This document shows positions 1 to 64,000 of a stretch of 64,000 nucleotides of DNA, piece after piece. Every line of letters starts with the position of its first letter. Position 1 is the stretch's first letter. The translations under genes were made by a program, and so were the position numbers. Origin of the DNA: Neobacillus sp. DY30 (lineage in GTDB: Bacteria > Bacillota > Bacilli > Bacillales > Cytobacillaceae). The DNA is taken from assembly GCF_030123065.1 (NCBI RefSeq), contig NZ_CP126093.1, positions 810,001 to 874,000 of the forward strand, read 5' to 3'. The notes under the pieces were generated by a model that saw only the letters and a program-made list of their open reading frames with translations, had not been told where the DNA came from and did not search any database.

Positions 1-102
1 GTAGTGAATGATAATTTTAAAACAAAGAAATAATAGGAGGTGTTACTAATGGGTTTCTTGTCTAGATTATTTGGGAATACACCTGATAAGGAGGAAAAAA
101 GA

Positions 103-714
103 ATGACAAATGTAAAATTGGCAGTAATTTTTTACAGTATGGGTGGCACAAATTATCAATTAGCAAAGTGGGCTGAAGAAGGAGCAAAAGAAGCTGGTGC
201 TGAGGTTAAAGTATTAAAAGTACAAGAATTAGCTCCTGATTCTATTATTGAGAGAAATGAAGTATGGAAAAACACAGTAGAAGCAACAAAAAATGTTCCA
301 ATTGCAACAGGAGACGATATTGAATGGGCAGACGCAATCATCTTTAGTGTTCCGACTCGATTTGGAAACATGCCTTCACAAATGAAGCAATTCCTTGATA
401 TTCAAGGAGGACTTTGGGCAACAGGTAAAACTGTCAACAAAGTAGTCAGCGCCATGACCTCTGCACAAAATCCGCATGGCGGTCAAGAAGCAACACTTCT
501 TTCATTATATACATCCATGATGCATTGGGGTGCCATTATTGCTGCTCCTGGTTATACGGATCCTGTTACATTTGGAGCTGGCGGTAACCCATATGGAACA
601 AGTGTTACTGTTGGTCAAGATGGAAAAATGATTGATGATGTTCAAGCTGCTGTAAAACACCAAGCAAAGCGTACAGTTACCGTTGCTGAGTGGGTAAAAA
701 AGGCGAACCAATAA
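103..714 (+). CDS. WrbA-like NAD(P)H:quinone oxidoreductase (flavodoxin family)
   Basis: A 203-residue flavodoxin-fold protein, expected to bind FMN and reduce quinones by two electrons in the cytoplasm. The N-terminal VIFYSMGGTNYQLA is the FMN-phosphate loop. VPTRFGNMPSQMKQFLD and the later SAQNPHGGQE/GAGGNPYG segments match the WrbA layout. Two starts compete: ATG 103 has AAGGAGG at 88-94 and fits the family N terminus, while ATG 49 has AGGAGG at 35-40 and would add 18 residues (MGFLSRLFGN...). I prefer 103. The gene stands alone and is closed by a terminator at 731. Quinone detoxification fits the aromatic catabolic genes downstream, but that link is inference. Confidence 0.85.
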   Translation: MTNVKLAVIFYSMGGTNYQLAKWAEEGAKEAGAEVKVLKVQELAPDSIIERNEVWKNTVEATKNVPIATGDDIEWADAIIFSVPTRFGNMPSQMKQFLDIQGGLWATGKTVNKVVSAMTSAQNPHGGQEATLLSLYTSMMHWGAIIAAPGYTDPVTFGAGGNPYGTSVTVGQDGKMIDDVQAAVKHQAKRTVTVAEWVKKANQ

Positions 715-730
715 AATCTTTATTAATTAA

Positions 731-766
731 AAAAGCTAATTGGAGCCTTCCGATTAGTTTTTTTAA
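731..766 (+). terminator. Rho-independent terminator after the WrbA-like gene
   Basis: Arms CTAATTGGA and TCCGATTAG pair around a short loop and are followed by a run of seven T. It lies 16 bases past the stop codon. The rest of the gap to 873 shows nothing I can name. Confidence 0.8.
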
Positions 767-872
767 TTACATAGAAAATAATTTTAAACTCGAAGGAATA
801 GTAAATAATACCTAAAGAAATAATAGGTAGGATGTCACTGTCACGAAATTTTTCTGTCGAAGGAGTTATTGT

Positions 873-1343
873 ATGGAAAAGAAACTGTTGAATTTACTCA
901 CATCTTTGTGCTTTGTTTTCCTCCCATTCTTATTTAAAGGTCCAAAAATGAGAGAAAATCTTGTTATTTTTTTCTCAAAGGGAGTTCTTGCTTACCTAAT
1001 AGACGCTTATGTTATTGGTACTAAAAGAGTAGAATATCCAGTCCGTCCTTTTCCAAAGATTTTTAGGACTAACATCATTTATACATTATTATTTTTTCCA
1101 CTTTTAAGTGTGATTTGGGTTAAGCTCTCTTATAACGATAAGGTTAGTAAAATCCTATTGAAAAGTTTCATATTTAGTGTGCCCATGAGTATCGGTCAAT
1201 GGTACTTTGAAAAAAACACAAAATTATTTAAATGGAAAAAGTGGACGCCTTTTCATACTTTTGCAAGTGTAAATTTTACTTTGTTTACTATAAGAGGTTT
1301 AGTTGGGCTTTTGAAGAAAATAGATAAGTTAAAGGGAGCATAA
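873..1343 (+). CDS. CBO0543-like small membrane protein
   Basis: A 156-residue protein with about four hydrophobic segments (roughly residues 7-22, 28-48, 65-85, 95-112) and basic loops. The C-terminal half has a WKKWTPFH segment typical of the CBO0543 family of Bacillus/Clostridium membrane proteins, whose function is not known. AAGGAG at 860-865 precedes ATG 873 at good spacing. It is monocistronic, and the next gene converges on it. Family assignment is from memory of the motif, so moderately sure. Confidence 0.6.
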   Translation: MEKKLLNLLTSLCFVFLPFLFKGPKMRENLVIFFSKGVLAYLIDAYVIGTKRVEYPVRPFPKIFRTNIIYTLLFFPLLSVIWVKLSYNDKVSKILLKSFIFSVPMSIGQWYFEKNTKLFKWKKWTPFHTFASVNFTLFTIRGLVGLLKKIDKLKGA

Positions 1344-1449
1344 GTGACCTTAATTAATATTAAATTAAAGTTTTACAGAGAGCTGAATACCAATGATGCA
1401 ATTTTTTTAAATTGGTCAGGAGGGTGCAATTCTAAATGCAACCCGACAT

Positions 1450-2238
1450 TCAGCTCGGTACTGTTTCTAATTGATCAACCCATAGTATCGTTAGTAAATT
1501 CGGCAGTGTGGACATTTCATTATGAATCTGAATATATTTATTACACTTTACAGTCGCTATACACTCAATAAAAGAATGTTGGTCTTCAATCAATACTTTA
1601 TAACTGCCTACATTCGGCAGCGAATAATTCGGCAGTAAACCTTTCTTTTGACAATACTTTGTTTTATAAAAGCCCCCCAATAGACTCGGTAGTTCACTTA
1701 GCTTTCGTTCATTTAAGTACTTTCTAATCAAAGTCGAACTAATTTTTTGATTATTACACTTTAACTCTTCGACAACAGTAAGGCCTACTTGCTGTTTAGC
1801 TGCATAAACTACCAGTGTTTTAGCTGTGCCTCTTGCTTTTGCTCCATATGTGTAGTCGAAACCGCAAATAATTTCCGCAGCATTCAAACCAATTATATAA
1901 TCATCTAAAAAATCAGTCGCTTCTACTTTAGCTAATTCCTTTGTAAACTCTACGATATAAAAAATGTCTACTCCAAGCCTTTCTAACTTTTCTACTTTTT
2001 GTTCTAGCGGCTCTAGATATGAGACGTCAATGTCCGGAAATAAAACACTTTTTGGATGCGGGAAAAAAGAGAGGACCGCTAGTGATAAATTTTGTGCTTT
2101 TGCTTTTTCTTTAGCTGTTTGAATTACTTTTTGATGCCCTAAATGCACACCATCAAAATATCCAAGCGCCATCGCTGCCTTGGGAGCTGATTGTTTAATC
2201 TCTTGTAAGTTATTAGCATTCACATAAATTACCTTCAT
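1450..2238 (-). CDS. FAD synthetase family protein (RibF-like, flavokinase half eroded)
   Basis: A 262-residue protein, shorter than the roughly 310-320 of RibF. The N-terminal half carries the nucleotidyltransferase signature GYFDGVHLGHQKVI (about residues 27-40) and the FFPHP segment, so FMN adenylylation to FAD is expected. The C-terminal half, where RibF has its riboflavin kinase domain with a PTAN motif, is short and lacks that motif (LPNYSLPNVGSY instead). The kinase activity is therefore probably lost. It is the third gene of a reverse operon behind a flavin reductase and a hydratase, which suggests a dedicated cofactor supply for the flavin monooxygenase at 8326. The start is ATG 2238 with GGAGATAATC upstream. 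Confidence 0.75.
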   Translation of the reverse strand: MKVIYVNANNLQEIKQSAPKAAMALGYFDGVHLGHQKVIQTAKEKAKAQNLSLAVLSFFPHPKSVLFPDIDVSYLEPLEQKVEKLERLGVDIFYIVEFTKELAKVEATDFLDDYIIGLNAAEIICGFDYTYGAKARGTAKTLVVYAAKQQVGLTVVEELKCNNQKISSTLIRKYLNERKLSELPSLLGGFYKTKYCQKKGLLPNYSLPNVGSYKVLIEDQHSFIECIATVKCNKYIQIHNEMSTLPNLLTILWVDQLETVPS

Positions 2239-2290
2239 TGTGATTATCTCCTTTTTCTTTCCGGATCCAATAATTCTTACTATGAAGCTT

Positions 2291-3085
2291 TTATTTTTTC
2301 ACCGCTTCCTTCAAAATAGTAGCGTTTACCTTCCCGAGTATACCGAAGTCAACTTCAAATTCATCGCCTGTTTCAAAGGTAACGGCTTTTGATAGGGCCC
2401 CTGATAAAACAAACATGCCCGGATCGATAGAAATGCCATATGCACTCAATTCATTAGCCAGCCAGACAACCGCATTGAGTGGGTTGCCTAACACGGCCGA
2501 ACTCGTTGCTTCGTCTAGAAATTCACCATTTTTCTTCACAATCATGGGGATATTTGTAATGTCCTCAATATCTTTAAGCAGTGTGTGCTTTTTACCTAAG
2601 ATGGCACCTGCTGAAGAACCGTTGTCTGCTACTGTATCTTCGAATTTTATTTTCCAATTTGCAATACGGCTATCGATTACTTCTACTGCTGGTACAACAT
2701 AAGCAGTGGCATCGATTACATCTTGCGGTGTCACTTTTGGTCCTCTTAACTCTTTATTGAAAACAAATGCAATCTCAAACTCTACCTTTGGTTGAATAAA
2801 GGACTCAGCGGTTAAACCATCTGCCTCGTCATATACCATCGTATCTAAAATAAAGCCGTAGTCTGGTGTATATACATTCAACATTTCTTGAATCGCTTTA
2901 CTTGTTAGACCAATTTTTAGCCCTTTTACTGCCGCCCCGGAGTCAATCTTTTGACGGATTTGTGCTAATTGCACTGCATAGGCATCAGCAACTGTAATAT
3001 TTTCATAGGTTTCAGTTAGTGGCACAATTGGCTGCTTTGTACGTTCTGCTTCAAGCAATGCTTCAACCATAATATTAATATTCAT
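2291..3085 (-). CDS. 2-keto-4-pentenoate hydratase family protein
   Basis: 264 residues, full length for the 2-hydroxypenta-2,4-dienoate hydratase / 4-oxalocrotonate decarboxylase family (MhpD, DmpE, HsaE). Family features include GLKIGLTSKAIQ (about 54-65), the metal-binding acidic stretch PKVEFEIAFVF (about 98-108) and the substrate loop around VPAVEVIDSRI. It would add water to the dienoate released by the C-C hydrolase at 7405. It follows the flavin reductase by 14 bases and has GAAGGAGA before its ATG. Because the pathway carries a hydrolase and no semialdehyde dehydrogenase, hydratase is preferred over decarboxylase. Confidence 0.85.
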   Translation of the reverse strand: MNINIMVEALLEAERTKQPIVPLTETYENITVADAYAVQLAQIRQKIDSGAAVKGLKIGLTSKAIQEMLNVYTPDYGFILDTMVYDEADGLTAESFIQPKVEFEIAFVFNKELRGPKVTPQDVIDATAYVVPAVEVIDSRIANWKIKFEDTVADNGSSAGAILGKKHTLLKDIEDITNIPMIVKKNGEFLDEATSSAVLGNPLNAVVWLANELSAYGISIDPGMFVLSGALSKAVTFETGDEFEVDFGILGKVNATILKEAVKK

Positions 3086-3099
3086 AGAGAATTCTCCTT

Positions 3100-3573
3100 C
3101 TAAGCCTTAACTGTTTCTGCCTCAGTCAATTGACGATATTTACCTGAGAAGAATAATAACGGATTTTTATCCTCAAGACGTAAATCTACTACCTTGCCAA
3201 TGAACAAGGTATGGTCACCTTCTACATGTTCTGATACAACTTCACATGCGATTTGAGCGATAGCCCCTTTTAGGACTGGCAGTTCAGCTAACGTTTCAAA
3301 CTCTACTGCTTCACCAGGTTTCCCAGCGAAATGACGTGAATAATGCTCTTGATCTTCCGCTAAGATATTTACCGTATATCTTTTAGATTGTGAGACTTTC
3401 TCTAAAAATTTTGCTTTATGTCCAATAGAAATTAAGACAAGCTTCGGATCCAATGATACAGACATGAAACCGTTTGCTGTCATTCCATGTGTTTCTCCCT
3501 CGTTTTCCGTTAAAAGAACTGTTACACCAGTGGCAAATTTCCCCATTGCATCCCTAAATAAACGATCATCCAT
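3100..3573 (-). CDS. Flavin reductase, small component of a two-component monooxygenase (HsaB/HpaC-like)
   Basis: 157 residues, usual length for short-chain flavin:NAD(P)H reductases of the HpaC/HsaB class. The sequence starts DRLFRDAMGKFATGVTVL and contains GMTANGFMSVSLDPKLVL, the FMN-binding core, and HTLFIGKVVDL near the end. It should make reduced flavin for the oxygenase encoded at 8326-9495. ATG 3573 has GGAGG eight bases upstream. It is the first gene of the reverse operon reductase-hydratase-FAD synthetase and lies about 5 kb from its presumed oxygenase partner. Confidence 0.88.
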   Translation of the reverse strand: MDDRLFRDAMGKFATGVTVLLTENEGETHGMTANGFMSVSLDPKLVLISIGHKAKFLEKVSQSKRYTVNILAEDQEHYSRHFAGKPGEAVEFETLAELPVLKGAIAQIACEVVSEHVEGDHTLFIGKVVDLRLEDKNPLLFFSGKYRQLTEAETVKA

Positions 3574-4035
3574 CCCAATTCCTCCATTCTTAATCGATTA
3601 ATTTAATCATAAAGGAGTCCTTTTTAAATTGTCATGGCTATTTTTATTGAAAATTGAGATAAAAACAATAAAATTTACGCAAGACCAAATTTGTATTTTT
3701 TGTTAAAAAATTTTAGAAAATTTCAGATTTATCAATATATGTAAATGAAAAAATTTAAACATTTTTTGAATTGGGAATTTAATCTTTTCTTTTTTGTTCT
3801 CATTCAAACCCAAATAAGTATCATTTTTTTTTCTTGTAAATCTCTTTTTTTTCAAATAGAATTCTTTTCATGGAAGATTCGTATATTGAATTTTTCAGGA
3901 ATAAATGGAGGTGTGATATTATTCTAACATTATATTGAAAACGCTAACAATTACCTCAAGAATTTTCGGAAGAGTCTAACAATATTACTGCGAAATGATG
4001 TGGATAGGAAAATTCAGTACTACAAGGGGGATTTT
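3574..4035. other. 462-bp AT-rich divergent control region
   Basis: It separates the reverse reductase operon from the forward MFS gene. It holds a palindromic ATCGATTAATTTAATCAT-type stretch near 3593, a 12-mer ATTTTTATTGAA at 3640-3651 that recurs in reverse complement at 7316-7327 in the other divergent region of this module, and a cre box at 3936. The 60-codon open frame at 3745-3927 is low-complexity and not credible as a gene. Confidence 0.5.
3936..3949 (+). promoter_or_regulatory. cre box (CcpA binding site)
   Basis: TGAAAACGCTAACA matches the Bacillus cre consensus TGWNANCGNTNWCA at every constrained position. It lies 87 bases before the MFS start. Known role of cre: binding of CcpA-HPr(Ser-P). 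Repression of the uptake gene by preferred sugars is the inference. Confidence 0.75.
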
Positions 4036-5334
4036 ATGCATATGCGCTGGGTTGTATTAGGATTTTTATTCTTACTCTCTGTTTTAAACTATACGGATAA
4101 AACAGTTTTAGGATTAGCCGCAGAACCAATCATGTCTGAACTAAATTTATCTTACGATCAGTTTGGTTTAGTAGGAAGTAGCTTCTTTGCTGCATACGCT
4201 GTCGGAAGTATTATTTTAAGTACATTAACGTATCGCTTCAATACAAAATATTTATTAATGATCATTGCTGCTGGATGGACTGTTTCATTAGCAAGCGCTT
4301 ATTTTGTAGAAACGGTAACAAACTTAATCCTACTGCGTGTAACTTTAGGTTTCTTCGAGGGTGGTACGCTCGGTTTGTGCATAGCACACCTTTCACGATG
4401 GTTTACTAGTTCACAACGCGGTGTCGCTTCAGCTATTATGACTTCTGGTACAACAGTTGGTACGTATTTAGCTGCACCACTTTTAGTTATGGGGATTACA
4501 AACTTAGGTTGGCAGCATACTTTCGCAATATTAGGGGCAGCAAGCTCTATATGGGCATTCTTCTTCTTCTTTATGAGGGACGAGCCTAAGCAGCCACTGG
4601 TTGAGGACGTAAAATCTTTAGCTTCTAACAAGGAAGTACCATTCAAGTATATTTTAAAAGTTTTAATCAACCCGTATGTACTATCCATTTTAGTTGTAGG
4701 TTTCGTCTCCATGTGGATTACAACTTGGGTTATAACATGGGCACCAACTTACTTAACAAAAATCGTTGGTCTTGAGCCGCATATTATGAGCTTAGTATTT
4801 GCCGGTATGGGTATTGCAGGTACTGTATTCGCAATTTGTGCAGGAAAATTTACAGACATGTTATTCAAGAAAAATAAAAGCCTTATCAAATCTTATGACC
4901 GAGTATTGGTTATAGTACTACTTGTGGGTGCGGTCTCTTACGCAATGACAACAATTGTATCTTCACCAGTTTTGGCATGTATTTTCTTAGGCGGAGGCCT
5001 GGTAATGAACACAAGTCTATTACCGTTAAATGTTGCAATAAAAACGTTGATTATTCCGAAAAAATTAGTAGGCAGTGTAACAGGAATTTCATTATCGATT
5101 TCAAGTATGGCTGGAGTAATCGGTCCATGGATTACTGGTTACTTAATTACATTTACAGGTGATGACGTTCGCTCGGGCTTTAACTCAGGGGTGTTAGTGA
5201 TCGTTAGTTTATATGTTGTAACTGCAATCGTGTTATTAGCTACACGTAAATTAAAAATAACAGCAACTGAAAAAGAAGATGCACGTCGTACTACGGAAGA
5301 GAAGCAAATGAGCCTAAATGTTTCTGTAGAGTAA
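4036..5334 (+). CDS. MFS transporter, probably for an aromatic acid or phenolic substrate
   Basis: 432 residues with about 12 membrane segments. The first loop NYTDKTVLGLAAEPIM and the GFFEGGTLG/RGVASAIMTSGTTVGTY segments fit the anion:cation symporter (ACS) branch of the major facilitator superfamily, which includes 4-hydroxybenzoate and phthalate carriers. ATG 4036 follows AAGGGGG, and an upstream in-frame start at 4000 has no ribosome site. The central loop is short and charged. Placement inside the meta-cleavage module suggests it imports that pathway's substrate, though the substrate cannot be read from sequence. A cre box lies upstream and a terminator downstream. Confidence 0.8.
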   Translation: MHMRWVVLGFLFLLSVLNYTDKTVLGLAAEPIMSELNLSYDQFGLVGSSFFAAYAVGSIILSTLTYRFNTKYLLMIIAAGWTVSLASAYFVETVTNLILLRVTLGFFEGGTLGLCIAHLSRWFTSSQRGVASAIMTSGTTVGTYLAAPLLVMGITNLGWQHTFAILGAASSIWAFFFFFMRDEPKQPLVEDVKSLASNKEVPFKYILKVLINPYVLSILVVGFVSMWITTWVITWAPTYLTKIVGLEPHIMSLVFAGMGIAGTVFAICAGKFTDMLFKKNKSLIKSYDRVLVIVLLVGAVSYAMTTIVSSPVLACIFLGGGLVMNTSLLPLNVAIKTLIIPKKLVGSVTGISLSISSMAGVIGPWITGYLITFTGDDVRSGFNSGVLVIVSLYVVTAIVLLATRKLKITATEKEDARRTTEEKQMSLNVSVE

Positions 5335-5348
5335 TAGAATCCCACATG

Positions 5349-5401
5349 AAAAAAGACTGTAGACAAACTAGAAAGTAAGTTTGCCTGCCAGTCTTTTTTT
5401 A
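5349..5401. terminator. Bidirectional terminator between convergent genes
   Basis: Nested arms AAAAAAGACTG / CAGTCTTTTTTT with an inner CAAACT / AGTTTG pair. A-rich and T-rich flanks would serve both the MFS gene and the reverse regulator. Confidence 0.8.
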
Positions 5402-5421
5402 TCGTTTTAAACCTCATTCAA

Positions 5422-7227
5422 TTAGCGTGCAAATTCCTCAAAGCATAAACTATCCGACAATATTAGCGCCTGAATCACTAATAAAGTATACGCAGCTGTT
5501 GAAGCGTTTTTTAGTGAAATTTGCAGCTGCTCTTCAATTTGCTTTATACGATATTGGATACCGCCGATTGATAACGTCAACTCATCCATCGTTTCTTTTA
5601 AGCGCTGGCTATTTAATAAATAAACGTAAAGCGTGTGCAGTAATTCTTTTTTACGAGGATCGTCGAAATTGTATAAGTCCTTTAACGTCTTTTTCGCCAT
5701 TTCATGCAACTGTTCGATACTCATGTTCTTTACAATATCGCCAAGCATACCTAAATCTTCGTAATCCGTTAGCAGCTTTTGATTTGGGAAGCGAAGTGCG
5801 ATACGCGCCTCTTGTAGAGAACGTTCAAAATCCTTAAAGCTGCTAAACATTCCGCTAAGCCCGATTGAATATTTATAATTGCTGTTTTGTTTCTCCATCT
5901 TTTGAAAAATCTTCGTCATTTTATTTTGCGAGCCTTGCTTATCGCTATTAAGTGAGTTAAGGAGAGCAATTTCTTCCCCAAGTACTGCAAAAATACAAGG
6001 TAAATCCCACTCTTTTGCCAACTTTGAGAGCTGTGTCAGCTGATCATGTATGTCAATAATTTCGTTATTTTTCTTTTTCTTTTTTACACTAATAATACCT
6101 GTAGAAAACGGCGGCCGAAACATAAATGGTAAAAACTTATAGTAAGATTCGATATCTTTAATATTCCGATTATGAATTAAGCGCTCTAACAGCGAGCTGC
6201 GCATACGCTGCTGCTCCTCAAACTGCGCTTCCTCGTATAAAATACATAACGCCACGACAGTGGAAATACGCTCTAAAAATAAGTGATCGTTTTCATCCAT
6301 ATGTTGATCGTCAAAGTAAAAAAAAGAACAAGAGGCGTAATTTTTTTTATTAATAAGAACAGGTGAAGTCAACTTCCAATATTCATTGCCTTTGTAATGC
6401 GAAATGTTGTGCTTATCATCAAAATACGATAATTTCGCTTTATCTTTTTTCATTACTTGCTGCTGTTCTTCCGTTAAACCAATTTGACTTAACGGAGTGC
6501 CGTGAATATCCTCAATCAAAATGGGGATGTTCAACAGTTGATACGCAGCCTGTACAATTTCATCCATCGAATGCTTATCTGTTACTTTTTGCGTGAGTTG
6601 ACTATGAAACATCGAAATCTTTTCGAGCAATTGCTTATGATGCAAAAGTGCATCATAGGTCATTTCAAGCTCAGATAAAATGTTGTCGTTCTGATAAAGG
6701 TGGATAAGCTCCTCTTTCTTGTTGAGCCAATCGCGCTCCAAACGCACTTTAAACTCGCAGCATGGATCACCTTTTGCGACGCACTTGTACTCAATGGCAA
6801 TAATGGACTCGCCAAACTCATATGTTAATGCACCACTCGCAAACCCGCATAACATGTGACAAACACATTCATTTGCTAAACCGTAATTTTTAAGGTGTAA
6901 AGCTGCTTCGAATGATTCTACCCATTGACCCCACGTATTGTTACATTCAATCGTGCCATCTGGATGGCGGACAATTTCTCCCATGAAAATAACATCTTTT
7001 ACGTGACCTAAGCGCGAATGTCTTTTACCGACAGGACTCACCGAGTTTTTATTCTTAAGCCTATTTTTTGCTGATTCCATCCCAAACTCTTTACCAAATC
7101 GGAATAAAAAACCTTTCGTTTTATGGGAGCCAATGTTGGTAAGTAAATTGTTTTTTAATGTGTGGAAGGCATTTGCCGACATTAAAATATTTTTTGTTTC
7201 GTTAGAATCAAATGCTATTTCACTCAT
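5422..7227 (-). CDS. XylR_N/V4R-sensor PucR-type transcriptional regulator of aromatic catabolism
   Basis: 601 residues. Residues about 20-180 form an XylR_N plus V4R sensor: KTKGFLFRFGKEFGMESAKN, then CVCHMLCGFASGAL and CVAKGDPCCEFKV, whose cysteine pattern is typical of V4R. A middle GAF/PucR-like region follows. The C terminus (about 525-595) is a PucR-type helix-turn-helix: LLHTLYVYLLNSQRLKET and GGIQYRIKQIEEQLQ. It has no sigma-54 AAA+ domain, unlike XylR/DmpR. ATG 7227 is preferred over GTG 7236, which sits too close to AGGGGA. It is divergent from the hydrolase/oxygenase operon and probably activates it when a phenolic effector binds. Confidence 0.85.
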   Translation of the reverse strand: MSEIAFDSNETKNILMSANAFHTLKNNLLTNIGSHKTKGFLFRFGKEFGMESAKNRLKNKNSVSPVGKRHSRLGHVKDVIFMGEIVRHPDGTIECNNTWGQWVESFEAALHLKNYGLANECVCHMLCGFASGALTYEFGESIIAIEYKCVAKGDPCCEFKVRLERDWLNKKEELIHLYQNDNILSELEMTYDALLHHKQLLEKISMFHSQLTQKVTDKHSMDEIVQAAYQLLNIPILIEDIHGTPLSQIGLTEEQQQVMKKDKAKLSYFDDKHNISHYKGNEYWKLTSPVLINKKNYASCSFFYFDDQHMDENDHLFLERISTVVALCILYEEAQFEEQQRMRSSLLERLIHNRNIKDIESYYKFLPFMFRPPFSTGIISVKKKKKNNEIIDIHDQLTQLSKLAKEWDLPCIFAVLGEEIALLNSLNSDKQGSQNKMTKIFQKMEKQNSNYKYSIGLSGMFSSFKDFERSLQEARIALRFPNQKLLTDYEDLGMLGDIVKNMSIEQLHEMAKKTLKDLYNFDDPRKKELLHTLYVYLLNSQRLKETMDELTLSIGGIQYRIKQIEEQLQISLKNASTAAYTLLVIQALILSDSLCFEEFAR

Positions 7228-7404
7228 TAAAATCACATCCCCTATGATTTACTTTTCCCCATAATACTAGAGTTGAGTACCCTTTTCAATAAATTTTAAT
7301 GATTCTGACTATTCATTCAATAAAAATCGCTATTATGTTTAAATTTATTAACAGTTATACTCAAAACAACAAAAAACAGCCAATCAGTACAAGGGGGCAA
7401 AACG
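7228..7404. promoter_or_regulatory. Divergent promoter region of the meta-cleavage operon
   Basis: A 177-bp gap between the regulator and the hydrolase gene. TTCAATAAA occurs twice in the same orientation at 7285-7293 and 7316-7324, 31 bases apart (three helical turns). The second copy extends to a 12-mer that recurs inverted at 3640-3651. These are candidate regulator sites only. Confidence 0.35.
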
Positions 7405-8301
7405 ATGACAATTTTTGAAGACTTTCATAATAGTTACGTATTAGCAAAAGGTGTACGTACACATTATTCTTGGGCTGGAACAGAAGGACCAGCTGTAATA
7501 TTACTGCATGGTGCAGGACCTGGTGCCTGCGGCGCAGCGGGATGGCGTTTTATGTTGCCTGCATTAGCAAAAGCCGGTTTCCGCGCATACGCAGTAGATC
7601 AACTATCAATGGGCTTCACAGATGCACGCCCTCACGCATGGCCAGTAAATGGTCATCAAAGCTTAGTGAATCATGTACATGATTTTATTGAAGCATTATG
7701 TCTAGAGGAAGTATCACTTGTCGGCAACTCGCAAGGTGCTTACGTTGCAGCTAAATATGCAATTGACCACCCTGAAAAAGTAAAAAAGGTTGTTTACATC
7801 GGCAGTAATACCATTTATCAAGCGATGCAAGAAGTACCCGAAAGAAGATTGCGTTCATTCTTAGAAGTGATTGGTTACGATTATACAGAAGAATCGTTAC
7901 GTAAATTCATGTATCGCAATTCAAGTGAAGACACTGTCATTCCTGAAGAACTTATTCAACTACGTCATCAAGCAGCAACTCGCCCAGGCATAAAAGAATC
8001 CAATCAAGCGTTCGATGCTTACTTAGCAAGAATGAATGAAGAACCAAAGCTTTGGGATCGTTACTGTATTAAAGATACTTTACCAAAATTAAAAATTCCT
8101 GGCATATTCATTTGGGGTAACCAAGATACTGTCGCGCCGGTAGAGACAGGCTATAAGCTTGAGAAATTATTACCGAACATTAAATTCGAATATATAGACG
8201 ACTGCGGTCACCAAGCACAAACGGACCAGCCAGAAATCGTGAACAAACTTGTTATTGATTTTTTAACAGTTGAAAAAGATCAAGCAGTTGCAGCACAATA
8301 A
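7405..8301 (+). CDS. Alpha/beta hydrolase, meta-cleavage product C-C hydrolase (MhpC/BphD/HsaD-like)
   Basis: 298 residues, typical for MCP hydrolases. The oxyanion-hole HGAGPG is at 35-40, the nucleophile elbow GNSQG has Ser109, the acid is Asp241 in GNQDTVAP, and the base is His269 in DDCGHQAQ. These enzymes split the vinylogous 1,5-diketone formed by extradiol cleavage into a carboxylic acid and a 2-hydroxypenta-2,4-dienoate. The start is ATG with CAAGGGGGC upstream. It is the first gene of the operon hydrolase, monooxygenase (24-bp gap), dioxygenase. Substrate unknown. Confidence 0.88.
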   Translation: MTIFEDFHNSYVLAKGVRTHYSWAGTEGPAVILLHGAGPGACGAAGWRFMLPALAKAGFRAYAVDQLSMGFTDARPHAWPVNGHQSLVNHVHDFIEALCLEEVSLVGNSQGAYVAAKYAIDHPEKVKKVVYIGSNTIYQAMQEVPERRLRSFLEVIGYDYTEESLRKFMYRNSSEDTVIPEELIQLRHQAATRPGIKESNQAFDAYLARMNEEPKLWDRYCIKDTLPKLKIPGIFIWGNQDTVAPVETGYKLEKLLPNIKFEYIDDCGHQAQTDQPEIVNKLVIDFLTVEKDQAVAAQ

Positions 8302-8325
8302 ATTATTTTTGAAAGGAATGATCAG

Positions 8326-9495
8326 ATGTTAACAGCACTTGAAAATAAAGCGCCTTATGAAGAAATTATCCAAAAAGCAAAGCGCATCGGGGAAGCTGCA
8401 GAGTTAGAAGCAATGGAAGCAGATCTAAACTCGACCATTTCTCCACGCCTCGCGGATATGATCCGCGAGGAGGAAATTCATCGTTTAATTTTACCAAAGG
8501 AGTTTAACTATCCACAGCTTGATTGGCGCACGTTCGTTGATATGGTAAGCACGGTTGGATACCGCAACTTATCTGCTTCGTGGTTAACATACTTCTTCTC
8601 TGTGCACAACTCTTGGGTATGTTACTACCCAAAGCACATTCGTGATGAAGTCATTAACCAAGGCGGCTTCGTAGCTGACGTATTTGCACCAGTCGGCAAG
8701 GTAGAACCCGTTGAAAACGGCTATCTTGTTTCAGGTAAGTATAACTTTGTAAGCGGTATCAACTATTGCGATTGGGTTGGCGTTGGCGCATTTATGAAAT
8801 TCGAAGATAACGACAAGCCTGAGCGGGTAGGTATTTTATTAAAAGTTTCTGACTTAGAAGTTGTGAAAACCTGGGATTCGCTTGGTCTTCGTGGATCCGG
8901 CAGTAATACATTAATCGTCGATAAAGTTTTCGTGAAGCCTGATGCCATTTTACGCTTTACCAAAATTATCGAAAAGAGCCAGCCGCCGTATGAAGATTTC
9001 GATCAAGACTACTTATACTACAACACGCCATTCTACCCCGGCTTCTATATAGGGTTTGCAGCGATGGCTGTTGGCGGTGCCGAGCGTGTGCTTGACGAAT
9101 TCGAAAAGCATACAGCAGGCCGCGTACGGTTCTCTGGCATAAACGAAAAGGATTCCCCTGCGAGCCAGCGCGTACTTTCGGAGTTAAAGCTTGAGATGCT
9201 TTCTGCTAAAAGTCTATTAAATGAATACATCACAATGATGGAAACAGATAAAGGCGGCCCGTACGAAGGGGCAAAGTATAAAGCAATCCGTGCAAAGATT
9301 ATTGATAAGTGTGCACATATCGGTGTGAAATCACTGCTGACTTTAGGCGGACACGCCTTATTAAAAGGTCATCCAGTAGAGCTGTTTACTCGTGACTTAA
9401 TGGCAATCGCAACCCACATTACTTCTTTATATGAAGACGGCATTTTAGGATACGGCAGACATTTATTCGGCGTTAATACAAACATTCAAGGGTAA
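8326..9495 (+). CDS. Flavin-dependent aromatic monooxygenase, acyl-CoA dehydrogenase fold (HsaA-like)
   Basis: 389 residues with the acyl-CoA dehydrogenase fold of group D flavin monooxygenases (HsaA, C2 of Acinetobacter p-hydroxyphenylacetate hydroxylase). Features include VSTVGYRNLSASWLTYFFSVH (about 69-89, written here in parts as VGYRNLSASW), GKYNFVSGINYCDWV (about 138-152) and WDSLGLRGSGSNTL (about 183-196), the flavin/substrate loop. It uses reduced flavin and O2 to hydroxylate a phenol ortho to the hydroxyl. Its reductase is probably the product of 3100-3573. The ACAD catalytic glutamate region is not conserved, which supports an oxygenase. ATG follows AAAGGAATG. Confidence 0.85.
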   Translation: MLTALENKAPYEEIIQKAKRIGEAAELEAMEADLNSTISPRLADMIREEEIHRLILPKEFNYPQLDWRTFVDMVSTVGYRNLSASWLTYFFSVHNSWVCYYPKHIRDEVINQGGFVADVFAPVGKVEPVENGYLVSGKYNFVSGINYCDWVGVGAFMKFEDNDKPERVGILLKVSDLEVVKTWDSLGLRGSGSNTLIVDKVFVKPDAILRFTKIIEKSQPPYEDFDQDYLYYNTPFYPGFYIGFAAMAVGGAERVLDEFEKHTAGRVRFSGINEKDSPASQRVLSELKLEMLSAKSLLNEYITMMETDKGGPYEGAKYKAIRAKIIDKCAHIGVKSLLTLGGHALLKGHPVELFTRDLMAIATHITSLYEDGILGYGRHLFGVNTNIQG

Positions 9496-9563
9496 TATCA
9501 TCTTCCGAAAATGAATGAATATGTCCTCTTATAAAAAAACAATTGACTATGAGGTGAATATAA

Positions 9564-10541
9564 TTGGAAAAGTTTCTTTACGCACCCGAAATTGCAAAAT
9601 TAGGACACGTAGCTTTAGTGTCAGCAGATCTTGAAAAATCTTTATGGTTCTTCCGTGATACAATCGGCTTAGAAGAAACAGAGGTTGTAGATGGCGTACA
9701 TTATTTACGGGCTTGGGGCGACTTCGAGCACCATACATTATCCATTACAGCTGGTGAAACTTCTTACATCGATCACATCGGCTGGCGTACAAAACGCCGC
9801 GAGGACATAGCAACTTTCGCACAATTATTAGAAGATGCTGGTACAGAAGTACGCTGGATAGAAGCTGAGGAAGAAACAGCGCAAGGAGAAGCAATCCGCT
9901 TCGAGTTACCAAGTGGACACCGCTTCGAACTTTACTACGATATGGAAAAAACACCTGCTGATGAAACCCGCAAATCAGTACTTAAAAACCAAACGTATAA
10001 ATCCTGGGCGAAAGGTGTATCTCCACGCCGAATCGATCATGTAAACTTACAAACTTCTCACGATAACGCTGAAATCGTAAAATATTTACAAGAAGCATTA
10101 GGCTTCAAACTGCGCGAATATTTCGTAAATCCAGATGATGTACAAGTAGCCAGCTGGTTATCCGTAACAAACTTAGTACATGATGTAGCAATTATGTCTA
10201 CATCACGTTCAAAACAGCCAAACGAAATGCACCATATTGCTTACTGGTTAGACAACGCACAAGACTTACTGCGTGCTGCTGATATCTTATGCGAAGCTGA
10301 TGTACAATTCGTAGGTCCTGGTAAACACGGTATTTCGCAGGCCATGTACATTTACGTAAAAGACCCAGGAAGCGGCTTACGTCTTGAAATCTTTACAAAC
10401 GGCTACCTAATCTTCGAACCAGACTGGGAGCCAGTGAAATGGAATTATGAAGAATATTTGAAAAATGGTTCTGCATACTGGGGTGATAGGCGCCGCGATG
10501 ACGTAGATCGTGAAGCACAAGTAAAAGAATTAGTGAAATAA
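9564..10541 (+). CDS. Extradiol (catechol 2,3-) dioxygenase, two VOC domains
   Basis: 325 residues made of two vicinal-oxygen-chelate domains (about 12-130 and 155-280). The C-terminal domain keeps the Fe(II) triad: His159 in RRIDHVN, His223/224 in MHHIAYW and Glu275 in LRLEIF. The N-terminal domain (LGHVALVSADLEKSLWFF) is the usual non-catalytic half. It would open the catechol made by the monooxygenase next to a hydroxyl. The start is TTG 9564, with GAGGTGA at 9551-9557. Last gene of the hydrolase-monooxygenase-dioxygenase operon, closed by a terminator at 10550. Confidence 0.88.
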   Translation: MEKFLYAPEIAKLGHVALVSADLEKSLWFFRDTIGLEETEVVDGVHYLRAWGDFEHHTLSITAGETSYIDHIGWRTKRREDIATFAQLLEDAGTEVRWIEAEEETAQGEAIRFELPSGHRFELYYDMEKTPADETRKSVLKNQTYKSWAKGVSPRRIDHVNLQTSHDNAEIVKYLQEALGFKLREYFVNPDDVQVASWLSVTNLVHDVAIMSTSRSKQPNEMHHIAYWLDNAQDLLRAADILCEADVQFVGPGKHGISQAMYIYVKDPGSGLRLEIFTNGYLIFEPDWEPVKWNYEEYLKNGSAYWGDRRRDDVDREAQVKELVK

Positions 10542-10549
10542 TAATCATT

Positions 10550-10590
10550 AAACCACCAGTATTCATGAAATAAACGCTGGTGGTTTTTTT
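10550..10590 (+). terminator. Terminator after the extradiol dioxygenase gene
   Basis: AAACCACCAG and CTGGTGGTTT form a perfect 10-bp stem with a 17-base loop, followed by a T run. Confidence 0.88.
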
Positions 10591-10619
10591 GTAGTTTTTT
10601 ATAGGAAGGGGTGTTACGG

Positions 10620-11723
10620 TTGAAGGCCATGTTAACGGTGTTAGTCTTATCTTTACTTGGCGGATTTATTTTTAGTCTGCTGCACATCCCTATTCCATGG
10701 ATGCTCGGTCCGATTATTGTCGTCATGTTAGCCCAATTTATTTATAAAGGACCGCTCAACTGGTCCAGCCAAATGTGTGATTTAGGTGTCGTCATGGTCG
10801 GTACCTCAATAGGTGTAGAATTTAACATCAATTTATTCGGCATGATGAGCTCTATTTTATTTTACATCATAACGCTAAACGTTATTTTAATCGGCGGCTC
10901 AATCGCCATTGCCTACTTAACGTGCAAATGGGCAAAAATCCCGATGAAAGCTGCTGTACTAGGGGCTATCCCAGGCGGTTTAAGTCAAATCGTCGTCTTT
11001 GCCGAAGAAGAAAAGGTTAAAGAAATTGGCATTATTTCTTATTTTCAAGTCATTCGGCTCTTACTAGTCGTTGTATTCGTACCCTTTATCGTCAGTGGCC
11101 AAGTAATGAGTAAGCAGCCAACTGACGCGAAACTGGCGATTAGTTTAGTCTTATTAATTGCACTAGCATGGGCATGCTCACACGTAACGAAACGTATCCA
11201 TTTGCCAGTAGCATTTTTCATTACACCCATTATTTTGTTAATTATGTTGCAACTCACAACACCAATGGCAATGCCACAAGTACCTGGCATAGTCATGGAC
11301 GTCGCACAGTTACTAATCGGCGCCCATATCGGTCTCATGCTCAAGCCGCATATGATTAAGCTGCCAGTACGCGTACTTGCAGGCGGTATTTTCAGCTCAT
11401 TCGCACTGATTGCTCTGACTTATGGCTCAAGTTTCCTCATGTCGTCTACTATGGATACAACGTTCGCTACAGGTTTCCTAAGTACAGCACCAGGAGGCTT
11501 AGATCAGATGGTATTACTAGCAGATGCCGTTAATGCAGAGGTCTCGCTTGTTACGATGTTCCAAACGTTCAGGCTGCTGTTCATTTTTATTTTAATTATT
11601 CCTTTGCTGAAAATATATTATCGCTGGCAGGAAAAAAAAAGAGATTGTATGCAGTCAAGAAGGAGGCGTAATATTCTCGTTACTGTGTATGAAACGATAG
11701 TAAAGCAGAAAAAAGCTGCCTAG
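10620..11723 (+). CDS. AbrB-family membrane protein (AbrB duplication domains)
   Basis: 367 residues with roughly nine to ten membrane segments and an internal duplication. IPIPWMLGPIIVVML near the N terminus, and the matching motifs PGGLSQIVVFAEEE (about 117-130) and PGGLDQMVLLADAV (about 290-303), define the AbrB family (once called ammonia monooxygenase). No enzyme activity is established for the family, and a transport role is a guess. TTG 10620 has GGAAGGGG eight bases before it, whereas GTG 10611 would overlap that site. Position directly behind the meta-cleavage operon suggests uptake or export of a pathway compound. Confidence 0.75.
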   Translation: MKAMLTVLVLSLLGGFIFSLLHIPIPWMLGPIIVVMLAQFIYKGPLNWSSQMCDLGVVMVGTSIGVEFNINLFGMMSSILFYIITLNVILIGGSIAIAYLTCKWAKIPMKAAVLGAIPGGLSQIVVFAEEEKVKEIGIISYFQVIRLLLVVVFVPFIVSGQVMSKQPTDAKLAISLVLLIALAWACSHVTKRIHLPVAFFITPIILLIMLQLTTPMAMPQVPGIVMDVAQLLIGAHIGLMLKPHMIKLPVRVLAGGIFSSFALIALTYGSSFLMSSTMDTTFATGFLSTAPGGLDQMVLLADAVNAEVSLVTMFQTFRLLFIFILIIPLLKIYYRWQEKKRDCMQSRRRRNILVTVYETIVKQKKAA

Positions 11724-11784
11724 CGAAAAAATCGTATTTTAATAGGCTTCTTTGTCATGCTTATGAGGTGATAGGGGGGAGCAG

Positions 11785-11818
11785 TAGTGGGTGTACTGCC
11801 GCAGTTTTTAAAAAAACG
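11785..11818 (+). terminator. Possible weak hairpin after the AbrB-family gene
   Basis: GCAGTA and TACTGC pair across GTGGGTG, followed by CGCAGTTTTT. The stem is short. Confidence 0.35.
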
Positions 11819-11825
11819 ATTAACT

Positions 11826-11858
11826 AAGAGCCGTATATATAATATAAGGCTCTTTTCT
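11826..11858. terminator. Terminator between AbrB-family and LysR genes
   Basis: AAGAGCC and GGCTCTT arms around an AT-rich loop, with TTTTCTT after it. It sits between convergent genes and could act for both. Confidence 0.65.
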
Positions 11859-11886
11859 TATTTATCTGCCAAAAGGAAGTGATCGT

Positions 11887-12768
11887 TTAATCAAAATACT
11901 CAATAAACCGTTGGGCACCTTTCGATAGAGGACGATTTTTGTCCCAGATGAGAGAGATTTTATTTTGAAGAGGACAATCCTCTATTTCAACAATTTTTAT
12001 ATTGTCTGACGTGTGAATGGCAAGTGTTGATCTTGGCAGAACAGCCGCTCCCATCCCGGCCGCGACAAAGGAAAAGATAATGCCAGCATCATGAGATTCG
12101 CAGACGATGTTCGTTTTGACGCCTAGTTTTATACAGGCATCATGGAAGGCAGTATATTTTCCATACTTATTTTCTCTTACGAACATGACAAGAGGGATGT
12201 CTTCAAGATCCTTCATACGGATAGATGTTCTAGATGGATCCCACTCCCATTTACTAGGAATAAATAACACATAAGGTTCGATGTGTAAAGTTTTTGATGC
12301 ATAATCCAAAGACAGGTCTGAAACGAAGCGAACGAAAGCTAATTCTACTAATCTATCTTCTAAAAACTTAACAACTTCATGGGGATGGCCATCCTCTATG
12401 CGGAAGGTAACGAGTGGATATTGACTATGGAACGCTTGAATTCTTTCCGGCAAATAGGCCGCGGCCACTGTTTTCGCCGTACCAATGGAGAGCTGTCCCC
12501 GCAGGCCATCTCCCGTTTCTTTCACTTCCATTACAGTGTCTTCCATTTGATTTAGGATACTAACTGCTCGCTGGTAGAGTAACATGCCAGCTTCCGTTAA
12601 CTCGACGCTCCTGCTGTTCCGGATAAACAAAGAGGTCCCTAGCTCTTCTTCGATTAGCTTTAGCTGTTGACTCAGGGGCGGCTGGGCCATATTCAATTTC
12701 TTGGCAGCTCGTGTAATCTGTCCTTCATTAGATACTGTCACAAAGTAACGTAATTGGCGTATATCCAT
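11887..12768 (-). CDS. LysR-family transcriptional regulator
   Basis: 293 residues. The N-terminal winged helix-turn-helix is MDIRQLRYFVTVSNEGQ to AQPPLSQQLKLIEEELG (about 1-60). The effector domain begins at LRGQLSIGTAKTVAAAYLP (about 90) and is of the CatR/BenM-like class. It is divergent from the 19-gene forward block and is the only regulator next to it. A 32-bp operator-like sequence lies 26 bases upstream of its start and recurs before etfB. The effector is probably an intermediate of the pathway; identity unknown. Confidence 0.88.
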   Translation of the reverse strand: MDIRQLRYFVTVSNEGQITRAAKKLNMAQPPLSQQLKLIEEELGTSLFIRNSRSVELTEAGMLLYQRAVSILNQMEDTVMEVKETGDGLRGQLSIGTAKTVAAAYLPERIQAFHSQYPLVTFRIEDGHPHEVVKFLEDRLVELAFVRFVSDLSLDYASKTLHIEPYVLFIPSKWEWDPSRTSIRMKDLEDIPLVMFVRENKYGKYTAFHDACIKLGVKTNIVCESHDAGIIFSFVAAGMGAAVLPRSTLAIHTSDNIKIVEIEDCPLQNKISLIWDKNRPLSKGAQRFIEYFD

Positions 12769-12793
12769 GTACGAATCACCTATCCATATTTTT

Positions 12794-12825
12794 ATCGTAT
12801 GGCAAATCTATTAAATAGATATTTG
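12794..12825. promoter_or_regulatory. Putative LysR operator, copy 1
   Basis: Contains ATCTAT-TAA-ATAGAT, a 6-bp inverted repeat at 12806-12820, preceded by CGTATGGCAA. It aligns with 22861-22892 at 26 of 32 positions. Placement just upstream of the LysR start is typical of autoregulation and divergent activation. Function is inferred. Confidence 0.65.
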
Positions 12826-13049
12826 AAGTATTAGTATACCAAATGCTACTATGAAAATAAATAATATTCAGAATAATAAAAATCAAAAAACACAATGGCT
12901 GGAGATGTTTTAGCCAGAGGCCGTGCGCATGGTTTCATAAGAAAGAAATAGGAGTAAATGTAAAAAAGTCCCATTCAATCCGAAATGTAATACGTACGAT
13001 TGGTGGAGGCTTCAGATATATATTTTTAGTTAAGAAAGGAAGTGCGCTG

Positions 13050-15122
13050 GTGCTTGTATATTTGAATGCTGCAGCAGTTCTAGCTGTGACAGGATATGCT
13101 TTGTATTTATTTATTCAAATCGTATACAGCCGGTATTTGTTTGTGAAGCTCGGCAAGAAAACCGAATTTGAACTGAACCTTAAAGAACGATTGAATAGTG
13201 TGTTCGTCAACGGGTTTGGTCAAAGGAAATTGTTTAAAGACAAGAAAAGCGGTCTGATGCATTTGATCCTGTTCTATGGTTTTTTCATCATTCAAATTGG
13301 ACTCATTGAAATCATCATCAAGGGGTTTATCAAAGGATACGAATTCCCACTTGGCACCCTGCACAAATATTTCAGTCTTATGCAGGAGTGGACGACCTTC
13401 CTCATGCTGTGCGCAGTAGTATTTGCCTTTTACCGTCGCTATATTGAGAAATTAAAGCGTTTACAGCTCAGAAGAGATTTCAAAGCGGCTGTTGTCATTA
13501 TTGCCTTAACCACGCTGACAGCTTCCATCCTGCTCACGCTGGGTTTTGAAACTGTGATGCTCGGGCATGAACCGGATTTCATCTATGCTCCAATCTCTGG
13601 TGCGGTTGCTGCGGTGTTCTCGGGCATTAGCACGAGTACAGGAACAATATTGTTCTACGTATTTTGGTGGGTACACCTACTGACCGTGTTGTCCTTCATG
13701 GTTTTCGTCCCGCAGTCAAAGCAAGCGCATGAGCTATTCGCGTTATTTAACTTGTTTTTCAAGAAAGTCGGTCCTGTTGGAAAATTGAGTAAAATCGATT
13801 TCGAGGATGAAGAGGCTGAGGAATTCGGTGTTGGAAAAATCGAGAATTTTACCCAACGGCAGTTGATCGATTTGTATGCCTGCGCAGAATGCGGACGATG
13901 TACAAACATGTGTCCTGCCTCCGGTACAGGTAAGACCCTTTCACCAATGGAACTCATTTTGAAAATGCGAAACCACCTGACGGAAAAGGGAGCTTCGATT
14001 ACATCGCGTTCGCCTTGGGTGCCAGCCTTTGCTTTTAAGGCAAATTCCAGTCCAATGGCTCTACAAGCAACAGCGGGCGGGAATTCCGAGGTAGCCGCTT
14101 CTGTCGAAACACCAAATCTAATCGGGGATATCATCACGGAAGAGGAACTGTGGGCATGTACGACATGCCGAAATTGTGAAGATCAATGTCCGGTAATGAA
14201 TGAGCATGTTGACAAAATTATCGATATGCGCAGGTTCTTGGTTATGTCGCAAGGAGAAATGCCTGCTGAAGCTTCACGCTATTTCAATAATATCGAGAGA
14301 CAAGGAAACCCTTGGGGCTCGAACCGCAATGAACGCATCAAATGGCGTGAAGGCATGGAGGATATTATCAAGACCGTCGATGAAACGCCTGAATTTGATG
14401 TTTTATTCTGGGTAGGATCAATGGGCTCTTACGACATCCGCAGCCAGAAGATTGCCCGGTCCTTTGCCCGTCTGCTGCACAAGGCTGGGGTGAAATTTGC
14501 GATTCTAGGCAATGAAGAGATGAACTCAGGGGACACAGTGCGCCGGATGGGGAACGAGTACTTATTTCAGGAATTATGTACTCAAAACATTGAGACGTTC
14601 CAAAAATACGGCGTACGCAAAATTGTGACGACAGATCCCCATGCATTTAACACCTTTAAAAATGAGTACCCGGAATTTGGGCTGGAAGCGGAAGTCGTTC
14701 ACCATACTCAACTTCTGGCTGATCTATTAAAAGAAGGCAGACTTAAGCCAACGAAGAAGGTTGAAGAAAAAGTGGCCTATCATGACTCTTGTTATATTGG
14801 ACGCTACAATGATATCTACGGTTCGCCGAGGGAAATACTGCGTGCAATCCCGGGAATTAAGCTGCTCGAGATGGAACGAAACCAGGAAAATGCACTTTGC
14901 TGCGGAGCCGGCGGAGGCAGGATGTGGATGGAAGAGCGCGAAGGGACACGGGTAAATATAGCCCGGACGGAAATGGCGCTTCAAACGAACCCGACGGTCA
15001 TTGGTAGCAATTGCCCTTATTGTTTAACGATGCTTACCGATGGTACGAAGGCTAAGGAAGTCGAGGAACAGGTGCAGACGCTGGATATTGCTGAAATCAT
15101 TGAAAAGTCAGTGGAATTTTAA
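13050..15122 (+). CDS. Membrane Fe-S oxidoreductase, FadF/EtfD-like (ETF:menaquinone oxidoreductase candidate)
   Basis: 690 residues. About five membrane segments in residues 1-235 resemble the NarI-type cytochrome b domain. Two 4Fe-4S cluster motifs follow: Cys278/281/284/288 (CAECGRCTNMCP) and Cys370/373/376/380 (CTTCRNCEDQCP). Two CCG domains end the protein (SCYIGRYND, ALCCGAGGGRMW, NCPYCLTML). Same architecture as B. subtilis FadF and mycobacterial EtfD, which pass electrons from electron-transfer flavoprotein to the quinone pool. EtfBA and an acyl-CoA dehydrogenase are encoded about 8-14 kb downstream. GTG 13050 follows AAAGGAAG. Confidence 0.8.
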   Translation: MLVYLNAAAVLAVTGYALYLFIQIVYSRYLFVKLGKKTEFELNLKERLNSVFVNGFGQRKLFKDKKSGLMHLILFYGFFIIQIGLIEIIIKGFIKGYEFPLGTLHKYFSLMQEWTTFLMLCAVVFAFYRRYIEKLKRLQLRRDFKAAVVIIALTTLTASILLTLGFETVMLGHEPDFIYAPISGAVAAVFSGISTSTGTILFYVFWWVHLLTVLSFMVFVPQSKQAHELFALFNLFFKKVGPVGKLSKIDFEDEEAEEFGVGKIENFTQRQLIDLYACAECGRCTNMCPASGTGKTLSPMELILKMRNHLTEKGASITSRSPWVPAFAFKANSSPMALQATAGGNSEVAASVETPNLIGDIITEEELWACTTCRNCEDQCPVMNEHVDKIIDMRRFLVMSQGEMPAEASRYFNNIERQGNPWGSNRNERIKWREGMEDIIKTVDETPEFDVLFWVGSMGSYDIRSQKIARSFARLLHKAGVKFAILGNEEMNSGDTVRRMGNEYLFQELCTQNIETFQKYGVRKIVTTDPHAFNTFKNEYPEFGLEAEVVHHTQLLADLLKEGRLKPTKKVEEKVAYHDSCYIGRYNDIYGSPREILRAIPGIKLLEMERNQENALCCGAGGGRMWMEEREGTRVNIARTEMALQTNPTVIGSNCPYCLTMLTDGTKAKEVEEQVQTLDIAEIIEKSVEF

Positions 15123-15146
15123 AAGGATAATATAGGAGATGAATTC

Positions 15147-16883
15147 ATGAACAACACAGAAAAGTTCGAAAGGTACACGACAGCTGATGCTTTGATGGAA
15201 GCATTGCAGGAAGTCGGCATTTCCTACCTGTTTTGCAATCTAGGCAGCGATCATCCTTCGATGATTGAGGCCTTGGCAAAAGCCAAGGAGGAAGGGAAGG
15301 AACTTCCCAAGGCCATCATTTGTCCACATGAAAGTACCGCTTTATCCGCAGCTCAAGGGTATGCAATGCTGACAGGCCAGGCGCAGGGCGTGATTATTCA
15401 TACGGATGTGGGAACTCAAAATCTGGGAGGTGCTGTTCATAATGCATTTCGAGCTCGCGTTCCGGTGTTCATTTTCGCTGGAGAAACACCGATCACCATG
15501 GACGGAGAGCTTCCGGGCAGCCGCAATTCCTATGTGAATTATCTGCAAAATGTATACGATCAGCGTGGAATCCTAAGGTCTTATGTCAAATGGGAATCAG
15601 ATATCAGAACGGGAAAGAACGTTAAACAACTCATTTACCGGGCGATGCAGATGGCTCAAAGTGATCCAGCTGGACCGGTTTATTTGACCGGAGCAAGAGA
15701 AGTGCTGGAGGAAAATGTGGAGAAACTGCCAGACTCTTGGGGGGAATGGGCGCTAATTGAACAATCCTCCTTACCCAAATGGGGTCTTGATGAAATCGTA
15801 AGCGCTTTATTAGAATCCCAAAATCCATTGTTGATTACTTCTTATTTAGGTAGAAATACGAAAGCGGTCTCAGAATTAATTGAATTTTGCGAAAAAGTGG
15901 CTATACCTGTTGTGGAACAGATTCCTTCTTTCGTTAATTTCCCGAGGGACCATAATCTGCATCTGGGGTACGATCCAAATCCATTTGTTTTCGAAGCAGA
16001 TGTCATTATCGCCATTGATACGGATGTTCCTTGGGTCGCTACACAAGTTAAGCCAAAGGACGAATGTAAAGTCTACTATATTGATTTAGACCCAATTAAG
16101 GAAGACATTCCATTATGGCACATTCCCGCGGTAAAGAATTATCGTGCGGATGCCTATGCGTCCTTAATTCAATTAAATGATCATCTGGCCCAGAGGGATA
16201 TTAATCAGGAGCAAGTACAAGAACGTTATCTCCGTTTAGCCAAATACCATGAAGAGCAGCGTGAAGCTTGGAAGCAGAAAGAACAAGGGGAAGGAAACAC
16301 GATTTCGCCAGAATGGCTTACGGCTTGTTTGCGTCATGTGGTGGACACTGAGACCATCATATTAGATGAGACGATTACGAATACCATGACGGTAGCCAAA
16401 CATTTACCGCGCTCAAAGACAGGCACCTACTTTAGCAGCGGAGGTACATCCTTAGGATGGAACGGTGGCGCAGCTATTGGAATCAAGCTCGCTGATCCAA
16501 CGAAAACCGTAGTCAATTTAACCGGTGACGGTTCATACTTATTCAGCGTTCCAGCCTCGGTTCACTGGATGTCGCGCAGATATCAAGCGCCATTCCTGAC
16601 GGTCATTTACAACAATGAAGGCTGGAATGCAACGAAGCAGAATCTATTAAAGCGGTATCCAGACGGCATAGCCAAACAAACGGACCGTTACTGGGTGAAT
16701 TTTGACCAACCGGCCGATCTAGCAAAAATCGCTGAAGCGGCAGGGGGAGCATACGCCAGGATGGTGACAGATCCAATGGAGTTACCTGAAGTATTACAGC
16801 AGGCCATGAATGAAGTGAAAAACGGTAAGTCAGCTGTTGTAGATGTCCGCCTGGCTAAAGTTTCGAATCAAAAAGATTATTAA
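15147..16883 (+). CDS. Thiamine diphosphate-dependent enzyme (acetolactate synthase/benzoylformate decarboxylase superfamily)
   Basis: 578 residues in the three-domain ThDP fold. The catalytic glutamate is Glu62 in CPHESTAL. A central domain lies at about 200-340. The cofactor motif runs from Gly460-Asp461-Gly462 to Asn489-Asn490, the expected 30-residue span. The superfamily includes 2-oxo acid decarboxylases, acetolactate synthase and 2-hydroxyacyl-CoA lyases, and I cannot choose among them. With the aldehyde dehydrogenase at 20110, decarboxylation of an aryl 2-oxo acid to an aldehyde then acid is one option (inference). It follows the Fe-S protein by 24 bases. Confidence 0.75.
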   Translation: MNNTEKFERYTTADALMEALQEVGISYLFCNLGSDHPSMIEALAKAKEEGKELPKAIICPHESTALSAAQGYAMLTGQAQGVIIHTDVGTQNLGGAVHNAFRARVPVFIFAGETPITMDGELPGSRNSYVNYLQNVYDQRGILRSYVKWESDIRTGKNVKQLIYRAMQMAQSDPAGPVYLTGAREVLEENVEKLPDSWGEWALIEQSSLPKWGLDEIVSALLESQNPLLITSYLGRNTKAVSELIEFCEKVAIPVVEQIPSFVNFPRDHNLHLGYDPNPFVFEADVIIAIDTDVPWVATQVKPKDECKVYYIDLDPIKEDIPLWHIPAVKNYRADAYASLIQLNDHLAQRDINQEQVQERYLRLAKYHEEQREAWKQKEQGEGNTISPEWLTACLRHVVDTETIILDETITNTMTVAKHLPRSKTGTYFSSGGTSLGWNGGAAIGIKLADPTKTVVNLTGDGSYLFSVPASVHWMSRRYQAPFLTVIYNNEGWNATKQNLLKRYPDGIAKQTDRYWVNFDQPADLAKIAEAAGGAYARMVTDPMELPEVLQQAMNEVKNGKSAVVDVRLAKVSNQKDY

Positions 16884-16985
16884 TCTAAGTTTTTCTGAAA
16901 TTATGATTTCGTTGGGAGGTGATGAACAGTTAAATAAGTTTTGAGATTAAAGCTGTGAAATTTAAAATTTGGGGGAATTTTAGAA

Positions 16986-18005
16986 ATGAAAAAGTTCATT
17001 ATGCTCTGTTTGACAGCTTTACTTATTGTACTGGCAGGTTGTGCTCAATCTTCACAATCAACGGGTTCGAATGAATCTACGGCAGCCAAAAATGAAAAAC
17101 AAACAAAAGTTGAGTATCCGACAAGACCGATTGAAGTACTTGTACCATTTGCTGCGGGCGGCTCTACAGACATCGGTGCAAGAATCATAGAAAAATACCT
17201 TCCTAAATATTTGCCCGGTGCCAAGCTTGTAATTGTGAATAAACCAGGCGGCAGCGGCTCAATTGCCATCACGGATTTATTTAACTCCAAGCCTGATGGA
17301 TACACCCTTGCAATGTCTACTCACCGTGCTATTTCCATGCAGCCTTTGTATGGGAATGTGAAATACTCCCATGACAGTTTTCAACCTATCTCAAAAGTAT
17401 TCGGTAACCAGCAAATCATGATAGTTAAAGCAGATGCCCCTTGGAAAACGTTTGAAGAATGGCTTGATTATGTGAAGAAAAACCCTGGTAAATTCTCATA
17501 TGGTGTAGCTGGCGGGATTGGATCAGGAGCGCATATACCGGTGGCAGAACTGGAAAAGCAGGCGGGCTTTGAAGCAAAGGCCGTATCATTTGAAGGCACG
17601 CCTCCAGCAATCACAGGTGTTTTAGGCGGGCATGTTCAGGGGGCTATGGTACAGCCTAGTGATGCCAAGGCGCTAATTGAATCTGGTGAGCTGCGCGGAT
17701 TATTTAATGTTGCAAGTGTACCTGTTCCTTATTTTCCAGAAATCCCACTTTTGAAAGATAAAGGCTTCGATGTTGCGATTGACAGCAATACCTCGCTTTT
17801 TGCACCGAAGGGTGTGCCAGAAGAAATTGTTACGATGCTAGAAGAAGCGCTTAAGAAAACAATGGAAGATCCTGAAGTGTTAGCAGAATTCAAGAAAGTC
17901 TCTTTACAGACTCAATATGGCAATCCTGAGGTTGTCCAAAAAGAGGTTGATGCAGAGAATGTTAGATTTGGAAAAATGTTGAAAGAACTAGGGTTTATTA
18001 AATAA
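16986..18005 (+). CDS. TctC-family substrate-binding lipoprotein of a tripartite tricarboxylate transporter
   Basis: 339 residues with a lipoprotein signal peptide: LIVLAGC gives lipidation at Cys19. The mature part begins PTRPIEVLVPFAAGGSTDIG, the TctC/Bug family hallmark, and PGGSGSIA is the second ligand-binding loop. It should capture a carboxylate outside the membrane for the TctB/TctA pair directly downstream. Bug proteins bind very varied carboxylates, aromatic ones among them, so the name does not prove citrate. GGGGGAA precedes ATG. Confidence 0.9.
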   Translation: MKKFIMLCLTALLIVLAGCAQSSQSTGSNESTAAKNEKQTKVEYPTRPIEVLVPFAAGGSTDIGARIIEKYLPKYLPGAKLVIVNKPGGSGSIAITDLFNSKPDGYTLAMSTHRAISMQPLYGNVKYSHDSFQPISKVFGNQQIMIVKADAPWKTFEEWLDYVKKNPGKFSYGVAGGIGSGAHIPVAELEKQAGFEAKAVSFEGTPPAITGVLGGHVQGAMVQPSDAKALIESGELRGLFNVASVPVPYFPEIPLLKDKGFDVAIDSNTSLFAPKGVPEEIVTMLEEALKKTMEDPEVLAEFKKVSLQTQYGNPEVVQKEVDAENVRFGKMLKELGFIK

Positions 18006-18094
18006 ATCTGTGTATTAAACATATTTGGGTATTCGGGTTTAACCTGAATGCCCTCCATTTTCGATTTGTTTGTGGAAGGGGATGAATTTCTATC

Positions 18095-18547
18095 ATGAGT
18101 AATTACAGATCAGGAATTTTGGCTGGTGCAGTCATTTTCCTTCTAGCTCTTTTCTTGTTTGTACTGTCCTTGCAGTATTCCTATTCTAGTGCTCTTGGAC
18201 CGGGACCGGGCTTCTTTCCTACTTGGTTGAGCGGTATCCTGATGGCTCTCTCAATTTGGTATATCTATGAAAGCGTAAAAGGGAAAAATGTAAGCGGTGA
18301 ATCGTGGCCAACGGGACGTTCTTTCAAACATATTTTGTTTATCATTATCAGTTTGGTCCTTTTCGTTATTCTCTTTTCTTTATTCGGATTCGTAGTTGCG
18401 GGTGTTACCTTTTTGGCCCTTTTGTTTTACAAAGAGTATAAATGGTACACCAACTTATTAATGTCTGTTGGAATCACAGCATTTATTTACTTGTTGTTTA
18501 ATACAGTTTTAAAGGTGTACTTACCTTTAGGCGGGATACTTTTTTAG
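18095..18547 (+). CDS. TctB-family small membrane subunit
   Basis: 150 residues with four predicted membrane segments, length and layout of TctB. LGPGPGFFPTWLSG after the first segment is the family motif. Lies between the binding protein and TctA (12-bp gap to TctA), so translation is probably coupled. Confidence 0.88.
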   Translation: MSNYRSGILAGAVIFLLALFLFVLSLQYSYSSALGPGPGFFPTWLSGILMALSIWYIYESVKGKNVSGESWPTGRSFKHILFIIISLVLFVILFSLFGFVVAGVTFLALLFYKEYKWYTNLLMSVGITAFIYLLFNTVLKVYLPLGGILF

Positions 18548-18559
18548 GGGGGCAGTTAA

Positions 18560-20065
18560 ATGGATTCATTGTTATTGCTTTTGCATGGATTTGAAACGGC
18601 ATTGAGCTGGTCAAATCTTCTCTACTGCCTTATTGGTGTAATGCTAGGGATGGTCATCGGCGTTCTCCCTGGTCTTGGTCCAGTATCTGGTACTGCTTTG
18701 CTTATTCCGATTACTTTTGGGATGGAGCCAGTCACTGCTATTATTATGCTTTCCGGAATCTTCTATGGATCGATGTATGGAGGAACGATTACTTCTGTAT
18801 TAGTGAACGTGCCAGGTGAGGCTGCATCGGTCATTACATGTATTGACGGTTATGAGATGACGAAGCAGGGGCGTTCGGGAGCGGCACTTGGGGTGGCTGC
18901 AATTGGCTCATTTATCGGCGGGATTGTTGCTGTAACCGCACTTACATTTGTAGGTCCAGCTTTGTCTAAAATTGCGTTGAAATTTGGTCCTCCGGAGTTC
19001 TTTGCTATTATGCTGCTTGGCATGCTGATGATTGTGGCATTGATGGGAAAGTCTTTAGTCAGGGGATTAATTGCTGCATTCCTCGGTTTATTGCTTGCGA
19101 TGGTAGGACAAGACATGGTCACTGGAGAATTCCGTTTCACATTTAACTCCATAGAGTTGATGGATGGAATTGATTTTGCGGTCATGGCCATGGGTCTGTT
19201 TGGAATTTCAGAGATTTTGCTAAATGCAGAAAACCCAACAAAAGTCTCCAAACCGGAAAAGGTCACAGGTCTTCTTCCTAAGCGGGAAGAATGGGGACCA
19301 ACTCTTAAATCCGTCGGAAGGGGAACGGGCATCGGAATGCTTCTTGGAGTCATCCCAGGTGCAAACTCCATTATTGCGTCAACCTTTTCCTATATTTTAG
19401 AAAAAAAGGTTGCCAAGGATCCATCCCGCTTTGGAAAAGGAGCGATCGAGGGGGTAGCAGGACCTGAGACGGCGAATAACGCCCACAGCGGTGCAGCTTT
19501 AATTCCTTTATTTTCCCTAGGACTGCCAAGCTCGCCTACGATGGCGGTTATTTTAGGAGCGTTTGTGATGCATGGATTAACGCCAGGACCAGCCCTGTTT
19601 ACGAAAAATCCGGACTTTGTATGGGGCCTGATTGCAAGTATGTTTATTGGAAATGTTTTATTGCTGATCATGAACATGCCTTTAGTCGGTATGTGGGCAA
19701 AAATTGCGATGATACCGTATAAGTTATTGTTTCCGATTATCCTGATGGTCATTTTAGTTGGAACCTACAGTCTAAATGGCAGCCTTTGGGATGTTTCGAT
19801 GATGCTGATTTTTGGGGTTATTGGTTATATCCTAAAGAAATTAGATATCCCGATGTCCGCAATGATTGTAACTTTTATATTAGGGTCCCAATTGGAGACT
19901 TCCATGCTGCAATCCTTATCTATTTCAACTGAAGGTTTTCTTATCTTTTTTACACAGCCAATTTCAGCCGTTATCATGGGCATTGCCCTCATTATATTTG
20001 CCATTAGCATCTATAGCGGAGTGAAAAATAAGCGTGGGAATCTCGCGGACGATGTTGAAATGTAA
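18560..20065 (+). CDS. TctA-family large membrane subunit
   Basis: 501 residues, about 11-12 membrane segments. GVLPGLGPVSGTALLIP near the N terminus and a similar GVIPGANSIIAS in the second half are the duplicated TctA motifs. PETANNAHSGAALIPLFSLG is also typical. Forms the channel unit of the Na+ or H+ coupled tripartite system with the two preceding genes. ATG follows AGGGGGGCAG. Confidence 0.92.
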   Translation: MDSLLLLLHGFETALSWSNLLYCLIGVMLGMVIGVLPGLGPVSGTALLIPITFGMEPVTAIIMLSGIFYGSMYGGTITSVLVNVPGEAASVITCIDGYEMTKQGRSGAALGVAAIGSFIGGIVAVTALTFVGPALSKIALKFGPPEFFAIMLLGMLMIVALMGKSLVRGLIAAFLGLLLAMVGQDMVTGEFRFTFNSIELMDGIDFAVMAMGLFGISEILLNAENPTKVSKPEKVTGLLPKREEWGPTLKSVGRGTGIGMLLGVIPGANSIIASTFSYILEKKVAKDPSRFGKGAIEGVAGPETANNAHSGAALIPLFSLGLPSSPTMAVILGAFVMHGLTPGPALFTKNPDFVWGLIASMFIGNVLLLIMNMPLVGMWAKIAMIPYKLLFPIILMVILVGTYSLNGSLWDVSMMLIFGVIGYILKKLDIPMSAMIVTFILGSQLETSMLQSLSISTEGFLIFFTQPISAVIMGIALIIFAISIYSGVKNKRGNLADDVEM

Positions 20066-20109
20066 TTTAGGAGCGAATGAAATGAAAGGGACATAACGAG
20101 GTGAAGCAC

Positions 20110-21555
20110 ATGAAGGTGAACTTGTTCATAAACAATGAAGATGTGACAACAGAGCATTATGAGGAAGTGAGGGATCCAGGCAGATTAAGTGAAGTAGTTG
20201 GTTTTATCGCCAAGGGGGATCCAGGCTATATTGATCGGGCTGTGCAAGCTGCACATCAAGCCTTCCACTTCTGGCGCCAAAATACACTTAATGAAAGAAT
20301 GTCAATCCTATTAAAATCCGCTGAAGAAATTGAGAAAAATATGTCATCTATCGCCAGTGTGACGGCAAAAGAAAACGGCATGCTGCTTGGCAGAACCATT
20401 GATGAAGTCAAGTTAGGCTTGATGGATATGAGAACTATAATAGAATTGGCGCCTTCTGCCTTTCAACAACGGATTATAGAGGATGAAAGCGGCTGGGTCA
20501 ACGTAGTGAAGAGGCCGATGGGTGTGATAGCTTGTATCGTTCCTTGGAATGCCCCTATTATTCTAACTCTGCAAAAAATAACGCCGATCCTTCTTGCTGG
20601 CAATACAATCGTAGTTAAACCGTCTCCAACTGCTTCAATGGGAGTAGTAACAATATTAAAAACAATGGCGGAATTTTTCCCGCCAGGCGTAATTAATGTT
20701 GTTCTTGGCGGTGGTGATGTAGGAAGTGCTTTAACTTCTCATCCGCTCGTACGTAAAATTTCCTTTACTGGCGGAGGGAGTACTGCCGTGGCAATCATGA
20801 AATCTGCTGCTGACACACTTAAAGGGGTTCACTTTGAATTAGGGGGTAACGACCCAGCTATTGTACTGAACGACGCCGATCTTAATGAAGTCGTTCCCAA
20901 AATTGTAGAAGGAGCATTTCGAAGGACAGGTCAATTCTGTTTTGCGATTAAGCGCGTTTACATTCCTTATAGTATGTATGATGAGTTCTATGAAAAGGCT
21001 TGCGAGTTTACAGACTCCTATAAAATCGGGTATCAATTGAATGAAGAAGCTACAATGGGGCCAATTAACAACCAACTTCAATATCAAAGGATTATTGAAC
21101 TAATTGAAAGACTGGAACACAGCGGGGCTAATTTAGTCAAGTTAGGAAAGCAGCTTGAACCTGAGAATTGGGATAACGGATACTATCTTCAGCCAGTTAT
21201 TGTAAGGGATGTCGATCCTTACGCTGAGATTGTGACCTGTGAACAATTTGGTCCAGTGCTCCCGTTGATTCCCTATCATACGGAAGAAGAAGTGATTCAT
21301 ATGGCCAACAATTCTGAATTTGGTTTGGGTTCTTCTGTATGGTCTTCAGATTTTGACCGTGCATTAGACGTTGCGAACAGAATAGAAGCGGGTATGACCT
21401 TTATAAATGGTCATGGGCAGACACCATTAGGTTCAAAATACATCCCGTTCGGCGGAATTAAGCAAAGTGGAATCGGAAGAGAAAAGTCTATCAAAGTTTT
21501 TGATGAATTTATCGAATACCATGGAATTAATTTCCACAAAAAAGGCATTAATTGA
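20110..21555 (+). CDS. Aldehyde dehydrogenase (NAD(P)+)
   Basis: 481 residues from ATG 20110, which has GAGGTG six bases upstream (GTG 20101 is possible). ALDH superfamily: the Rossmann GVIACIVPWNAP segment, general base Glu243 in FELGGNDPAIV, nucleophile Cys277 in GQFCFAIKR, and PFGGIKQSGIGRE near the end. The family oxidises aldehydes to acids. The pairing with the ThDP enzyme suggests a benzaldehyde-type substrate (inference). Last gene before a terminator-like hairpin at 21562. Confidence 0.88.
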   Translation: MKVNLFINNEDVTTEHYEEVRDPGRLSEVVGFIAKGDPGYIDRAVQAAHQAFHFWRQNTLNERMSILLKSAEEIEKNMSSIASVTAKENGMLLGRTIDEVKLGLMDMRTIIELAPSAFQQRIIEDESGWVNVVKRPMGVIACIVPWNAPIILTLQKITPILLAGNTIVVKPSPTASMGVVTILKTMAEFFPPGVINVVLGGGDVGSALTSHPLVRKISFTGGGSTAVAIMKSAADTLKGVHFELGGNDPAIVLNDADLNEVVPKIVEGAFRRTGQFCFAIKRVYIPYSMYDEFYEKACEFTDSYKIGYQLNEEATMGPINNQLQYQRIIELIERLEHSGANLVKLGKQLEPENWDNGYYLQPVIVRDVDPYAEIVTCEQFGPVLPLIPYHTEEEVIHMANNSEFGLGSSVWSSDFDRALDVANRIEAGMTFINGHGQTPLGSKYIPFGGIKQSGIGREKSIKVFDEFIEYHGINFHKKGIN

Positions 21556-21561
21556 TCGTTT

Positions 21562-21597
21562 AAAAAGCTCTCCAGATTTGGGGAGTCCTTTTTATTT
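21562..21597 (+). terminator. Terminator after the aldehyde dehydrogenase gene
   Basis: AAAAAGCTCTCC pairs imperfectly with GGGGAGTCCTTTTT and ends in T-rich sequence. It would close the first forward transcription unit. Confidence 0.6.
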
Positions 21598-21639
21598 CCA
21601 TTCCTTTTGATATGAACTTCTATCTTGGCGGTGAATCAA

Positions 21640-22821
21640 ATGAACTATTACATTATTATTCTGATGAATACCATTCTTATCACAACCATTACTGGGATCA
21701 AGCCTGTTGTTTCTTTATACGCCTACTCTTTGGGGCTTTCCCCTCAAGAAATCAGCATGATTATTGCTAGTTCTGCCATCTGCCCGGCCTTATTGGCTTT
21801 ACATATTGGCAAATGGATTGATCAGATAGGATCACGTCCTATAGTCATCATAGGCAACGTCATGTATTTGATTGCGTTATTGGTAAGTGTTATATTTCCA
21901 TCCTTTTTCATTTTTTTAATCCAGCTTGCCTTGGTTGGTATTGCTTCTACCTGCCTGATGCTTGCCTTGCAGAAGAGAATTGGTAACTTAGGAGGCGACA
22001 TCGATCGGACGGTGGCTAACTACAGTCTGTTTGGATCGGTTGGAGCAATGATTGGCCCCATTATTAGTTCCTTTCTGTATGAACACTTCGGCTACCATAT
22101 TTGTATCATTTTTAATATGCTGCTCATTGCCATCGCATTGTTCAGCGAGATGGGTATCAGGAATTTGCATGAAGAGAATAGGCAAAAAACGGTTCAGAAC
22201 CAGCAAGCACATTTGCAGAGCAGAGAATCGATTTGGACCCTGATGCGAAACCGTGAAATAAGAAATGCGATTCTAATTGGTGGATTGATCTTTTCCTATC
22301 GAGAGTTGTTTAGCGTGTATTTTCCTTTGCTTGCCGACAATATGGGCATCAGTCCAACAATGACAGGGATTCTCCTTTCATTCAGCGGACTTACCATGCT
22401 CGTTATTCGGTTTACCCAAACGTCTCTCGTCCGCTCTTTAGGCCGGATGAGAATCCTTACATGGTCCCTTTTCGTAACTGGATTCATTTATCTTGTCACT
22501 CCATTTTCCCCTTGGATTGTAGTGCTTTTTATGTTGGTTGGTATTTTAGGAGCTGGTTTAGGTCTTGCACAGCCACTTAGCACTGCTACTCTACTGGAAG
22601 GGTCCTTACCCGAACGTCATGGACATGTATTAGGGGTCCAGATGATGATTAATCGTGTCTCCCAATTCGCCATTCCGGTCATCTTTGGAGGACTAGGCGG
22701 TTTGCTTGGGGTTTCCGCTATTTTTTGGGGCAGCGGGCTTGTTCTTACGGTCTTTGGTTATCTAACACGCCCTTTGCCTTTGCAATCGCACAAGACTGAG
22801 AATCAGAACCAGCATTTGTAG
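21640..22821 (+). CDS. MFS transporter
   Basis: 393 residues with 12 predicted membrane segments. GKWIDQIGSRPIVIIGNVMY is the MFS loop 2-3 motif and a partial copy (QTSLVRSLGRMRIL) occurs in the second half. ATG 21640 follows GGCGGTGA, and the TTG at 21625 has no ribosome site. Drug/metabolite-type MFS. The substrate cannot be told, but its place in the island suggests efflux or uptake of a pathway compound. Confidence 0.75.
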   Translation: MNYYIIILMNTILITTITGIKPVVSLYAYSLGLSPQEISMIIASSAICPALLALHIGKWIDQIGSRPIVIIGNVMYLIALLVSVIFPSFFIFLIQLALVGIASTCLMLALQKRIGNLGGDIDRTVANYSLFGSVGAMIGPIISSFLYEHFGYHICIIFNMLLIAIALFSEMGIRNLHEENRQKTVQNQQAHLQSRESIWTLMRNREIRNAILIGGLIFSYRELFSVYFPLLADNMGISPTMTGILLSFSGLTMLVIRFTQTSLVRSLGRMRILTWSLFVTGFIYLVTPFSPWIVVLFMLVGILGAGLGLAQPLSTATLLEGSLPERHGHVLGVQMMINRVSQFAIPVIFGGLGGLLGVSAIFWGSGLVLTVFGYLTRPLPLQSHKTENQNQHL

Positions 22822-22860
22822 GTGATTCATCAACCAATTATTCCTTAAATCCATATTTAA

Positions 22861-22892
22861 ATCATATGGGAAGTCTATTTTATAGATATTAG
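22861..22892. promoter_or_regulatory. Putative LysR operator, copy 2, upstream of etfB
   Basis: CATATGGGAA followed by TCTAT-TTT-ATAGA (22874-22886) and TATTAG. It matches the sequence at 12794-12825 at 26 of 32 positions, in the same order. It lies 97 bases before the etfB start, inside the only sizeable gap in this part of the block. Probably the control site of a second unit. Confidence 0.65.
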
Positions 22893-22988
22893 TAATATGT
22901 GTATTCCTGTGTTAAATTTTAAATATACAGATTATTCAAAAATAATTTCTCGGAATGAACATGAAAATTTTACTTTTAGGAGGATCAC

Positions 22989-23756
22989 ATGAACATTTTG
23001 GTGCTGCTCAAGCAAACATTTGACACAGAAGAGAAAATTGTACTCACCAATGGAAAAGTAAGCGAAAACGGAGTCAAATTCGTCATTAATCCTTATGATG
23101 AATACGCTGTCGAAGAGGCGGTGGCCATTAAGGAAAAACACGGTGGAGAAGTTACGGTTGTGACGGTAGGCCCGTCACGTGCTGAAGCTGCACTCCGTTC
23201 GGCTTTAGCAATGGGAGCTGATAAGGCGGTCATCGTGGATGATGAATCTGTTTTCGGTGATGAATATATGATTTCCAAAGTACTGGCTGCTTTTGCGAAA
23301 AGGGATAGTTATGATTTGATTTTAGGCGGATATATGGCGGTTGATGATGGAGCTGCTCAGGTCGGACCGCGATTAGCCGAAGAGCTGGGGATCGCGCATA
23401 TTTCTACCATTACGAATTTGGAAGTGGATGGCAGCAAGGTAAAAGTGGAAAAGGATGTGGAAGGTGATATCGAAATCATTGAAGCGGACATGCCAGTACT
23501 GGTCACTGCACAGCAGGGCTTAAATGAACCGCGATACCCCACACTTCCGGGAATCATGAAGGCAAAGAAAAAACCAATTGAACGGCTTACTGCTGCTAAG
23601 CTAGGTTTAAATAGTGAAGAAATTCTTTCGAAGACAGAAGTACTGGAACAATATTTACCACAGCAAAAAACGGCTGGGAAAATTCTACAAGGGGAACTGC
23701 CTGAACAGGTCTCTGAGCTCGTAGAAGCGCTGCGATTTAAGGTAAAAGTCGTGTAA
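22989..23756 (+). CDS. etfB: Electron transfer flavoprotein subunit beta
   Basis: 255 residues, usual EtfB length. MNILVLLKQTFDTEEKI at the start and the signature region GGYMAVDDGAAQVGPRLAEEL (written in parts: GGYMAVDDGAAQVGP) with AMGADKAVIVDD fit EtfB. It binds AMP and forms a heterodimer with EtfA, encoded 40 bases downstream. It should accept electrons from the acyl-CoA dehydrogenase at 27008 and hand them to the FadF-like protein at 13050. AGGAGGATC precedes ATG. Confidence 0.92.
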   Translation: MNILVLLKQTFDTEEKIVLTNGKVSENGVKFVINPYDEYAVEEAVAIKEKHGGEVTVVTVGPSRAEAALRSALAMGADKAVIVDDESVFGDEYMISKVLAAFAKRDSYDLILGGYMAVDDGAAQVGPRLAEELGIAHISTITNLEVDGSKVKVEKDVEGDIEIIEADMPVLVTAQQGLNEPRYPTLPGIMKAKKKPIERLTAAKLGLNSEEILSKTEVLEQYLPQQKTAGKILQGELPEQVSELVEALRFKVKVV

Positions 23757-23796
23757 TCTTATCGGGATAATAATTATTTAAGGGGGAAAGGCACCA

Positions 23797-24768
23797 ATGA
23801 GTAAAGATGTGTTAGTTGTTGCAGAAAAACGAAATGGCAGTTTGAGAAATGTATCGTTTGAAGCACTTGCCGCTGCCCAAAAAATAGCGGCTGGCGGTAA
23901 AGTGACTGCAGTATTATTTGGCAAAGGGGACAACGGAGATGCAGGGCAGCTGGCTCAATATGGAGCAGATCAAGTCTACTTGGTTACCAACGAGGAATTG
24001 AATGCTTATTCAACGGATGCATTCTCGCAAGCGTTCACAGAGGTTATTCAAAACGTAAACCCGGATGCCGTACTGCTTGGTCATACAGCTTTGGGTCGTG
24101 ATTTGGCACCAAGGCTAGCTGCTCGTCTGGGACTTGGATTAGTATCTGATTGTACCGCTGTAGAAGTAAATGGAGATGAAGTGATTTTTGTTCGCCCGAT
24201 TTACGCAGGGAAAGCGTTTCAAAAGAAAAAAATAACTGACGGAACCATTTTTGCTACTATTCGTTCTAATAATATCCCCAAAGGAGAACCTGATGTGGGG
24301 CGTACAGCAGACACGATTGAATATAAAGCGACCATAAAGGATATTCGCACGGTCATTAAAGATGTTGTAAGAAAGACAGCAGGCACCATTGATTTAACTG
24401 AAGCTAAAATTATTGTTTCGGGCGGCCGGGGGGTAAAGAGCGCAGAAGGATTCAACCCGATTAATGAATTAGCAAAAGCACTGGGAGCTGCTGTTGGTGC
24501 ATCCCGCGCAGCTTGTGATGCAGGATACTGTGATTACTCCATGCAGGTAGGTCAGACCGGGAAAGTGGTAACACCCGATTTATATATTGCATGCGGCATC
24601 TCCGGTGCGGTTCAGCATTTGGCTGGGATGTCTAATTCCAAAATTATCGTAGCAATCAATAAGGATCCGGAAGCGCCGATTTTCCAAGTGGCTGATTATG
24701 GAATTGTAGGAGACTTATTTGAAGTGGTTCCAATGTTGACTGAAGAGTTCAAGAAAGTTCCAGTATAA
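23797..24768 (+). CDS. etfA: Electron transfer flavoprotein subunit alpha
   Basis: 323 residues. The C-terminal FAD-binding domain holds VSGGRGVKSAEGF, GAAVGASRAACDAGYC and the signature LYIACGISGAVQHLAGM ending in INKDPEAPIFQVADYGIVGD (shown in two parts). Partner of the preceding EtfB. This is likely a pathway-dedicated copy, since Bacillaceae commonly carry another etfBA with fatty-acid genes elsewhere (family knowledge, not visible here). Confidence 0.92.
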   Translation: MSKDVLVVAEKRNGSLRNVSFEALAAAQKIAAGGKVTAVLFGKGDNGDAGQLAQYGADQVYLVTNEELNAYSTDAFSQAFTEVIQNVNPDAVLLGHTALGRDLAPRLAARLGLGLVSDCTAVEVNGDEVIFVRPIYAGKAFQKKKITDGTIFATIRSNNIPKGEPDVGRTADTIEYKATIKDIRTVIKDVVRKTAGTIDLTEAKIIVSGGRGVKSAEGFNPINELAKALGAAVGASRAACDAGYCDYSMQVGQTGKVVTPDLYIACGISGAVQHLAGMSNSKIIVAINKDPEAPIFQVADYGIVGDLFEVVPMLTEEFKKVPV

Positions 24769-24793
24769 AACAAAAGAGAAAGGGGAAACGAAC

Positions 24794-25987
24794 ATGGCTA
24801 ATATTCTAACGGGTCTTACAGTCATTGATGTGACGCAAAACGTTGCGGGCCCATTTTGTTCACAAATGTTAGGCGATTTAGGAGCGACAGTTATCAAGAT
24901 TGAACGTCCGGGACATGGAGATGATACGAGGCATTGGCATCCGCCATTATGGGGAGGGGAATCTTCCACCTTCCTGGCATTAAATCGCAATAAGAAAAGC
25001 CTTTGCGTCGATCTTAATCACCCAGAGGGGCAGAAAATAGTCCAACAATTATGCGAGACTGCAGACATTTTTATCCATAGCTTGAAGCCCGGAAGTGAGG
25101 AATCTCGCGGACTCGGTTATGAGCATTTATCCGAAATCAATCCTTCTTTAATATATGCGGCTATTAGTGCGTTCGGAGATAAAGGGAAAATGAAAAACAA
25201 GCCGGGCTACGACCCGCTTATTCAAGCATACAGCGGCATTATGAGTTTGACAGGAAATGCGGGTGACGACCCAGCTCGCGTCGGTGTATCCATTGTGGAT
25301 ATGGCAACAGGTATGTGGTCTCTAATTGGTATACTAAGTGCCCTTCACCAGCGCAATGAAACCGGTAAAGGCTGCAAGGTAGCAAACAGTCTGTTAGAAA
25401 CGGGAATTGCATGGGTCACATTACAACTTTCCACATATATGGCATCCGGAAATCTTCCGAAGAAGATGGGAACGGGAATGGCCACGACAGCACCTTATGA
25501 AGCTTTTAAAACCAAAGGGGATCAATGGGCTATTATCGCAGCTGGAAACAATCGACTGTTCAAAAATTTATGTGCGGCGCTTCAAATGCCAGAACTAGTC
25601 GAGGATCCTCGATTTGAATCCAATTCAACCAGGGTCCAAAACCGTAAAGAGCTCCATCGAATTATAGAAGAATGCACCCTGGGATATGAAGTGGACGACC
25701 TCGTCAACTTAATGGCGGAACACAATGTCCCAAGTTGTCCAATCAATACATTGGATCGGGTGCTCCGTGATGAACAAGTGAATGCGCTTTCAATAATTAA
25801 GCCAGTTGAAGATTTTAGAGTTTCTGATTTCCGAATGGTCGATCTTCCATTCCGAATCAATGAAGAACGAGGCAATCTTCAATCGTTACCTCCACTGCTA
25901 GGGGAGCATACGAATGAAATTCTTAGCTCATTAAATTATTCAAAAGAATTATTGGAGCAGCTCAAGAGTAAGAGCATTGTTGGTTAG
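24794..25987 (+). CDS. Family III (CaiB/BaiF) CoA-transferase, copy 1
   Basis: 397 residues. The N terminus TGLTVIDVTQNVAGPFCSQM and GDLGATVIKIERPGHGDDTR are family hallmarks. The catalytic aspartate is in GVSIVDMATGMW. It would move CoA from an acyl-CoA donor to a free carboxylic acid. It sits 25 bases after etfA and nine before a lyase gene, so it probably activates the acid that the lyase, dehydrogenase and hydratase then process. A second copy at 33882 is clearly divergent. Confidence 0.88.
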   Translation: MANILTGLTVIDVTQNVAGPFCSQMLGDLGATVIKIERPGHGDDTRHWHPPLWGGESSTFLALNRNKKSLCVDLNHPEGQKIVQQLCETADIFIHSLKPGSEESRGLGYEHLSEINPSLIYAAISAFGDKGKMKNKPGYDPLIQAYSGIMSLTGNAGDDPARVGVSIVDMATGMWSLIGILSALHQRNETGKGCKVANSLLETGIAWVTLQLSTYMASGNLPKKMGTGMATTAPYEAFKTKGDQWAIIAAGNNRLFKNLCAALQMPELVEDPRFESNSTRVQNRKELHRIIEECTLGYEVDDLVNLMAEHNVPSCPINTLDRVLRDEQVNALSIIKPVEDFRVSDFRMVDLPFRINEERGNLQSLPPLLGEHTNEILSSLNYSKELLEQLKSKSIVG

Positions 25988-25996
25988 GAGGCAGCG

Positions 25997-26965
25997 ATGA
26001 CATTACCCCGACACGTTGAATTGTATGAGGTAGGGCCAAGGGAAGGCTTTCAATCGGAACCAAGCAAGATTCTAACTGAAGATAAAATTAGCTTTATTAA
26101 CTCACTGAGCCAGACTGGACTTAAAAACATTGAGGTTACTTCCTTTGTTAGTCCGAAATGGGTACCGCAGATGGCAGATGCAGAAATGGTATTAGCAAAG
26201 ATTGATAGAGTACAGGGCGTCGCCTATCGGGCGGCATATCTGAATTTAAAAGGTCTTGAACGGGCGCTGCTCAACAACGTGACAATGGATGGAAGTCTTG
26301 TCCTATCTGCTAGTAATGCTTTTTCAAAGCGGAATATGAATAAATCGACGAGTGAAATGTTCGAAACACTGCCAGAATGGATTGAGGCCTATAAGAATGC
26401 AGGCATTCGGGTGAAACAGATGGGATTCATGGCTTCCTTTGGCTGCAACTTTGAAGGCTACATTTACTTAGATCATTTACTGGACATCATGGGAAAGGTT
26501 ATTTCCTTAGCAGATAGCTATGGAGAAAAGATTCAGAAGGTTAAACTAGCCGATACAATGGGCTGGGCTAACCCGGAACAGATTAAGCGAACCGTTCGTG
26601 CCATTCAAGATAAATGGCCGGAACTTAATATACATTTGCATCTGCATGATACACGCGGACTGGGTCTTGCAAACGTTTACGCGGCGCTTTATGAGGGTCT
26701 GTGGGAATTCGATACGGCGGTTGCAGGCCTCGGAGGATGTCCATTTGCTGCAGTGAAAGGGGCACCAGGCAATATTTCTACAGAGGATGTCGCGTTTCTA
26801 TGCGAACAAATGGGTATCGATACAGGACTTAACTTGGAATCTTTGGTCGAATGCGCCAAGATGGCGGAAGAGATTGTTGGGCGAGAGCTCCCTGGGCATC
26901 TGTCTAAAGGCGGGGTCCTCTTAGGAATCAGGCCGCATTCGTGGATGCAGGTACAAGGATCATAA
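25997..26965 (+). CDS. HMG-CoA lyase-like enzyme, copy 1 (DRE-TIM family)
   Basis: 322 residues of the hydroxymethylglutaryl-CoA lyase family. The metal histidines are in HLHLHDTRG and the catalytic cysteine in GLGGCPFA. Two departures from the textbook enzyme: PREGFQSE in place of PRDG, putting Glu where the metal-binding Asp usually is, and a loop GGCPFAAVKGAPGN two residues longer than GGCPYAxGASGN. It should cleave a 3-hydroxyacyl-CoA with a 3-carboxymethyl type branch by retro-Claisen/aldol chemistry, but possibly not HMG-CoA itself. Nine bases separate it from the CoA-transferase gene. Confidence 0.82.
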   Translation: MTLPRHVELYEVGPREGFQSEPSKILTEDKISFINSLSQTGLKNIEVTSFVSPKWVPQMADAEMVLAKIDRVQGVAYRAAYLNLKGLERALLNNVTMDGSLVLSASNAFSKRNMNKSTSEMFETLPEWIEAYKNAGIRVKQMGFMASFGCNFEGYIYLDHLLDIMGKVISLADSYGEKIQKVKLADTMGWANPEQIKRTVRAIQDKWPELNIHLHLHDTRGLGLANVYAALYEGLWEFDTAVAGLGGCPFAAVKGAPGNISTEDVAFLCEQMGIDTGLNLESLVECAKMAEEIVGRELPGHLSKGGVLLGIRPHSWMQVQGS

Positions 26966-27007
26966 ATTAATAGATATAAATAATTGTAGAAGATGGAGGT
27001 ATATAAG

Positions 27008-28168
27008 ATGGATTTTGAATTTACTGACTTTCAGAATGATATTCGTGCTGGCGTGAGAGAGGTTTGTTCACGGTTCGATTTGGATTATTGGAGACAATCC
27101 CATGAGGAAGGCACCTATCCGACAGAATTTGTAAAAGCGATGAGTGACGCGGGCTGGTTAGGGGCACTTATTCCGGAAGAGTACGGCGGTTCAGGGTTAG
27201 GTTTTACAGAGGGAGCCATTATCTTAGAAGAAGTCAACCGATCTGGCGGAAACTCCAACCAAGTTCATGCCCAAATGTATACGATGGGTGCTCTTCTGAG
27301 ACACGGCAGTGAGGAGCAAAAGCGAAAATACTTGCCGCAAATTGCAAACGGTTCCTTGAGGCTGCAAACCTTCGCTGTAACGGAACCAGATGCTGGTACG
27401 GACACGACAAAAATTAAAACAACTGCTGTGAAAAAGGGCGACCGTTACATTATTAACGGACAAAAAATCTTCATCTCCCGCTTCAACAACACAGATTTGA
27501 TGCTGCTTCTTGCTCGTACAACACCGCTTGACAAAGTAGAAAAGAGAACACATGGCATCAGCTTATTCCTAATTGACACCCGTGACGTTGGAAAAGGCAT
27601 TGAATCAACTAAAATCTCGACGATGCTAGGCGGAGATACGAATCAATTGTTCTTTAACGACCTTGAAGTTTCAGAAGATTGTTTGATCGGTGAAGAAGGA
27701 AGAGGACTTTACTGCGTGATGGACGGAATGGTTGCTGAAAGGATTCTTGTATCCGGTTCCGCGCTTGGTAATGGTAAGTGGTTTGTTGATCAGGCAGTCA
27801 AGTATGCGAACGAGCGGGTTGTATTTAACCGTCCAATCGGTCAAAACCAAGGCATCCAGTTCCCGATTGCGCAGGCGTATATGGAACTTCAAGCTGCAGA
27901 GGCGCTTATGTATAAAGCATCAACTAAATTCGATAACAATCTGCCAGCTGGTGCAGAAGCAAATATGGCGAAGTACCTGTGCTCTGAGGCTGCTTATCAT
28001 GCGGCTGAAGCGTGTATGCAAACGCATGGCGGCTATGCTGCAGCAAATGAGTATCACATTAACCGCAAGTGGATGCAAGCAAGAATGATGAAGATCGCTC
28101 CTATCTCTTCAAATCTGATTTTAAGTTATGTAGGCCAGCACGTGTTGAAAATGCCAAGATCCTATTAA
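27008..28168 (+). CDS. Acyl-CoA dehydrogenase
   Basis: 386 residues from ATG 27008, which has GGAGG eight bases upstream (26995-26999); the ATG at 26993 overlaps that site. Family segments: LGALIPEEYGGSGLGFTE, TFAVTEPDAGTDTTKIKT (FAD and substrate contact), and the C-terminal QTHGGYAAANEYHINRKW. It introduces the alpha-beta double bond of a CoA thioester and passes electrons to ETF. The CoA-transferase and enoyl-CoA hydratase neighbours support one short beta-oxidation module. Substrate unknown. Confidence 0.88.
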   Translation: MDFEFTDFQNDIRAGVREVCSRFDLDYWRQSHEEGTYPTEFVKAMSDAGWLGALIPEEYGGSGLGFTEGAIILEEVNRSGGNSNQVHAQMYTMGALLRHGSEEQKRKYLPQIANGSLRLQTFAVTEPDAGTDTTKIKTTAVKKGDRYIINGQKIFISRFNNTDLMLLLARTTPLDKVEKRTHGISLFLIDTRDVGKGIESTKISTMLGGDTNQLFFNDLEVSEDCLIGEEGRGLYCVMDGMVAERILVSGSALGNGKWFVDQAVKYANERVVFNRPIGQNQGIQFPIAQAYMELQAAEALMYKASTKFDNNLPAGAEANMAKYLCSEAAYHAAEACMQTHGGYAAANEYHINRKWMQARMMKIAPISSNLILSYVGQHVLKMPRSY

Positions 28169-28197
28169 AAGAGATTCAAGAAAGGAGGGCGATTTGT

Positions 28198-29004
28198 GTG
28201 ACTATAGTGAAAGAATCCTACGAAATGTTGAAGGTTGAATATAAAGGAGAAAACAACGAAATTCTGGTTGTTACGCTCAATCGGCCTGAAGTAATGAATG
28301 CGATGAATACTCAAATGCTCGAGGAAAGGCTAAGGCTGTTCCGTGAAGAGGCCTATAACGAAGACTTAAGATGCGTTGTCATCACCGGTGCAGGGGATAG
28401 AGCGTTTAGTACCGGAGGCGATTTAAAGGAACGCAACGGAATGAGCGACGGCACTTGGAAACGACAGCATCATATCATTGAGGATTTAGTTCTGTTAACA
28501 CGGGATTTTCCGGTGCCTGTTATCGCTGCCGTAGAAGGCTACGCCCTTGCCGGCGGCTGTGAATTGGCGCTGTCAACTGATTTTATTATTGCTTCAGAAA
28601 CCGCTGTTTTCGGCTTGTCAGAAGCATTAAGAGGGATTCTGCCTGGCGGCGGAGGATTGCAAAATTTAGCCAGAGCGATTGGCGTACGACGAGCTAAGGA
28701 GCTTATCTATACAGGCCGTAAAATTGATGCAGCATTAGCATACGAATGGGGTTTGGTTAACCTCGTCGTTTCGAAAGGAAAAGCTCTGGAAACGGCACTG
28801 GAAATAGCGGAAAAAATAGCAGAAACCGCCCCGATGGCAGTTAGAGCGGCAAAGGTCTCGATTAATAAAGGATCTGACACAGATTACCAAACTGCTTACG
28901 CTTTGGATATTGCCGCATACAACCAGTTGGTAACATCACAAGACCGGTTAGAGGGAGTGGCAGCTTTCAATGAAAAGCGTAAACCAAGATGGAAAAATCA
29001 ATAA
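28198..29004 (+). CDS. Enoyl-CoA hydratase/isomerase (crotonase family)
   Basis: 268 residues from GTG 28198, chosen because AAAGGAGGG ends eight bases before it; an upstream in-frame ATG at 28069 lies inside the dehydrogenase gene. Crotonase features: TGAGDRAFSTGGDLKE forms part of the oxyanion hole, VEGYALAGGCELALS the second, and FGLSEALRGILPGGGGLQ carries the catalytic glutamate. Expected to hydrate the enoyl-CoA made by the preceding dehydrogenase. Its end overlaps the next frame by 35 bases. Confidence 0.87.
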   Translation: MTIVKESYEMLKVEYKGENNEILVVTLNRPEVMNAMNTQMLEERLRLFREEAYNEDLRCVVITGAGDRAFSTGGDLKERNGMSDGTWKRQHHIIEDLVLLTRDFPVPVIAAVEGYALAGGCELALSTDFIIASETAVFGLSEALRGILPGGGGLQNLARAIGVRRAKELIYTGRKIDAALAYEWGLVNLVVSKGKALETALEIAEKIAETAPMAVRAAKVSINKGSDTDYQTAYALDIAAYNQLVTSQDRLEGVAAFNEKRKPRWKNQ

Positions 29005-30433
29005 CTTGATGTCAAGGCTCACCGCCTTTATTACAGATATATCCTATGAAAAGCTTCCAGAGGAAATGGTGGAATTGGCCAAGCAGGCAATCATTGATAC
29101 CCTTGGGGTGGCAATAGCCGGGTGGAATGAACCTGCCGTAGAAAAGGCTAAAAAGGTATATGTCTCTCAGGAAAGCGGGCTGGGTGGTGTCGCCTCTCTT
29201 TGGGGAGAGCCAGTGAAGGCGGATTTTGATAAAGCAGCCATCATTAATGGAACCGCTTCCCATGTGTTGGATTATGACGATGCTTCTGTTGGTGTCGTCA
29301 TCCATCCAAGCGCTCCGATTCTGTCTGCGATAGCGCCTCTGGCCGAAAAGCTGAAAAGCTCGGGTAAGGAAGTCATTACAGCCTATAGTATCGGAACGGA
29401 GGTCATGATCCGAATTGGGCAAGTGATGGGAATACGGCATTATAATCTCGGCTGGCATGCAACCGATACGTTGGGCACGATTGGAGCGGCGGCCGCTGCC
29501 TCCTATCTGCTTCATCTCACTGAAGATCAATGCTCCCATGCCATTGCCATTGCTGTATCGATGACCGGAGGGCTGCAGAAGAATTTCGGCTCTATGACCA
29601 AATCGCTGCATGTTGGATTGGCAGCATCACACGGCATTCAGGCAGCCATCTTAGCTGATGAAGGCTTCACAGGGAATAAGGATATCTTTGGAAAACGCGG
29701 TTTTTTCATGGCATTTAGCGGCGGGGCCGACGAAGGTGAGCTGCAGAAGGGGATGGATTCCATCACCTTCGGGGAGCCATTCGATATGCTAGAAGGATTA
29801 TCCGTCAAAAAGTTCCCTTGCTGCTTTGGTACACACCGCTTTATCCAAGGAGCATTAGAGCTTAAAGACGAGCATCAGCTGAGCTTAGATGATATAGATG
29901 AAATTGTGCTGCAAGCGCAGCCGAGAAGTCTCTTGCCATTAGTTCATTCTCGACCTGTAACTGGATTACAAGGAAAGTTCAGTGCGGAATATACCGTACT
30001 GGCGGCCATAGCCGACGGACATGTGAGGCTGAGCAGCTTTGAAGACAATCAAGTGCTCCGTAGAGACATTCAGAAGCTATTTCCTGCGGTCAAGGTGTTG
30101 GAATTGCAGGAATCTGAGGAAGACAAGCGGCTTAACCGAAGATTAGCGGTAGAAATAAGAATAAAAACAACGAATGGACAAGTGTATGAAAAAAAGGTAC
30201 AACACGCACCAGGCTCCAAAGAAAAACCACTGAGTGAAGCAGAGCATCGAGAGAAGTGGATCAGCTGCCTGAGCCACTATGCCCAGTCTTCACTTCAACA
30301 TAGCAGTGTAAAGAACATCGCTCAAGAGCTGTATGATCAAGGTTTGCGAATTGATACATTCACATACTTTAGTGATTGGATAAACGAGATACACAACCAA
30401 TTGAATGATTTTAATCAAAAACAGATGGTTTGA
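28970..30433 (+). CDS. MmgE/PrpD family protein
   Basis: 487 residues, full length for the 2-methylcitrate dehydratase/aconitate decarboxylase superfamily. DTLGVAIAGWNEPAVEKA, NGTASHVLDYDDASV (about 93-107) and FGSMTKSLHVGLAASHG (about 206-222) are family hallmarks. The start is uncertain: ATG 28970 overlaps the hydratase gene by 35 bases, ATG 29009 would avoid this. Members act as dehydratases, isomerases or decarboxylases of branched di- and tricarboxylates. Its substrate here is likely a carboxylic acid of the acyl-CoA branch; the aconitase paralogue at 36073 is a possible partner. Confidence 0.85.
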   Translation: MKSVNQDGKINNLMSRLTAFITDISYEKLPEEMVELAKQAIIDTLGVAIAGWNEPAVEKAKKVYVSQESGLGGVASLWGEPVKADFDKAAIINGTASHVLDYDDASVGVVIHPSAPILSAIAPLAEKLKSSGKEVITAYSIGTEVMIRIGQVMGIRHYNLGWHATDTLGTIGAAAAASYLLHLTEDQCSHAIAIAVSMTGGLQKNFGSMTKSLHVGLAASHGIQAAILADEGFTGNKDIFGKRGFFMAFSGGADEGELQKGMDSITFGEPFDMLEGLSVKKFPCCFGTHRFIQGALELKDEHQLSLDDIDEIVLQAQPRSLLPLVHSRPVTGLQGKFSAEYTVLAAIADGHVRLSSFEDNQVLRRDIQKLFPAVKVLELQESEEDKRLNRRLAVEIRIKTTNGQVYEKKVQHAPGSKEKPLSEAEHREKWISCLSHYAQSSLQHSSVKNIAQELYDQGLRIDTFTYFSDWINEIHNQLNDFNQKQMV

Positions 30434-30467
30434 TTCCACTAAAGAATCAAATGGAAGGAGTATCATA

Positions 30468-31301
30468 ATGAAAATTGCATTGTTCAATGAAAATCGCTTA
30501 GGTGTTGTTGATGGCAGCAGCGTGACCGATATTACTGAATTAACATATTGGAACAACGAGGAGCCGCAAGCTTCCCTAGTCAAGCTGATGGAAGAATTTG
30601 AGGCTTTGAAACCAAAAATTGAAGATGGCCTAGGGTCTTGTCCTGTTTATCAAATATCGAATGTGTCGCTTCGTGCCCCTGTGCCAAATCCGAGTAAAAT
30701 CGTAGCAGCTCCTATTAATTATATCCTGCACAAACAAGAGATGAACACCGCTTTAACGGTGGACGGTCTCGGCTTTTTCCTCAAATCGCCTTCTTCCATT
30801 ATTGGACCTGATCAAACGGTCCTGCTTCCGTTCAGAGACCGGAGAGTAGATCATGAAGCGGAAATTGCCTTCGTAGTGGGTAAGGAGGCCAAGGATGTAA
30901 AGGCGGAGGATGCGTCTAAGTACATTTTCGGATATCTTGCCTTAATGGACATTACGGTACGTGGTAAGGAAGATCGACCATGGCGTAAATCCTTCGATAC
31001 CTTTACTCCAATCGGTCCATGGATTGTCACTGGTGACGAAGTGGGAAACCCAAATCAACTGCAGATGAATTTGTGGGTAAACGATGAAATCCGACAATCA
31101 GCCAACACAAGTGATCTCATTTACGATTGCTATAAATTTTTTGAGGCGGCATCCAGTGTAATGACGCTGCTTCCGGGGGATATTGTCACGACTGGAACAC
31201 CAGAAGGAGTGGCTCCAATAACAAAAGGTGATACCGTACGAATTCACATTGAAAGAATCGGTGAATTTTCTGTAGCGGTTGACTATAAACCGGGAATTTG
31301 A
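30468..31301 (+). CDS. Fumarylacetoacetate hydrolase family protein (maleyl-/fumarylpyruvate hydrolase candidate)
   Basis: 277 residues from ATG 30468, with GGAAGGAG seven bases before it. FAH-fold metal residues are seen in VDHEAEIAFVVG (E-x-E) and LALMDITVRG (Asp). PWRKSFDTFTPIGPWIV and VTTGTPEGVAP are standard. Directly upstream of the gentisate dioxygenase gene, so it most likely hydrolyses the ring-cleavage product to pyruvate plus maleate or fumarate. No maleylpyruvate isomerase gene is visible in the window, which favours direct maleylpyruvate hydrolysis (inference). Confidence 0.85.
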   Translation: MKIALFNENRLGVVDGSSVTDITELTYWNNEEPQASLVKLMEEFEALKPKIEDGLGSCPVYQISNVSLRAPVPNPSKIVAAPINYILHKQEMNTALTVDGLGFFLKSPSSIIGPDQTVLLPFRDRRVDHEAEIAFVVGKEAKDVKAEDASKYIFGYLALMDITVRGKEDRPWRKSFDTFTPIGPWIVTGDEVGNPNQLQMNLWVNDEIRQSANTSDLIYDCYKFFEAASSVMTLLPGDIVTTGTPEGVAPITKGDTVRIHIERIGEFSVAVDYKPGI

Positions 31302-31394
31302 CCAGTTTATTTTGAGAACGATATTCTACGAGTTTGATACTGCCTAAATAACTTTATTGTTACTGTACGTTAATTACGAAAGTGGGGATGTAAT

Positions 31395-32534
31395 ATGTCG
31401 GAACATAAATCAAATCAACAATGGACACCAGAATTGCTGGATTTCTATCAGGAGCTGAAGGATCAGAATATGGGTCCCTTATGGGCATCCGTATTCAGCT
31501 CCCCACAGCCAAAGCCCCGAGCAGTTCCCTATATGTGGAAAAAGAATCAGATTCTCAAAGCGCTGGACAAAGCAAAGGAGCTGCTCCAGGTAGGTACGGG
31601 ATCCATTGATCGGCGAGCGGTATATTTAATCAATCCTGGTATGAAGAATTTGGAGCCACACGGTTGGGGCGGGGCAACGCAAACACTGTATGCTGCCGTT
31701 CAAGCTCTTAATCCAGGGGAAATTGCCCCATCTCACAGGCATATGACTTCAGCGCTGCGGTTTATTATGGAAGGTCAGGGCGCATCGGGAATTGTGAACG
31801 GTGTGAAATATCATTTCGAACCGGGGGACTACGTCATTACGCCGGAGTGGTGCTGGCACGATCATGTAAATGAAGGAAATGAAACGGTGTTGTGGATGGA
31901 CTGTTTAGATATCCCTTTCACTTCGGCATTGACAAGTTCCTTCTTCGAACTGTATCCAGAGGAGCAGCAGCCGGTTGAGTTTCCTGATGATTACGGCACA
32001 AAGCGTTATGCAGGCGGGATGGTACGGCCGATTTCGGATCGCAAGCCAACACCTGCACCGCTCGGACGATACACATGGGATTTGACGAAACAAGCACTGG
32101 ATGGACAAAGTGAATTTGTTCCTGATAAATTCGACGGGTTCGCAGTGGAATATTTCAATCCTTCCACCGGCAAAGACGCAAATGGAAGGATTGGCGCCAG
32201 AATGCAGAAACTGCCGCTTCAATATAAGGGAAAAGCGCATCGTCATATGCACAGCTCGGTATATCATGTACACAAGGGACGCGGGTACACGGTGATGAAC
32301 GGTATTCGTTTTGACTGGGAAGCGGGCGACTTCTTCGCACTCCCGGCCTGGACATGGCATGAGCACGTGAATACATCGGAAACAGAAGAGGCATTTTTGT
32401 TCTCTACGAATGATCTGCCGATTTTGGAGCCTTTTGGCTTTGAAAGAGAAGAAGCATATACAGAAAATGGCGGTTATCAGGAGATCCTATCCGTTTTTGA
32501 GACTGAACACTCAGATGTTATAGCAATAGATTAA
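31395..32534 (+). CDS. Gentisate 1,2-dioxygenase
   Basis: 379 residues in two cupin domains, usual length for the enzyme. The first domain has NPGEIAPSHRHMTSALRF with iron ligands His114 and His116, and His155 in WCWHDHVNEG. The second domain repeats the pattern in KAHRHMHSSVYHV and PAWTWHEHVN. It opens gentisate (2,5-dihydroxybenzoate) between C1 and C2 using Fe(II) and O2 to give maleylpyruvate. Neighbours are an FAH hydrolase and a flavin hydroxylase able to supply gentisate. The 93-base gap before it shows no clear operator. Confidence 0.9.
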   Translation: MSEHKSNQQWTPELLDFYQELKDQNMGPLWASVFSSPQPKPRAVPYMWKKNQILKALDKAKELLQVGTGSIDRRAVYLINPGMKNLEPHGWGGATQTLYAAVQALNPGEIAPSHRHMTSALRFIMEGQGASGIVNGVKYHFEPGDYVITPEWCWHDHVNEGNETVLWMDCLDIPFTSALTSSFFELYPEEQQPVEFPDDYGTKRYAGGMVRPISDRKPTPAPLGRYTWDLTKQALDGQSEFVPDKFDGFAVEYFNPSTGKDANGRIGARMQKLPLQYKGKAHRHMHSSVYHVHKGRGYTVMNGIRFDWEAGDFFALPAWTWHEHVNTSETEEAFLFSTNDLPILEPFGFEREEAYTENGGYQEILSVFETEHSDVIAID

Positions 32535-32570
32535 TAGAATAATGAACCAATATACTAAAGGGGTGATCAC

Positions 32571-33755
32571 GTGGGAGAAGTTAAAGAAGTGATCGTTGTA
32601 GGCGGGGGAATTGGCGGTTTAGCTGCTGCTTACGGTATAGCTAAATTAGGAAAAAAGGTAACACTGCTTGAGCAGGCGCCACAGTTTGGTGAGGTGGGCG
32701 CAGGATTACAGGTAGGTCCCAATGGCTTGCGGGCGTTGGATGCTTTGGGAGTCCTGGAAGAAGTCTATAAGTTGGCGGTGTTTCCTCGCCGTCATGTGTT
32801 CATGGACGCGTTAAGCGGCAAGGAGCTGTCGGCTGTTCAATTTGGAGAATCATTCCGCGGGCGCTTCGGGTATCCATACATTGTTATTCATCGTTCTGAT
32901 TTGCATAGTGTCTTACTGAAGGCTTGTCAATCTCTAGATAATGTTTCATTCTTAACCAATCATAAATTGGAATCCGTTAAAGAATTCGCTGATTATGTAG
33001 AATTACGTTGTGAAAACGGAGCGGTACTACTGGCGGAAACAGTAATCGGTGCTGACGGTATCCGTTCAATGACTCGTAAAATAGTAAGTCAAGCAGAACC
33101 AATTATCTCTCAGTATGTGGCATATCGCTTTACCGTTCCAATGACAGAAATGACGATTGATATCGACTGGGACGAGAAATTAACGTGGATCGGACCTGGT
33201 ATTCATCTAGTACAATATCCGGTACGTCATAAGAGTGTAATTAATCAGGTAGCTGTGTTCAAAAGCTATAAATATAATAAGGACTCCGATGATTGGGGAA
33301 CAGCGGAAGAACTGCATCAAATGTTTGCCGATAGCTGTTCGACCATTAAAGAATCCCTGAAGTTTGCAAATCGCGGTTTAATCACAAAGCTGTTTGATAT
33401 CGAACCGTTGGAAAAGTGGTCAACCAATCGCGTTACACTGCTGGGAGATAGTGCTCATGCGATGCTGCAATATCTTGCACAAGGGGCTTGTCAGGCACTT
33501 GAAGATGCAGTTTGTTTAACGGAAAAAATACGTGCCAACGGCTCAAATACAGCAAAAGCGTTGGACGAATATCAACAAGAACGTATTCCTAGAACGGCAG
33601 AGGTACAGCGTGGGGCAAGGACTTGGGGAGAAATCAAGCATGCAGAAGATTCGGTTACAAGACTCCTTCGTAATACAATCATGCTGAATCGTTCAGCAGA
33701 CGATTACAAATATTTAGATTGGTTATACAAAGAGAGAGTTCTTACCACTGTTTAA
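32571..33755 (+). CDS. FAD-dependent monooxygenase, 3-hydroxybenzoate 6-hydroxylase-like
   Basis: 394 residues of the single-component aromatic hydroxylase family. GxGxxG at 11-16 (VVGGGIGGLAAA), the DG motif in VIGADGIRSMTR, and the GD motif in VTLLGDSAHAMLQYLAQGAC. It uses NAD(P)H and O2. Next to gentisate dioxygenase, para-hydroxylation of 3-hydroxybenzoate is the most likely reaction. A salicylate-type substrate cannot be excluded. GTG 32571 follows AAAGGGGTGATCAC. A hairpin at 33787 follows the gene. Confidence 0.85.
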   Translation: MGEVKEVIVVGGGIGGLAAAYGIAKLGKKVTLLEQAPQFGEVGAGLQVGPNGLRALDALGVLEEVYKLAVFPRRHVFMDALSGKELSAVQFGESFRGRFGYPYIVIHRSDLHSVLLKACQSLDNVSFLTNHKLESVKEFADYVELRCENGAVLLAETVIGADGIRSMTRKIVSQAEPIISQYVAYRFTVPMTEMTIDIDWDEKLTWIGPGIHLVQYPVRHKSVINQVAVFKSYKYNKDSDDWGTAEELHQMFADSCSTIKESLKFANRGLITKLFDIEPLEKWSTNRVTLLGDSAHAMLQYLAQGACQALEDAVCLTEKIRANGSNTAKALDEYQQERIPRTAEVQRGARTWGEIKHAEDSVTRLLRNTIMLNRSADDYKYLDWLYKERVLTTV

Positions 33756-33786
33756 AATTAAGCAGGCAGGTTCTACACAAGTAGTT

Positions 33787-33827
33787 CAAAGGCTATATTC
33801 CTTTATACATTTTAGGATATAGCCTTT
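33787..33827 (+). terminator. Hairpin after the monooxygenase gene, no T tail
   Basis: AAAGGCTATATTCCT pairs with AGGATATAGCCTTT with a single bulged T. No U-run follows, so it could be a weak terminator or an RNA-processing or stability element between two units. Confidence 0.5.
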
Positions 33828-33881
33828 AAGTATCCTTCTTAATAGAATGATTTAATTATATAAATTCAAGGGCGTGATTAC

Positions 33882-35093
33882 ATGAAATCTATTAAATCGA
33901 GAGGTCCTTTAGAGGGTATCCGCATTCTTGATTTGTCAACGGTTATTGCTGCCCCCTATGGTGCCGCACTTCTTGGTGATTTTGGGGCAGAAGTTATAAA
34001 AATTGAGATGCCAAAGGTCGGCGATCCATTGCGGAATCTTGGTCCCTATTATAAAGGGGAAGGATTAAGATGGCCGGGGATGTCTAGGAACAAGAAATCC
34101 ATTACGTTGGATTTGCGTCAGGAAGAGGGGAAGGAAATTCTCCGGAAGCTGGTTAGCAAATCGGATATGGTCATTGAAAACTTCCGAACCGGTACACTGG
34201 AAAAATGGGGGATTGGCTATGAAGAGCTAAAGAAATACAAGGCTGATTTAGTGATGATCAGGGTAACTGGCTATGGACAGACCGGTCCTTATTCACACAA
34301 AGCAGGGTTCGGTACACCCGCCACAGCCTTCAGCGGTTTTACATATCTGCATGGATACCCTGATCGTCCGCCGATTAGCCCTTCTTTTTCCTTAGCCGAT
34401 TATGTAACAGGAATTTATGTCGCTTTTGCAGCGGTTACAGCCTTGTATCACAGGGACTGTCAAGATGAAGGAACAGGTCAGTACGTGGATGTCAGTTTAT
34501 ATGAATCAATGTTCAGAATGATGGAATTTTTGGTTACAGATTATGACCAGACTGGCAACATTAAGGAAAGGTCACCAGGTTTGAGCGGTCACTCAGCACC
34601 TGCAGGAAATTTCCTGACTAAGGACGGACAGTGGATTATTTTGGTTACGAGCTCCGACAAGACCTTTGAACGTTTGGCAAAAGCCATGAATCGAGAAGAT
34701 ATGCTGACGGATGAACGCTATCATACCAATTCAGTCCGATTGACCCGATTTGATGAAGTCAATGGGATCGTCTCTGATTGGGTGAAAACGAAAACAAAGG
34801 ATGAACTGCAGCATCTCCTAGACGAATGCGGTGTACCGATGAGTCAAATCTACAGCATCAAGGATATTTATGAAGATCCTCAGTATCAGGCGAGAGAAAA
34901 TATTGTTGAAGTTGAACATCCACGTCTAGGTAAAGTGAAAATCCCTGGGATTGTTCCTAAATTTTCTGAAACACCAGGTTCCATCAGGCAAATTGCTCCG
35001 GATTTAGGCGAGCATAATGATGAAATCCTAAAAGATCTGTTGGAGCTGGACGGTGAAACCATTGATAGTTTAAAAGAGAAAAAAGTGATATAA
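33882..35093 (+). CDS. Family III (CaiB/BaiF) CoA-transferase, copy 2
   Basis: 403 residues. LEGIRILDLSTVIAAPYGA and LLGDFGAEVIKIEMPKVGDP mark the family, NKKSITLDLR is typical, and the catalytic aspartate is in SLADYVTGIYVA. Divergent from copy 1 at 24794 (for example the region around the catalytic Asp), so probably another substrate. Followed after 14 bases by a lyase gene, repeating the transferase-lyase order of 24794-26965. Confidence 0.87.
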   Translation: MKSIKSRGPLEGIRILDLSTVIAAPYGAALLGDFGAEVIKIEMPKVGDPLRNLGPYYKGEGLRWPGMSRNKKSITLDLRQEEGKEILRKLVSKSDMVIENFRTGTLEKWGIGYEELKKYKADLVMIRVTGYGQTGPYSHKAGFGTPATAFSGFTYLHGYPDRPPISPSFSLADYVTGIYVAFAAVTALYHRDCQDEGTGQYVDVSLYESMFRMMEFLVTDYDQTGNIKERSPGLSGHSAPAGNFLTKDGQWIILVTSSDKTFERLAKAMNREDMLTDERYHTNSVRLTRFDEVNGIVSDWVKTKTKDELQHLLDECGVPMSQIYSIKDIYEDPQYQARENIVEVEHPRLGKVKIPGIVPKFSETPGSIRQIAPDLGEHNDEILKDLLELDGETIDSLKEKKVI

Positions 35094-35107
35094 AGGAGTG
35101 TTCGAAC

Positions 35108-36049
35108 TTGGCGAGTAATAGAAAGGTTATCATTACTGAGGTTTGTCCAAGGGACGGATTTCAAAGCGTTAGTGAATGGATTCCAACGGAAGAAAAAGTC
35201 AGAATTATTAATCAACTGATAGATTGTGGCTATAAACAGATTGAGGTTACTTCTTTTGTACATCCTAAAGCAATTCCGCAATTGAAGGATGCAGATGAAG
35301 TGTTGAAAAGAATTAAACGCTCGGAACATGTGAAGCTGCGGGCATTAGTTCCAAATACCCGCGGTTTAGAAAGAGCCATAGCATCTGGCGTAGACAAGGT
35401 AAAGCTGATGTTGTCTGCTTCCGATTCTCATAGCATAAGCAATGCAAACTGCAAGACGGAAGAGGCTTTTCAGAAGTTTGTACCGTTAGTCGAACTCGGA
35501 GAAAAAAGTGGCATGAAGGTGTCGGGATCAATATCTGTTGCGTTTGGATGTCCTTATGAAGGTGAAATACCGGTTGAACGTCTCTTGATGATCTGTGAAC
35601 GATATCGTTCCTTAGGAATTAAGGAAGTTTCACTGGCAGATACAACAGGTATGGCAAATCCACTGCGAATTAAAAACAATGTTCGGAAATTAATGAGGAA
35701 TTTTCCAGACTTTACTTTTTCCCTTCATCTTCATAATACAAGAGGTATGGCATTTGCCAATGCCGTGGCCGGCTGGGAGGAAGGCATTGTACATTTTGAC
35801 AGTTCTGCTGGCGGATTGGGAGGCTGTCCTTATGCACCCGGAGCGAGCGGCAATATAGCGTCTGAGGATTTGATTCATGGATTTGAGGAAATGGGGATTC
35901 ATACGGGAGTTTCATTAAAAAGCGTATTGGAGGCTGCAAAGGATATTCAGCAAAGTCTTCCACACTATGTAGACAGTTTTTTACTGAAAGCAGGCAAATG
36001 TTCGGACTTATCCGTAAGTCCAATGACGCAGCAAAAAGTGGAGTTATAG
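35108..36049 (+). CDS. HMG-CoA lyase-like enzyme, copy 2
   Basis: 313 residues from TTG 35108, with AAGGAG nine bases upstream. Unlike copy 1 it keeps the canonical residues: CPRDGFQS with the metal Asp, HLHNTRG, and the catalytic-loop GGCPYAPGASGNIAS. Expected to cleave a 3-hydroxy-3-substituted dicarboxyl-CoA to a 2-oxo acid or acetoacetate plus acetyl-CoA. Its last 52 bases overlap the long open frame of the next gene, but not that gene's likely start. Confidence 0.85.
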   Translation: MASNRKVIITEVCPRDGFQSVSEWIPTEEKVRIINQLIDCGYKQIEVTSFVHPKAIPQLKDADEVLKRIKRSEHVKLRALVPNTRGLERAIASGVDKVKLMLSASDSHSISNANCKTEEAFQKFVPLVELGEKSGMKVSGSISVAFGCPYEGEIPVERLLMICERYRSLGIKEVSLADTTGMANPLRIKNNVRKLMRNFPDFTFSLHLHNTRGMAFANAVAGWEEGIVHFDSSAGGLGGCPYAPGASGNIASEDLIHGFEEMGIHTGVSLKSVLEAAKDIQQSLPHYVDSFLLKAGKCSDLSVSPMTQQKVEL

Positions 36050-36072
36050 TTAGGAGAAACGGAGGATTACGA

Positions 36073-38718
36073 GTGTATCAGCAAAAGTTAAGTACTGCCA
36101 ACGGATCGGTTGCCATATACAGTCTGCAGTTGTTGGGACAAAGTGGCTTTGTGAATGTGGATAACTTGCCATACACAACGAAGATTCTGCTTGAATCGCT
36201 CATGCGAAATCAAAGCAGAATCGGGTTTACAGAACAGGATTTGATCCGGATGGCTTCCAGAAGCTCTAATGAATCAGTTGAAATCCCGCTTATGCCCACA
36301 CGAGTCATTATGCAGGATGCATCGGGTGTGCCGGCTTTAGTTGACTTGGTGTCGCTTCGTCAACGATTGATGGAGGAAGGAATCGATCCAAATCAGGTAA
36401 ATCCCGTTATTCCCGTTGATTTGGTTATCGACCATTCGGTTAAAGTTGATTACTTTGGAACGGCATCTGCGTTCTCAAAAAATCTTCAACTAGAATATGA
36501 ACGAAATCAGGAAAGATACAAGTTTTTAAAATGGGCGCAGCAATCCTTTAATGACATTCGCGTCGTACCGCCAGCGAACGGAATTATTCATCAAGTAAAC
36601 ATGGAATGTTTGACTAAAATTGTACAATTATCAAATCAGAATCATGAGAGAATAGCCCATCTCGAAATGGTTATTGGGACGGATTCTCATACCACAATGG
36701 TGAATGCATTAGGTGTGCTGGGCTGGGGGGTGGGAGGAATCGAAGCGGAATCAGCCATGCTTGGTATCCCTGTCAGTATACCAATACCTGAAGTGGTGGG
36801 AGTCGAAATTACTGGGCAATTAAATGAGGGAGTTACAGCGACGGATGTTGCCTTAACGATCACTCAGCTTCTAAGAAAGCACAATGTCGTGGGTAAATTT
36901 GTTGAATTCTTTGGTCCCAGCTTAAAGTATCTTTCCCTTCCCGATCGGGCGACCATATCAAATATGGCACCAGAATATGGGGCAACCTGCGGCTTCTTTC
37001 CGGTTGATGATGAGACGTTGAAATTTTTGCGTATGACGGGCAAACAGGATGAGGAAGTCGATCTTGTAGAGCGATATTGTAAAGAACAAGGACTGTTCCA
37101 TATATCCGATTCCAGCAGAAAAAGAAAAGCTTATTCCGACTTTTTGGTGTTTGATTTACAGTCGGTGGAAGCGAGTGTTTCTGGCCCAAGGCGTCCGCAA
37201 GACAGAATGCCGCTTCGCGCGGTGAGACAATCGTTTCCCAAATCCCTGTCTCCCATTGAGGAAAACAATATAAATATCAAGAGCACACCATTAAATGATG
37301 GATCCATCGTGATTGCAGCCATCACAAGCTGTACGAATACATCAAACCCCTTCAATATGATAGGTGCAGGTCTTTTGGCCAAGAAGGCGGTGGAGAAAGG
37401 CTTAACCGTACCCAAAACCATTCAGACTTCTTTGGCACCTGGTTCGAAGGCTGTTACAGCATATTTGCAAAAAGCAGGATTGCTGCCATATTTAGAAAAG
37501 CTGGGATTTTATCATGCTGGTTACGGATGTGCAGTATGTGTGGGCAACAGCGGCAAATTGGATGAAAAAGTAGAACATGCGATTCAGGAGCATGATTTGA
37601 CGGTAGCGGCCGTATTAAGCGGAAACCGTAATTTTGAAGGACGCATTCACGCCTTAGTAAAAGCTAACTATTTGGCCTCCCCTCCTTTGGTCATCGCCTT
37701 TGCTATCGCAGGCACCATAAATATTGATTTGGAATCCGAACCGCTGGGTCGATCTGCATCGGGCAAAGAGGTCTATTTGAAGGATATTTGGCCAAGTTCC
37801 GAGGAAATTGCTAGCTTGATAGATTCCACGATTTCATCCGATGTATTCCGCGAATCCTATGAAAATGTGTTTGAAGGCGACGATAGATGGCAGGCTCTAG
37901 AATATGATGAACATCCGATTTTTAGGTGGGATGATCGGTCCACGTACTTTAAAGCCTCTCCTTTCTTCAAGGCAGAGATTACAGAATACCAGCCAGGAGA
38001 TATTCACCAAGCAAGAGTTTTGTTAATGCTTGGTGATTCCGTTACAACAGACCATATTTCGCCGGTCGGCCATATTCCTTATGATAGTACTGCCGGACAA
38101 TACCTTCTTCAGCATGACGTCAAATCCGTCGACTTTAATTCTTACGGATCGCGCCGAGGAAATCACGAGGTACTTGTCAGGGGGACTTTTGCCCATCCGA
38201 GGCTAAAGAATAAACTAGTAGAGAAAACAGGCGGTTTAACCCGTTATGTACCGAGCGGGGAAGAAATGGATGTCTATTCTGCCTCCATGATTTACCAACA
38301 GGAAAATACGCCGCTGATCATCTTAGCCGGTAAAGACTATGGGATGGGGAGTGCAAGAGATTGGGCTGCTAAAGGCACTTATCTCCTCGGCGTTAGGGCA
38401 GTCATAGCGGAAAGTTTTGAACGCATCCACCGCAGTAACCTGGCCATGATGGGGATTGTGCCCCTTCAATTTATGCCTGGCGAAAACTATGAATCGATGA
38501 ATCTGAACGGCATAGAGACCTATTCTATCATAGGGTTGAATGAGCCGCTCAGCCCGTTTCAAAAGATGAGGGTTGAAGCTATTAAACCGGATGGCTCAAG
38601 GACCGCGTTCCAGACGGTGTTGCGTTTGGATACCCGCATGGAGATTCATCTATATTTGAAAAAAGGTGTTTTTCAGAATATCCTAGACCAATGGGTAGAG
38701 AGAATAGAAGTATTATGA
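36073..38718 (+). CDS. Aconitase A-family hydratase (AcnA paralogue)
   Basis: 881 residues from GTG 36073, which has GGAGG seven bases upstream; an earlier ATG at 35998 lies inside the lyase gene. All three 4Fe-4S cysteines are kept: Cys420 (SCTNTSNP), Cys486 and Cys489 (GYGCAVCVGN). GTDSHTTMVNALGVLGWG and GMGSARDWAAKG are conserved too. GCAVCVG replaces the common GCTTCIG. The N-terminal segment (VYQQKLSTANGSVAIYSLQ) is divergent. It is probably not the housekeeping aconitase; candidates are 2-methylcitrate dehydratase or hydration of maleate or a citramalate-type acid. Last gene of the island. Confidence 0.85.
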   Translation: MYQQKLSTANGSVAIYSLQLLGQSGFVNVDNLPYTTKILLESLMRNQSRIGFTEQDLIRMASRSSNESVEIPLMPTRVIMQDASGVPALVDLVSLRQRLMEEGIDPNQVNPVIPVDLVIDHSVKVDYFGTASAFSKNLQLEYERNQERYKFLKWAQQSFNDIRVVPPANGIIHQVNMECLTKIVQLSNQNHERIAHLEMVIGTDSHTTMVNALGVLGWGVGGIEAESAMLGIPVSIPIPEVVGVEITGQLNEGVTATDVALTITQLLRKHNVVGKFVEFFGPSLKYLSLPDRATISNMAPEYGATCGFFPVDDETLKFLRMTGKQDEEVDLVERYCKEQGLFHISDSSRKRKAYSDFLVFDLQSVEASVSGPRRPQDRMPLRAVRQSFPKSLSPIEENNINIKSTPLNDGSIVIAAITSCTNTSNPFNMIGAGLLAKKAVEKGLTVPKTIQTSLAPGSKAVTAYLQKAGLLPYLEKLGFYHAGYGCAVCVGNSGKLDEKVEHAIQEHDLTVAAVLSGNRNFEGRIHALVKANYLASPPLVIAFAIAGTINIDLESEPLGRSASGKEVYLKDIWPSSEEIASLIDSTISSDVFRESYENVFEGDDRWQALEYDEHPIFRWDDRSTYFKASPFFKAEITEYQPGDIHQARVLLMLGDSVTTDHISPVGHIPYDSTAGQYLLQHDVKSVDFNSYGSRRGNHEVLVRGTFAHPRLKNKLVEKTGGLTRYVPSGEEMDVYSASMIYQQENTPLIILAGKDYGMGSARDWAAKGTYLLGVRAVIAESFERIHRSNLAMMGIVPLQFMPGENYESMNLNGIETYSIIGLNEPLSPFQKMRVEAIKPDGSRTAFQTVLRLDTRMEIHLYLKKGVFQNILDQWVERIEVL

Positions 38719-38728
38719 TAAATGACTA

Positions 38729-38769
38729 CAAAAAAGTCTGATGGACGGATAATTCCATCAGACTTTTTT
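38729..38769 (+). terminator. Strong terminator ending the forward block
   Basis: AAAAAGTCTGATGGA and TTCCATCAGACTTTTTT make a stem of about 14 pairs followed by a T run, 12 bases after the aconitase-family stop. Confidence 0.92.
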
Positions 38770-38794
38770 ATTACAATTATATAAAAATAAATCC

Positions 38795-38850
38795 TAACCT
38801 TATTTCGTTGACAAAAATATTAGGTTAATATATTATCAATTCGAGATATA
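38795..38850 (+). promoter_or_regulatory. SigA-type promoter with overlapping inverted repeat, upstream of azoR
   Basis: TTGACA at 38808-38813 and TATTAT at 38831-38836 are 17 bases apart. TAACCTTAT (38795-38803) and ATTAGGTTA (38819-38827) form an inverted repeat with one mismatch spanning the -35 box. AATTCGAGATA just downstream of the -10 equals the right half of the B. subtilis MhqR box as I remember it; the left half is poorly kept. Quinone-responsive control is plausible. Confidence 0.6.
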
Positions 38851-38898
38851 TGATTTAAAAATAACAAAATACAGGATAAAAAAAGGAGAATTATATAA

Positions 38899-39531
38899 AT
38901 GAATGTTTTAGTAGTTAAAGCAAACAATCGCCCAGCTTCAGAAGCTGTATCAAGCAAAATGTATGAAACTTTTATGGAGAACCTAGAAGGTGTGAATGTC
39001 ACAACTTTCGACGTTTTCGCTGAGGATATGCCTTACTTCGGTCAAGATTTATTTAACGCATTCGGCAAACTTGAATCAGGCGAAGAAATGACAGACCTAG
39101 AAAAACGTCTTCTTGCTGCAAAACAAAAAGCAATGGACGCTCTTACAGCAGCTGACTTAGTTGTATTTGCCTTCCCATTATGGAACTTAACAATCCCAGC
39201 ACCATTACAAACGTTCATTGATTATGTATACCAAGCTGGTTTCACTTTCAAGTACAATGAAAATGGTCAAGCTGTCCAATTAATGACACACAAAAAAGCG
39301 ATTATCCTAAGTGCACGCGGCGGAGTTTACTCAACACCGGAAGCAGCACCAATGGAAATGTCTGCAAATTATATTAAAAACGTAGTTGGCGGCGTATTCG
39401 GCATGGAAATCGTAGATGAAGTTATTATCGAAGGTCACGCTGCAATGCCAGCTCAAGCAGAAACGATTATTGCTGAAGGTTTAGACAAGGTAAAAGCAGC
39501 TGCAAAGAAATTATCAGCAGTAGCTGTATAA
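38899..39531 (+). CDS. azoR: FMN-dependent NADH-azoreductase/quinone reductase (AzoR)
   Basis: 210 residues, standard AzoR length. MNVLVVKANNRPASEAVS is the FMN-phosphate loop, FAFPLWNLTIPAPLQTFIDY the flavin-binding core, and ARGGVYS the second loop. AzoR enzymes reduce quinones and azo dyes in two-electron steps and protect Bacillus against catechol-derived quinones. It stands alone behind its own promoter, just outside the catabolic island. AAAAGGAGAA precedes ATG. Confidence 0.9.
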   Translation: MNVLVVKANNRPASEAVSSKMYETFMENLEGVNVTTFDVFAEDMPYFGQDLFNAFGKLESGEEMTDLEKRLLAAKQKAMDALTAADLVVFAFPLWNLTIPAPLQTFIDYVYQAGFTFKYNENGQAVQLMTHKKAIILSARGGVYSTPEAAPMEMSANYIKNVVGGVFGMEIVDEVIIEGHAAMPAQAETIIAEGLDKVKAAAKKLSAVAV

Positions 39532-39558
39532 TATAGAAAGTTTTCATTAAAAAATGAA

Positions 39559-39735
39559 ATTGTTCCCTTGGACAGCAAAAAGGAGTGTCCAAGGGAACAA
39601 TATTTGAAGAATCGTTCCTTGCAATGAAGAAAATATAGGTTACAGGGAGCGATACTTGGATAATCATCCCCTTGAAAGACAAAAGCTTGGGTACAAGGGA
39701 ACAATACTTGAAGAACTTCGTTAATACAAACAATC
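39559..39735. repeat. Perfect 16-bp hairpin and three imperfect ~52-bp tandem units
   Basis: ATTGTTCCCTTGGACA (39559-39574) and its exact complement (39586-39601) flank an 11-base loop, 28 bases after azoR. CAAGGGAACAATATTTGAAG at 39590 recurs at 39694 (21 of 22 bases) with a weaker copy at 39643, so the spacing is 53 and 51. No U-run follows the hairpin. May end azoR transcription but looks like a repeat family member. Confidence 0.65.
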
Positions 39736-39773
39736 TATCTTAATGGCAACGAGACCACCCTATCTCGTGTCCT

Positions 39774-40172
39774 TTAATTGTTTTTATTCGTTCCCCCGAA
39801 CGCGATTGAATAGTTATCAGGATCAGCAATGATAAATTCCTTCCAAGGACCAGCATTTTCGTCAATCCAAGGTTCGATGACAAACCTAGCCCCCTTTTCT
39901 TTAAATTCCGTATATAGTTCATCTAGTGCTGCACAGTTTTCTACATAACAATATACATCTGGAGCAGGATGGGTATATCCTTGTGCAGGTCTGTTTGGCT
40001 GAACATCAATAGGAGAATTAGCCTGAAGTAATTTGATACCTAAACCAGTGAAACCATCCCGAATAACCCACCAATCCGTAACTTCACATCCTAAGATGTC
40101 CCGATAATAGGCTTTTGATTTCTCCAGGTTTGAAACAAGTAAAACTGTTAATGAACTATGTATTTGCCTCAT
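39774..40172 (-). CDS. VOC (glyoxalase/bleomycin-resistance) family protein
   Basis: 132 residues, one VOC protomer made of two beta-alpha-beta-beta-beta units. SLTVLLVSNLEKSKAYYRDIL starts the fold (first 20: SLTVLLVSNLEKSKAYYRDI), and FIIADPDNYSIAFGG ends it. Such single-domain proteins act as metal enzymes or as ligand-binding proteins, and the role here is unknown. It has no motif of an extradiol dioxygenase and is probably not part of the ring-cleavage pathway. Confidence 0.75.
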   Translation of the reverse strand: MRQIHSSLTVLLVSNLEKSKAYYRDILGCEVTDWWVIRDGFTGLGIKLLQANSPIDVQPNRPAQGYTHPAPDVYCYVENCAALDELYTEFKEKGARFVIEPWIDENAGPWKEFIIADPDNYSIAFGGTNKNN

Positions 40173-40422
40173 AATCTTCTACCTTCTCTCTTTTAAAAAC
40201 TTCTAATATTTATTCAAGAATAGAGGCAAAATTACCTTCTATTCTAATCGTTGTTAATGAAATCATATGATATATTAAGAAAGCTATAATGAATAGAATT
40301 CTGGAATATATCAATAATAATTAAAACTATTTATTTAGAATGGACGGCGTCTCTTAAAAGGTATAATATGGGAGCGGTAACCCAATTTGCATTTTTTATT
40401 CAATGTCGAATGGAGATTAGAA

Positions 40423-40938
40423 ATGGAGATTAAGTATAACTTAACTGAAAAGGATTATTTAAACTTTAATCTTTTTCATGTGAAAAATTCTGCATCCGCA
40501 ACAAGATCCTTAAATTTGCAAAGATATGTTACACCACTGGTTTATTTAATTTTTGCCTACATATTTTCTTCAATTGCAGACATCCCATTCTTGTATGCGG
40601 CCATCCCATTTTTGATTGTAGGTATATTATGGGCTGTTTTTTATTCGAAGTATTTTTATTATACGATTTCCCGGCAAACCAAAAAGATGATTAGGGAAGG
40701 CAAGAATGAGGGAATAATTGGTGAACATACGATGAATATGACAGAGGAAGGTATCGTTGATACGAATCCGAACGGTGAAACGAAGGTAAATTGGTCAGGG
40801 TTCATAAAGCTTGTGGAAGATGAATCTAGTCTCTATCTATACAATAGTGCGGTTAGTGCTTACATCATCCCAAAAAGAGACTTAGCGAATGTGGAGGAAA
40901 TTAGACAATTTATAAAAAGTAAATTGCCTAATGAATAG
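40423..40938 (+). CDS. YcxB-like membrane protein
   Basis: 171 residues from ATG 40423 (GGAG seven bases upstream), rather than the in-frame ATG at 40387. Two membrane segments at about 40-80, then a cytoplasmic C-terminal domain with MTEEGIVDTNPNGETKVNWS and VSAYIIPKRDL, which matches the YcxB-like domain of Firmicutes. Function unknown. Monocistronic. Confidence 0.7.
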   Translation: MEIKYNLTEKDYLNFNLFHVKNSASATRSLNLQRYVTPLVYLIFAYIFSSIADIPFLYAAIPFLIVGILWAVFYSKYFYYTISRQTKKMIREGKNEGIIGEHTMNMTEEGIVDTNPNGETKVNWSGFIKLVEDESSLYLYNSAVSAYIIPKRDLANVEEIRQFIKSKLPNE

Positions 40939-41073
40939 AACAAACTGGATCTAATCCACTCAAACATCGGTAATCAAAAATATTAGAAGTCAAAGAAGCT
41001 TTAGGGTAAGGTTAACTTATCCTAGGCTTTTTTTATTGTATATACTTTTTAAAAATAATTGTTCAAACTTTAA

Positions 41074-41100
41074 AAACTTCCTATTAAGGCAAATCGTCTA
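41074..41100 (+). promoter_or_regulatory. Candidate ECF-type (autoregulatory) promoter
   Basis: AAAC ending at 41077 and CGTC at 41095-41098 are 17 bases apart, the AAC/CGTC spacing of Bacillus SigM/SigX/SigW promoters. It lies 27 bases before the ECF sigma gene, suggesting autoregulation. Confidence 0.5.
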
Positions 41101-41124
41101 AGTATAGGAAGGGGGAAAGAAGTT

Positions 41125-41658
41125 GTGGAAGAAATGATTATTGAGGGACTTGCAACAGAGAATAAGGACCTCCTGATTGATGAAATCATGAATCAATATG
41201 GACAGGAGATCCTACAACTTACATATTCCTATGTAAATAATAAAGCTGTTGCGGAGGATTTGACGCAGGACATATTTGTTAAGTGTTACAATGCTCTCCA
41301 TACATATAGTGGTAAATCAAAACTTCGAACTTGGTTATGGCGGATTACGATGAACCATTGTAAGGATTTTTTAAGGAGTTGGTATACCAGGAATGTGGTT
41401 GCAACTGGTGAAGAACTGACTCACAATGGTACAAAAAAAGAACTGGTTGAGCAGGCCGTCATCCAAAGGGAAGAGGATGATGAGTTAATTTCTGCGATTA
41501 TGACGCTGCCGATTAAATATCGTGAAGTGATCTACCTCTTTTATTATCAGGAATTGCCAATCAAAGAAATTGCAGAGCTCACGGACACTGGTATTAATAC
41601 GGTTAAAACAAGACTAAGGCGTGCCAAAGAACTTCTGAAACAACGATTGGAGGAATAA
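41125..41658 (+). CDS. ECF-type RNA polymerase sigma factor
   Basis: 177 residues. Region 2 (about 25-90) includes YVNNKAVAEDLTQDIFVKCY and the -10 recognition segment SKLRTWLWRITMNHCKDFLR; region 4 (about 120-175) includes YREVIYLFYYQELPIKEIAE and TGINTVKTRLRRAKELLK. No region 1 or 3, so group 4. GTG 41125 has GGGGGA about nine bases upstream. It is followed after two bases by a PadR-like gene and then an FtsW-like gene; no ordinary anti-sigma gene is present. Confidence 0.9.
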   Translation: MEEMIIEGLATENKDLLIDEIMNQYGQEILQLTYSYVNNKAVAEDLTQDIFVKCYNALHTYSGKSKLRTWLWRITMNHCKDFLRSWYTRNVVATGEELTHNGTKKELVEQAVIQREEDDELISAIMTLPIKYREVIYLFYYQELPIKEIAELTDTGINTVKTRLRRAKELLKQRLEE

Positions 41659-41660
41659 CT

Positions 41661-42068
41661 GTGGAGGATCGCTTAAAGAATTTGAAGAAAGTAATGAATA
41701 AAAGGACATTTGCAGACTTGAACTTTTCGGATCAGCACCAAAAGGCAATTCGCCAAAAAATAAACCAGCAGGAAGAAAGCGATGAGGAAATTCTACTAGC
41801 AGTCATGCAGCTTCTTGTTCATGAAAAAACAGGTCATGAATTAACCGGGCTACTCCGGGGGCGGGGAATTCAGAAATTCGAAAATAACGAAGGTCTTTTG
41901 TATACCCTGCTGCATCGCTTAGAACAGTCTGGCTGCCTCCAAACCAACTGGAATGATTCGGGGGCCAAATATTATTGGTTAAAGGATAAAGGCAGGAAAT
42001 TGTTAAAAAAGGCAGAGCAAAAGCAAACAAAAAGACGATTAGTATTTAAGGAATTGTTAGAGGGGTGA
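41661..42068 (+). CDS. PadR-like winged-helix protein with an extra N-terminal segment
   Basis: 135 residues. Residues about 42-125 form a PadR/MarR-like winged helix (EEILLAVMQLLVHEKTGHEL, GLLYTLLHRLEQSGCLQTNW, YYWLKDKGRKLL). The first 40 residues (MEDRLKNLKKVMNKRTFADL onward) are not part of a PadR fold; their place right after the sigma gene is where an anti-sigma normally lies. GTG 41661 follows GGAGG. A fused sigma-binding helix is a guess. PadR and HAAS-domain membrane proteins commonly pair, as with the next gene. Confidence 0.7.
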   Translation: MEDRLKNLKKVMNKRTFADLNFSDQHQKAIRQKINQQEESDEEILLAVMQLLVHEKTGHELTGLLRGRGIQKFENNEGLLYTLLHRLEQSGCLQTNWNDSGAKYYWLKDKGRKLLKKAEQKQTKRRLVFKELLEG

Positions 42069-42075
42069 CTAGTTA

Positions 42076-43347
42076 ATGGCGAATAATAAAAAACAAATCT
42101 TCTTAACTGAGGTCACTGACCAAATCCGATCAAAGGAAGCTAAGGCGTATGTAGCAAATGAATTAAACTTTCATCTAAAGGAAGCGAAAAGGATCTGGAT
42201 GGAGAAAGGATTATCAGAAAGTGAAGCAGAAGAAAAAGCTGTTGAGCAGATGGGAAGTCCGACTAAATTAGGAATCCAGATGAATAAGCTGCACCGTCCT
42301 AAGGTGGATTGGTGGCTAATTCTTCTTTTAGTCGTGTCCATGGGTTTAAGCTTCCTGCCGATGTTCTCTCTCGGGTATATGAAAGACACATACTACTTTA
42401 TCATTTCTAAGTTTCTCATTGCCTTTATTGGATTAGCTGCAACGATAGGCGTCATGCTGGTGGATTACCGAAAGTGGAAAAAGCACGGCTGGCTTTTTTA
42501 CACAATCGGAATGATGCTTCTATTCATCCTGGCCTTTTTCTCGAACACTATGATAAATGGGCTGAAGCTAATAAAGTTTGGACCTGTTACGATTGAGAGT
42601 TTGATGGCTTTGCCTTTTTTCTATCTTGCTTGGGCTTCATTTTTCAATAATGGAAAATTGAGAGTTTTGCAGTTTATATTTTTGTTCATCAGCCCGATTT
42701 TACTATTTCTTGCCTTACCGAGTATTTCAACCATCTACCTCTATTCCGTGATGGTATTCGTTATGCTTTGGTGGAGTAAATTCAGTAGAAAGATTAAATG
42801 GATGATTTTTAGTGGTACACTTGGAACCATTTTGTTGACGTCCTTAGTGGTTTGGCCATTTATTAAGCCTTACCAGATTGTAAGACTGCTGGCATTTATT
42901 AATCCAGAGAAGTATGCCGATACGGAAGGGTTCATTATCCTTCGGATTCAGGAGATTATGTCAAAAGCTGGATGGTTTGGGCAACCAGGTGCAAGAGAGT
43001 TCGTACCAGAAGCACATACGAATTTTGTTTTTGTGAGTTTTACATATTACTACGGCTGGATTTTTAGCGTTTTATTAGTCATGATTCTCCTGTTGTTTGC
43101 TGCTAGGATGATAGTGATCCAACCAAAGATTAAAGATTCTTATGGACAACAGCTTCTTATTGGCGGGGTTGCCCTGTATGGTATCCAACTCGTTAGTAAT
43201 ATCGGTATGGCCTTGGGGTTCTTCCCTATGACTTCGATGTCATTGCCGTTTATCAGTTATGGATTAATGCCAACATTGCTTAATGCAATCTTAATTGGAG
43301 CGGTGTTAAGTGTATACCGCCGTAAGGATTTGGTATGGAGTAGTTAA
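42076..43347 (+). CDS. FtsW/RodA/SpoVE-family membrane protein with N-terminal HAAS domain
   Basis: 423 residues. Residues 1-75 form a soluble helical domain (KEAKAYVANELNFHLKEAKR, GLSESEAEEKAVEQMGSPTK) like HAAS/permease prefix domains. About ten membrane segments follow. PEAHTNFVFVSFTYYYGW and the C-terminal GFFPMTSMSLPFISYG are SEDS hallmarks. SEDS proteins polymerise glycan strands with a partner penicillin-binding protein. Here the catalytic region before PEAHTNF reads WFGQPGAREFV, somewhat unlike FtsW. Third gene of the ECF sigma operon, so probably envelope-stress related. Confidence 0.8.
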   Translation: MANNKKQIFLTEVTDQIRSKEAKAYVANELNFHLKEAKRIWMEKGLSESEAEEKAVEQMGSPTKLGIQMNKLHRPKVDWWLILLLVVSMGLSFLPMFSLGYMKDTYYFIISKFLIAFIGLAATIGVMLVDYRKWKKHGWLFYTIGMMLLFILAFFSNTMINGLKLIKFGPVTIESLMALPFFYLAWASFFNNGKLRVLQFIFLFISPILLFLALPSISTIYLYSVMVFVMLWWSKFSRKIKWMIFSGTLGTILLTSLVVWPFIKPYQIVRLLAFINPEKYADTEGFIILRIQEIMSKAGWFGQPGAREFVPEAHTNFVFVSFTYYYGWIFSVLLVMILLLFAARMIVIQPKIKDSYGQQLLIGGVALYGIQLVSNIGMALGFFPMTSMSLPFISYGLMPTLLNAILIGAVLSVYRRKDLVWSS

Positions 43348-43349
43348 TC

Positions 43350-43383
43350 AAAGAAGAACTCTGAGTATCCAGGGTTCTTCTTT
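43350..43383 (+). terminator. Terminator after the FtsW-like gene
   Basis: AAAGAAGAAC and GTTCTTCTTT pair perfectly over 10 bases around a 14-base loop. The T tail is short. Confidence 0.7.
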
Positions 43384-43390
43384 GCCATTT

Positions 43391-43774
43391 GAGGACAAAT
43401 CGTGCACCATCATCAAGAAGATTAGTCCTTAATCCGGGGTCTTGAGGACAAATCACCATGGACAGCCAAAGAGAATAGTCCTTAATCCAGGGTCTTGAGG
43501 ACAAATCGCCATGCGCAGCCAAAAGATTAGTCCTTAATCCGGGGTCTTGAGGACAAATCGCCATGGGTAGCCGAAGAGATTAGTCCTTAATCCTGGGTCT
43601 TGAGGACAAATCGCCATGCACCGCCAAAGAGATTAGTCCTTAATCCGGGGTCTTGAGGACAAATCGCCATGCGCAGCCAAAGAGATTAGTCCTTAATCTA
43701 GGGTCTTGAGGACAGATCACCATGCACAGCCAAAAAGATTAGTCCTTAATCCAGGGCCTTGAGGACAAATCACC
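43391..43774. repeat. 53-bp tandem repeat array, seven full units plus a partial
   Basis: GAGGACAAATC begins at 43391, 43444, 43497, 43549, 43602, 43655, 43708 (GAGGACAGATC) and 43761: spacing 53, once 52. Each unit also has GATTAGTCCTTAATC and ends GGGTCTT. TTGAGGACAAATC and GATTAGTCCTTAA are imperfect inverted arms (11 of 13) around a variable CCATGCGCAGCCAAAGA-type core. The array fills the gap between the FtsW-like and AraC genes. Long antisense frames across it are artefacts. Confidence 0.9.
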
Positions 43775-43798
43775 AGCTACCCGAGACCCAGAGTGCCC

Positions 43799-44659
43799 TT
43801 ATTTTAGCGGAATCCAAATCTCTGAATAATAATCAGGGCTGGAGGGATTTCCATTTGAATAAACTTCTAGGTCTGGCGTACCTGCATGCTTATAATGACT
43901 GGATGGGAACCATTCCGAGATGATTTGTTTCCATGTATTCTGCATAGCTTCTGGCATAGCACCGTGTACTTCAAATACCCCCCACTTTGAAGCAGGAATC
44001 TCAAGTTTCAATAGACCTTCAGGGGCGTCGCCCTTATGGTCTGTACCAATCCAGTAATCCATTAATAGAGAGCCAGAACTTCTTTTATCCACACATACCC
44101 CAAGGACACCTTTAATTTGCCCGTTATTTAACTCAAACAATAAATCATTTGTTCCATCAACATGGACATCATCCCACATCTTCGGAATTTCAGCTAAATT
44201 CTCTCCATTTTCGCAGGAAAATTCCCGCTTCACGCCGACAACTTTAAAACTCTCTTTTTCTACAATTTTGTAATTCATAGGTTCTGCTCCTTTCAAGTTC
44301 ACCTGTATCGTCAGGCGGTTATAAGATTTTAGCTTTCCTGTATAAGTGCGTGCTTGACTAGGGGTTATTCCATGCTGCTTGCGGAAAGCTTTTGAAAAAG
44401 ATTCGGGAGTGTCGTAGCCATATTTTAGAGCGACATCAATAATTTTGCTATCTGTTGAAGAAAGTTCCTGAGCTGCGAGTGTCAGTCGTCTGCGTCGCAG
44501 ATATTCACCAACCGTTATGTCTGTTAATACTGAAAAAATACGTTGAAAGTGAAATACCGATACATTCGCTTGTTTTGCTATACTTTCGATCGTAATATTA
44601 TCGAGTAAATGCTCTTCCATATAGTCTATCGCTTTTTGTAATGATTCTACCCATCCCAT
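43799..44659 (-). CDS. AraC-family regulator with GyrI-like effector domain
   Basis: 286 residues. The N-terminal double helix-turn-helix (about 8-105) has ITIESIAKQANVSVFHFQRI and DVALKYGYDTPESFSKAFRK followed by HGITPSQAR. The C-terminal part (about 130-286) is a GyrI-like/SOUL-type ligand-binding domain (MNYKIVEKESFKVVGVKREF; PASKWGVFEVHG). Same architecture as Rob/BltR-like multidrug or stress activators. It has no obvious divergent target. The start is ATG 44659 with AAGGAGTGAGC upstream. Confidence 0.87.
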   Translation of the reverse strand: MGWVESLQKAIDYMEEHLLDNITIESIAKQANVSVFHFQRIFSVLTDITVGEYLRRRRLTLAAQELSSTDSKIIDVALKYGYDTPESFSKAFRKQHGITPSQARTYTGKLKSYNRLTIQVNLKGAEPMNYKIVEKESFKVVGVKREFSCENGENLAEIPKMWDDVHVDGTNDLLFELNNGQIKGVLGVCVDKRSSGSLLMDYWIGTDHKGDAPEGLLKLEIPASKWGVFEVHGAMPEAMQNTWKQIISEWFPSSHYKHAGTPDLEVYSNGNPSSPDYYSEIWIPLK

Positions 44660-45046
44660 ATGTGCTCACTCCTTATGTACATAGTAACAACTGCTGCAAT
44701 CTTAATCCTGTCATTTTCTGCTCTATTTTAACAGATTACATTTTTTACTGATTAATATTTCTGATAGTAATGATATTTTTCTGAAATATTTGTTAAAAAC
44801 TTTCTTGTTCTAAAAACTTGTCAACCCTATTTATTTATATAAATAATGGAAATCGCTACTAAAAATAGTATCTAAGAGCTCTAAATAGTAATTACCTCCA
44901 AAGGTTAGTATTTGTTAGACAAATAGGAACTTGAGACTGTAATTTAATTTAGCAGTTTTAGTAACTGTAAAATCCTTCCTTAAATATGACAAAAATCGTA
45001 TGTTACGATGAACTTGTTAAAAACAGCAAATGTAGGAGGTTTTATA
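44660..45046. other. 387-bp AT-rich intergenic region
   Basis: No gene or RNA structure recognised. It must hold the divergent promoters of the AraC-type gene and the CAP-domain gene, but no -35/-10 pair stands out. Confidence 0.4.
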
Positions 45047-45754
45047 ATGATTAAGAAAAAGGCTCTTTTAACCATAGCGGCTGCGGCGGCAATCGTAATG
45101 GCCAATCCAGCATTAAATAAAGCAGAGGCTGCCACTCCTGTAGTACAGGAAAAGATCTATGTATATCAAGGCTCAAATATAAATGAGATTAATAGCATAA
45201 TTGAAAAATACCTTGCTAGTTTTGGTTTCACAATACCTGTAAAGCAGCCAGTCCAGACACCAACAAATCAACCAGCACCAACAAAGCAGCCTGCTCAAAC
45301 AACGACTGCACAACCTGAGCAGCAACAGCCTGTGACAGAAACACAACCAACTGCAACAACACAATCAACAAGTGCCTTAAGTGTTTATGAGCAAAAGGTG
45401 GTGGATCTGACCAATCAGGAGCGTGCAAAAAATGGTCTGCCTGCACTTAAAGTTGATTTAACACTTAGCAAAATGGCACGTGAAAAATCCCGAGATATGT
45501 CTGCCAATGGATATTTTAGCCATACAAGCCCGACATACGGTTCTCCATTTGATATGATGAAAAAATACGGAATTTCGTATCGTTATGCCGGTGAGAATAT
45601 TGCCATGGGGCAGCGAACACCTGAAGAAGTCGTTAAAGCATGGATGAATAGTGAAGGTCACCGCAAGAACATCCTTAGCCCGAACTTCAACTATATTGGT
45701 GTTGGATACGTCTCAGAAGGTAATTATTGGACACAGGAATTTATCGGAAGATAA
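45047..45754 (+). CDS. Secreted CAP-domain (SCP/PR1) protein, YkwD-like
   Basis: 235 residues from ATG 45047, with AGGAGG at 45034-45039; an in-frame ATG at 45008 lacks a site. A signal peptide (KKKALLTIAAAAAIVM, cleavage near AEA-AT) is followed by about 35 residues, a Pro/Thr/Gln linker (about 67-110), and a CAP domain (about 115-235) with VVDLTNQERAKNGLPAL, GYFSHTSPTYGSPFDMMKKY, AGENIAMGQRTPEEVVKAW and SEGHRKNILSPNF. Likely extracellular or wall-associated; CAP proteins of Bacillus are often sporulation- or envelope-linked, function unproven. Confidence 0.88.
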   Translation: MIKKKALLTIAAAAAIVMANPALNKAEAATPVVQEKIYVYQGSNINEINSIIEKYLASFGFTIPVKQPVQTPTNQPAPTKQPAQTTTAQPEQQQPVTETQPTATTQSTSALSVYEQKVVDLTNQERAKNGLPALKVDLTLSKMAREKSRDMSANGYFSHTSPTYGSPFDMMKKYGISYRYAGENIAMGQRTPEEVVKAWMNSEGHRKNILSPNFNYIGVGYVSEGNYWTQEFIGR

Positions 45755-45783
45755 GTCGATTGATTGTAAATCTATATAATTTT

Positions 45784-45822
45784 AATGGCTTGGGGATAAT
45801 CTTCCCGCAAGCCATTTTCTTT
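45784..45822 (+). terminator. Terminator after the CAP-domain gene
   Basis: AATGGCTTG and CAAGCCATT pair exactly with inner GGG/CCC pairs, then TTCTTTT. Confidence 0.85.
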
Positions 45823-46129
45823 TATTGACAGACAGACAGTGAAGAACATCTTTCGATCTCTGGCTATTTCCTAGGGAATATTTTGTCGATTAGGAGTTTC
45901 ATAATCAACTATTAATCTACAATCATGGCCATAAAATGTGATTTTTCCAATATTCGACCATAGATTATTATGGAATAATCCTATTAGAAGACATATCCTT
46001 TCTTACAAAAAAATAATTGTCGAGATACGTAAAGTAAATAACAATAAATCGACATGTGCTTGTAATTTCTTTGAAACAACCCTTTGGTAACCTATTTTTA
46101 AATGCTGATTTTAGTTAGGGGACCAGGAA
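45823..46129. other. About 310-bp intergenic region before the LCP gene
   Basis: AT-rich, no gene recognised. TTTGAAACAACC near 46071 resembles an ECF -35 element but no matching -10 was found. Confidence 0.35.
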
Positions 46130-47056
46130 ATGAGAAGGAAAAAAAGGCGAAGGCTTAACTGGCGAAATATAATTCGTTTATTTTTGTTTATTATACTTAT
46201 CGCTGGCGGCTTTTATGGATTTACAGTCTATAATTCTTTTAATAAGGCAGTTGCCACTATGCATGAACCGCTTGATGACAAGCAGAGTAAGGAAAAGCAG
46301 CCGGAAGCTTTAAAAAAGAAGGAACCTTTTTCTGTTTTAATGCTTGGTGTGGATGAGCGAGAAGGAGACAGCGGCCGCTCTGACACGATGATTGTGTTAA
46401 CAGTAAATCCTAACAATCAGTCTGTAAAAATGCTGAGTATTCCAAGGGATACCATGACAGAGATTATCGGTAAGGGGAAAGAAGATAAAATCAACCATGC
46501 TTACGCATTTGGCGGTGTGCAGATGGCGGTAGATACGGTGGAGAATTTCCTTGATATCCCCATTGATTATTATGTGAAAATGAATATGGAAGGCTTTAAG
46601 GATATTATTGATACAGTGGGTGGGATTAATGTCGAGAATAATCTTGCTTTTAAAGCAGAAGAATATAATTTTCCTGCAGGTCAGATTCATCTGAATGGCG
46701 AGGAGGCATTAATTTTTATCAGAATGAGATATGATGATCCAAATGGAGACTTCGGCCGTCAAGAACGTCAAAGGCAAGTAATCCAGGCAGTGATCAAAAA
46801 GGGGGCAAGCATCTCAAGCTTATCAAAAGCCCCAGATATCTTTGAAGCGATTGGGAGCAATATTAAAACGAATCTTACCTTTCAGGAAATGGTTAGCATT
46901 CAAAAGAATTATAAAGATGCCGGAAAAAACATCGAGCAGCTGACTATTCAATCGGAAGGAAAAATGATTGATAATATCTATTATGGAATCGTCACTATAG
47001 CAGAACAACAGCGTATTCAGGATGAATTGAAATCTCAATTGGAATTGAATAAATGA
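46130..47056 (+). CDS. LytR-CpsA-Psr (LCP) family protein
   Basis: 308 residues. A short basic cytoplasmic start (MRRKKRRRLNWRN), one membrane segment at about 14-31, then the extracellular LCP domain: FSVLMLGVDEREGDSGRSDT, LSIPRDTM and KINHAYAFGG, with FIRMRYDDPNGDFGRQERQR (conserved arginines) later. LCP enzymes attach anionic glycopolymers such as teichoic acid to peptidoglycan. Monocistronic with a strong terminator. ATG 46130 follows GGGGACCAGGA. Confidence 0.9.
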   Translation: MRRKKRRRLNWRNIIRLFLFIILIAGGFYGFTVYNSFNKAVATMHEPLDDKQSKEKQPEALKKKEPFSVLMLGVDEREGDSGRSDTMIVLTVNPNNQSVKMLSIPRDTMTEIIGKGKEDKINHAYAFGGVQMAVDTVENFLDIPIDYYVKMNMEGFKDIIDTVGGINVENNLAFKAEEYNFPAGQIHLNGEEALIFIRMRYDDPNGDFGRQERQRQVIQAVIKKGASISSLSKAPDIFEAIGSNIKTNLTFQEMVSIQKNYKDAGKNIEQLTIQSEGKMIDNIYYGIVTIAEQQRIQDELKSQLELNK

Positions 47057-47070
47057 AAGTTAAAAGATTG

Positions 47071-47106
47071 AAGGCTGGAGATAAACTTCTCCAGCCTTGT
47101 TTTATT
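47071..47106 (+). terminator. Terminator after the LCP gene
   Basis: AAGGCTGGAG / CTCCAGCCTT perfect 10-bp stem followed by GTTTTATT. Confidence 0.9.
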
Positions 47107-47151
47107 CCACACTATTTAAGAAAGTTATACCACACAGTAAATAAAACATAG

Positions 47152-47186
47152 GGCGAACAGCAGCATTCACTGTTCGCCGTATTTAT
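47152..47186. terminator. Second hairpin, LCP to small-subunit gap
   Basis: GGCGAACAG and CTGTTCGCC pair exactly around a nine-base loop, followed by GTATTTATT. Could be a backup terminator; the rest of the gap holds no gene. Confidence 0.55.
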
Positions 47187-47293
47187 TATGTGGTAATGAT
47201 GAGGCCTCCTTTTTACTAATTAATTTCCATACATATAAGGATAAAAACATAAATATTTATAGGAAGGGACTAGAAGCATTTTTTACTAAGGAG

Positions 47294-47965
47294 GTGGGTG
47301 AAATTTCGGAAGCAAGTGAAAGTAAACGAAACTTAAATCGTTATGTCAGGTCCACTTTTAAGTCACTAGTTCATGCCATCATTCCACCTCACCTAAAACA
47401 TAAAAATTATATAGGAACTGTTCAAGTGGCCGGAGCACAAGATTTACATGTTTATGAGTATGTAATTTGGATATTAGATCATTCGATTGCTCTTTCTGTA
47501 AAAGAACAGCTTCATTTAGTTAATAGTTCCATATCGAAATCCACTGCTGAATTGCTGGACATAGGTGCTGTCCAATTAATCCAGAAAGGGCAGATATATT
47601 ACCCATTAAATGTAACAGCATATCCTGGTGGAGGTCCTTTCTCTTCACTATCTCCAATCGATAGGTTAAGGGCGATTACCTTAATAGAACAACTAGACAT
47701 TAATCTTGAAAGCTTAAGCACTCCATACAAAAATAACCCGGGACTTGTTCGAAATATGATGGATGTATTAAATGAACTTTCTATGTTTGGCCACTATTCG
47801 GAATGGGCAGCGTACGGAACAACACGACTATTTTCTCCTGAATATAGAAGAGTCGAATTTTTTCCGCCTGGGTGGGAACAGACCCAGTATCCAGGTCCAT
47901 CGTTTGGATACCGGGATTTCCGCGGGTTCTTAGCAATCATTCAGCACAAGAAGGTGAAGGACTAA
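47294..47965 (+). CDS. Small partner protein of a GMC oxidoreductase (gluconate 2-dehydrogenase subunit 3-like?)
   Basis: 223 residues, no signal peptide seen. Sequence features are weak: SLSPIDRLRAITLIEQLDI and a C-terminal aromatic/proline-rich tract (FSPEYRRVEFFPPGWEQTQY). It overlaps the GMC gene by one base (TAATG), so the two are translated together. Gluconate 2-dehydrogenase subunit 3-like proteins occupy this position, but the assignment is tentative. The start is odd: GTG 47294 overlaps the AAGGAGG site at 47288-47294, while ATT 47303 would have ideal spacing. Confidence 0.6.
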   Translation: MGEISEASESKRNLNRYVRSTFKSLVHAIIPPHLKHKNYIGTVQVAGAQDLHVYEYVIWILDHSIALSVKEQLHLVNSSISKSTAELLDIGAVQLIQKGQIYYPLNVTAYPGGGPFSSLSPIDRLRAITLIEQLDINLESLSTPYKNNPGLVRNMMDVLNELSMFGHYSEWAAYGTTRLFSPEYRRVEFFPPGWEQTQYPGPSFGYRDFRGFLAIIQHKKVKD

Positions 47966-49668
47966 TGGCCAATAATGATGTGATCATAATCGGTGCTGGC
48001 GGCGGTGGAGCTGTAATTGCAAAAGAACTGGGAGAATTGGGATTAAAGGTTTTGGTTTTAGAGGCTGGCCCTTGGTATGGGAATAAAAAGTGGTCAAATC
48101 CTAATTTACAGCCGGGGGGAGTATCAAGCTCCACAACAGATGATTTGGATGTCATGCTCTATAAACAATTGTTGAACAAGTTTGAAATGAATATGAATGA
48201 TTTAGTCTCAGGAAGGTTTCGCTGGGGCCCGGCAGATCGTAGTCGTTCCCAATGGTTTCGAAACGCTAATCAAAAAGGCGTAATTTGGCAATGCTCCGGT
48301 GTGGGAGGAACCACTCAAACTTATACCGCTAATTGTCCCCGGGCATATCCAGCAGCAATAGATAATGTCTGGCCGCTTTCTTATCGAGAACTTGTACCAT
48401 ATTATGAAAAGGTAGAAGCAACATTACCGGTGAACTTCGCTGCCACGACGGCAAAGGAAGAATTATTTTATTATGGTGCAAAGAAGGCAGGCTGGAATTT
48501 GATTCCTACACTAGATGTAACAGGCCCGGGGTATAGGCCACAGCCGAATGCCATTTTGCCTCCCAATGTAAATATCACAAATCCAAACATCACTGACGAA
48601 CAATTGTCCTGGATGGAAGGCTGTACACTTGCGGGGCATTGCATCAACGGTTGTCCTCATGGCCCATCGATCGATAAAATGGCGAAGCGTTCCACAAATG
48701 TCAGCTATGTGCCACTTGCCTTAAAGACAGGAAATGTCTGTATAAGACCAAATGCCTTTGTTATAAAAATAGTAACAGAAAACACCCCGTACAAAGGGCT
48801 GCATGCCATTGGAGTGAATATTAAGGATACTTGGACGGGGAAGGTGGAAGAGCTAAGGGCAAAAATTATCGTGATGGCCGCGGGAAGCATCGAAAGTCCA
48901 CGGCTTTGGTTAAATTCAGGGCTGCCTGATAATACATGGGTAGGAAGAGGATTGGTTAATCATTATATGGATTGGGTATCCGGGATATTTGATGAAAAGG
49001 ATTTAATCCCACTATTGGGAACATCAGATATAAATCCGTTTGTGGGGAATACATGCGGGGCAAGGATGGATTATCCTGGACTTGGAGCGCTGCAGTCTGT
49101 AGGAATGAGTCCGGGCTTAACAGCTTCTTTTTATGCGGTGAGTGAGGCTGGATACTTTTACCTAAACACCCCTGGCAGGAATGATCTATGGGATATCAAG
49201 GGGCGTCTATACGGTAATGAACTAAAAGAAACAATGGATTCTTACCGTAGAACTTTAAATGTTTTAGTCAGTACTGATGATGATGTGAATCAGCGGAACG
49301 GGATTACTCTCGATCCGTTAATTCGTGATGAAAATGGATTTGTCCCTGTTGTGAGCTATCAGCCAACCCAAGAATCAAGGAGGAAACGAGGTCAACTTGT
49401 AAAAATAGCGGCAGACCTGTTAAAAAAGGCAGGGGCCAAAAAAATAATATGGACAAATTGGCCAGCCGGAATGATGATTCATATAGAAAGTACTATGCGT
49501 ATGGGCTTTGTCGTTGATCAGGATTGCGAATCCTATCAAGTAAAACGGTTATATATCGCTGACAACAGTGTTCATTATAATAGTTTGGGCGGAGTCAATC
49601 CTACCCTCACGACACAGGCATTGGCTACCCGTACAGCGGAAAAAATATGTCAAAAGTATTTTAATTAG
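47965..49668 (+). CDS. GMC-family FAD-dependent oxidoreductase
   Basis: 567 residues from ATG 47965. The N-terminal FAD-binding motif is VIIIGAGGGGAVIAKELGEL, with VLEAGPW following. GVGGTTQTYTANCPR is the GMC signature-like loop, and MAAGSIESPRLWLNSG the second signature. NSLGGVNPTLTTQALATRTA at the end carries the conserved Asn. GCTLAGHCINGCPHGP is a cysteine-rich insert reminiscent of the gluconate/sorbitol dehydrogenase branch. Substrate unknown, a sugar or polyol is likely. No cytochrome c subunit gene is near. Confidence 0.85.
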   Translation: MANNDVIIIGAGGGGAVIAKELGELGLKVLVLEAGPWYGNKKWSNPNLQPGGVSSSTTDDLDVMLYKQLLNKFEMNMNDLVSGRFRWGPADRSRSQWFRNANQKGVIWQCSGVGGTTQTYTANCPRAYPAAIDNVWPLSYRELVPYYEKVEATLPVNFAATTAKEELFYYGAKKAGWNLIPTLDVTGPGYRPQPNAILPPNVNITNPNITDEQLSWMEGCTLAGHCINGCPHGPSIDKMAKRSTNVSYVPLALKTGNVCIRPNAFVIKIVTENTPYKGLHAIGVNIKDTWTGKVEELRAKIIVMAAGSIESPRLWLNSGLPDNTWVGRGLVNHYMDWVSGIFDEKDLIPLLGTSDINPFVGNTCGARMDYPGLGALQSVGMSPGLTASFYAVSEAGYFYLNTPGRNDLWDIKGRLYGNELKETMDSYRRTLNVLVSTDDDVNQRNGITLDPLIRDENGFVPVVSYQPTQESRRKRGQLVKIAADLLKKAGAKKIIWTNWPAGMMIHIESTMRMGFVVDQDCESYQVKRLYIADNSVHYNSLGGVNPTLTTQALATRTAEKICQKYFN

Positions 49669-49734
49669 CATCATTCAGCTAATATATAGAAAAACTACCA
49701 TCATAATAAATAAAGTTTGGTGGGATTTACTAAT

Positions 49735-50262
49735 ATGAAAGTATTTAACCTAATCCAAGATATATTTGAACCATTTATGGATGGAGAGAAAAGACCGTTA
49801 AATGTGATGGAGGTTTCAAATCTATGGTTTTTTCTACTAGGTACTGAAACAACCATGCGTAATGAAGAAATCGGCTACAATATGGCTCAAGATCCGGAAT
49901 TAAAACAAATTTTAAAGGATATAAGGGAAACCGTTCATATTCCTATTAGAGACGAACTTAAGGAGTTTCTCATGAAGGAAGGGGTCCCCTTTCCCAAAAC
50001 GACGCCGGAAAAACCTTCTGGCGATTTTAAAGATATTCCAGAGGGTGCTAAGCTAAATGATGAAGAACTGGCTAATTTAATGTCCTTTAATCTTGCAATG
50101 GGAGTTAATTATGCTTCTAGAGGAATTACTGAATCTATTCGAGCTGATGTTGGATTAATGTTCTCGAAGATTATGTTAAGGAAAATAACGGCTGGCTTAA
50201 TAATGAAAAAGTATTTGGATCGGCATAAATGGCTTCGAATTCCTCCTTATTACAAACCATAG
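49735..50262 (+). CDS. DUF3231-like protein
   Basis: 175 residues from ATG 49735 (GGTGGGA upstream). All-helical look, with MEVSNLWFFLLGTETTMRNE and DPELKQILKDIRETVHIPIR, then a lower-complexity linker (KTTPEKPSGDFKDIPEGAKL) and a second helical half. It resembles one repeat of DUF3231, spore-coat-CotF-like proteins of Bacillus, which usually carry two. Function unknown. It lies 66 bases after the GMC gene and may share its transcript. Confidence 0.65.
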   Translation: MKVFNLIQDIFEPFMDGEKRPLNVMEVSNLWFFLLGTETTMRNEEIGYNMAQDPELKQILKDIRETVHIPIRDELKEFLMKEGVPFPKTTPEKPSGDFKDIPEGAKLNDEELANLMSFNLAMGVNYASRGITESIRADVGLMFSKIMLRKITAGLIMKKYLDRHKWLRIPPYYKP

Positions 50263-50280
50263 TTTTTTTAACATCGGTTT

Positions 50281-50311
50281 AAGCCGCAGAAGATATCTGT
50301 GGCTTTTTTTA
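50281..50311 (+). terminator. Terminator after the DUF3231-like gene
   Basis: AAGCCGCAGA and TCTGTGGCTT with one G-T pair, then a T run. Confidence 0.85.
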
Positions 50312-50336
50312 TTGTGATAAAAATAATTTGCCTTTA

Positions 50337-50351
50337 TGACAAAGATTGTCA
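50337..50351. promoter_or_regulatory. Perfect palindrome upstream of the two-component operon
   Basis: TGACA-AAGAT-TGTCA, 85 bases before the kinase start. A candidate response-regulator or repressor site; no direct support. Confidence 0.35.
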
Positions 50352-50435
50352 GGTAATAGCATAATAATTTAACTTTTCCCTCCTAGTGCAAATATTGCTA
50401 AAATAATAGATAGAGTTGAAAGTGGGGGGATCTAT

Positions 50436-52046
50436 GTGCAAACTCAACGATATAAGTTTAAATTAAGCACGGTCATCATTTTCTTCGTTTGTTTAGTGGT
50501 ACTTGTATCTTTAATGATTACAGATTTATTGATAAGTAATACGGTTAGTGAGAATATCCGAAAACATTCAGAGGAAAAAGCAAGGCTTGTTTCGCGTTCA
50601 GTTGCAACCTCCCATATTATTATCGAGGCATTAGAGGATAACCAAAAATCTTTAGAAATTCAAGAGTATACGCAAAGTATCCAAGCAGCCACAGACATGA
50701 TGTTTATAGTAGTAATGGATATGAACGGAATACGGAAATCGCACCCGAATCCAGAACAGATCGGGAAACACTTTGTGGGCGGAGATGAAAAAGAGGCACT
50801 TAAAGGGAAAGAGTATGTATCAAGCTCCAACGGGACATTAGGCGAATCCTTACGTGCCTTTACACCCATTTACAATGTGAGCGGTACTCAAATTGGTGTG
50901 GCTGCAGTCGGCATATCATTAGAAAGTGTAGAAGCAGCACTAGGTAAAAGCCATCGAAGTATTCTTACGGTTACCGTATTAGGTTTACTAGTGGGGATTA
51001 TTGGTGCAGTTTTACTAGCGAGGTATATCAAGAGAATCCTATTTGGACTTGAACCGTTCGCAATCGCCAAGATTTTTGTGGAACGAAGTACTATGCTTCA
51101 GTCTGTACATGAGGGAATCATTGCGGTTGATAAAGAACAAACCATTACGCTGGTGAATCGATCAGCAAGACAAATTTTAAAAAAGGCGGGACTTTCAAAG
51201 GACCCGGTTGGAATGAAAATTCATGAGTATCTGCCGTCAACTAGACTAAATCAGGTTTTGGAGATGGGAAAACCTGAACTGGATGATGAACAAATGATTA
51301 ATGGGGTGTCCATCCTGGTCAATCGAGTTCCGCTTATTGTAAATGGTGAGGTGGTGGGGGCGATTTCAACCTTCAGGGACAAGACAGATGTTAAACAATT
51401 AGCAGAGCAATTAACTGGTGTCAAAACATATGCGGAAGCGCTCCGTGCACAGTCACATGAATTTATGAATCGCCTGCATGTAATCCTTGGAATGGTCCAA
51501 ATGAAGTGTTTCGATGAATTATCTGATTATATCCGAGCATTGGTCGGCCACCACAACCAAGAGCTGGGAAACATAGCACAACAGATTAAAGATCCTGCAC
51601 TAGCTGGTTTTCTTATGGGAAAATTAAGTTATGCAAGGGAAGAACAAGTTGAGTTTAATATTAACGTTCATACGGTCATTCCTGAGCCGGCGAATCCTAA
51701 AATTACCCATGAGTTAATCACTATTCTTGGGAATTTAATCGATAATGCCATTGAGGCAATGGAGGTTTCTATCGATAAAACACTAGATGTTACTCTTCAT
51801 TATTCAGAAAAACGATTAACGATAGAGGTGTTGGATTCAGGACACGGGATTCCTAATGAGATTCAAAAAAACGTGCTTGAAAGGGGTTATTCAACAAAAG
51901 GAGAAAACCGTGGTTATGGTCTTTATCTCGTTACAAAAAGTATTGAAAACTTAGGCGGTAAAATGTCTATTGATTCAAAATCACTGCTTGGAACAGAGAT
52001 CTATATAACAGTTCCATATGAGGTTGAGGGGGGAAACCATGATTAA
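50436..52046 (+). CDS. Sensor histidine kinase, CitA/DcuS/DctS family
   Basis: 536 residues. A membrane segment at about 12-32, an extracellular Cache/PDC-type sensor at about 33-170 (TDMMFIVVMDMNGIRKSHPN, IGVAAVGISLESV), a second membrane segment at about 178-197, a PAS domain (about 215-320), then the dimerisation segment with His in QSHEFMNRLHVILGM and an HATPase domain (NLIDNAIEAM, LDSGHGIP, RGYGLYLV). This family senses extracellular citrate or C4-dicarboxylates. GTG 50436 follows GGGGGGA. Overlaps the response regulator gene by eight bases. Confidence 0.9.
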   Translation: MQTQRYKFKLSTVIIFFVCLVVLVSLMITDLLISNTVSENIRKHSEEKARLVSRSVATSHIIIEALEDNQKSLEIQEYTQSIQAATDMMFIVVMDMNGIRKSHPNPEQIGKHFVGGDEKEALKGKEYVSSSNGTLGESLRAFTPIYNVSGTQIGVAAVGISLESVEAALGKSHRSILTVTVLGLLVGIIGAVLLARYIKRILFGLEPFAIAKIFVERSTMLQSVHEGIIAVDKEQTITLVNRSARQILKKAGLSKDPVGMKIHEYLPSTRLNQVLEMGKPELDDEQMINGVSILVNRVPLIVNGEVVGAISTFRDKTDVKQLAEQLTGVKTYAEALRAQSHEFMNRLHVILGMVQMKCFDELSDYIRALVGHHNQELGNIAQQIKDPALAGFLMGKLSYAREEQVEFNINVHTVIPEPANPKITHELITILGNLIDNAIEAMEVSIDKTLDVTLHYSEKRLTIEVLDSGHGIPNEIQKNVLERGYSTKGENRGYGLYLVTKSIENLGGKMSIDSKSLLGTEIYITVPYEVEGGNHD

Positions 52047-52752
52047 AGTTCTGATAGTCGAAGATGACCCGATGGTAGCCGAATTCAACAAACGTTATCT
52101 TAATGAAGTAAAAGGATATAGTTTAGCTGGGATTGTTCATAACGTGGGGGATGCCAAAGAGTACCTTGAAAAGGAACAGGTTGACCTCCTTTTGCTTGAT
52201 GTCTATATGCCAGGCATGAATGGACTTGAACTGCTTCATTTTATTCGAGAACGAAAGCTGGCAGTCGATGTCATTCTCATAACGGCTGCAGCTGACACAG
52301 AAAAAATTCAAACAGCCATTAGACTTGGGGTGGCAGATTATTTAATCAAACCTTTTGAGTTTGAGAGATTTAGTCAGGCATTGGAGAAATATAAAGATAA
52401 ATCTGTCTTATTTGAAAAAAAGCAAGTACTTAATCAGAAAGATTTAGATGATGGAATTCTTTATGGTGACCAGAGGCTCTCTAAGGAAAAAACACAGACT
52501 TTGCCTAAAGGGTTAACCAATAGTACACTTCAGATTATTATTAATGAAATTAAATCAAAGGAAGGAAGCCTCTTTTCAACCGATGATATTGCAGAAAGTA
52601 CTTATATTTCTAGAGTGTCTGTGCGAAAATATTTGAAGTATCTGACCCAAGTCGGAGTCCTTGAAGAGTCACTAACTTACGGAATTGGAAGACCGGTTTA
52701 CTTTTACACATTGAAGAGGGACAAGCTTAATCAACTTTCTATGTATCTATGA
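52039..52752 (+). CDS. Response regulator, CitB/DcuR/DctR family
   Basis: 237 residues from ATG 52039 (GAGGGGGGAA upstream). The receiver domain (1-120) has Asp-Asp near residue 9-10, the phosphoacceptor in LLLLDVYMPGMNGLEL, and the conserved Lys in DYLIKPFEFE. A winged helix-turn-helix (about 165-235) has FSTDDIAESTYISRVSVRKY. It is the partner of the kinase. The DAACS symporter gene at 54218-55471, about 1.5 kb away, is a likely target by analogy with the B. subtilis Dct system. Confidence 0.88.
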   Translation: MIKVLIVEDDPMVAEFNKRYLNEVKGYSLAGIVHNVGDAKEYLEKEQVDLLLLDVYMPGMNGLELLHFIRERKLAVDVILITAAADTEKIQTAIRLGVADYLIKPFEFERFSQALEKYKDKSVLFEKKQVLNQKDLDDGILYGDQRLSKEKTQTLPKGLTNSTLQIIINEIKSKEGSLFSTDDIAESTYISRVSVRKYLKYLTQVGVLEESLTYGIGRPVYFYTLKRDKLNQLSMYL

Positions 52753-52777
52753 AAAAGTGGCGATTGCCACTTTTTTG
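52752..52777. terminator. Bidirectional terminator between convergent operons
   Basis: AAAAAGTGGC / GCCACTTTTTT, perfect stem, four-base loop. Serves the response regulator and the reverse chromate transporter pair. Confidence 0.9.
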
Positions 52778-52781
52778 ATTT

Positions 52782-53333
52782 CTAAGAATAAAGGGCCACA
52801 CCTACCAAGCCGGAAAGTAGAATAACATATACTGGATTCCAACGAAGTTTTAATAATGCAAAGAGGGATAGTCCAAAAATGATGACTAAGCTTATCGAAC
52901 GGAAGGATAGATCCATGGCAACTAGGTTATTGGCTAATGCAAATTTGATGGCCGCAAAGAGAATTAAGCTAGTAACTAAAGGTTTTAAGCCATAAAACAT
53001 TTTCTCAACCACAGGATTATGGTGCAATTTTATAAAAAAGGCTGCAACACCGATCACTAAGATTAATGAAGGAAGTAAAATTGCAATGACAGATACAATA
53101 GCACCGCTAATCCCAGCTGCTGTATATCCAATTAAAATCGCACTGTTAGTAGCAACGGGTCCGGGTGACATACCAGCAATTGCAATCATATTCGTCAATT
53201 GTTCTGAAGACATCCAACCGTATTCTGTTACTGCTGATTCAATAATAGGGATCATTGCATAACCACCGCCAAATGAGACAAACCCCATGATGAAAAAGGT
53301 TTGAAAAAGCTCAATCAACACCATTCCGTTCAC
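52782..53333 (-). CDS. Chromate transporter, short-chain CHR subunit B
   Basis: 183 residues, about five membrane segments, one CHR domain. SFGGGYAMIPIIESAVTEYG and GMSPGPVATNSAILIGYTAA are the CHR hallmarks. Short-chain CHR proteins work as heterodimeric pairs; the partner gene ends ten bases upstream. Chromate efflux or, more broadly, anion export is the expected role. The start is ATG 53333 with AAGAGGTGAACGG upstream. Confidence 0.88.
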   Translation of the reverse strand: MNGMVLIELFQTFFIMGFVSFGGGYAMIPIIESAVTEYGWMSSEQLTNMIAIAGMSPGPVATNSAILIGYTAAGISGAIVSVIAILLPSLILVIGVAAFFIKLHHNPVVEKMFYGLKPLVTSLILFAAIKFALANNLVAMDLSFRSISLVIIFGLSLFALLKLRWNPVYVILLSGLVGVALYS

Positions 53334-53342
53334 CTCTTTGTT

Positions 53343-53966
53343 CTAAATACCAGCACCCATGTAATATTCTGGGTCATTAGCTGGGTTTTCCTCTTTACTA
53401 TTCTGCAATTCGATAATATAGCCTAATTTCGTCTTAATGGAAACGACGATTAATCCGGTTATTGCCCCAAGAATGATGGCTACAATTGGATGGATAAAAA
53501 ATAGTGCCGGTACCCCTGCGGCCATAATGAAAAATGTTGTCTTATCAAATATGGCTGTTTTAGCTATTTTAATTGCGGCATATACAATGATAGCAACTAT
53601 CGTAACGCGTATAGATACAAAGGCTGCTTCTAGTTTGGGATTATCATCTATATAAAAATAGGAAACTCCTAAGGATAAAACGATTAAAAAGGTTGGTATG
53701 GAAACACCGATCATAGCGGCTAAAGCTCCTCTAATACCGCCAATTTTATGCCCGATAAAGGTGGCTGAATTCACCGCCACCGCCCCTGGCACTGTTTGAG
53801 ATAAGGCGATGACATCAGTAATTTCTTCACTTGTTAACCATTTTCTCTTTTCTACTATCTCTTTTATGATTAAAGGGATCATCGCAAATCCCCCGCCAAA
53901 CGTCACAGGGCTAATCTTAAAAAATGTCCAAAAAATTTCAAATGCCAACTTCCACTTAACAGTCAT
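53343..53966 (-). CDS. Chromate transporter, short-chain CHR subunit A
   Basis: 207 residues from ATG 53966, with GAGAAGGA upstream. A longer open frame to 54500 is not used: its extra part is basic, low-similarity and crosses a terminator. The CHR domain shows TFGGGFAMIPLIIKEIVEKR and QTVPGAVAVNSATFIGHKIG. About five to six membrane segments, then a charged tail. First gene of a pair with 52782-53333. Confidence 0.88.
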   Translation of the reverse strand: MTVKWKLAFEIFWTFFKISPVTFGGGFAMIPLIIKEIVEKRKWLTSEEITDVIALSQTVPGAVAVNSATFIGHKIGGIRGALAAMIGVSIPTFLIVLSLGVSYFYIDDNPKLEAAFVSIRVTIVAIIVYAAIKIAKTAIFDKTTFFIMAAGVPALFFIHPIVAIILGAITGLIVVSIKTKLGYIIELQNSKEENPANDPEYYMGAGI

Positions 53967-54111
53967 AAAAATCCTTCTCTCCAAAAAAACTAAAGAAAAT
54001 GTGCATTCTAGGAAACTTGCACCATATATAAAGGTACCAAAAGAAACAAAAAGGGTAAATGGCAACAAATGTAATTTAGAGCTCGTGTTAACATCATTTG
54101 GTGCAATTTTT

Positions 54112-54153
54112 GGTGACAGGCACCGCTCGTGGACAGTGTCCACCTCAGGCGGA
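54112..54153. repeat. Small palindrome cluster (possible dispersed repeat)
   Basis: GGTG-ACAGG-CACC (54112-54124) is followed by TGGACA-G-TGTCCA (54130-54142) and CGGACAGTCTG. Dense short palindromes without a U-run, between the chromate and symporter genes. Looks like a repeat element of Bacilli, to be confirmed by search. Confidence 0.4.
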
Positions 54154-54182
54154 CAGTCTGTGAATCGATGAGGGCAATAAAT

Positions 54183-54214
54183 AAAGGTGAGCCGGAGGGG
54201 CTCACCTTTTTGAA
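54183..54214. terminator. Terminator of the reverse symporter gene
   Basis: AAGGTGAGCC / GGCTCACCTT stem with five-base loop; T-rich on both sides when read on either strand. Confidence 0.85.
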
Positions 54215-54217
54215 GGT

Positions 54218-55471
54218 TTAGGCGATTATTTGTTTTTTGTTTGAAACCTCTTGGAGTGGCTTGAATTCGCCTTCTGTTTTGGAGATGACGACGGTGGCTA
54301 CTCCGTTTCCGATAAGGTTTGTGATGGCGCGTGCTTCTGACATGAACCGGTCGACCCCAAGGATCAGCGCCATCCCTTCTACAGGTATGGATGGGAATAC
54401 AGCTAGAGTGGCTGCAAGTGTAACGAAACCTGATCCTGTGACGCCTGCTGCTCCTTTTGACGTTAACATCAATACCCCAAGCAGGGTGATTTGCTGCCAA
54501 ATACTGAGGTCAACACCGTATGCTTGAGCGATGAACAAAGCGGCCATCGAAAGATAAATGGAAGTTCCATCAAGATTAAAGGAATATCCTGTTGGAAGTA
54601 CTAGTCCGACAACGGGCTTTGAACAGCCGTATTTTTCGAGTTTTTCCATCATTTTTGGAAGTGCAGCCTCAGAGGAGGAAGTTCCAATTACCAAAAGGAT
54701 TTCTTCTTTAATAAACGCAATGAACTTGAAAATACTGAATCCATATAATTTAGCAATTCCGCCAAGAACGATGACAATGAATAAAGCCATTGTAATATAA
54801 ACAGATCCCATTAGTTTTCCAAGATAGACTAATGATCCAATTCCAAATTCCCCAATTGTGTAAGCCATTGCTCCAAATGCTGCAAAAGGAGAAACCTTCA
54901 TTATGATATTAACGATTCCGAAGAACACCTCGGTTGTTTTTTCAAAAAACTCGATAATTGGTTTTCCTTTATTACCTAAGTGAGCCAAGGAAATTCCGAA
55001 TAGTATAGCTAAGAGAAGTACGGGTAATAATTCACCATTTGAAAAAGCGCCTATAAAGCTATCAGGAATGATTGATAAGACAAAATCCATAAATCCGTGA
55101 CTAGTTTCAGCGGCTTTTTCAGTATATTGGGAGATGTCGCCTTTTCCTGCCTCTGCGTCAATCCCTTTTCCGGCCTTAATAACATTGGCGACAATAATCC
55201 CGATAGTGAGAGCGATGGTAGATACAATTTCAAAATAAAGCAATGCCTTCCCGCCGATTTTACCAACTTTCTTTAAATCCCCCATACCAGCGATTCCAAT
55301 TACGATAGTCAGGAAAATAATTGGAGCAATCACCATTTTTACTAGTTTAATAAAAATATCTGCAATAACCTTTAGTTGTGAGCCAATCTCAGGAAAAATA
55401 AAACCGACTGCAATACCAAGAAGAATTCCCAGAATTACCTGGGTAGTGAGACTCTTAAAATTAATTTTCAT
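54218..55471 (-). CDS. DAACS-family dicarboxylate/glutamate:cation symporter
   Basis: 417 residues, eight membrane helices plus two re-entrant hairpins. [18 protein letters not shown] is the HP1 serine-rich motif, [13 protein letters not shown] the NMDGT-like motif of TM7, and [16 protein letters not shown]2. Members import aspartate/glutamate or succinate/fumarate/malate with Na+ or H+. The neighbouring DctS/DctR-like pair favours C4-dicarboxylates, and the cre box upstream fits carbon control. The start is ATG 55471, with AATAGGAGGCATTAACGT upstream. Confidence 0.87.
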
Positions 55472-55496
55472 ACGTTAATGCCTCCTATTCTTTTTT

Positions 55497-55510
55497 TGAA
55501 AACGATAACA
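55497..55510 (-). promoter_or_regulatory. cre box upstream of the symporter
   Basis: TGAAAACGATAACA matches the cre consensus at every constrained position and lies 26-39 bases before the symporter start. It would put CcpA in the leader or promoter zone. Confidence 0.75.
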
Positions 55511-55687
55511 ATTTCTTGAATTATCAATATATTACGATTTTGTGAACAACTAAAATAGTTTATATTATTTAATAAATCGTTTTGTAATTAAAATAAGTAA
55601 CAAGGGTATTGTGTTTGCAGAGGGAATGGAGAGATAGGGAGGATTTGCCATAGAGAAAAGCTGCCTTGTCGGCAGCTCGTCTGGATA

Positions 55688-55837
55688 TTATTGGTCCTTT
55701 TTACTTTCCGAGTCTTGGATAGAAACATTCTTAGGTCGTTCCGGATAGCCTCGCTTGCCCGAATCATCTGGACCAGTGAGCTGGTTCCTTTGATTAAGAA
55801 CCTTTCCTGTAAATTCAATTGGATTATTTTTTGGCAT
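55688..55837 (-). CDS. Small hydrophilic protein, 49 residues, unknown
   Basis: MPKNNPIEFTGKVLNQRNQL begins the 49-residue product, which is rich in Asn, Lys, Pro and Asp and ends KKDQ. The ribosome site GGAGGTG is seven bases before ATG 55837, the main reason to call it real. The length and composition recall small acid-soluble spore proteins, but I recognise no family. It is too short for usual open-frame cutoffs. Monocistronic. Confidence 0.6.
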   Translation of the reverse strand: MPKNNPIEFTGKVLNQRNQLTGPDDSGKRGYPERPKNVSIQDSESKKDQ

Positions 55838-55933
55838 TATTTACACCTCCATGTAATAGTATGGTTGAAAGTTAAATGACAAATTCAACGATATTGAGTA
55901 GATTATATTTAAGAGGTCAAAGGGGGAGAACAG

Positions 55934-56341
55934 ATGTCAGCACCAAAACATATCGTTTCTGCAGCAGCCATTGTTTTAAATGAAAAGAATCAGTTATTGC
56001 TAGTGAAAGGTCCGCGAAGAGGCTGGGAAATGCCTGGCGGTCAGGTGGAAGAGGGCGAATCTTTAACGGACGCTGTGATTAGGGAAACAAAAGAAGAGTC
56101 TGGGATTGACATTGAGGTCATTAAGTTTTGTGGAATCTTTCAAAATATAGAGGGATCCATTTGTAACACATTATTTTTAGGGAAACCTATCGGCGGGCAA
56201 TTAACAACCAGCCCAGAGAGTCTAGAAGTAGGTTTTTTTCCATTAGGAGAGGCATTGGAAATGGTCACCTGGAATAATTTTAGGCAAAGAATTGAGTATT
56301 GTTTAGATGATAGCATACACCCTTTTTATATTGGTTTTTAA
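55934..56341 (+). CDS. NUDIX hydrolase
   Basis: 135 residues. The Nudix box is GGQVEEGESLTDAVIRETKE followed by ESGIDI, at about 35-60, matching GX5EX7REUXEEXGU. Hydrolyses a nucleoside diphosphate linked to another group; substrate not predictable. AAAGGGGGAGAAC precedes ATG. Ends at a bidirectional terminator. Confidence 0.9.
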   Translation: MSAPKHIVSAAAIVLNEKNQLLLVKGPRRGWEMPGGQVEEGESLTDAVIRETKEESGIDIEVIKFCGIFQNIEGSICNTLFLGKPIGGQLTTSPESLEVGFFPLGEALEMVTWNNFRQRIEYCLDDSIHPFYIGF

Positions 56342-56360
56342 AAATACATTTGAAAAATTA

Positions 56361-56394
56361 AAGCGGCACCTTCTGCAGGTACCGCTTATTTTAT
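56361..56394. terminator. Terminator between NUDIX gene and reverse small gene
   Basis: AAGCGGCACC and GGTACCGCTT (one mismatch), then ATTTTAT; A-rich on the other side. Confidence 0.75.
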
Positions 56395-56401
56395 AAGGTT
56401 G

Positions 56402-56671
56402 TTATCTTGCTGATTTTTGGCGATTCCTTATTTTATAGATAATTGTTGCTAAAATATTTGGAAGGATGAAAATTATACTCCCCTGCACATTTGCATGTAA
56501 TACTTGGTCTTCAAATTTCATACCTTCCATCATTTCGCCTTGACTAATACCCTTCTCCTCATTCTCTTTCCGCAGCTTCTCCATTTGCTCAACATATCGA
56601 GATTGAAAAGGTATTAAAATCAAAGATAGAAGAATATATCCACCAACAACTATGATTAAAACTTCACTCAT
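56402..56671 (-). CDS. Small membrane protein, 89 residues (possibly DUF3949)
   Basis: Membrane segment at about 4-22, a charged amphipathic loop with VEQMEKLRKENEEKGISQGE, and a second segment at about 63-80. ATG 56671 has AAAGGGGGAAATTTAG upstream. It may belong to DUF3949, from memory only. It follows the zinc-ribbon gene by 22 bases on the same strand. Confidence 0.6.
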   Translation of the reverse strand: MSEVLIIVVGGYILLSLILIPFQSRYVEQMEKLRKENEEKGISQGEMMEGMKFEDQVLHANVQGSIIFILPNILATIIYKIRNRQKSAR

Positions 56672-56693
56672 CTAAATTTCCCCCTTTTTATTT

Positions 56694-56900
56694 TTATCCC
56701 CCGAAGAATAAATCTAGAATATTGGAAGAAGTAGATGATTTCTTATTATAGAATTCGGAGTACCCGCATTTTTTACAGAAGACAACGATAAACGTATTGT
56801 GTTGAACATCGAAGATTTTTGATAATCCCGTACCAGTCATAGCAACTTCCTTTTGACCCGTATCTCTGGAACCACACTTTATACATCCTTTTTCGCTCAT
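56694..56900 (-). CDS. Small zinc-ribbon protein
   Basis: 68 residues from the second ATG at 56900, which has GGAGG seven bases upstream. Two CxxC knuckles (CIKCGS, CKKCGY) with VAMTGTGLSKIFDVQHNTF between them match the COG3478-like predicted nucleic-acid-binding zinc ribbon of Bacillus. Function unknown. Possibly cotranscribed with 56402-56671. Confidence 0.75.
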   Translation of the reverse strand: MSEKGCIKCGSRDTGQKEVAMTGTGLSKIFDVQHNTFIVVFCKKCGYSEFYNKKSSTSSNILDLFFGG

Positions 56901-57037
56901 TGCCATTCCTCCTGTTAAAACATTTCCATATATTTACGTAAATTGCATTCGAAAGGTTTCATAATAGTCTAAACTTAAGCTTGTGCCCTCCGTTGAAAAA
57001 AGGTAAAATGCAATAAAACTAGAAAAGAGGGATGAAC

Positions 57038-57226
57038 GTGGCATTTGATGTTTCAATGTTAGGTATGGGGTATTTTAGCCTCGACGCAGCAGCAGTCGAT
57101 AAAAGCCCAAGTGAAATGGTAATCACAAACGATAAAGAGGAAACATTTTATATTGTATCTCGAGAAGTTTTCGAAGATGGACCCAAGCAAGAAGGATATA
57201 AAATCGTTGTTAATGAAGGAGAATAA
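57038..57226 (+). CDS. Small hypothetical protein, 62 residues
   Basis: GTG 57038 is preferred: AGAGGGA lies at proper distance, while ATG 57032 is adjacent to it. The product is acidic (SPSEMVITNDKEETFYIVSR, YKIVVNEGE), soluble and of no family I recognise. It is monocistronic with its own terminator, which supports it being real. Confidence 0.55.
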   Translation: MAFDVSMLGMGYFSLDAAAVDKSPSEMVITNDKEETFYIVSREVFEDGPKQEGYKIVVNEGE

Positions 57227-57260
57227 TAGCACTTTTGTTAAAATACTTCAACGATTTCAA

Positions 57261-57284
57261 AGCCGTATCATAGTTGATACGGCT
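57261..57284. terminator. Terminator between convergent genes
   Basis: AGCCGTATCA / TGATACGGCT perfect 10-bp stem, four-base loop, then ACTTTATTTCTTTTTT. Confidence 0.9.
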
Positions 57285-57287
57285 ACT

Positions 57288-59102
57288 TTATTTCTTTTTT
57301 AAAAAAGGATAAGAAAACACTAAGCCGAACAGATATAAAATCATTAAAAAGTAAACGGGAAGCAAATGGATAAAGGTTGTATAACCAATATAAATATGCG
57401 TTCCTATCCCCGAAATGAACGCTGGCAAAGCGCCTATTGCAAGAGTATTCCAAATCCAACTTTCTCCTTTTCTGAACCCCCACAATGCTAGCATTAGAAC
57501 CATTAAACCGACACTTACGAGAGCACTGCCAAAACCTGCTCGGTCATGAGCGATTACTGGAATCAAATTGGTACTAATACGGTCTAACATTTGAGGTGAC
57601 ATACACAAGAAGCTTAAATCCGTTGATACAAAAACTTTGGATATACCTATTGTGGAAATAACAATACCGCCTGCTGTAATCAGAAATCCTACTATAACAA
57701 ACATTAGCTGTCCATAAAGCCCAAAAAGCCAAGCTTTATCATTCTTTCCGTGTCTGGAATAGGGAGCACCTAGGATTGTTTTTCCTTCCCTAAAGCTTAA
57801 AAAGTATATGGGTAATAAAATAAGCCAAAATAAACCGTGCAGCCAATCAAAGTACCCATAACCGATAGATAGAAGAATACCAATAAATCCAACGATGGCT
57901 GCACTGTGAAAAGCAACCCTCGCCCAATGCATGTCATTTTTAATTCCATGGCGGGCAAGTTGGATATACAAAATTCCTCCTGATATCATGGTTCCAGCCA
58001 GCGCCATCCTATCATGGGACATAAAAGATAAAATGAGTGGATTTACTAGCAAAATATCATCTCTTGTCAAACCGATAAAGGATTCATCATAAGGAAGGAT
58101 AATACTCGTAAAGGCAAAATATAAGGCAATCATTCCTCCAATTAGAATCGATAGACCGAACAGAAATGACCAGTACCAGTTTTGCTTTTTAATAGGCAGG
58201 AATTCTTCATATAACAAACGTTCATAAATCCGTTTTGGTAGCCCTGGCCCAGATTTTACATAGCCTTCTGTTAATATCAAAAAATCTGCACCAGCACGAA
58301 CTAATGCACACGCATCATCTGGAGTCTCCACCCCGCCAGAGGTTATGACGGTTAGCTCAGGATGCAGGCTTTTAACCTGTTTAACGGTCTCAGTCAGATA
58401 TTCATTTGCATTTGAAACTTCATTCCAATAGCCGCCCACATTTTGATGAGGAGCATTTACAACTATACCGCCAATACATGGATGCTGTAATAATTCTCCC
58501 ATTTCGATTTCATCAGATGAACATGATATATATATAGGTCGCTCCAAAGAAACCTTATGTTCTAAAAAGGAGTTAAATTGTTGACTAGATCCGATAAAAG
58601 CATCCACAAAAGGAGTTAAATGCTGCACAATGATGTCCCATTCCGTTTCCTTTACTTGTGCATCTATCCTTGCAAATACCGGAATTTGAATGTCTAGGCT
58701 TGTTAATTTTTTTATCACTCGTTTGAGAGGGGCCTTCTCCTGCTGGTCAGAAAACAGAATATGACTGTTTTCCCTTCTAGGTTCTCTTTGTACTTTAGGT
58801 TCTTTCAGTACAATTGGTCCAATTTCTATAAATCCGAAGCCTAACTCTTGGAAGGCGTTAATGCCTGATAAATGAGGATCTATATGGCCGCTTAAACCAA
58901 TGGGAGACGGAAATGTAGTTTGATTCATTTCCTTTTTAAATTCCTGCGGAGGTTTCATATGTCCTAAGAAACCAATAAGTCCCCGGCCGCCAGGAATGGA
59001 CGCAATGGTGCTCATGGATTTATGTATAAACTCGCGGCTCGTTTTCGGACTTAGTTTATCTAGCATCAGTTTTTTTAACGGATGATAAGACCAATCCGGC
59101 AT
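57288..59102 (-). CDS. Dihydroorotate dehydrogenase-like domain fused to an eight-helix membrane domain
   Basis: 604 residues from ATG 59102, with AAGGTG seven bases upstream (ATG 59123 lacks a site). Residues about 70-320 resemble class 2 DHODH: FPSPIGLSGHIDPHL, ELGFGFIEIGPIVLKEPKVQ and GGVETPDDACALVRAGADFL then KSGPGLPKRIYERL. The class 2 catalytic serine motif (NVSSPNT) is replaced by VNAPHQNVGG and the PVLVKIAP lysine by PVFARIDA. About eight membrane segments follow (residues about 330-600), including an HDR motif in two places (SHDRMALAG, AHDRAGFGS). Not a standard pyrimidine enzyme; function unknown. Confidence 0.8.
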   Translation of the reverse strand: MPDWSYHPLKKLMLDKLSPKTSREFIHKSMSTIASIPGGRGLIGFLGHMKPPQEFKKEMNQTTFPSPIGLSGHIDPHLSGINAFQELGFGFIEIGPIVLKEPKVQREPRRENSHILFSDQQEKAPLKRVIKKLTSLDIQIPVFARIDAQVKETEWDIIVQHLTPFVDAFIGSSQQFNSFLEHKVSLERPIYISCSSDEIEMGELLQHPCIGGIVVNAPHQNVGGYWNEVSNANEYLTETVKQVKSLHPELTVITSGGVETPDDACALVRAGADFLILTEGYVKSGPGLPKRIYERLLYEEFLPIKKQNWYWSFLFGLSILIGGMIALYFAFTSIILPYDESFIGLTRDDILLVNPLILSFMSHDRMALAGTMISGGILYIQLARHGIKNDMHWARVAFHSAAIVGFIGILLSIGYGYFDWLHGLFWLILLPIYFLSFREGKTILGAPYSRHGKNDKAWLFGLYGQLMFVIVGFLITAGGIVISTIGISKVFVSTDLSFLCMSPQMLDRISTNLIPVIAHDRAGFGSALVSVGLMVLMLALWGFRKGESWIWNTLAIGALPAFISGIGTHIYIGYTTFIHLLPVYFLMILYLFGLVFSYPFLKKK

Positions 59103-59257
59103 AAACAACACCTTCACTTTCATTAAGAAAATGGTTCAAAATAAGCATAACAACAAACCCATTAAATTGTAAATTCTGAAAATATATAGTACCATTAAGA
59201 ACTTTAATAAAAGAACAGTCCACTAGGAAACCCTAGGAATAGGGAGGGGATGCACTG

Positions 59258-59701
59258 GTGTTGTTTTCTACAAAAGGAGATGCCCACAAAGTCTTTCTGC
59301 GATTGAAAAAAACCATCGATAATGGCGGTATCATCAAGGAAACAAAGGAATTTAAAGAAATTAAGGAGATTCAAACTCTTTATCAGTCTCTCGATAGTAG
59401 TACATTGCAATTAATCCATTACCGTATGATAAAAGAACAGAATGGTTCAGGCATGATTCCCATCCTGGTATCCTCTGCTCCCTGGTTATTACTACTGTTT
59501 TCAAAACAACTAGCATCCTACCTATTCCATGATGGATCCTGGCTTTGGGCTGGTTTTTGTATCGTTTATCTGCTTATATTAGGTTTAAGTGTATTGATTC
59601 ATTTTCGTGAAAAGGCATGGGCAGCTTTTCATATGGAAATTATCCAAGATATATTAAAAGAAAGAGAAAATGAAAATGCCCAGGGACATTCCAAAAACTA
59701 A
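59258..59701 (+). CDS. Hypothetical membrane protein, 147 residues
   Basis: GTG 59258 has GGGAGGGG eight bases upstream. A soluble N-terminal helical part (to about 65), two membrane segments (about 68-87 and 96-115) and a charged C terminus (MEIIQDILKERENENAQGHS). No family recognised. Closed by a terminator at 59682. Confidence 0.65.
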   Translation: MLFSTKGDAHKVFLRLKKTIDNGGIIKETKEFKEIKEIQTLYQSLDSSTLQLIHYRMIKEQNGSGMIPILVSSAPWLLLLFSKQLASYLFHDGSWLWAGFCIVYLLILGLSVLIHFREKAWAAFHMEIIQDILKERENENAQGHSKN

Positions 59702-59716
59702 TGTTCCTAGTCTTTT
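59682..59716 (+). terminator. Terminator overlapping the end of the membrane-protein gene
   Basis: AGGGACATT / AATGTTCCT with one wobble, then AGTCTTTTTG. The stop codon lies in the stem. Confidence 0.75.
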
Positions 59717-59802
59717 TGTGCCTTCTGAAATTAAACTGTTTTAACAGCTCTAATATCTGATATAGTATTCTTTGAAGAAGATAGGGAGAGGAAGAATATA
59801 CG

Positions 59803-60594
59803 ATGAAGTGTTTCTCAATCGATTTAGACGGTACTTTGTTAAATTCTGAACATAATATATCCGCAGCCAACATGCAAACCATTGATGAATTACTGCAAGA
59901 GGGTCATGCTGTTATATTAAATACAGGCCGTGCTTATGGAGATGTCATCAAATTAAAAGCATTAGAACATTTACAGATTCCTATATTTTGTGTTAATGGA
60001 GCTGTATTATTTTCGCAGGCAGGAGAGCTGCTTTATGAGGCAACGATATCAATAGAAATGTATAAAGAAATCTTTCCAATTTTAAAGAGCTTAGGTGTCG
60101 GCATTTTAGTCTATACCAATTACGGCGGATTTCCTTCCACTTTACCCTCGCTGCATAAAAAAAGTAAACAAGAGCTAAACGTTCTATTTGAAGAATTCAA
60201 TTACGATGAAATTCTTGAAAAAGATCAGTTGAAAATCTATAAATTAATTGCGTTGACGCACCATGATGAACTTGAAAAAGTGGAAGCAGTTAAAATGGCT
60301 CTCGGTGATAAGTTCCCTATTTCAATGGCATCTTCATATCCCAATAATGTTGAAATTACTTCAAACGAAGCACATAAAGGAAAGGCATTATTGCGCTATC
60401 AGAAAATGATGAATCTAGAGTTTGATGAAATTATTGCCTTTGGAGACGGTGGTAATGATCTTGCAATGTTCGAGGTAGCAACCACTTCTGTTGCAATGGC
60501 GAATGCCCCGCTTCATGTACAGCAAAAAGCGGACATTGTAACAAAATCAAACGACGAAGATGGCTTTGCCTACGCAGTTCGCCATTTACTTTAA
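59803..60594 (+). CDS. Cof-type HAD-IIB phosphatase
   Basis: 263 residues. Motif I SIDLDGTLLNSEH (Asp nucleophile at about 5), motif II in VILNTGRAYGDV, motif III/IV in ITSNEAHKGKAL and IIAFGDGGNDLAMFE, with an IIB cap between. Cof-type enzymes dephosphorylate sugar phosphates or flavin intermediates; substrate not readable. AGGGAGAGGAAG precedes ATG. Confidence 0.9.
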   Translation: MKCFSIDLDGTLLNSEHNISAANMQTIDELLQEGHAVILNTGRAYGDVIKLKALEHLQIPIFCVNGAVLFSQAGELLYEATISIEMYKEIFPILKSLGVGILVYTNYGGFPSTLPSLHKKSKQELNVLFEEFNYDEILEKDQLKIYKLIALTHHDELEKVEAVKMALGDKFPISMASSYPNNVEITSNEAHKGKALLRYQKMMNLEFDEIIAFGDGGNDLAMFEVATTSVAMANAPLHVQQKADIVTKSNDEDGFAYAVRHLL

Positions 60595-60616
60595 AGGCAG
60601 GCGGCGTTATAGCCGA

Positions 60617-60716
60617 GATAGTGCCGATAAATCAAGGCTTCCCCAATTATCGTAACAATCAGACCGGGATAGTGCCGATAAACCAAGGGTCCTCCAATTA
60701 TCGTAACAATCAGACG
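60617..60716. repeat. 51-bp tandem repeat, two units
   Basis: GATAGTGCCGATAA starts at 60617 and 60668. Each unit then has CCAATTATCGTAACAATCAG. GATAGTGCCGATAA and TTATCGTAACAATC are imperfect inverted arms (10 of 14). Same period and layout as the 43391 array but a different sequence. Confidence 0.85.
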
Positions 60717-60751
60717 GAGGAAATCAACAGACATATATAAACACAGCCTAA

Positions 60752-60795
60752 AAAAGCCCAATTCCCCTTAAAAAGGAAATTGGGCTTTAATTTTT
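60752..60795. terminator. Terminator of the reverse fructose operon
   Basis: AAAAGCCCAATTCCCCTT pairs with AAGGAAATTGGGCTTT; read on the reverse strand it ends in a T run. Confidence 0.88.
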
Positions 60796-62670
60796 TTAGC
60801 TAGAAACTGGCTTCTTCAAGAATCCCATCAATAATGCAGCTACCAAAGAGCCAATTACAACAGCAAGTAAATACATAATCCAGCTGCCATCAACAAGCGG
60901 GATAACGAACAATCCGCCATGCGGAGCACGAAGTCCAATACTAAACATCATTGATAAAGCTCCGGCTACTGCTGAACCCGCCATAACAGAAGGGATAACT
61001 CGAAGGGGATCAGCTGCAGCAAATGGAATCGCGCCTTCCGTAATAAAAGATAATCCCATAATATAATTTACCTTACCCGCTTCTTGATCCTGTTTGTTAA
61101 ACTTCTTTTTAAATAAAGTTGTAGCAATGGCAATGGCTAATGGAGGAACCATACCTGCCGCCATAATCGCCGCCATTGGTTCGTAGACACCATTTGCTAG
61201 TAACCCAGTACCAAATACATAAGCTGCTTTGTTAACCGGTCCACCCATATCAAACGCCATCATTAATCCTAAAATAATTCCAAGTAAAACAGCATTTCCT
61301 GTACCTAGACCAGATAACCACTCAGAAATCGCAGTATTTAAGGCTCCAACAGGCTTATTGACCACAAATAACATAATAAATCCGGTTAAAGCGATACCTA
61401 ATAATGGATATAAAAGAATCGTTTTAATTCCTTCTAAGGAAGAAGGCATACCAGCTAATAGCTTTTTCAAACCAACCACTAAATAACCTGCTAAGAAACC
61501 TGCAACCAGTCCGCCTAAGAAACCAGCGCCGCCGCTTGTAGCCAGCATACCGCCAACCATACCAGCAGCAAAACCTGGGCGGTCTGCAATGCTCATGGCA
61601 ATAAATCCTGCTAAAATAGGAACCATTAAGGCGAAGGCATTTCCGCCGCCAATCGTCATCAATGCTTCAGCGATTGGATGATAGGTTGGATCATCAGGAT
61701 TGAATGCATTAATCCCGAACATAAAACTAATTGCGATTAAAATACCGCCGCCGACAACGAATGGAAGCATATTAGAAACACCGTTCATTAAGTGCTTATA
61801 AATGGTTGATCCGAATCCTCTTCCACCAGTTTGTTCGCTTTCCTGACCGGATTTTCCACTGCCGCTATAAATAGGTGCGTCTTGCTTTAGAGCTCTTTCG
61901 ATTAGTTCCTTTGGTTTACGAATACCATCGGCAACCGCCGTTTCAATGACATGCTTGCCATTAAATCGATTCATTTCTACTTTTGTATCAGCCGCTACAA
62001 TAACCGCAACCGCATTTTCAATTTCTTCAGGTGTTAAAACGTTTTTAGCCCCGCCAGAACCATTTGTTTCAACTTTAATATCCACACCCATTTCAGCTGC
62101 TTTTGCTTTTAGTGAATCCGCAGACATATACGTGTGGGCAATACCAGTAGGACATGCTGTTACAGCAACGATAAATTGTTTCTTGCCAGCCATAGATTGT
62201 TCTTCTTCTTTGTCCTCTTTGTCATGAGAGTTAATAATCGTTAAGACCTCATCAGCACTATTAGCCTTTAAAAGCTGGTGGCGCACTTCTTCTTTTAATA
62301 GAATTGTGGAAAGTCGAGAAAGTGCTTCTAAATGTGTATTGTTTGCTCCTTCTGTCGCTGCAATCATAAAGAACAGGTGAGCAGGCTGACCATCAAGAGA
62401 TTCATAGTTTACACCAGCTTTTGATCTTCCGAATGCAATCGCAGCATGCTTAACAGCGTTTGTTTTTGCATGGGGGATGGCAATACCTTCACCAATTCCT
62501 GTTGTACTTTGTTCTTCTCTTTTAATAATGGCCTTTTTATATTCCGTACGGTCACTTAACTTGCCTGCATTGTCTAAAACACTTACTAACTCTTCAATGG
62601 CACCGGATTTTGTTGAACTTGTTAATGAAAGGTTAATCGTTTCTTTTGTTAATAGTTCTGTAATTCTCAT
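60796..62670 (-). CDS. fruA: Fructose PTS transporter, subunits IIABC
   Basis: 624 residues. EIIA (1-150) with the phosphohistidine in GIAIPHAKTNA, EIIB (about 165-265) with the phosphocysteine in VTACPTGIAHTYMSADSL, and EIIC (about 285-620) with nine or so membrane segments (GGGNAFALMVPILAGFIAMS, DMGGPVNKAAYVFG). Imports fructose as fructose 1-phosphate. The third of three consecutive ATG codons (62670) has AGGAG at seven bases. Downstream of fruK by two bases, so translationally coupled. Confidence 0.93.
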   Translation of the reverse strand: MRITELLTKETINLSLTSSTKSGAIEELVSVLDNAGKLSDRTEYKKAIIKREEQSTTGIGEGIAIPHAKTNAVKHAAIAFGRSKAGVNYESLDGQPAHLFFMIAATEGANNTHLEALSRLSTILLKEEVRHQLLKANSADEVLTIINSHDKEDKEEEQSMAGKKQFIVAVTACPTGIAHTYMSADSLKAKAAEMGVDIKVETNGSGGAKNVLTPEEIENAVAVIVAADTKVEMNRFNGKHVIETAVADGIRKPKELIERALKQDAPIYSGSGKSGQESEQTGGRGFGSTIYKHLMNGVSNMLPFVVGGGILIAISFMFGINAFNPDDPTYHPIAEALMTIGGGNAFALMVPILAGFIAMSIADRPGFAAGMVGGMLATSGGAGFLGGLVAGFLAGYLVVGLKKLLAGMPSSLEGIKTILLYPLLGIALTGFIMLFVVNKPVGALNTAISEWLSGLGTGNAVLLGIILGLMMAFDMGGPVNKAAYVFGTGLLANGVYEPMAAIMAAGMVPPLAIAIATTLFKKKFNKQDQEAGKVNYIMGLSFITEGAIPFAAADPLRVIPSVMAGSAVAGALSMMFSIGLRAPHGGLFVIPLVDGSWIMYLLAVVIGSLVAALLMGFLKKPVSS

Positions 62671-62672
62671 CA

Positions 62673-63599
62673 TCATTCTCCTCTTAGATTTGACTTTTCT
62701 ACGATTACTTGAGGGAGCAAGCCTTCCATTTTATCACGTGTGCATAATCCGATTGAAAACGCAGTCGCACTGCCTGCAGCAACGCTAAAACGAAAAGCCT
62801 CTTCTATCGATTTTGTTTTTTCATAGGTTGCAATAAATCCAGCTACCATGGAATCTCCTGCACCGACCGAGCTTTTTACATCACCTATCGGGCTGGTGGC
62901 AATTAAGGCGATGTCCTTATTAATCAAGACAGCTCCTTTATCGGCAAGTGATACAATTACGTTTTGAGCACCTTGTTTGACAAGTTCTCTTCCATATGGA
63001 ATGACTTCTTCACACGAGTTGATTACCGTATTAAATAAGTCGCCTAGTTCATGGTGATTCGGCTTAATTAGGAAGGGGTTTAGTGGGAGTACCTTCTTAA
63101 GCAATTCACCTTCTGCGTCGACAACAAACTTTGTGCCATTTTCATTACATAGTTTCACAAGCTCTTCATACGTACTCGCAGGCATGGTAGATGGAATGCT
63201 GCCAGCTAGTACAAGGAAGTCTTCGTTTGTCAGTTCACGTATTTTTGCCTTTAATGCTTCAAAGTTTTCTGCTGTAATGTTTGGACCTTTAGCATTGATT
63301 TCTGTTTCTGTGTCAGACTTAAGTTTTACATTTATTCTTGTATCTTCATCGACTTTCACAAAGTCAGTGTTTATTCCTTTAGAAGTTAGGAATTTTTCAA
63401 TATATTCTCCGGTAAAACCGCCTAAAAATCCAAGAGCATGACTGTCAACATCTAATCTTTTTAATACTTGAGAAACATTAATTCCTTTTCCGCCTGGAAA
63501 CTTGGATTCATTTATTGTTCGGTTTAACCCACCGAGCGTGACCTTTTCTACTTCTACGATATAATCAAGCGATGGGTTTAACGTAACGGTATATATCAT
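62673..63599 (-). CDS. fruK: 1-phosphofructokinase
   Basis: 308 residues, PfkB family. Start MIYTVTLNPSLDYIVEV and FPGGKGINVSQVL; the C-terminal signature VKSSVGAGDSMVAGF carries the catalytic Asp. Phosphorylates fructose 1-phosphate to the 1,6-bisphosphate with ATP. Overlaps the end of the upstream fruR gene by four bases. Confidence 0.93.
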   Translation of the reverse strand: MIYTVTLNPSLDYIVEVEKVTLGGLNRTINESKFPGGKGINVSQVLKRLDVDSHALGFLGGFTGEYIEKFLTSKGINTDFVKVDEDTRINVKLKSDTETEINAKGPNITAENFEALKAKIRELTNEDFLVLAGSIPSTMPASTYEELVKLCNENGTKFVVDAEGELLKKVLPLNPFLIKPNHHELGDLFNTVINSCEEVIPYGRELVKQGAQNVIVSLADKGAVLINKDIALIATSPIGDVKSSVGAGDSMVAGFIATYEKTKSIEEAFRFSVAAGSATAFSIGLCTRDKMEGLLPQVIVEKSNLRGE

Positions 63600-64000
63600 G
63601 ATGTAACCACCTTAATTTTTGTTTTACTGTGATATTGTTCCTGCGTATCAGGGTCTAACTCATTTGTGATAATGGTAGCCAAATGTAAGTCCGCAATTTT
63701 CGCAAAAGCAATCTCTGAGAACTTTGATTCATCCGAAACCACAAATGCTTCACGTGATAGAGATATGGCTAATTTTTTGACCATTGCCTCTTCAGGGTCA
63801 GGGGTGGTATAGCCAAATTGTGAGTGAATTCCATTGACTCCCATAAAGCACTTGTCGAATCGATAATGTTCTAGACTATCTAATGCCCCGCGTCCAATTA
63901 AGGCTTTTGTTGATGGCTTCGCATATCCGCCTATTAAAAAAGTTTTGATATTTTTTTCTAGAAGTTCATTTACGTGTGTCAATCCGTTTGTTACGACCAC
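63596..64000 (-). CDS. fruR: DeoR-family fructose operon repressor, partial
   Basis: The last 134 residues of a DeoR-type regulator; the N-terminal helix-turn-helix lies beyond the right edge. The segment holds the DeoR sugar-phosphate sensor: FLIGGYAKPSTKALIG, FMGVNGIHSQFGYTTPDPEE and VSDESKFSEIAFAKI. Known FruR proteins respond to fructose 1-phosphate and control fruRKA. Incomplete, so its length and start cannot be judged. Confidence 0.88.
   Translation of the reverse strand: MVVTNGLTHVNELLEKNIKTFLIGGYAKPSTKALIGRGALDSLEHYRFDKCFMGVNGIHSQFGYTTPDPEEAMVKKLAISLSREAFVVSDESKFSEIAFAKIADLHLATIITNELDPDTQEQYHSKTKIKVVTS

Follow-up and report, generated by a model that had tools for sequence, protein, structure and literature searches.

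What would a bacterium gain from a single run of genes in which gentisate-type ring cleavage is embedded among genes of acyl-CoA metabolism? The window, a 64,000-nucleotide stretch of the Neobacillus sp. DY30 genome, carries such an island at positions 13050-38718, which an earlier note had described as co-directional and made up of 19 genes. The co-directional island is confirmed as real, whereas the count needs correction, since open reading frames, NCBIfam and Pfam give 20 genes, all on the + strand (Table 1). The intergenic gaps range from -100 to 167 bp, a divergent LysR gene bounds the island on its left side, a strong stem-loop lies just beyond the last stop, and the island is presumably transcribed as an operon. 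A further terminator-like site lies between the aldehyde dehydrogenase (ALDH) and MFS genes (21567-21586); such scans are no proof of function. RNA-family and tRNA searches returned nothing. The reasoning of the earlier note left out the ThDP enzyme, TctABC, ALDH, the MFS transporter and the aconitase, all of which proved important.

Table 1. Features of the island and its borders, with window positions and the main basis of each assignment.
Feature	Position	Strand	Basis
LysR-type regulator, divergent from island	11887..12768	-	Pfam HTH_1 + LysR_substrate
FadF-like Fe-S / CCG-domain oxidoreductase	13050..15122	+	Pfam Fer4 + CCG
ThDP-dependent enzyme, benzoylformate-decarboxylase-like	15147..16883	+	NF006203 677.9 bits, cut-off 456
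TctC substrate-binding lipoprotein	16986..18005	+	Pfam TctC
TctB	18095..18547	+	Pfam TctB
TctA permease	18560..20065	+	Pfam TctA
Aldehyde dehydrogenase (ALDH)	20101..21555	+	Pfam Aldedh
MFS transporter	21625..22821	+	Pfam MFS_1
EtfB	22989..23756	+	Pfam ETF
EtfA	23797..24768	+	Pfam ETF + ETF_alpha
CoA-transferase family III no. 1 (CoAT1), SUGCT-like	24794..25987	+	Pfam CoA_transf_3 (PF02515), 398.3 bits
HMG-CoA-lyase-type lyase no. 1 (HMGL1), PREG motif	25997..26965	+	NF004283 296.9 bits, cut-off 246
Acyl-CoA dehydrogenase (ACAD)	26993..28168	+	Pfam
Enoyl-CoA hydratase (ECH)	28069..29004	+	Pfam ECH_1 from residue 61
MmgE/PrpD protein (PrpD)	28970..30433	+	best PDB match iminodisuccinate epimerase 2hp3
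FAH-fold hydrolase, maleylpyruvate-hydrolase-like (FAH)	30405..31301	+	best PDB match 6jvv, E 4.6e-77
Gentisate 1,2-dioxygenase-like bicupin (GDO)	31395..32534	+	best PDB match 3bu7
3-hydroxybenzoate 6-hydroxylase-like FAD monooxygenase (HB6H)	32571..33755	+	best PDB match 4bjy
CoA-transferase family III no. 2 (CoAT2)	33882..35093	+	Pfam
HMG-CoA-lyase-type lyase no. 2 (HMGL2), PRDG motif	35108..36049	+	NF004283 349.8 bits, cut-off 246
AcnA-type aconitase/hydratase (AcnA)	35998..38718	+	TIGR01341 1216.3 bits, cut-off 945
Terminator-like 18-bp stem, directly after AcnA	38728..38771	.	structure scan

Several other genera have much of the island in an identical arrangement, and some unrelated bacteria carry its ring-opening half. 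In all eight full relatives the 13 genes running from EtfB to AcnA show unchanged order and strand, with proteins 59-99% identical to those of the window; therefore, the island is more than a chance assembly. The same eight carry the LysR orthologue at the island edge (67-99% identity). Carriers of the island include the type strains Psychrobacillus insolitus DSM 5 and Caryophanon tenue DSM 14152. The FadF-like gene is present in 7/8 (not found in the Ureibacillus stretch), as is TctCBA, replaced by an MFS gene in Neobacillus PS3-12. The ThDP enzyme occurs in 9/9 related clusters, including that of the ninth relative, Fredinandcohnia, and ALDH in all ten clusters (window and nine relatives), as two subfamilies in different positions, four of the nine relatives having the other subfamily (~30% identical) after AcnA instead. 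An MFS orthologue was not found in the Psychrobacillus, Ureibacillus, Caryophanon and Fredinandcohnia clusters.

The island consists of two modules, module I (ETF, CoA-transferase, HMG-CoA-lyase type, acyl-CoA dehydrogenase, hydratase and MmgE/PrpD) and module II (FAH, GDO, hydroxylase, CoA-transferase, lyase and aconitase), which are separable because Fredinandcohnia (L015) keeps only the ring half with the ThDP decarboxylase and ALDH (CoAT2-HMGL2-AcnA-ALDH-ThDP alongside the ring genes), module I being absent from the stretch fetched. A scan of 43 GDO loci, with a flank of at most 10 kb a side, delimits the association: where GDO is at least 78% identical, CoAT2-HMGL2-AcnA is present at 9/9 loci and the second CoA module at 8/9, while the other 34 have no HMGL1, HMGL2 or AcnA match in that flank, one of them (L048) having a CoA-transferase ~8 kb off. 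The notion that CoA and gentisate genes are never together elsewhere, which the earlier note had put up as a test of its reading, is refuted by these nine loci. Conservation of the order, which the earlier note had suggested checking, holds for EtfB to AcnA; the set is not an indivisible unit, since the modules part in Fredinandcohnia and in G486 (L122).

This separability raises the question of whether the modules cooperate at all. Module I could be of the plain methylsuccinate/itaconate type (R = methyl, product pyruvate) and stand beside an independent aromatic module through shared habitat, the ThDP enzyme and ALDH serving the aromatic side only. G486 fits this, having PrpD-HMGL-ECH-ACAD-CoAT with no ring or ThDP match in the 20 kb fetched, as do Thalassobacillus, Bacillus FJAT-29814 and Paenibacillus piri, in which the ThDP enzyme and ALDH accompany FAH-GDO with no CoA-module matches. 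Nevertheless, in all eight full relatives module I is flanked by the ThDP gene on one side and the ring genes on the other, even in Ureibacillus, where the ThDP-Tct genes are divergent, and in Diaphorobacter and Variovorax PrpD and HMGL are directly paired with a ThDP gene, at lower identity. We thus regard independent modules as unlikely. The reading that we prefer instead is an aerobic catabolic island whose two modules are linked through a decarboxylase, and we would put the chances of the scheme as a whole, set out below, at somewhat short of even.

The enzymes of module I suggest the chemistry of a 2-substituted succinate. CoAT1 has succinate-hydroxymethylglutarate CoA-transferase (9br7) as its best PDB match. 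HMGL1 and HMGL2 both score above the NF004283 cut-off, have the PR(D/E)G, HxH, GGCP and GN motifs and belong to PF00682 (HMGL-like), not to the CitE-type lyases of the P. aeruginosa-type cluster; HMGL1 has a Glu at the position at which the others carry the metal-ligand Asp. In ACAD the Glu of the C-terminal YEGT is absent, and a Glu occupies what we take to be the isovaleryl-CoA-dehydrogenase position. The overlap of ACAD and ECH (the -100 bp gap) is probably an early start call, because the Psychrobacillus ECH is 43 residues shorter and the ECH domain of the window begins near residue 61; the true start would lie near 28198. PrpD has 7/7 catalytic residues (H98, D101, H112, Y158, H163, K211 and K280), and their spacing (3-11-46-5-48-69) corresponds to that of iminodisuccinate epimerase (3-11-46-5-48-68) and of P. 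aeruginosa Msi (3-11-46-4-50-64). The isomerase residue set (His, Asp/Glu, His, Tyr, His, Lys, Lys) is the one given in PMC12290011. Its Tyr is also found in the proteins of L012, L014 and L016 and is missing in those of Diaphorobacter and Variovorax. PrpD is accordingly predicted, from sequence, to be a 2-substituted-succinate epimerase. The FadF-like protein is a probable ETF:quinone electron acceptor.

The enzyme proposed to join the modules scores above the cut-off of the equivalog NF006203 (PRK08327), a family whose name states no reaction. Benzoylformate and 4-hydroxybenzoylformate decarboxylases lead its PDB sequence and fold lists, and S34, E62 and H85 are invariant across 13 homologues; its predicted structure is only moderately confident (pLDDT 66.7), and the scores of acetolactate synthases come close. 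An oxalyl-CoA decarboxylase or 2-hydroxyacyl-CoA lyase is not favoured, as benzoylformate decarboxylases top both lists, and yet retains some probability, a hydroxyacyl-CoA lyase standing 44th among the fold matches. The 4-hydroxybenzoylformate decarboxylases of Rhodococcus jostii RHA1 and Pseudomonas fluorescens Pf-5 are coupled to an aldehyde dehydrogenase. These two (7orx, 6qsi) have the same fold and catalytic Ser/Glu/His as the window enzyme, which constantly has an ALDH beside it; it differs in its ~18-19% identity (fold alignment) and its membership of NF006203. The ThDP proteins of the similar gene sets in Variovorax and Diaphorobacter are 20% and 32% identical to it. Since both the ThDP enzyme and ALDH occur in Fredinandcohnia, where module I is absent from the stretch fetched, these two need not act after HMGL1.

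As regards module II, it could also be read as a standard 3-hydroxybenzoate/gentisate pathway that merely has unrelated acyl-CoA genes in its vicinity. HB6H keeps a His, a Gln and both Tyr that we take to be its catalytic positions, GDO has both cupin His (metal) motifs, and the closest solved relative of FAH is maleylpyruvate hydrolase 6jvv, a similarity that reaches no curated equivalog. Yet HB6H and GDO fall below their NCBIfam equivalogs (390.9 bits against a cut-off of 459 for NF006021, and 259.8 against 442.1 for TIGR02272), and the genome already has a second HB6H-FAH-GDO cluster (L085), with no CoA-transferase, lyase or aconitase match in the 16 kb fetched. Moreover, the association of CoA genes with ring genes persists across genera, and that of the tail across phyla. 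We therefore consider an ordinary gentisate pathway highly improbable.

In the scheme that we prefer, an imported 2-substituted succinate, R-CH(COOH)-CH2-COOH, would be racemised by PrpD, activated by CoAT1 and dehydrogenated as its CoA ester by ACAD, with electrons leaving through EtfBA and FadF. Hydration by ECH would give R-C(OH)(COOH)-CH2-CO-CoA, which HMGL1 would cleave to acetyl-CoA and R-CO-COOH. The ThDP enzyme may then decarboxylate the latter to the aldehyde, and ALDH would oxidise this to R-COOH, most likely a (substituted) 3-hydroxybenzoate. HB6H would convert it to the gentisate, GDO would open the ring, and FAH would split the (substituted) maleylpyruvate into pyruvate and (substituted) maleate. 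AcnA would hydrate the maleate to a (citra)malate-type acid, CoAT2 would activate that acid, and HMGL2 would split the ester into acetyl-CoA and a 2-oxo acid, which would be pyruvate in the case of a methyl substituent. Every substrate, and the flow between the modules, is what we infer from the enzyme families and their order. The methylsuccinate-type module with its ThDP enzyme and ALDH lends support to the suggestion of the earlier note that a side chain is handled as a CoA ester.

A more specific version, which we hold to be possible and rather doubtful, is a new aerobic pathway for arylsuccinates. The side chain would leave as acetyl-CoA and CO2 after transfer of CoA, dehydrogenation, hydration, an HMGL-type cleavage that yields an arylglyoxylate, and ThDP decarboxylation; ring cleavage would act on a gentisate with a methyl or other substituent, and the Ser-to-Ala aconitase, CoA-transferase and citramalyl-CoA-type lyase would finish the fragment acid. 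Considered as substrates were 2-(3-hydroxyphenyl)succinate, an enterolignan fragment and 3-hydroxy-4-methylbenzoate from carvacrol-type phenols. A plain 3-(3-hydroxyphenyl)propionate side chain cut by a lyase was rejected, as PrpD and the ThDP enzyme would then have nothing to do. A methylcitrate cycle using AcnA and PrpD was rejected as the main reading because no citrate-synthase or methylisocitrate-lyase family is found among the 20 genes, and also because PrpD scores only 37-46 bits on the PrpD equivalogs. Outside the island, an HsaA homologue (at least 71%) occurs in 9/9 full-island genomes and 0/6 others; the meta-cleavage genes at 1450-11723 were left out of the pathway, since their extradiol dioxygenase (at least 94%) is also found in seven same-genus genomes without the island GDO.

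The position of the second CoA pair can be approached through more distant bacteria. Alternatively to our scheme, both CoAT/HMGL pairs could act upstream of the ring, module I on an R-succinate and AcnA-CoAT2-HMGL2 on a hydroxylated R-malate, both leading to an arylglyoxylate and, through the ThDP enzyme and ALDH, by way of the aldehyde to a hydroxybenzoate. The Fredinandcohnia arrangement agrees with this. In sphingomonads, however, the order FAH-GDO-monooxygenase-CoAT-(divergent IclR)-HMGL-AcnA is present in the 5/5 genomes that the lyase picked out from 298 of the family and also on two Novosphingobium plasmids; these seven loci were fetched through a close lyase relative, and none has a ThDP match in the 16-29 kb fetched. 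A ThDP relative (43%) does lie on the N. humi plasmid, ~400 kb from the unit. Because the sphingomonad dioxygenase and monooxygenase are ~30% identical to those of the window and the monooxygenase is without the Gln of the LQYLA motif, its substrate may differ. A Reyranella lyase 57% identical to the sphingomonad one stands outside such a gene set.

Other relatives tell against the upstream placement as well. CoAT2-HMGL2 relatives occur with LeuCD (Cupriavidus pBB2, CoAT-HMGL-LeuCD-TctC) or with a citrate-type symporter (Priestia pBMG6, whose lyase-paired CoA-transferase is 58% identical to CoAT2), with no ring-cleavage gene directly adjoining. Diaphorobacter HDW4B has PrpD-ThDP-HMGL-ACAD-MaoC-MaoC-CoAT with ALDH genes near and, within 40 kb, FAH, a cupin dioxygenase, an FAD monooxygenase and a CoA-transferase with a CitE-type lyase; its stretches gave no AcnA match. 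The sphingomonad units, the LeuCD and symporter neighbours and the CitE-type lyase point to a small (citra)malyl-type ester, and we give the placement of both pairs upstream of the ring a low probability. The earlier suggestion that the ring-cleavage acid is handled as a CoA ester gains from the sphingomonad units and from the Diaphorobacter CoA-transferase and lyase beside the ring genes.

Our preferred scheme assigns the hydration step to AcnA, which is 53% identical to the other AcnA of the genome and scores above the TIGR01341 cut-off. Its motif reads GSARDW, not the GSSRDW of housekeeping aconitase, in the window and 9/9 relatives (10/10 island copies), and GSA is also found in 7/7 sphingomonad copies, making 17 linked aconitases in all with this active-site Ser-to-Ala change. 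GSS is kept in four of five other AcnA (the second copy of the genome, Bacillus, Acinetobacter and Streptomyces). The fifth, of Cupriavidus pBB2, has GSA although the short stretch fetched around it showed no ring genes; therefore, the motif does not by itself mark a ring-gene setting. The RR motif, which we take to hold the gamma-carboxylate Arg, is kept in the Bacilli copies, and AcnA may therefore act on a tricarboxylate.

Among known systems, the characterised itaconate/methylsuccinate clusters use a MaoC-like hydratase and a CitE-like (S)-citramalyl-CoA lyase. Those of Cupriavidus necator and Pseudomonas aeruginosa (PMC12290011; related PMC9875883) share with module I the CoA-transferase, acyl-CoA dehydrogenase and MmgE/PrpD isomerase, which there feed a hydratase and citramalyl-CoA lyase (PMC12290011). 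A TctC gene lies near the C. necator cluster. Module I thus follows the same logic as the methylsuccinate cluster and draws on different families for its hydratase and lyase: it has a crotonase-type hydratase, an HMGL-type lyase and its own EtfBA and FadF, and is tied to a ThDP enzyme, ALDH and ring-cleavage genes. In the direct-hydrolysis branch of the gentisate pathway, a LeuCD-type enzyme hydrates maleate, which continues as free D-malate. That branch (HbzF, Pseudomonas alcaligenes; PMC5658364) likewise has HB6H-like, GDO-like and maleylpyruvate-hydrolase-like genes adjacent. The island adds an aconitase-type hydratase, a CoA-transferase and an HMGL-type lyase to these. Chloroflexus has an (R)-citramalate CoA-transferase and (R)-citramalyl-CoA lyase pair, a family III CoA-transferase next to an HMGL-family lyase; CoAT2/HMGL2 is likened to it by description and differs in sitting behind a ring-cleavage hydrolase and an aconitase homologue.

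A description of this gene combination was not found among the open-licence PMC papers listed by the searches, and the island looks like an undescribed route from an unknown substituted aromatic acid to central metabolites. It gives a testable function to families mostly annotated by name (CaiB/BaiF CoA-transferase, "hydroxymethylglutaryl-CoA lyase", MmgE/PrpD, PRK08327 and TctC), which here occur together on catabolic islands and plasmids. Degradation of 2-substituted succinates beyond methylsuccinate in size is predicted, as is a CoA-dependent end to the gentisate pathway in two phyla, and GSARDW is a candidate sequence mark for catabolic relatives of the TCA-cycle aconitase. If true, Bacilli and Sphingomonadaceae would have in common a terminus of the gentisate pathway that is undescribed in the literature searched.

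The window (G000:C1:810001-874000, within a 6.14-Mb genome) contains an island of 20 genes, all on the + strand according to the ORF, NCBIfam and Pfam assignments. The earlier note had placed the island and named its families correctly but counted only 19 genes.

Features of the island and its borders, in window coordinates
Feature	Position	Remark
Catechol meta-cleavage block	1450-11723	borders the island
LysR gene	left of the island	faces away from the island
Island	13050-38718	20 genes, + strand
18-bp stem	38728-38771	directly after AcnA

A scan of genome contigs for the gentisate dioxygenase-like protein (GDO), whose nearest relatives are found in Bacillus, Niallia and Neobacillus records, gave 43 loci, on which the window proteins were then run by tblastn, longer stretches being fetched later. 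Eight loci share the order and strand EtfB-EtfA-CoAT1-HMGL1-ACAD-ECH-PrpD-FAH-GDO-HB6H-CoAT2-HMGL2-AcnA (CoAT, CoA-transferase III; HMGL, HMG-CoA-lyase type; ACAD, acyl-CoA dehydrogenase; ECH, enoyl-CoA hydratase; HB6H, 3-hydroxybenzoate 6-hydroxylase-like). They belong to a Bacillus MAG, Niallia endozanthoxylica, Bacillus EB600, Neobacillus PS3-12, Psychrobacillus insolitus, Caryophanon tenue, C. latum and Ureibacillus terrenus; the Bacillus MAG and genome G056, like Bacillus EB600 and G066, are each probably one assembly and were counted once. The ThDP enzyme and LysR genes are present in all eight, FadF and the TctCBA transporter in seven each, and an aldehyde dehydrogenase (ALDH) again in all, being of a different subfamily and placed after AcnA in four. 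The Bacillus MAG is 93-99% identical to the window per gene, except for ALDH (85%). The ThDP-Tct genes of Ureibacillus point away from the remaining island genes. In Neobacillus PS3-12, ACAD and GDO each match as two overlapping pieces (L017 5370-11137), which suggests frameshifts or sequencing errors, and an MFS gene of another type occupies the site of the missing TctCBA (L079 12490), an apparent transporter swap. Among 120 relatives, GDO at 90% or more was found in three genomes, own included, and the island is therefore sporadic.

A ninth relative, Fredinandcohnia, displays the order FAH-GDO-HB6H-TAXI-DctM-CoAT2-HMGL2-AcnA-ALDH-ThDP, and FadF, EtfBA, CoAT1, HMGL1, ACAD, ECH and PrpD were not found at 45% or above in its two stretches (L015, L086). 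The other 34 GDO loci (GDO at most 68%) gave no HMGL1, HMGL2 or AcnA match within flanks of at most 10 kb, some contigs ending sooner; in one of them (L048), about 8 kb separate GDO from a CoAT matching at 42%.

The ring half recurs on plasmids of Novosphingobium humi and KACC 22771 as FAH-GDO-monooxygenase-CoAT-(IclR, divergent)-HMGL-AcnA. When 298 genomes from the same family as G516 were searched with the Novosphingobium lyase, five carried it at E 1e-110, and this order was present in all five neighbourhoods, a weaker lyase match (46%, genome of L034) being left out of the count. These sphingomonad stretches gave no ThDP, PrpD or ACAD match, and the N. humi plasmid encodes a ThDP relative (43%) about 400 kb from the module. 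The set was not seen in the fetched stretch of Reyranella (57% lyase). Other arrangements are CoAT-HMGL-LeuC-LeuD-TctC on Cupriavidus pBB2 and CoAT-HMGL-citrate-type symporter on Priestia pBMG6. Neither lyase nor aconitase was seen at the cupin-dioxygenase loci examined in two Variovorax and in Cupriavidus; in V. paradoxus, an MmgE/PrpD gene adjoins the dioxygenase. FAH, of the maleylpyruvate-hydrolase type, would release a C4/C5 acid from the opened ring, and the hydratase, CoA-transferase and HMGL- or CitE-type lyase behind it read most simply as its hydration, activation and cleavage. A methyl-substituted acid is preferred because free malate would not need CoA; citraconate would then give citramalate and, by a step that we infer, acetyl-CoA and pyruvate.

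The linked AcnA proteins carry GSARDW in 10/10 Bacilli and 7/7 sphingomonads. GSSRDW is found in four of five other AcnA, the fifth being a GSA-containing AcnA-like protein on Cupriavidus necator N-1 pBB2 (L135 450-3023). The changed Ser is presumably the second of the pair adjoining the catalytic base. In a 17-row tree, the Bacilli island AcnA form a 100/100 group separate from the genome's other AcnA, and the Novosphingobium AcnA are placed elsewhere on long branches, a pattern that would fit either common origin or convergence.

The other half, module I, has the same set as the itaconate/methylsuccinate cluster (CoA-transferase III, ACAD, hydratase, lyase, MmgE/PrpD) but differs in its crotonase-type hydratase and HMGL-type lyase. 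The best solved relative of its PrpD is iminodisuccinate epimerase, and H98, D101, H112, Y158, H163, K211 and K280 are kept. These match the residues given in PMC12290011, isomerase Tyr included, with near-identical spacing. This Tyr is absent from the Diaphorobacter and Variovorax PrpD proteins. HMGL1 has R-E-G, as do its relatives in Variovorax, Arthrobacter, Polaromonas and Novosphingobium, whereas HMGL2 and the compared HMG-CoA lyases have R-D-G. The C-terminal YEGT Glu is missing from the island ACAD, and a Glu occupies the position that we take isovaleryl-CoA dehydrogenase to use, which would suit a beta-branched substrate. With up to five candidates per genome scored, HMGL1 matches at E 1e-75 occur in at least 3 of 398 Bacilli genomes, own included. 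One of these genomes, G486, has PrpD(30%)-IclR-HMGL(47%)-ECH(51%)-ACAD(56%)-CoAT-CoAT(42%), with no ring-gene or ThDP match in the surrounding 20 kb, and module I can therefore stand alone; in the other, G382, the lyase adjoins carboxylase genes.

Module I chemistry would convert a 2-substituted succinate into exactly a 2-oxo acid, from which the ThDP enzyme and ALDH would form a carboxylic acid. The ThDP enzyme scores above the cut-off of a family whose name gives no reaction; by sequence it is closest, among solved proteins, to benzoylformate decarboxylases, and a fold search (model pLDDT 66.7, middling) ranked two 4-hydroxybenzoylformate decarboxylases on top, with acetolactate synthases close after. 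S34, E62 and H85, invariant in 13 homologues, align with the Ser, Glu and His of the solved decarboxylase, which we take to be catalytic. Distant ThDP relatives adjoin ALDH and FAH-GDO in Thalassobacillus (twice), Bacillus FJAT-29814 and Paenibacillus piri, and ALDH without GDO in four stretches (L087, L126-L128). Thalassobacillus has, besides the cluster in L027, a second, diverged FAH-GDO-TRAP-ALDH-ThDP-LysR cluster (L129); one genome thus holds paralogues of the ThDP/ALDH/gentisate-type set. Diaphorobacter HDW4B, at low identity to the window (22-47%), combines PrpD-ThDP-HMGL-ACAD-MaoC-MaoC-CoAT, with ALDH and TctC nearby, and, in the same 40 kb, FAH-cupin dioxygenase-TctC-FAD monooxygenase-ALDH and CoAT-CitE. 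On Comamonas 7D-2 plasmid pBHB, an ALDH-ThDP pair (L098 6508-9755; ThDP 38% to the window) is flanked on one side by genes for a reductive dehalogenase and TctC and on the other by a mercury-resistance region, which may hint at what the pair does.

A second GDO (49% identity) is encoded at 4387455 of the genome, accompanied by a homologue of HB6H (48%), an FAH (39%) and an IclR-like gene. The island's CoA-transferases, lyases and aconitase gave no match in the 16 kb covered there (L085), where only a thiolase-like gene appears, at the edge. Given this second cluster, the island is probably not needed for plain 3-hydroxybenzoate. The island HB6H and GDO also fall below the curated equivalog cut-offs and keep their catalytic residues (the HB6H roles being assumed from the Rhodococcus enzyme), which fits, but does not prove, a substituted substrate.

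The neighbouring meta-cleavage block encodes a flavin reductase, a 2-oxopent-4-enoate hydratase-like protein, an MFS transporter, a PucR/XylR_N-type regulator, a BphD/HsaD-like hydrolase, an HsaA-like monooxygenase, a catechol 2,3-dioxygenase-like protein and an AbrB-type membrane protein. Much of it is kept together in relatives, adjacent to the island or elsewhere, and in L123 it is accompanied by acetaldehyde dehydrogenase and DmpG genes. HsaA is present in 9/9 full-island genomes and 0/6 others; the block's dioxygenase is also found in seven same-genus genomes without the island.

No description of the conserved ring-cleavage tail was found among the open-licence PMC papers that the literature searches listed. 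Overall, we judge the island to be a variant assembled from known enzyme kinds, with this conserved tail.
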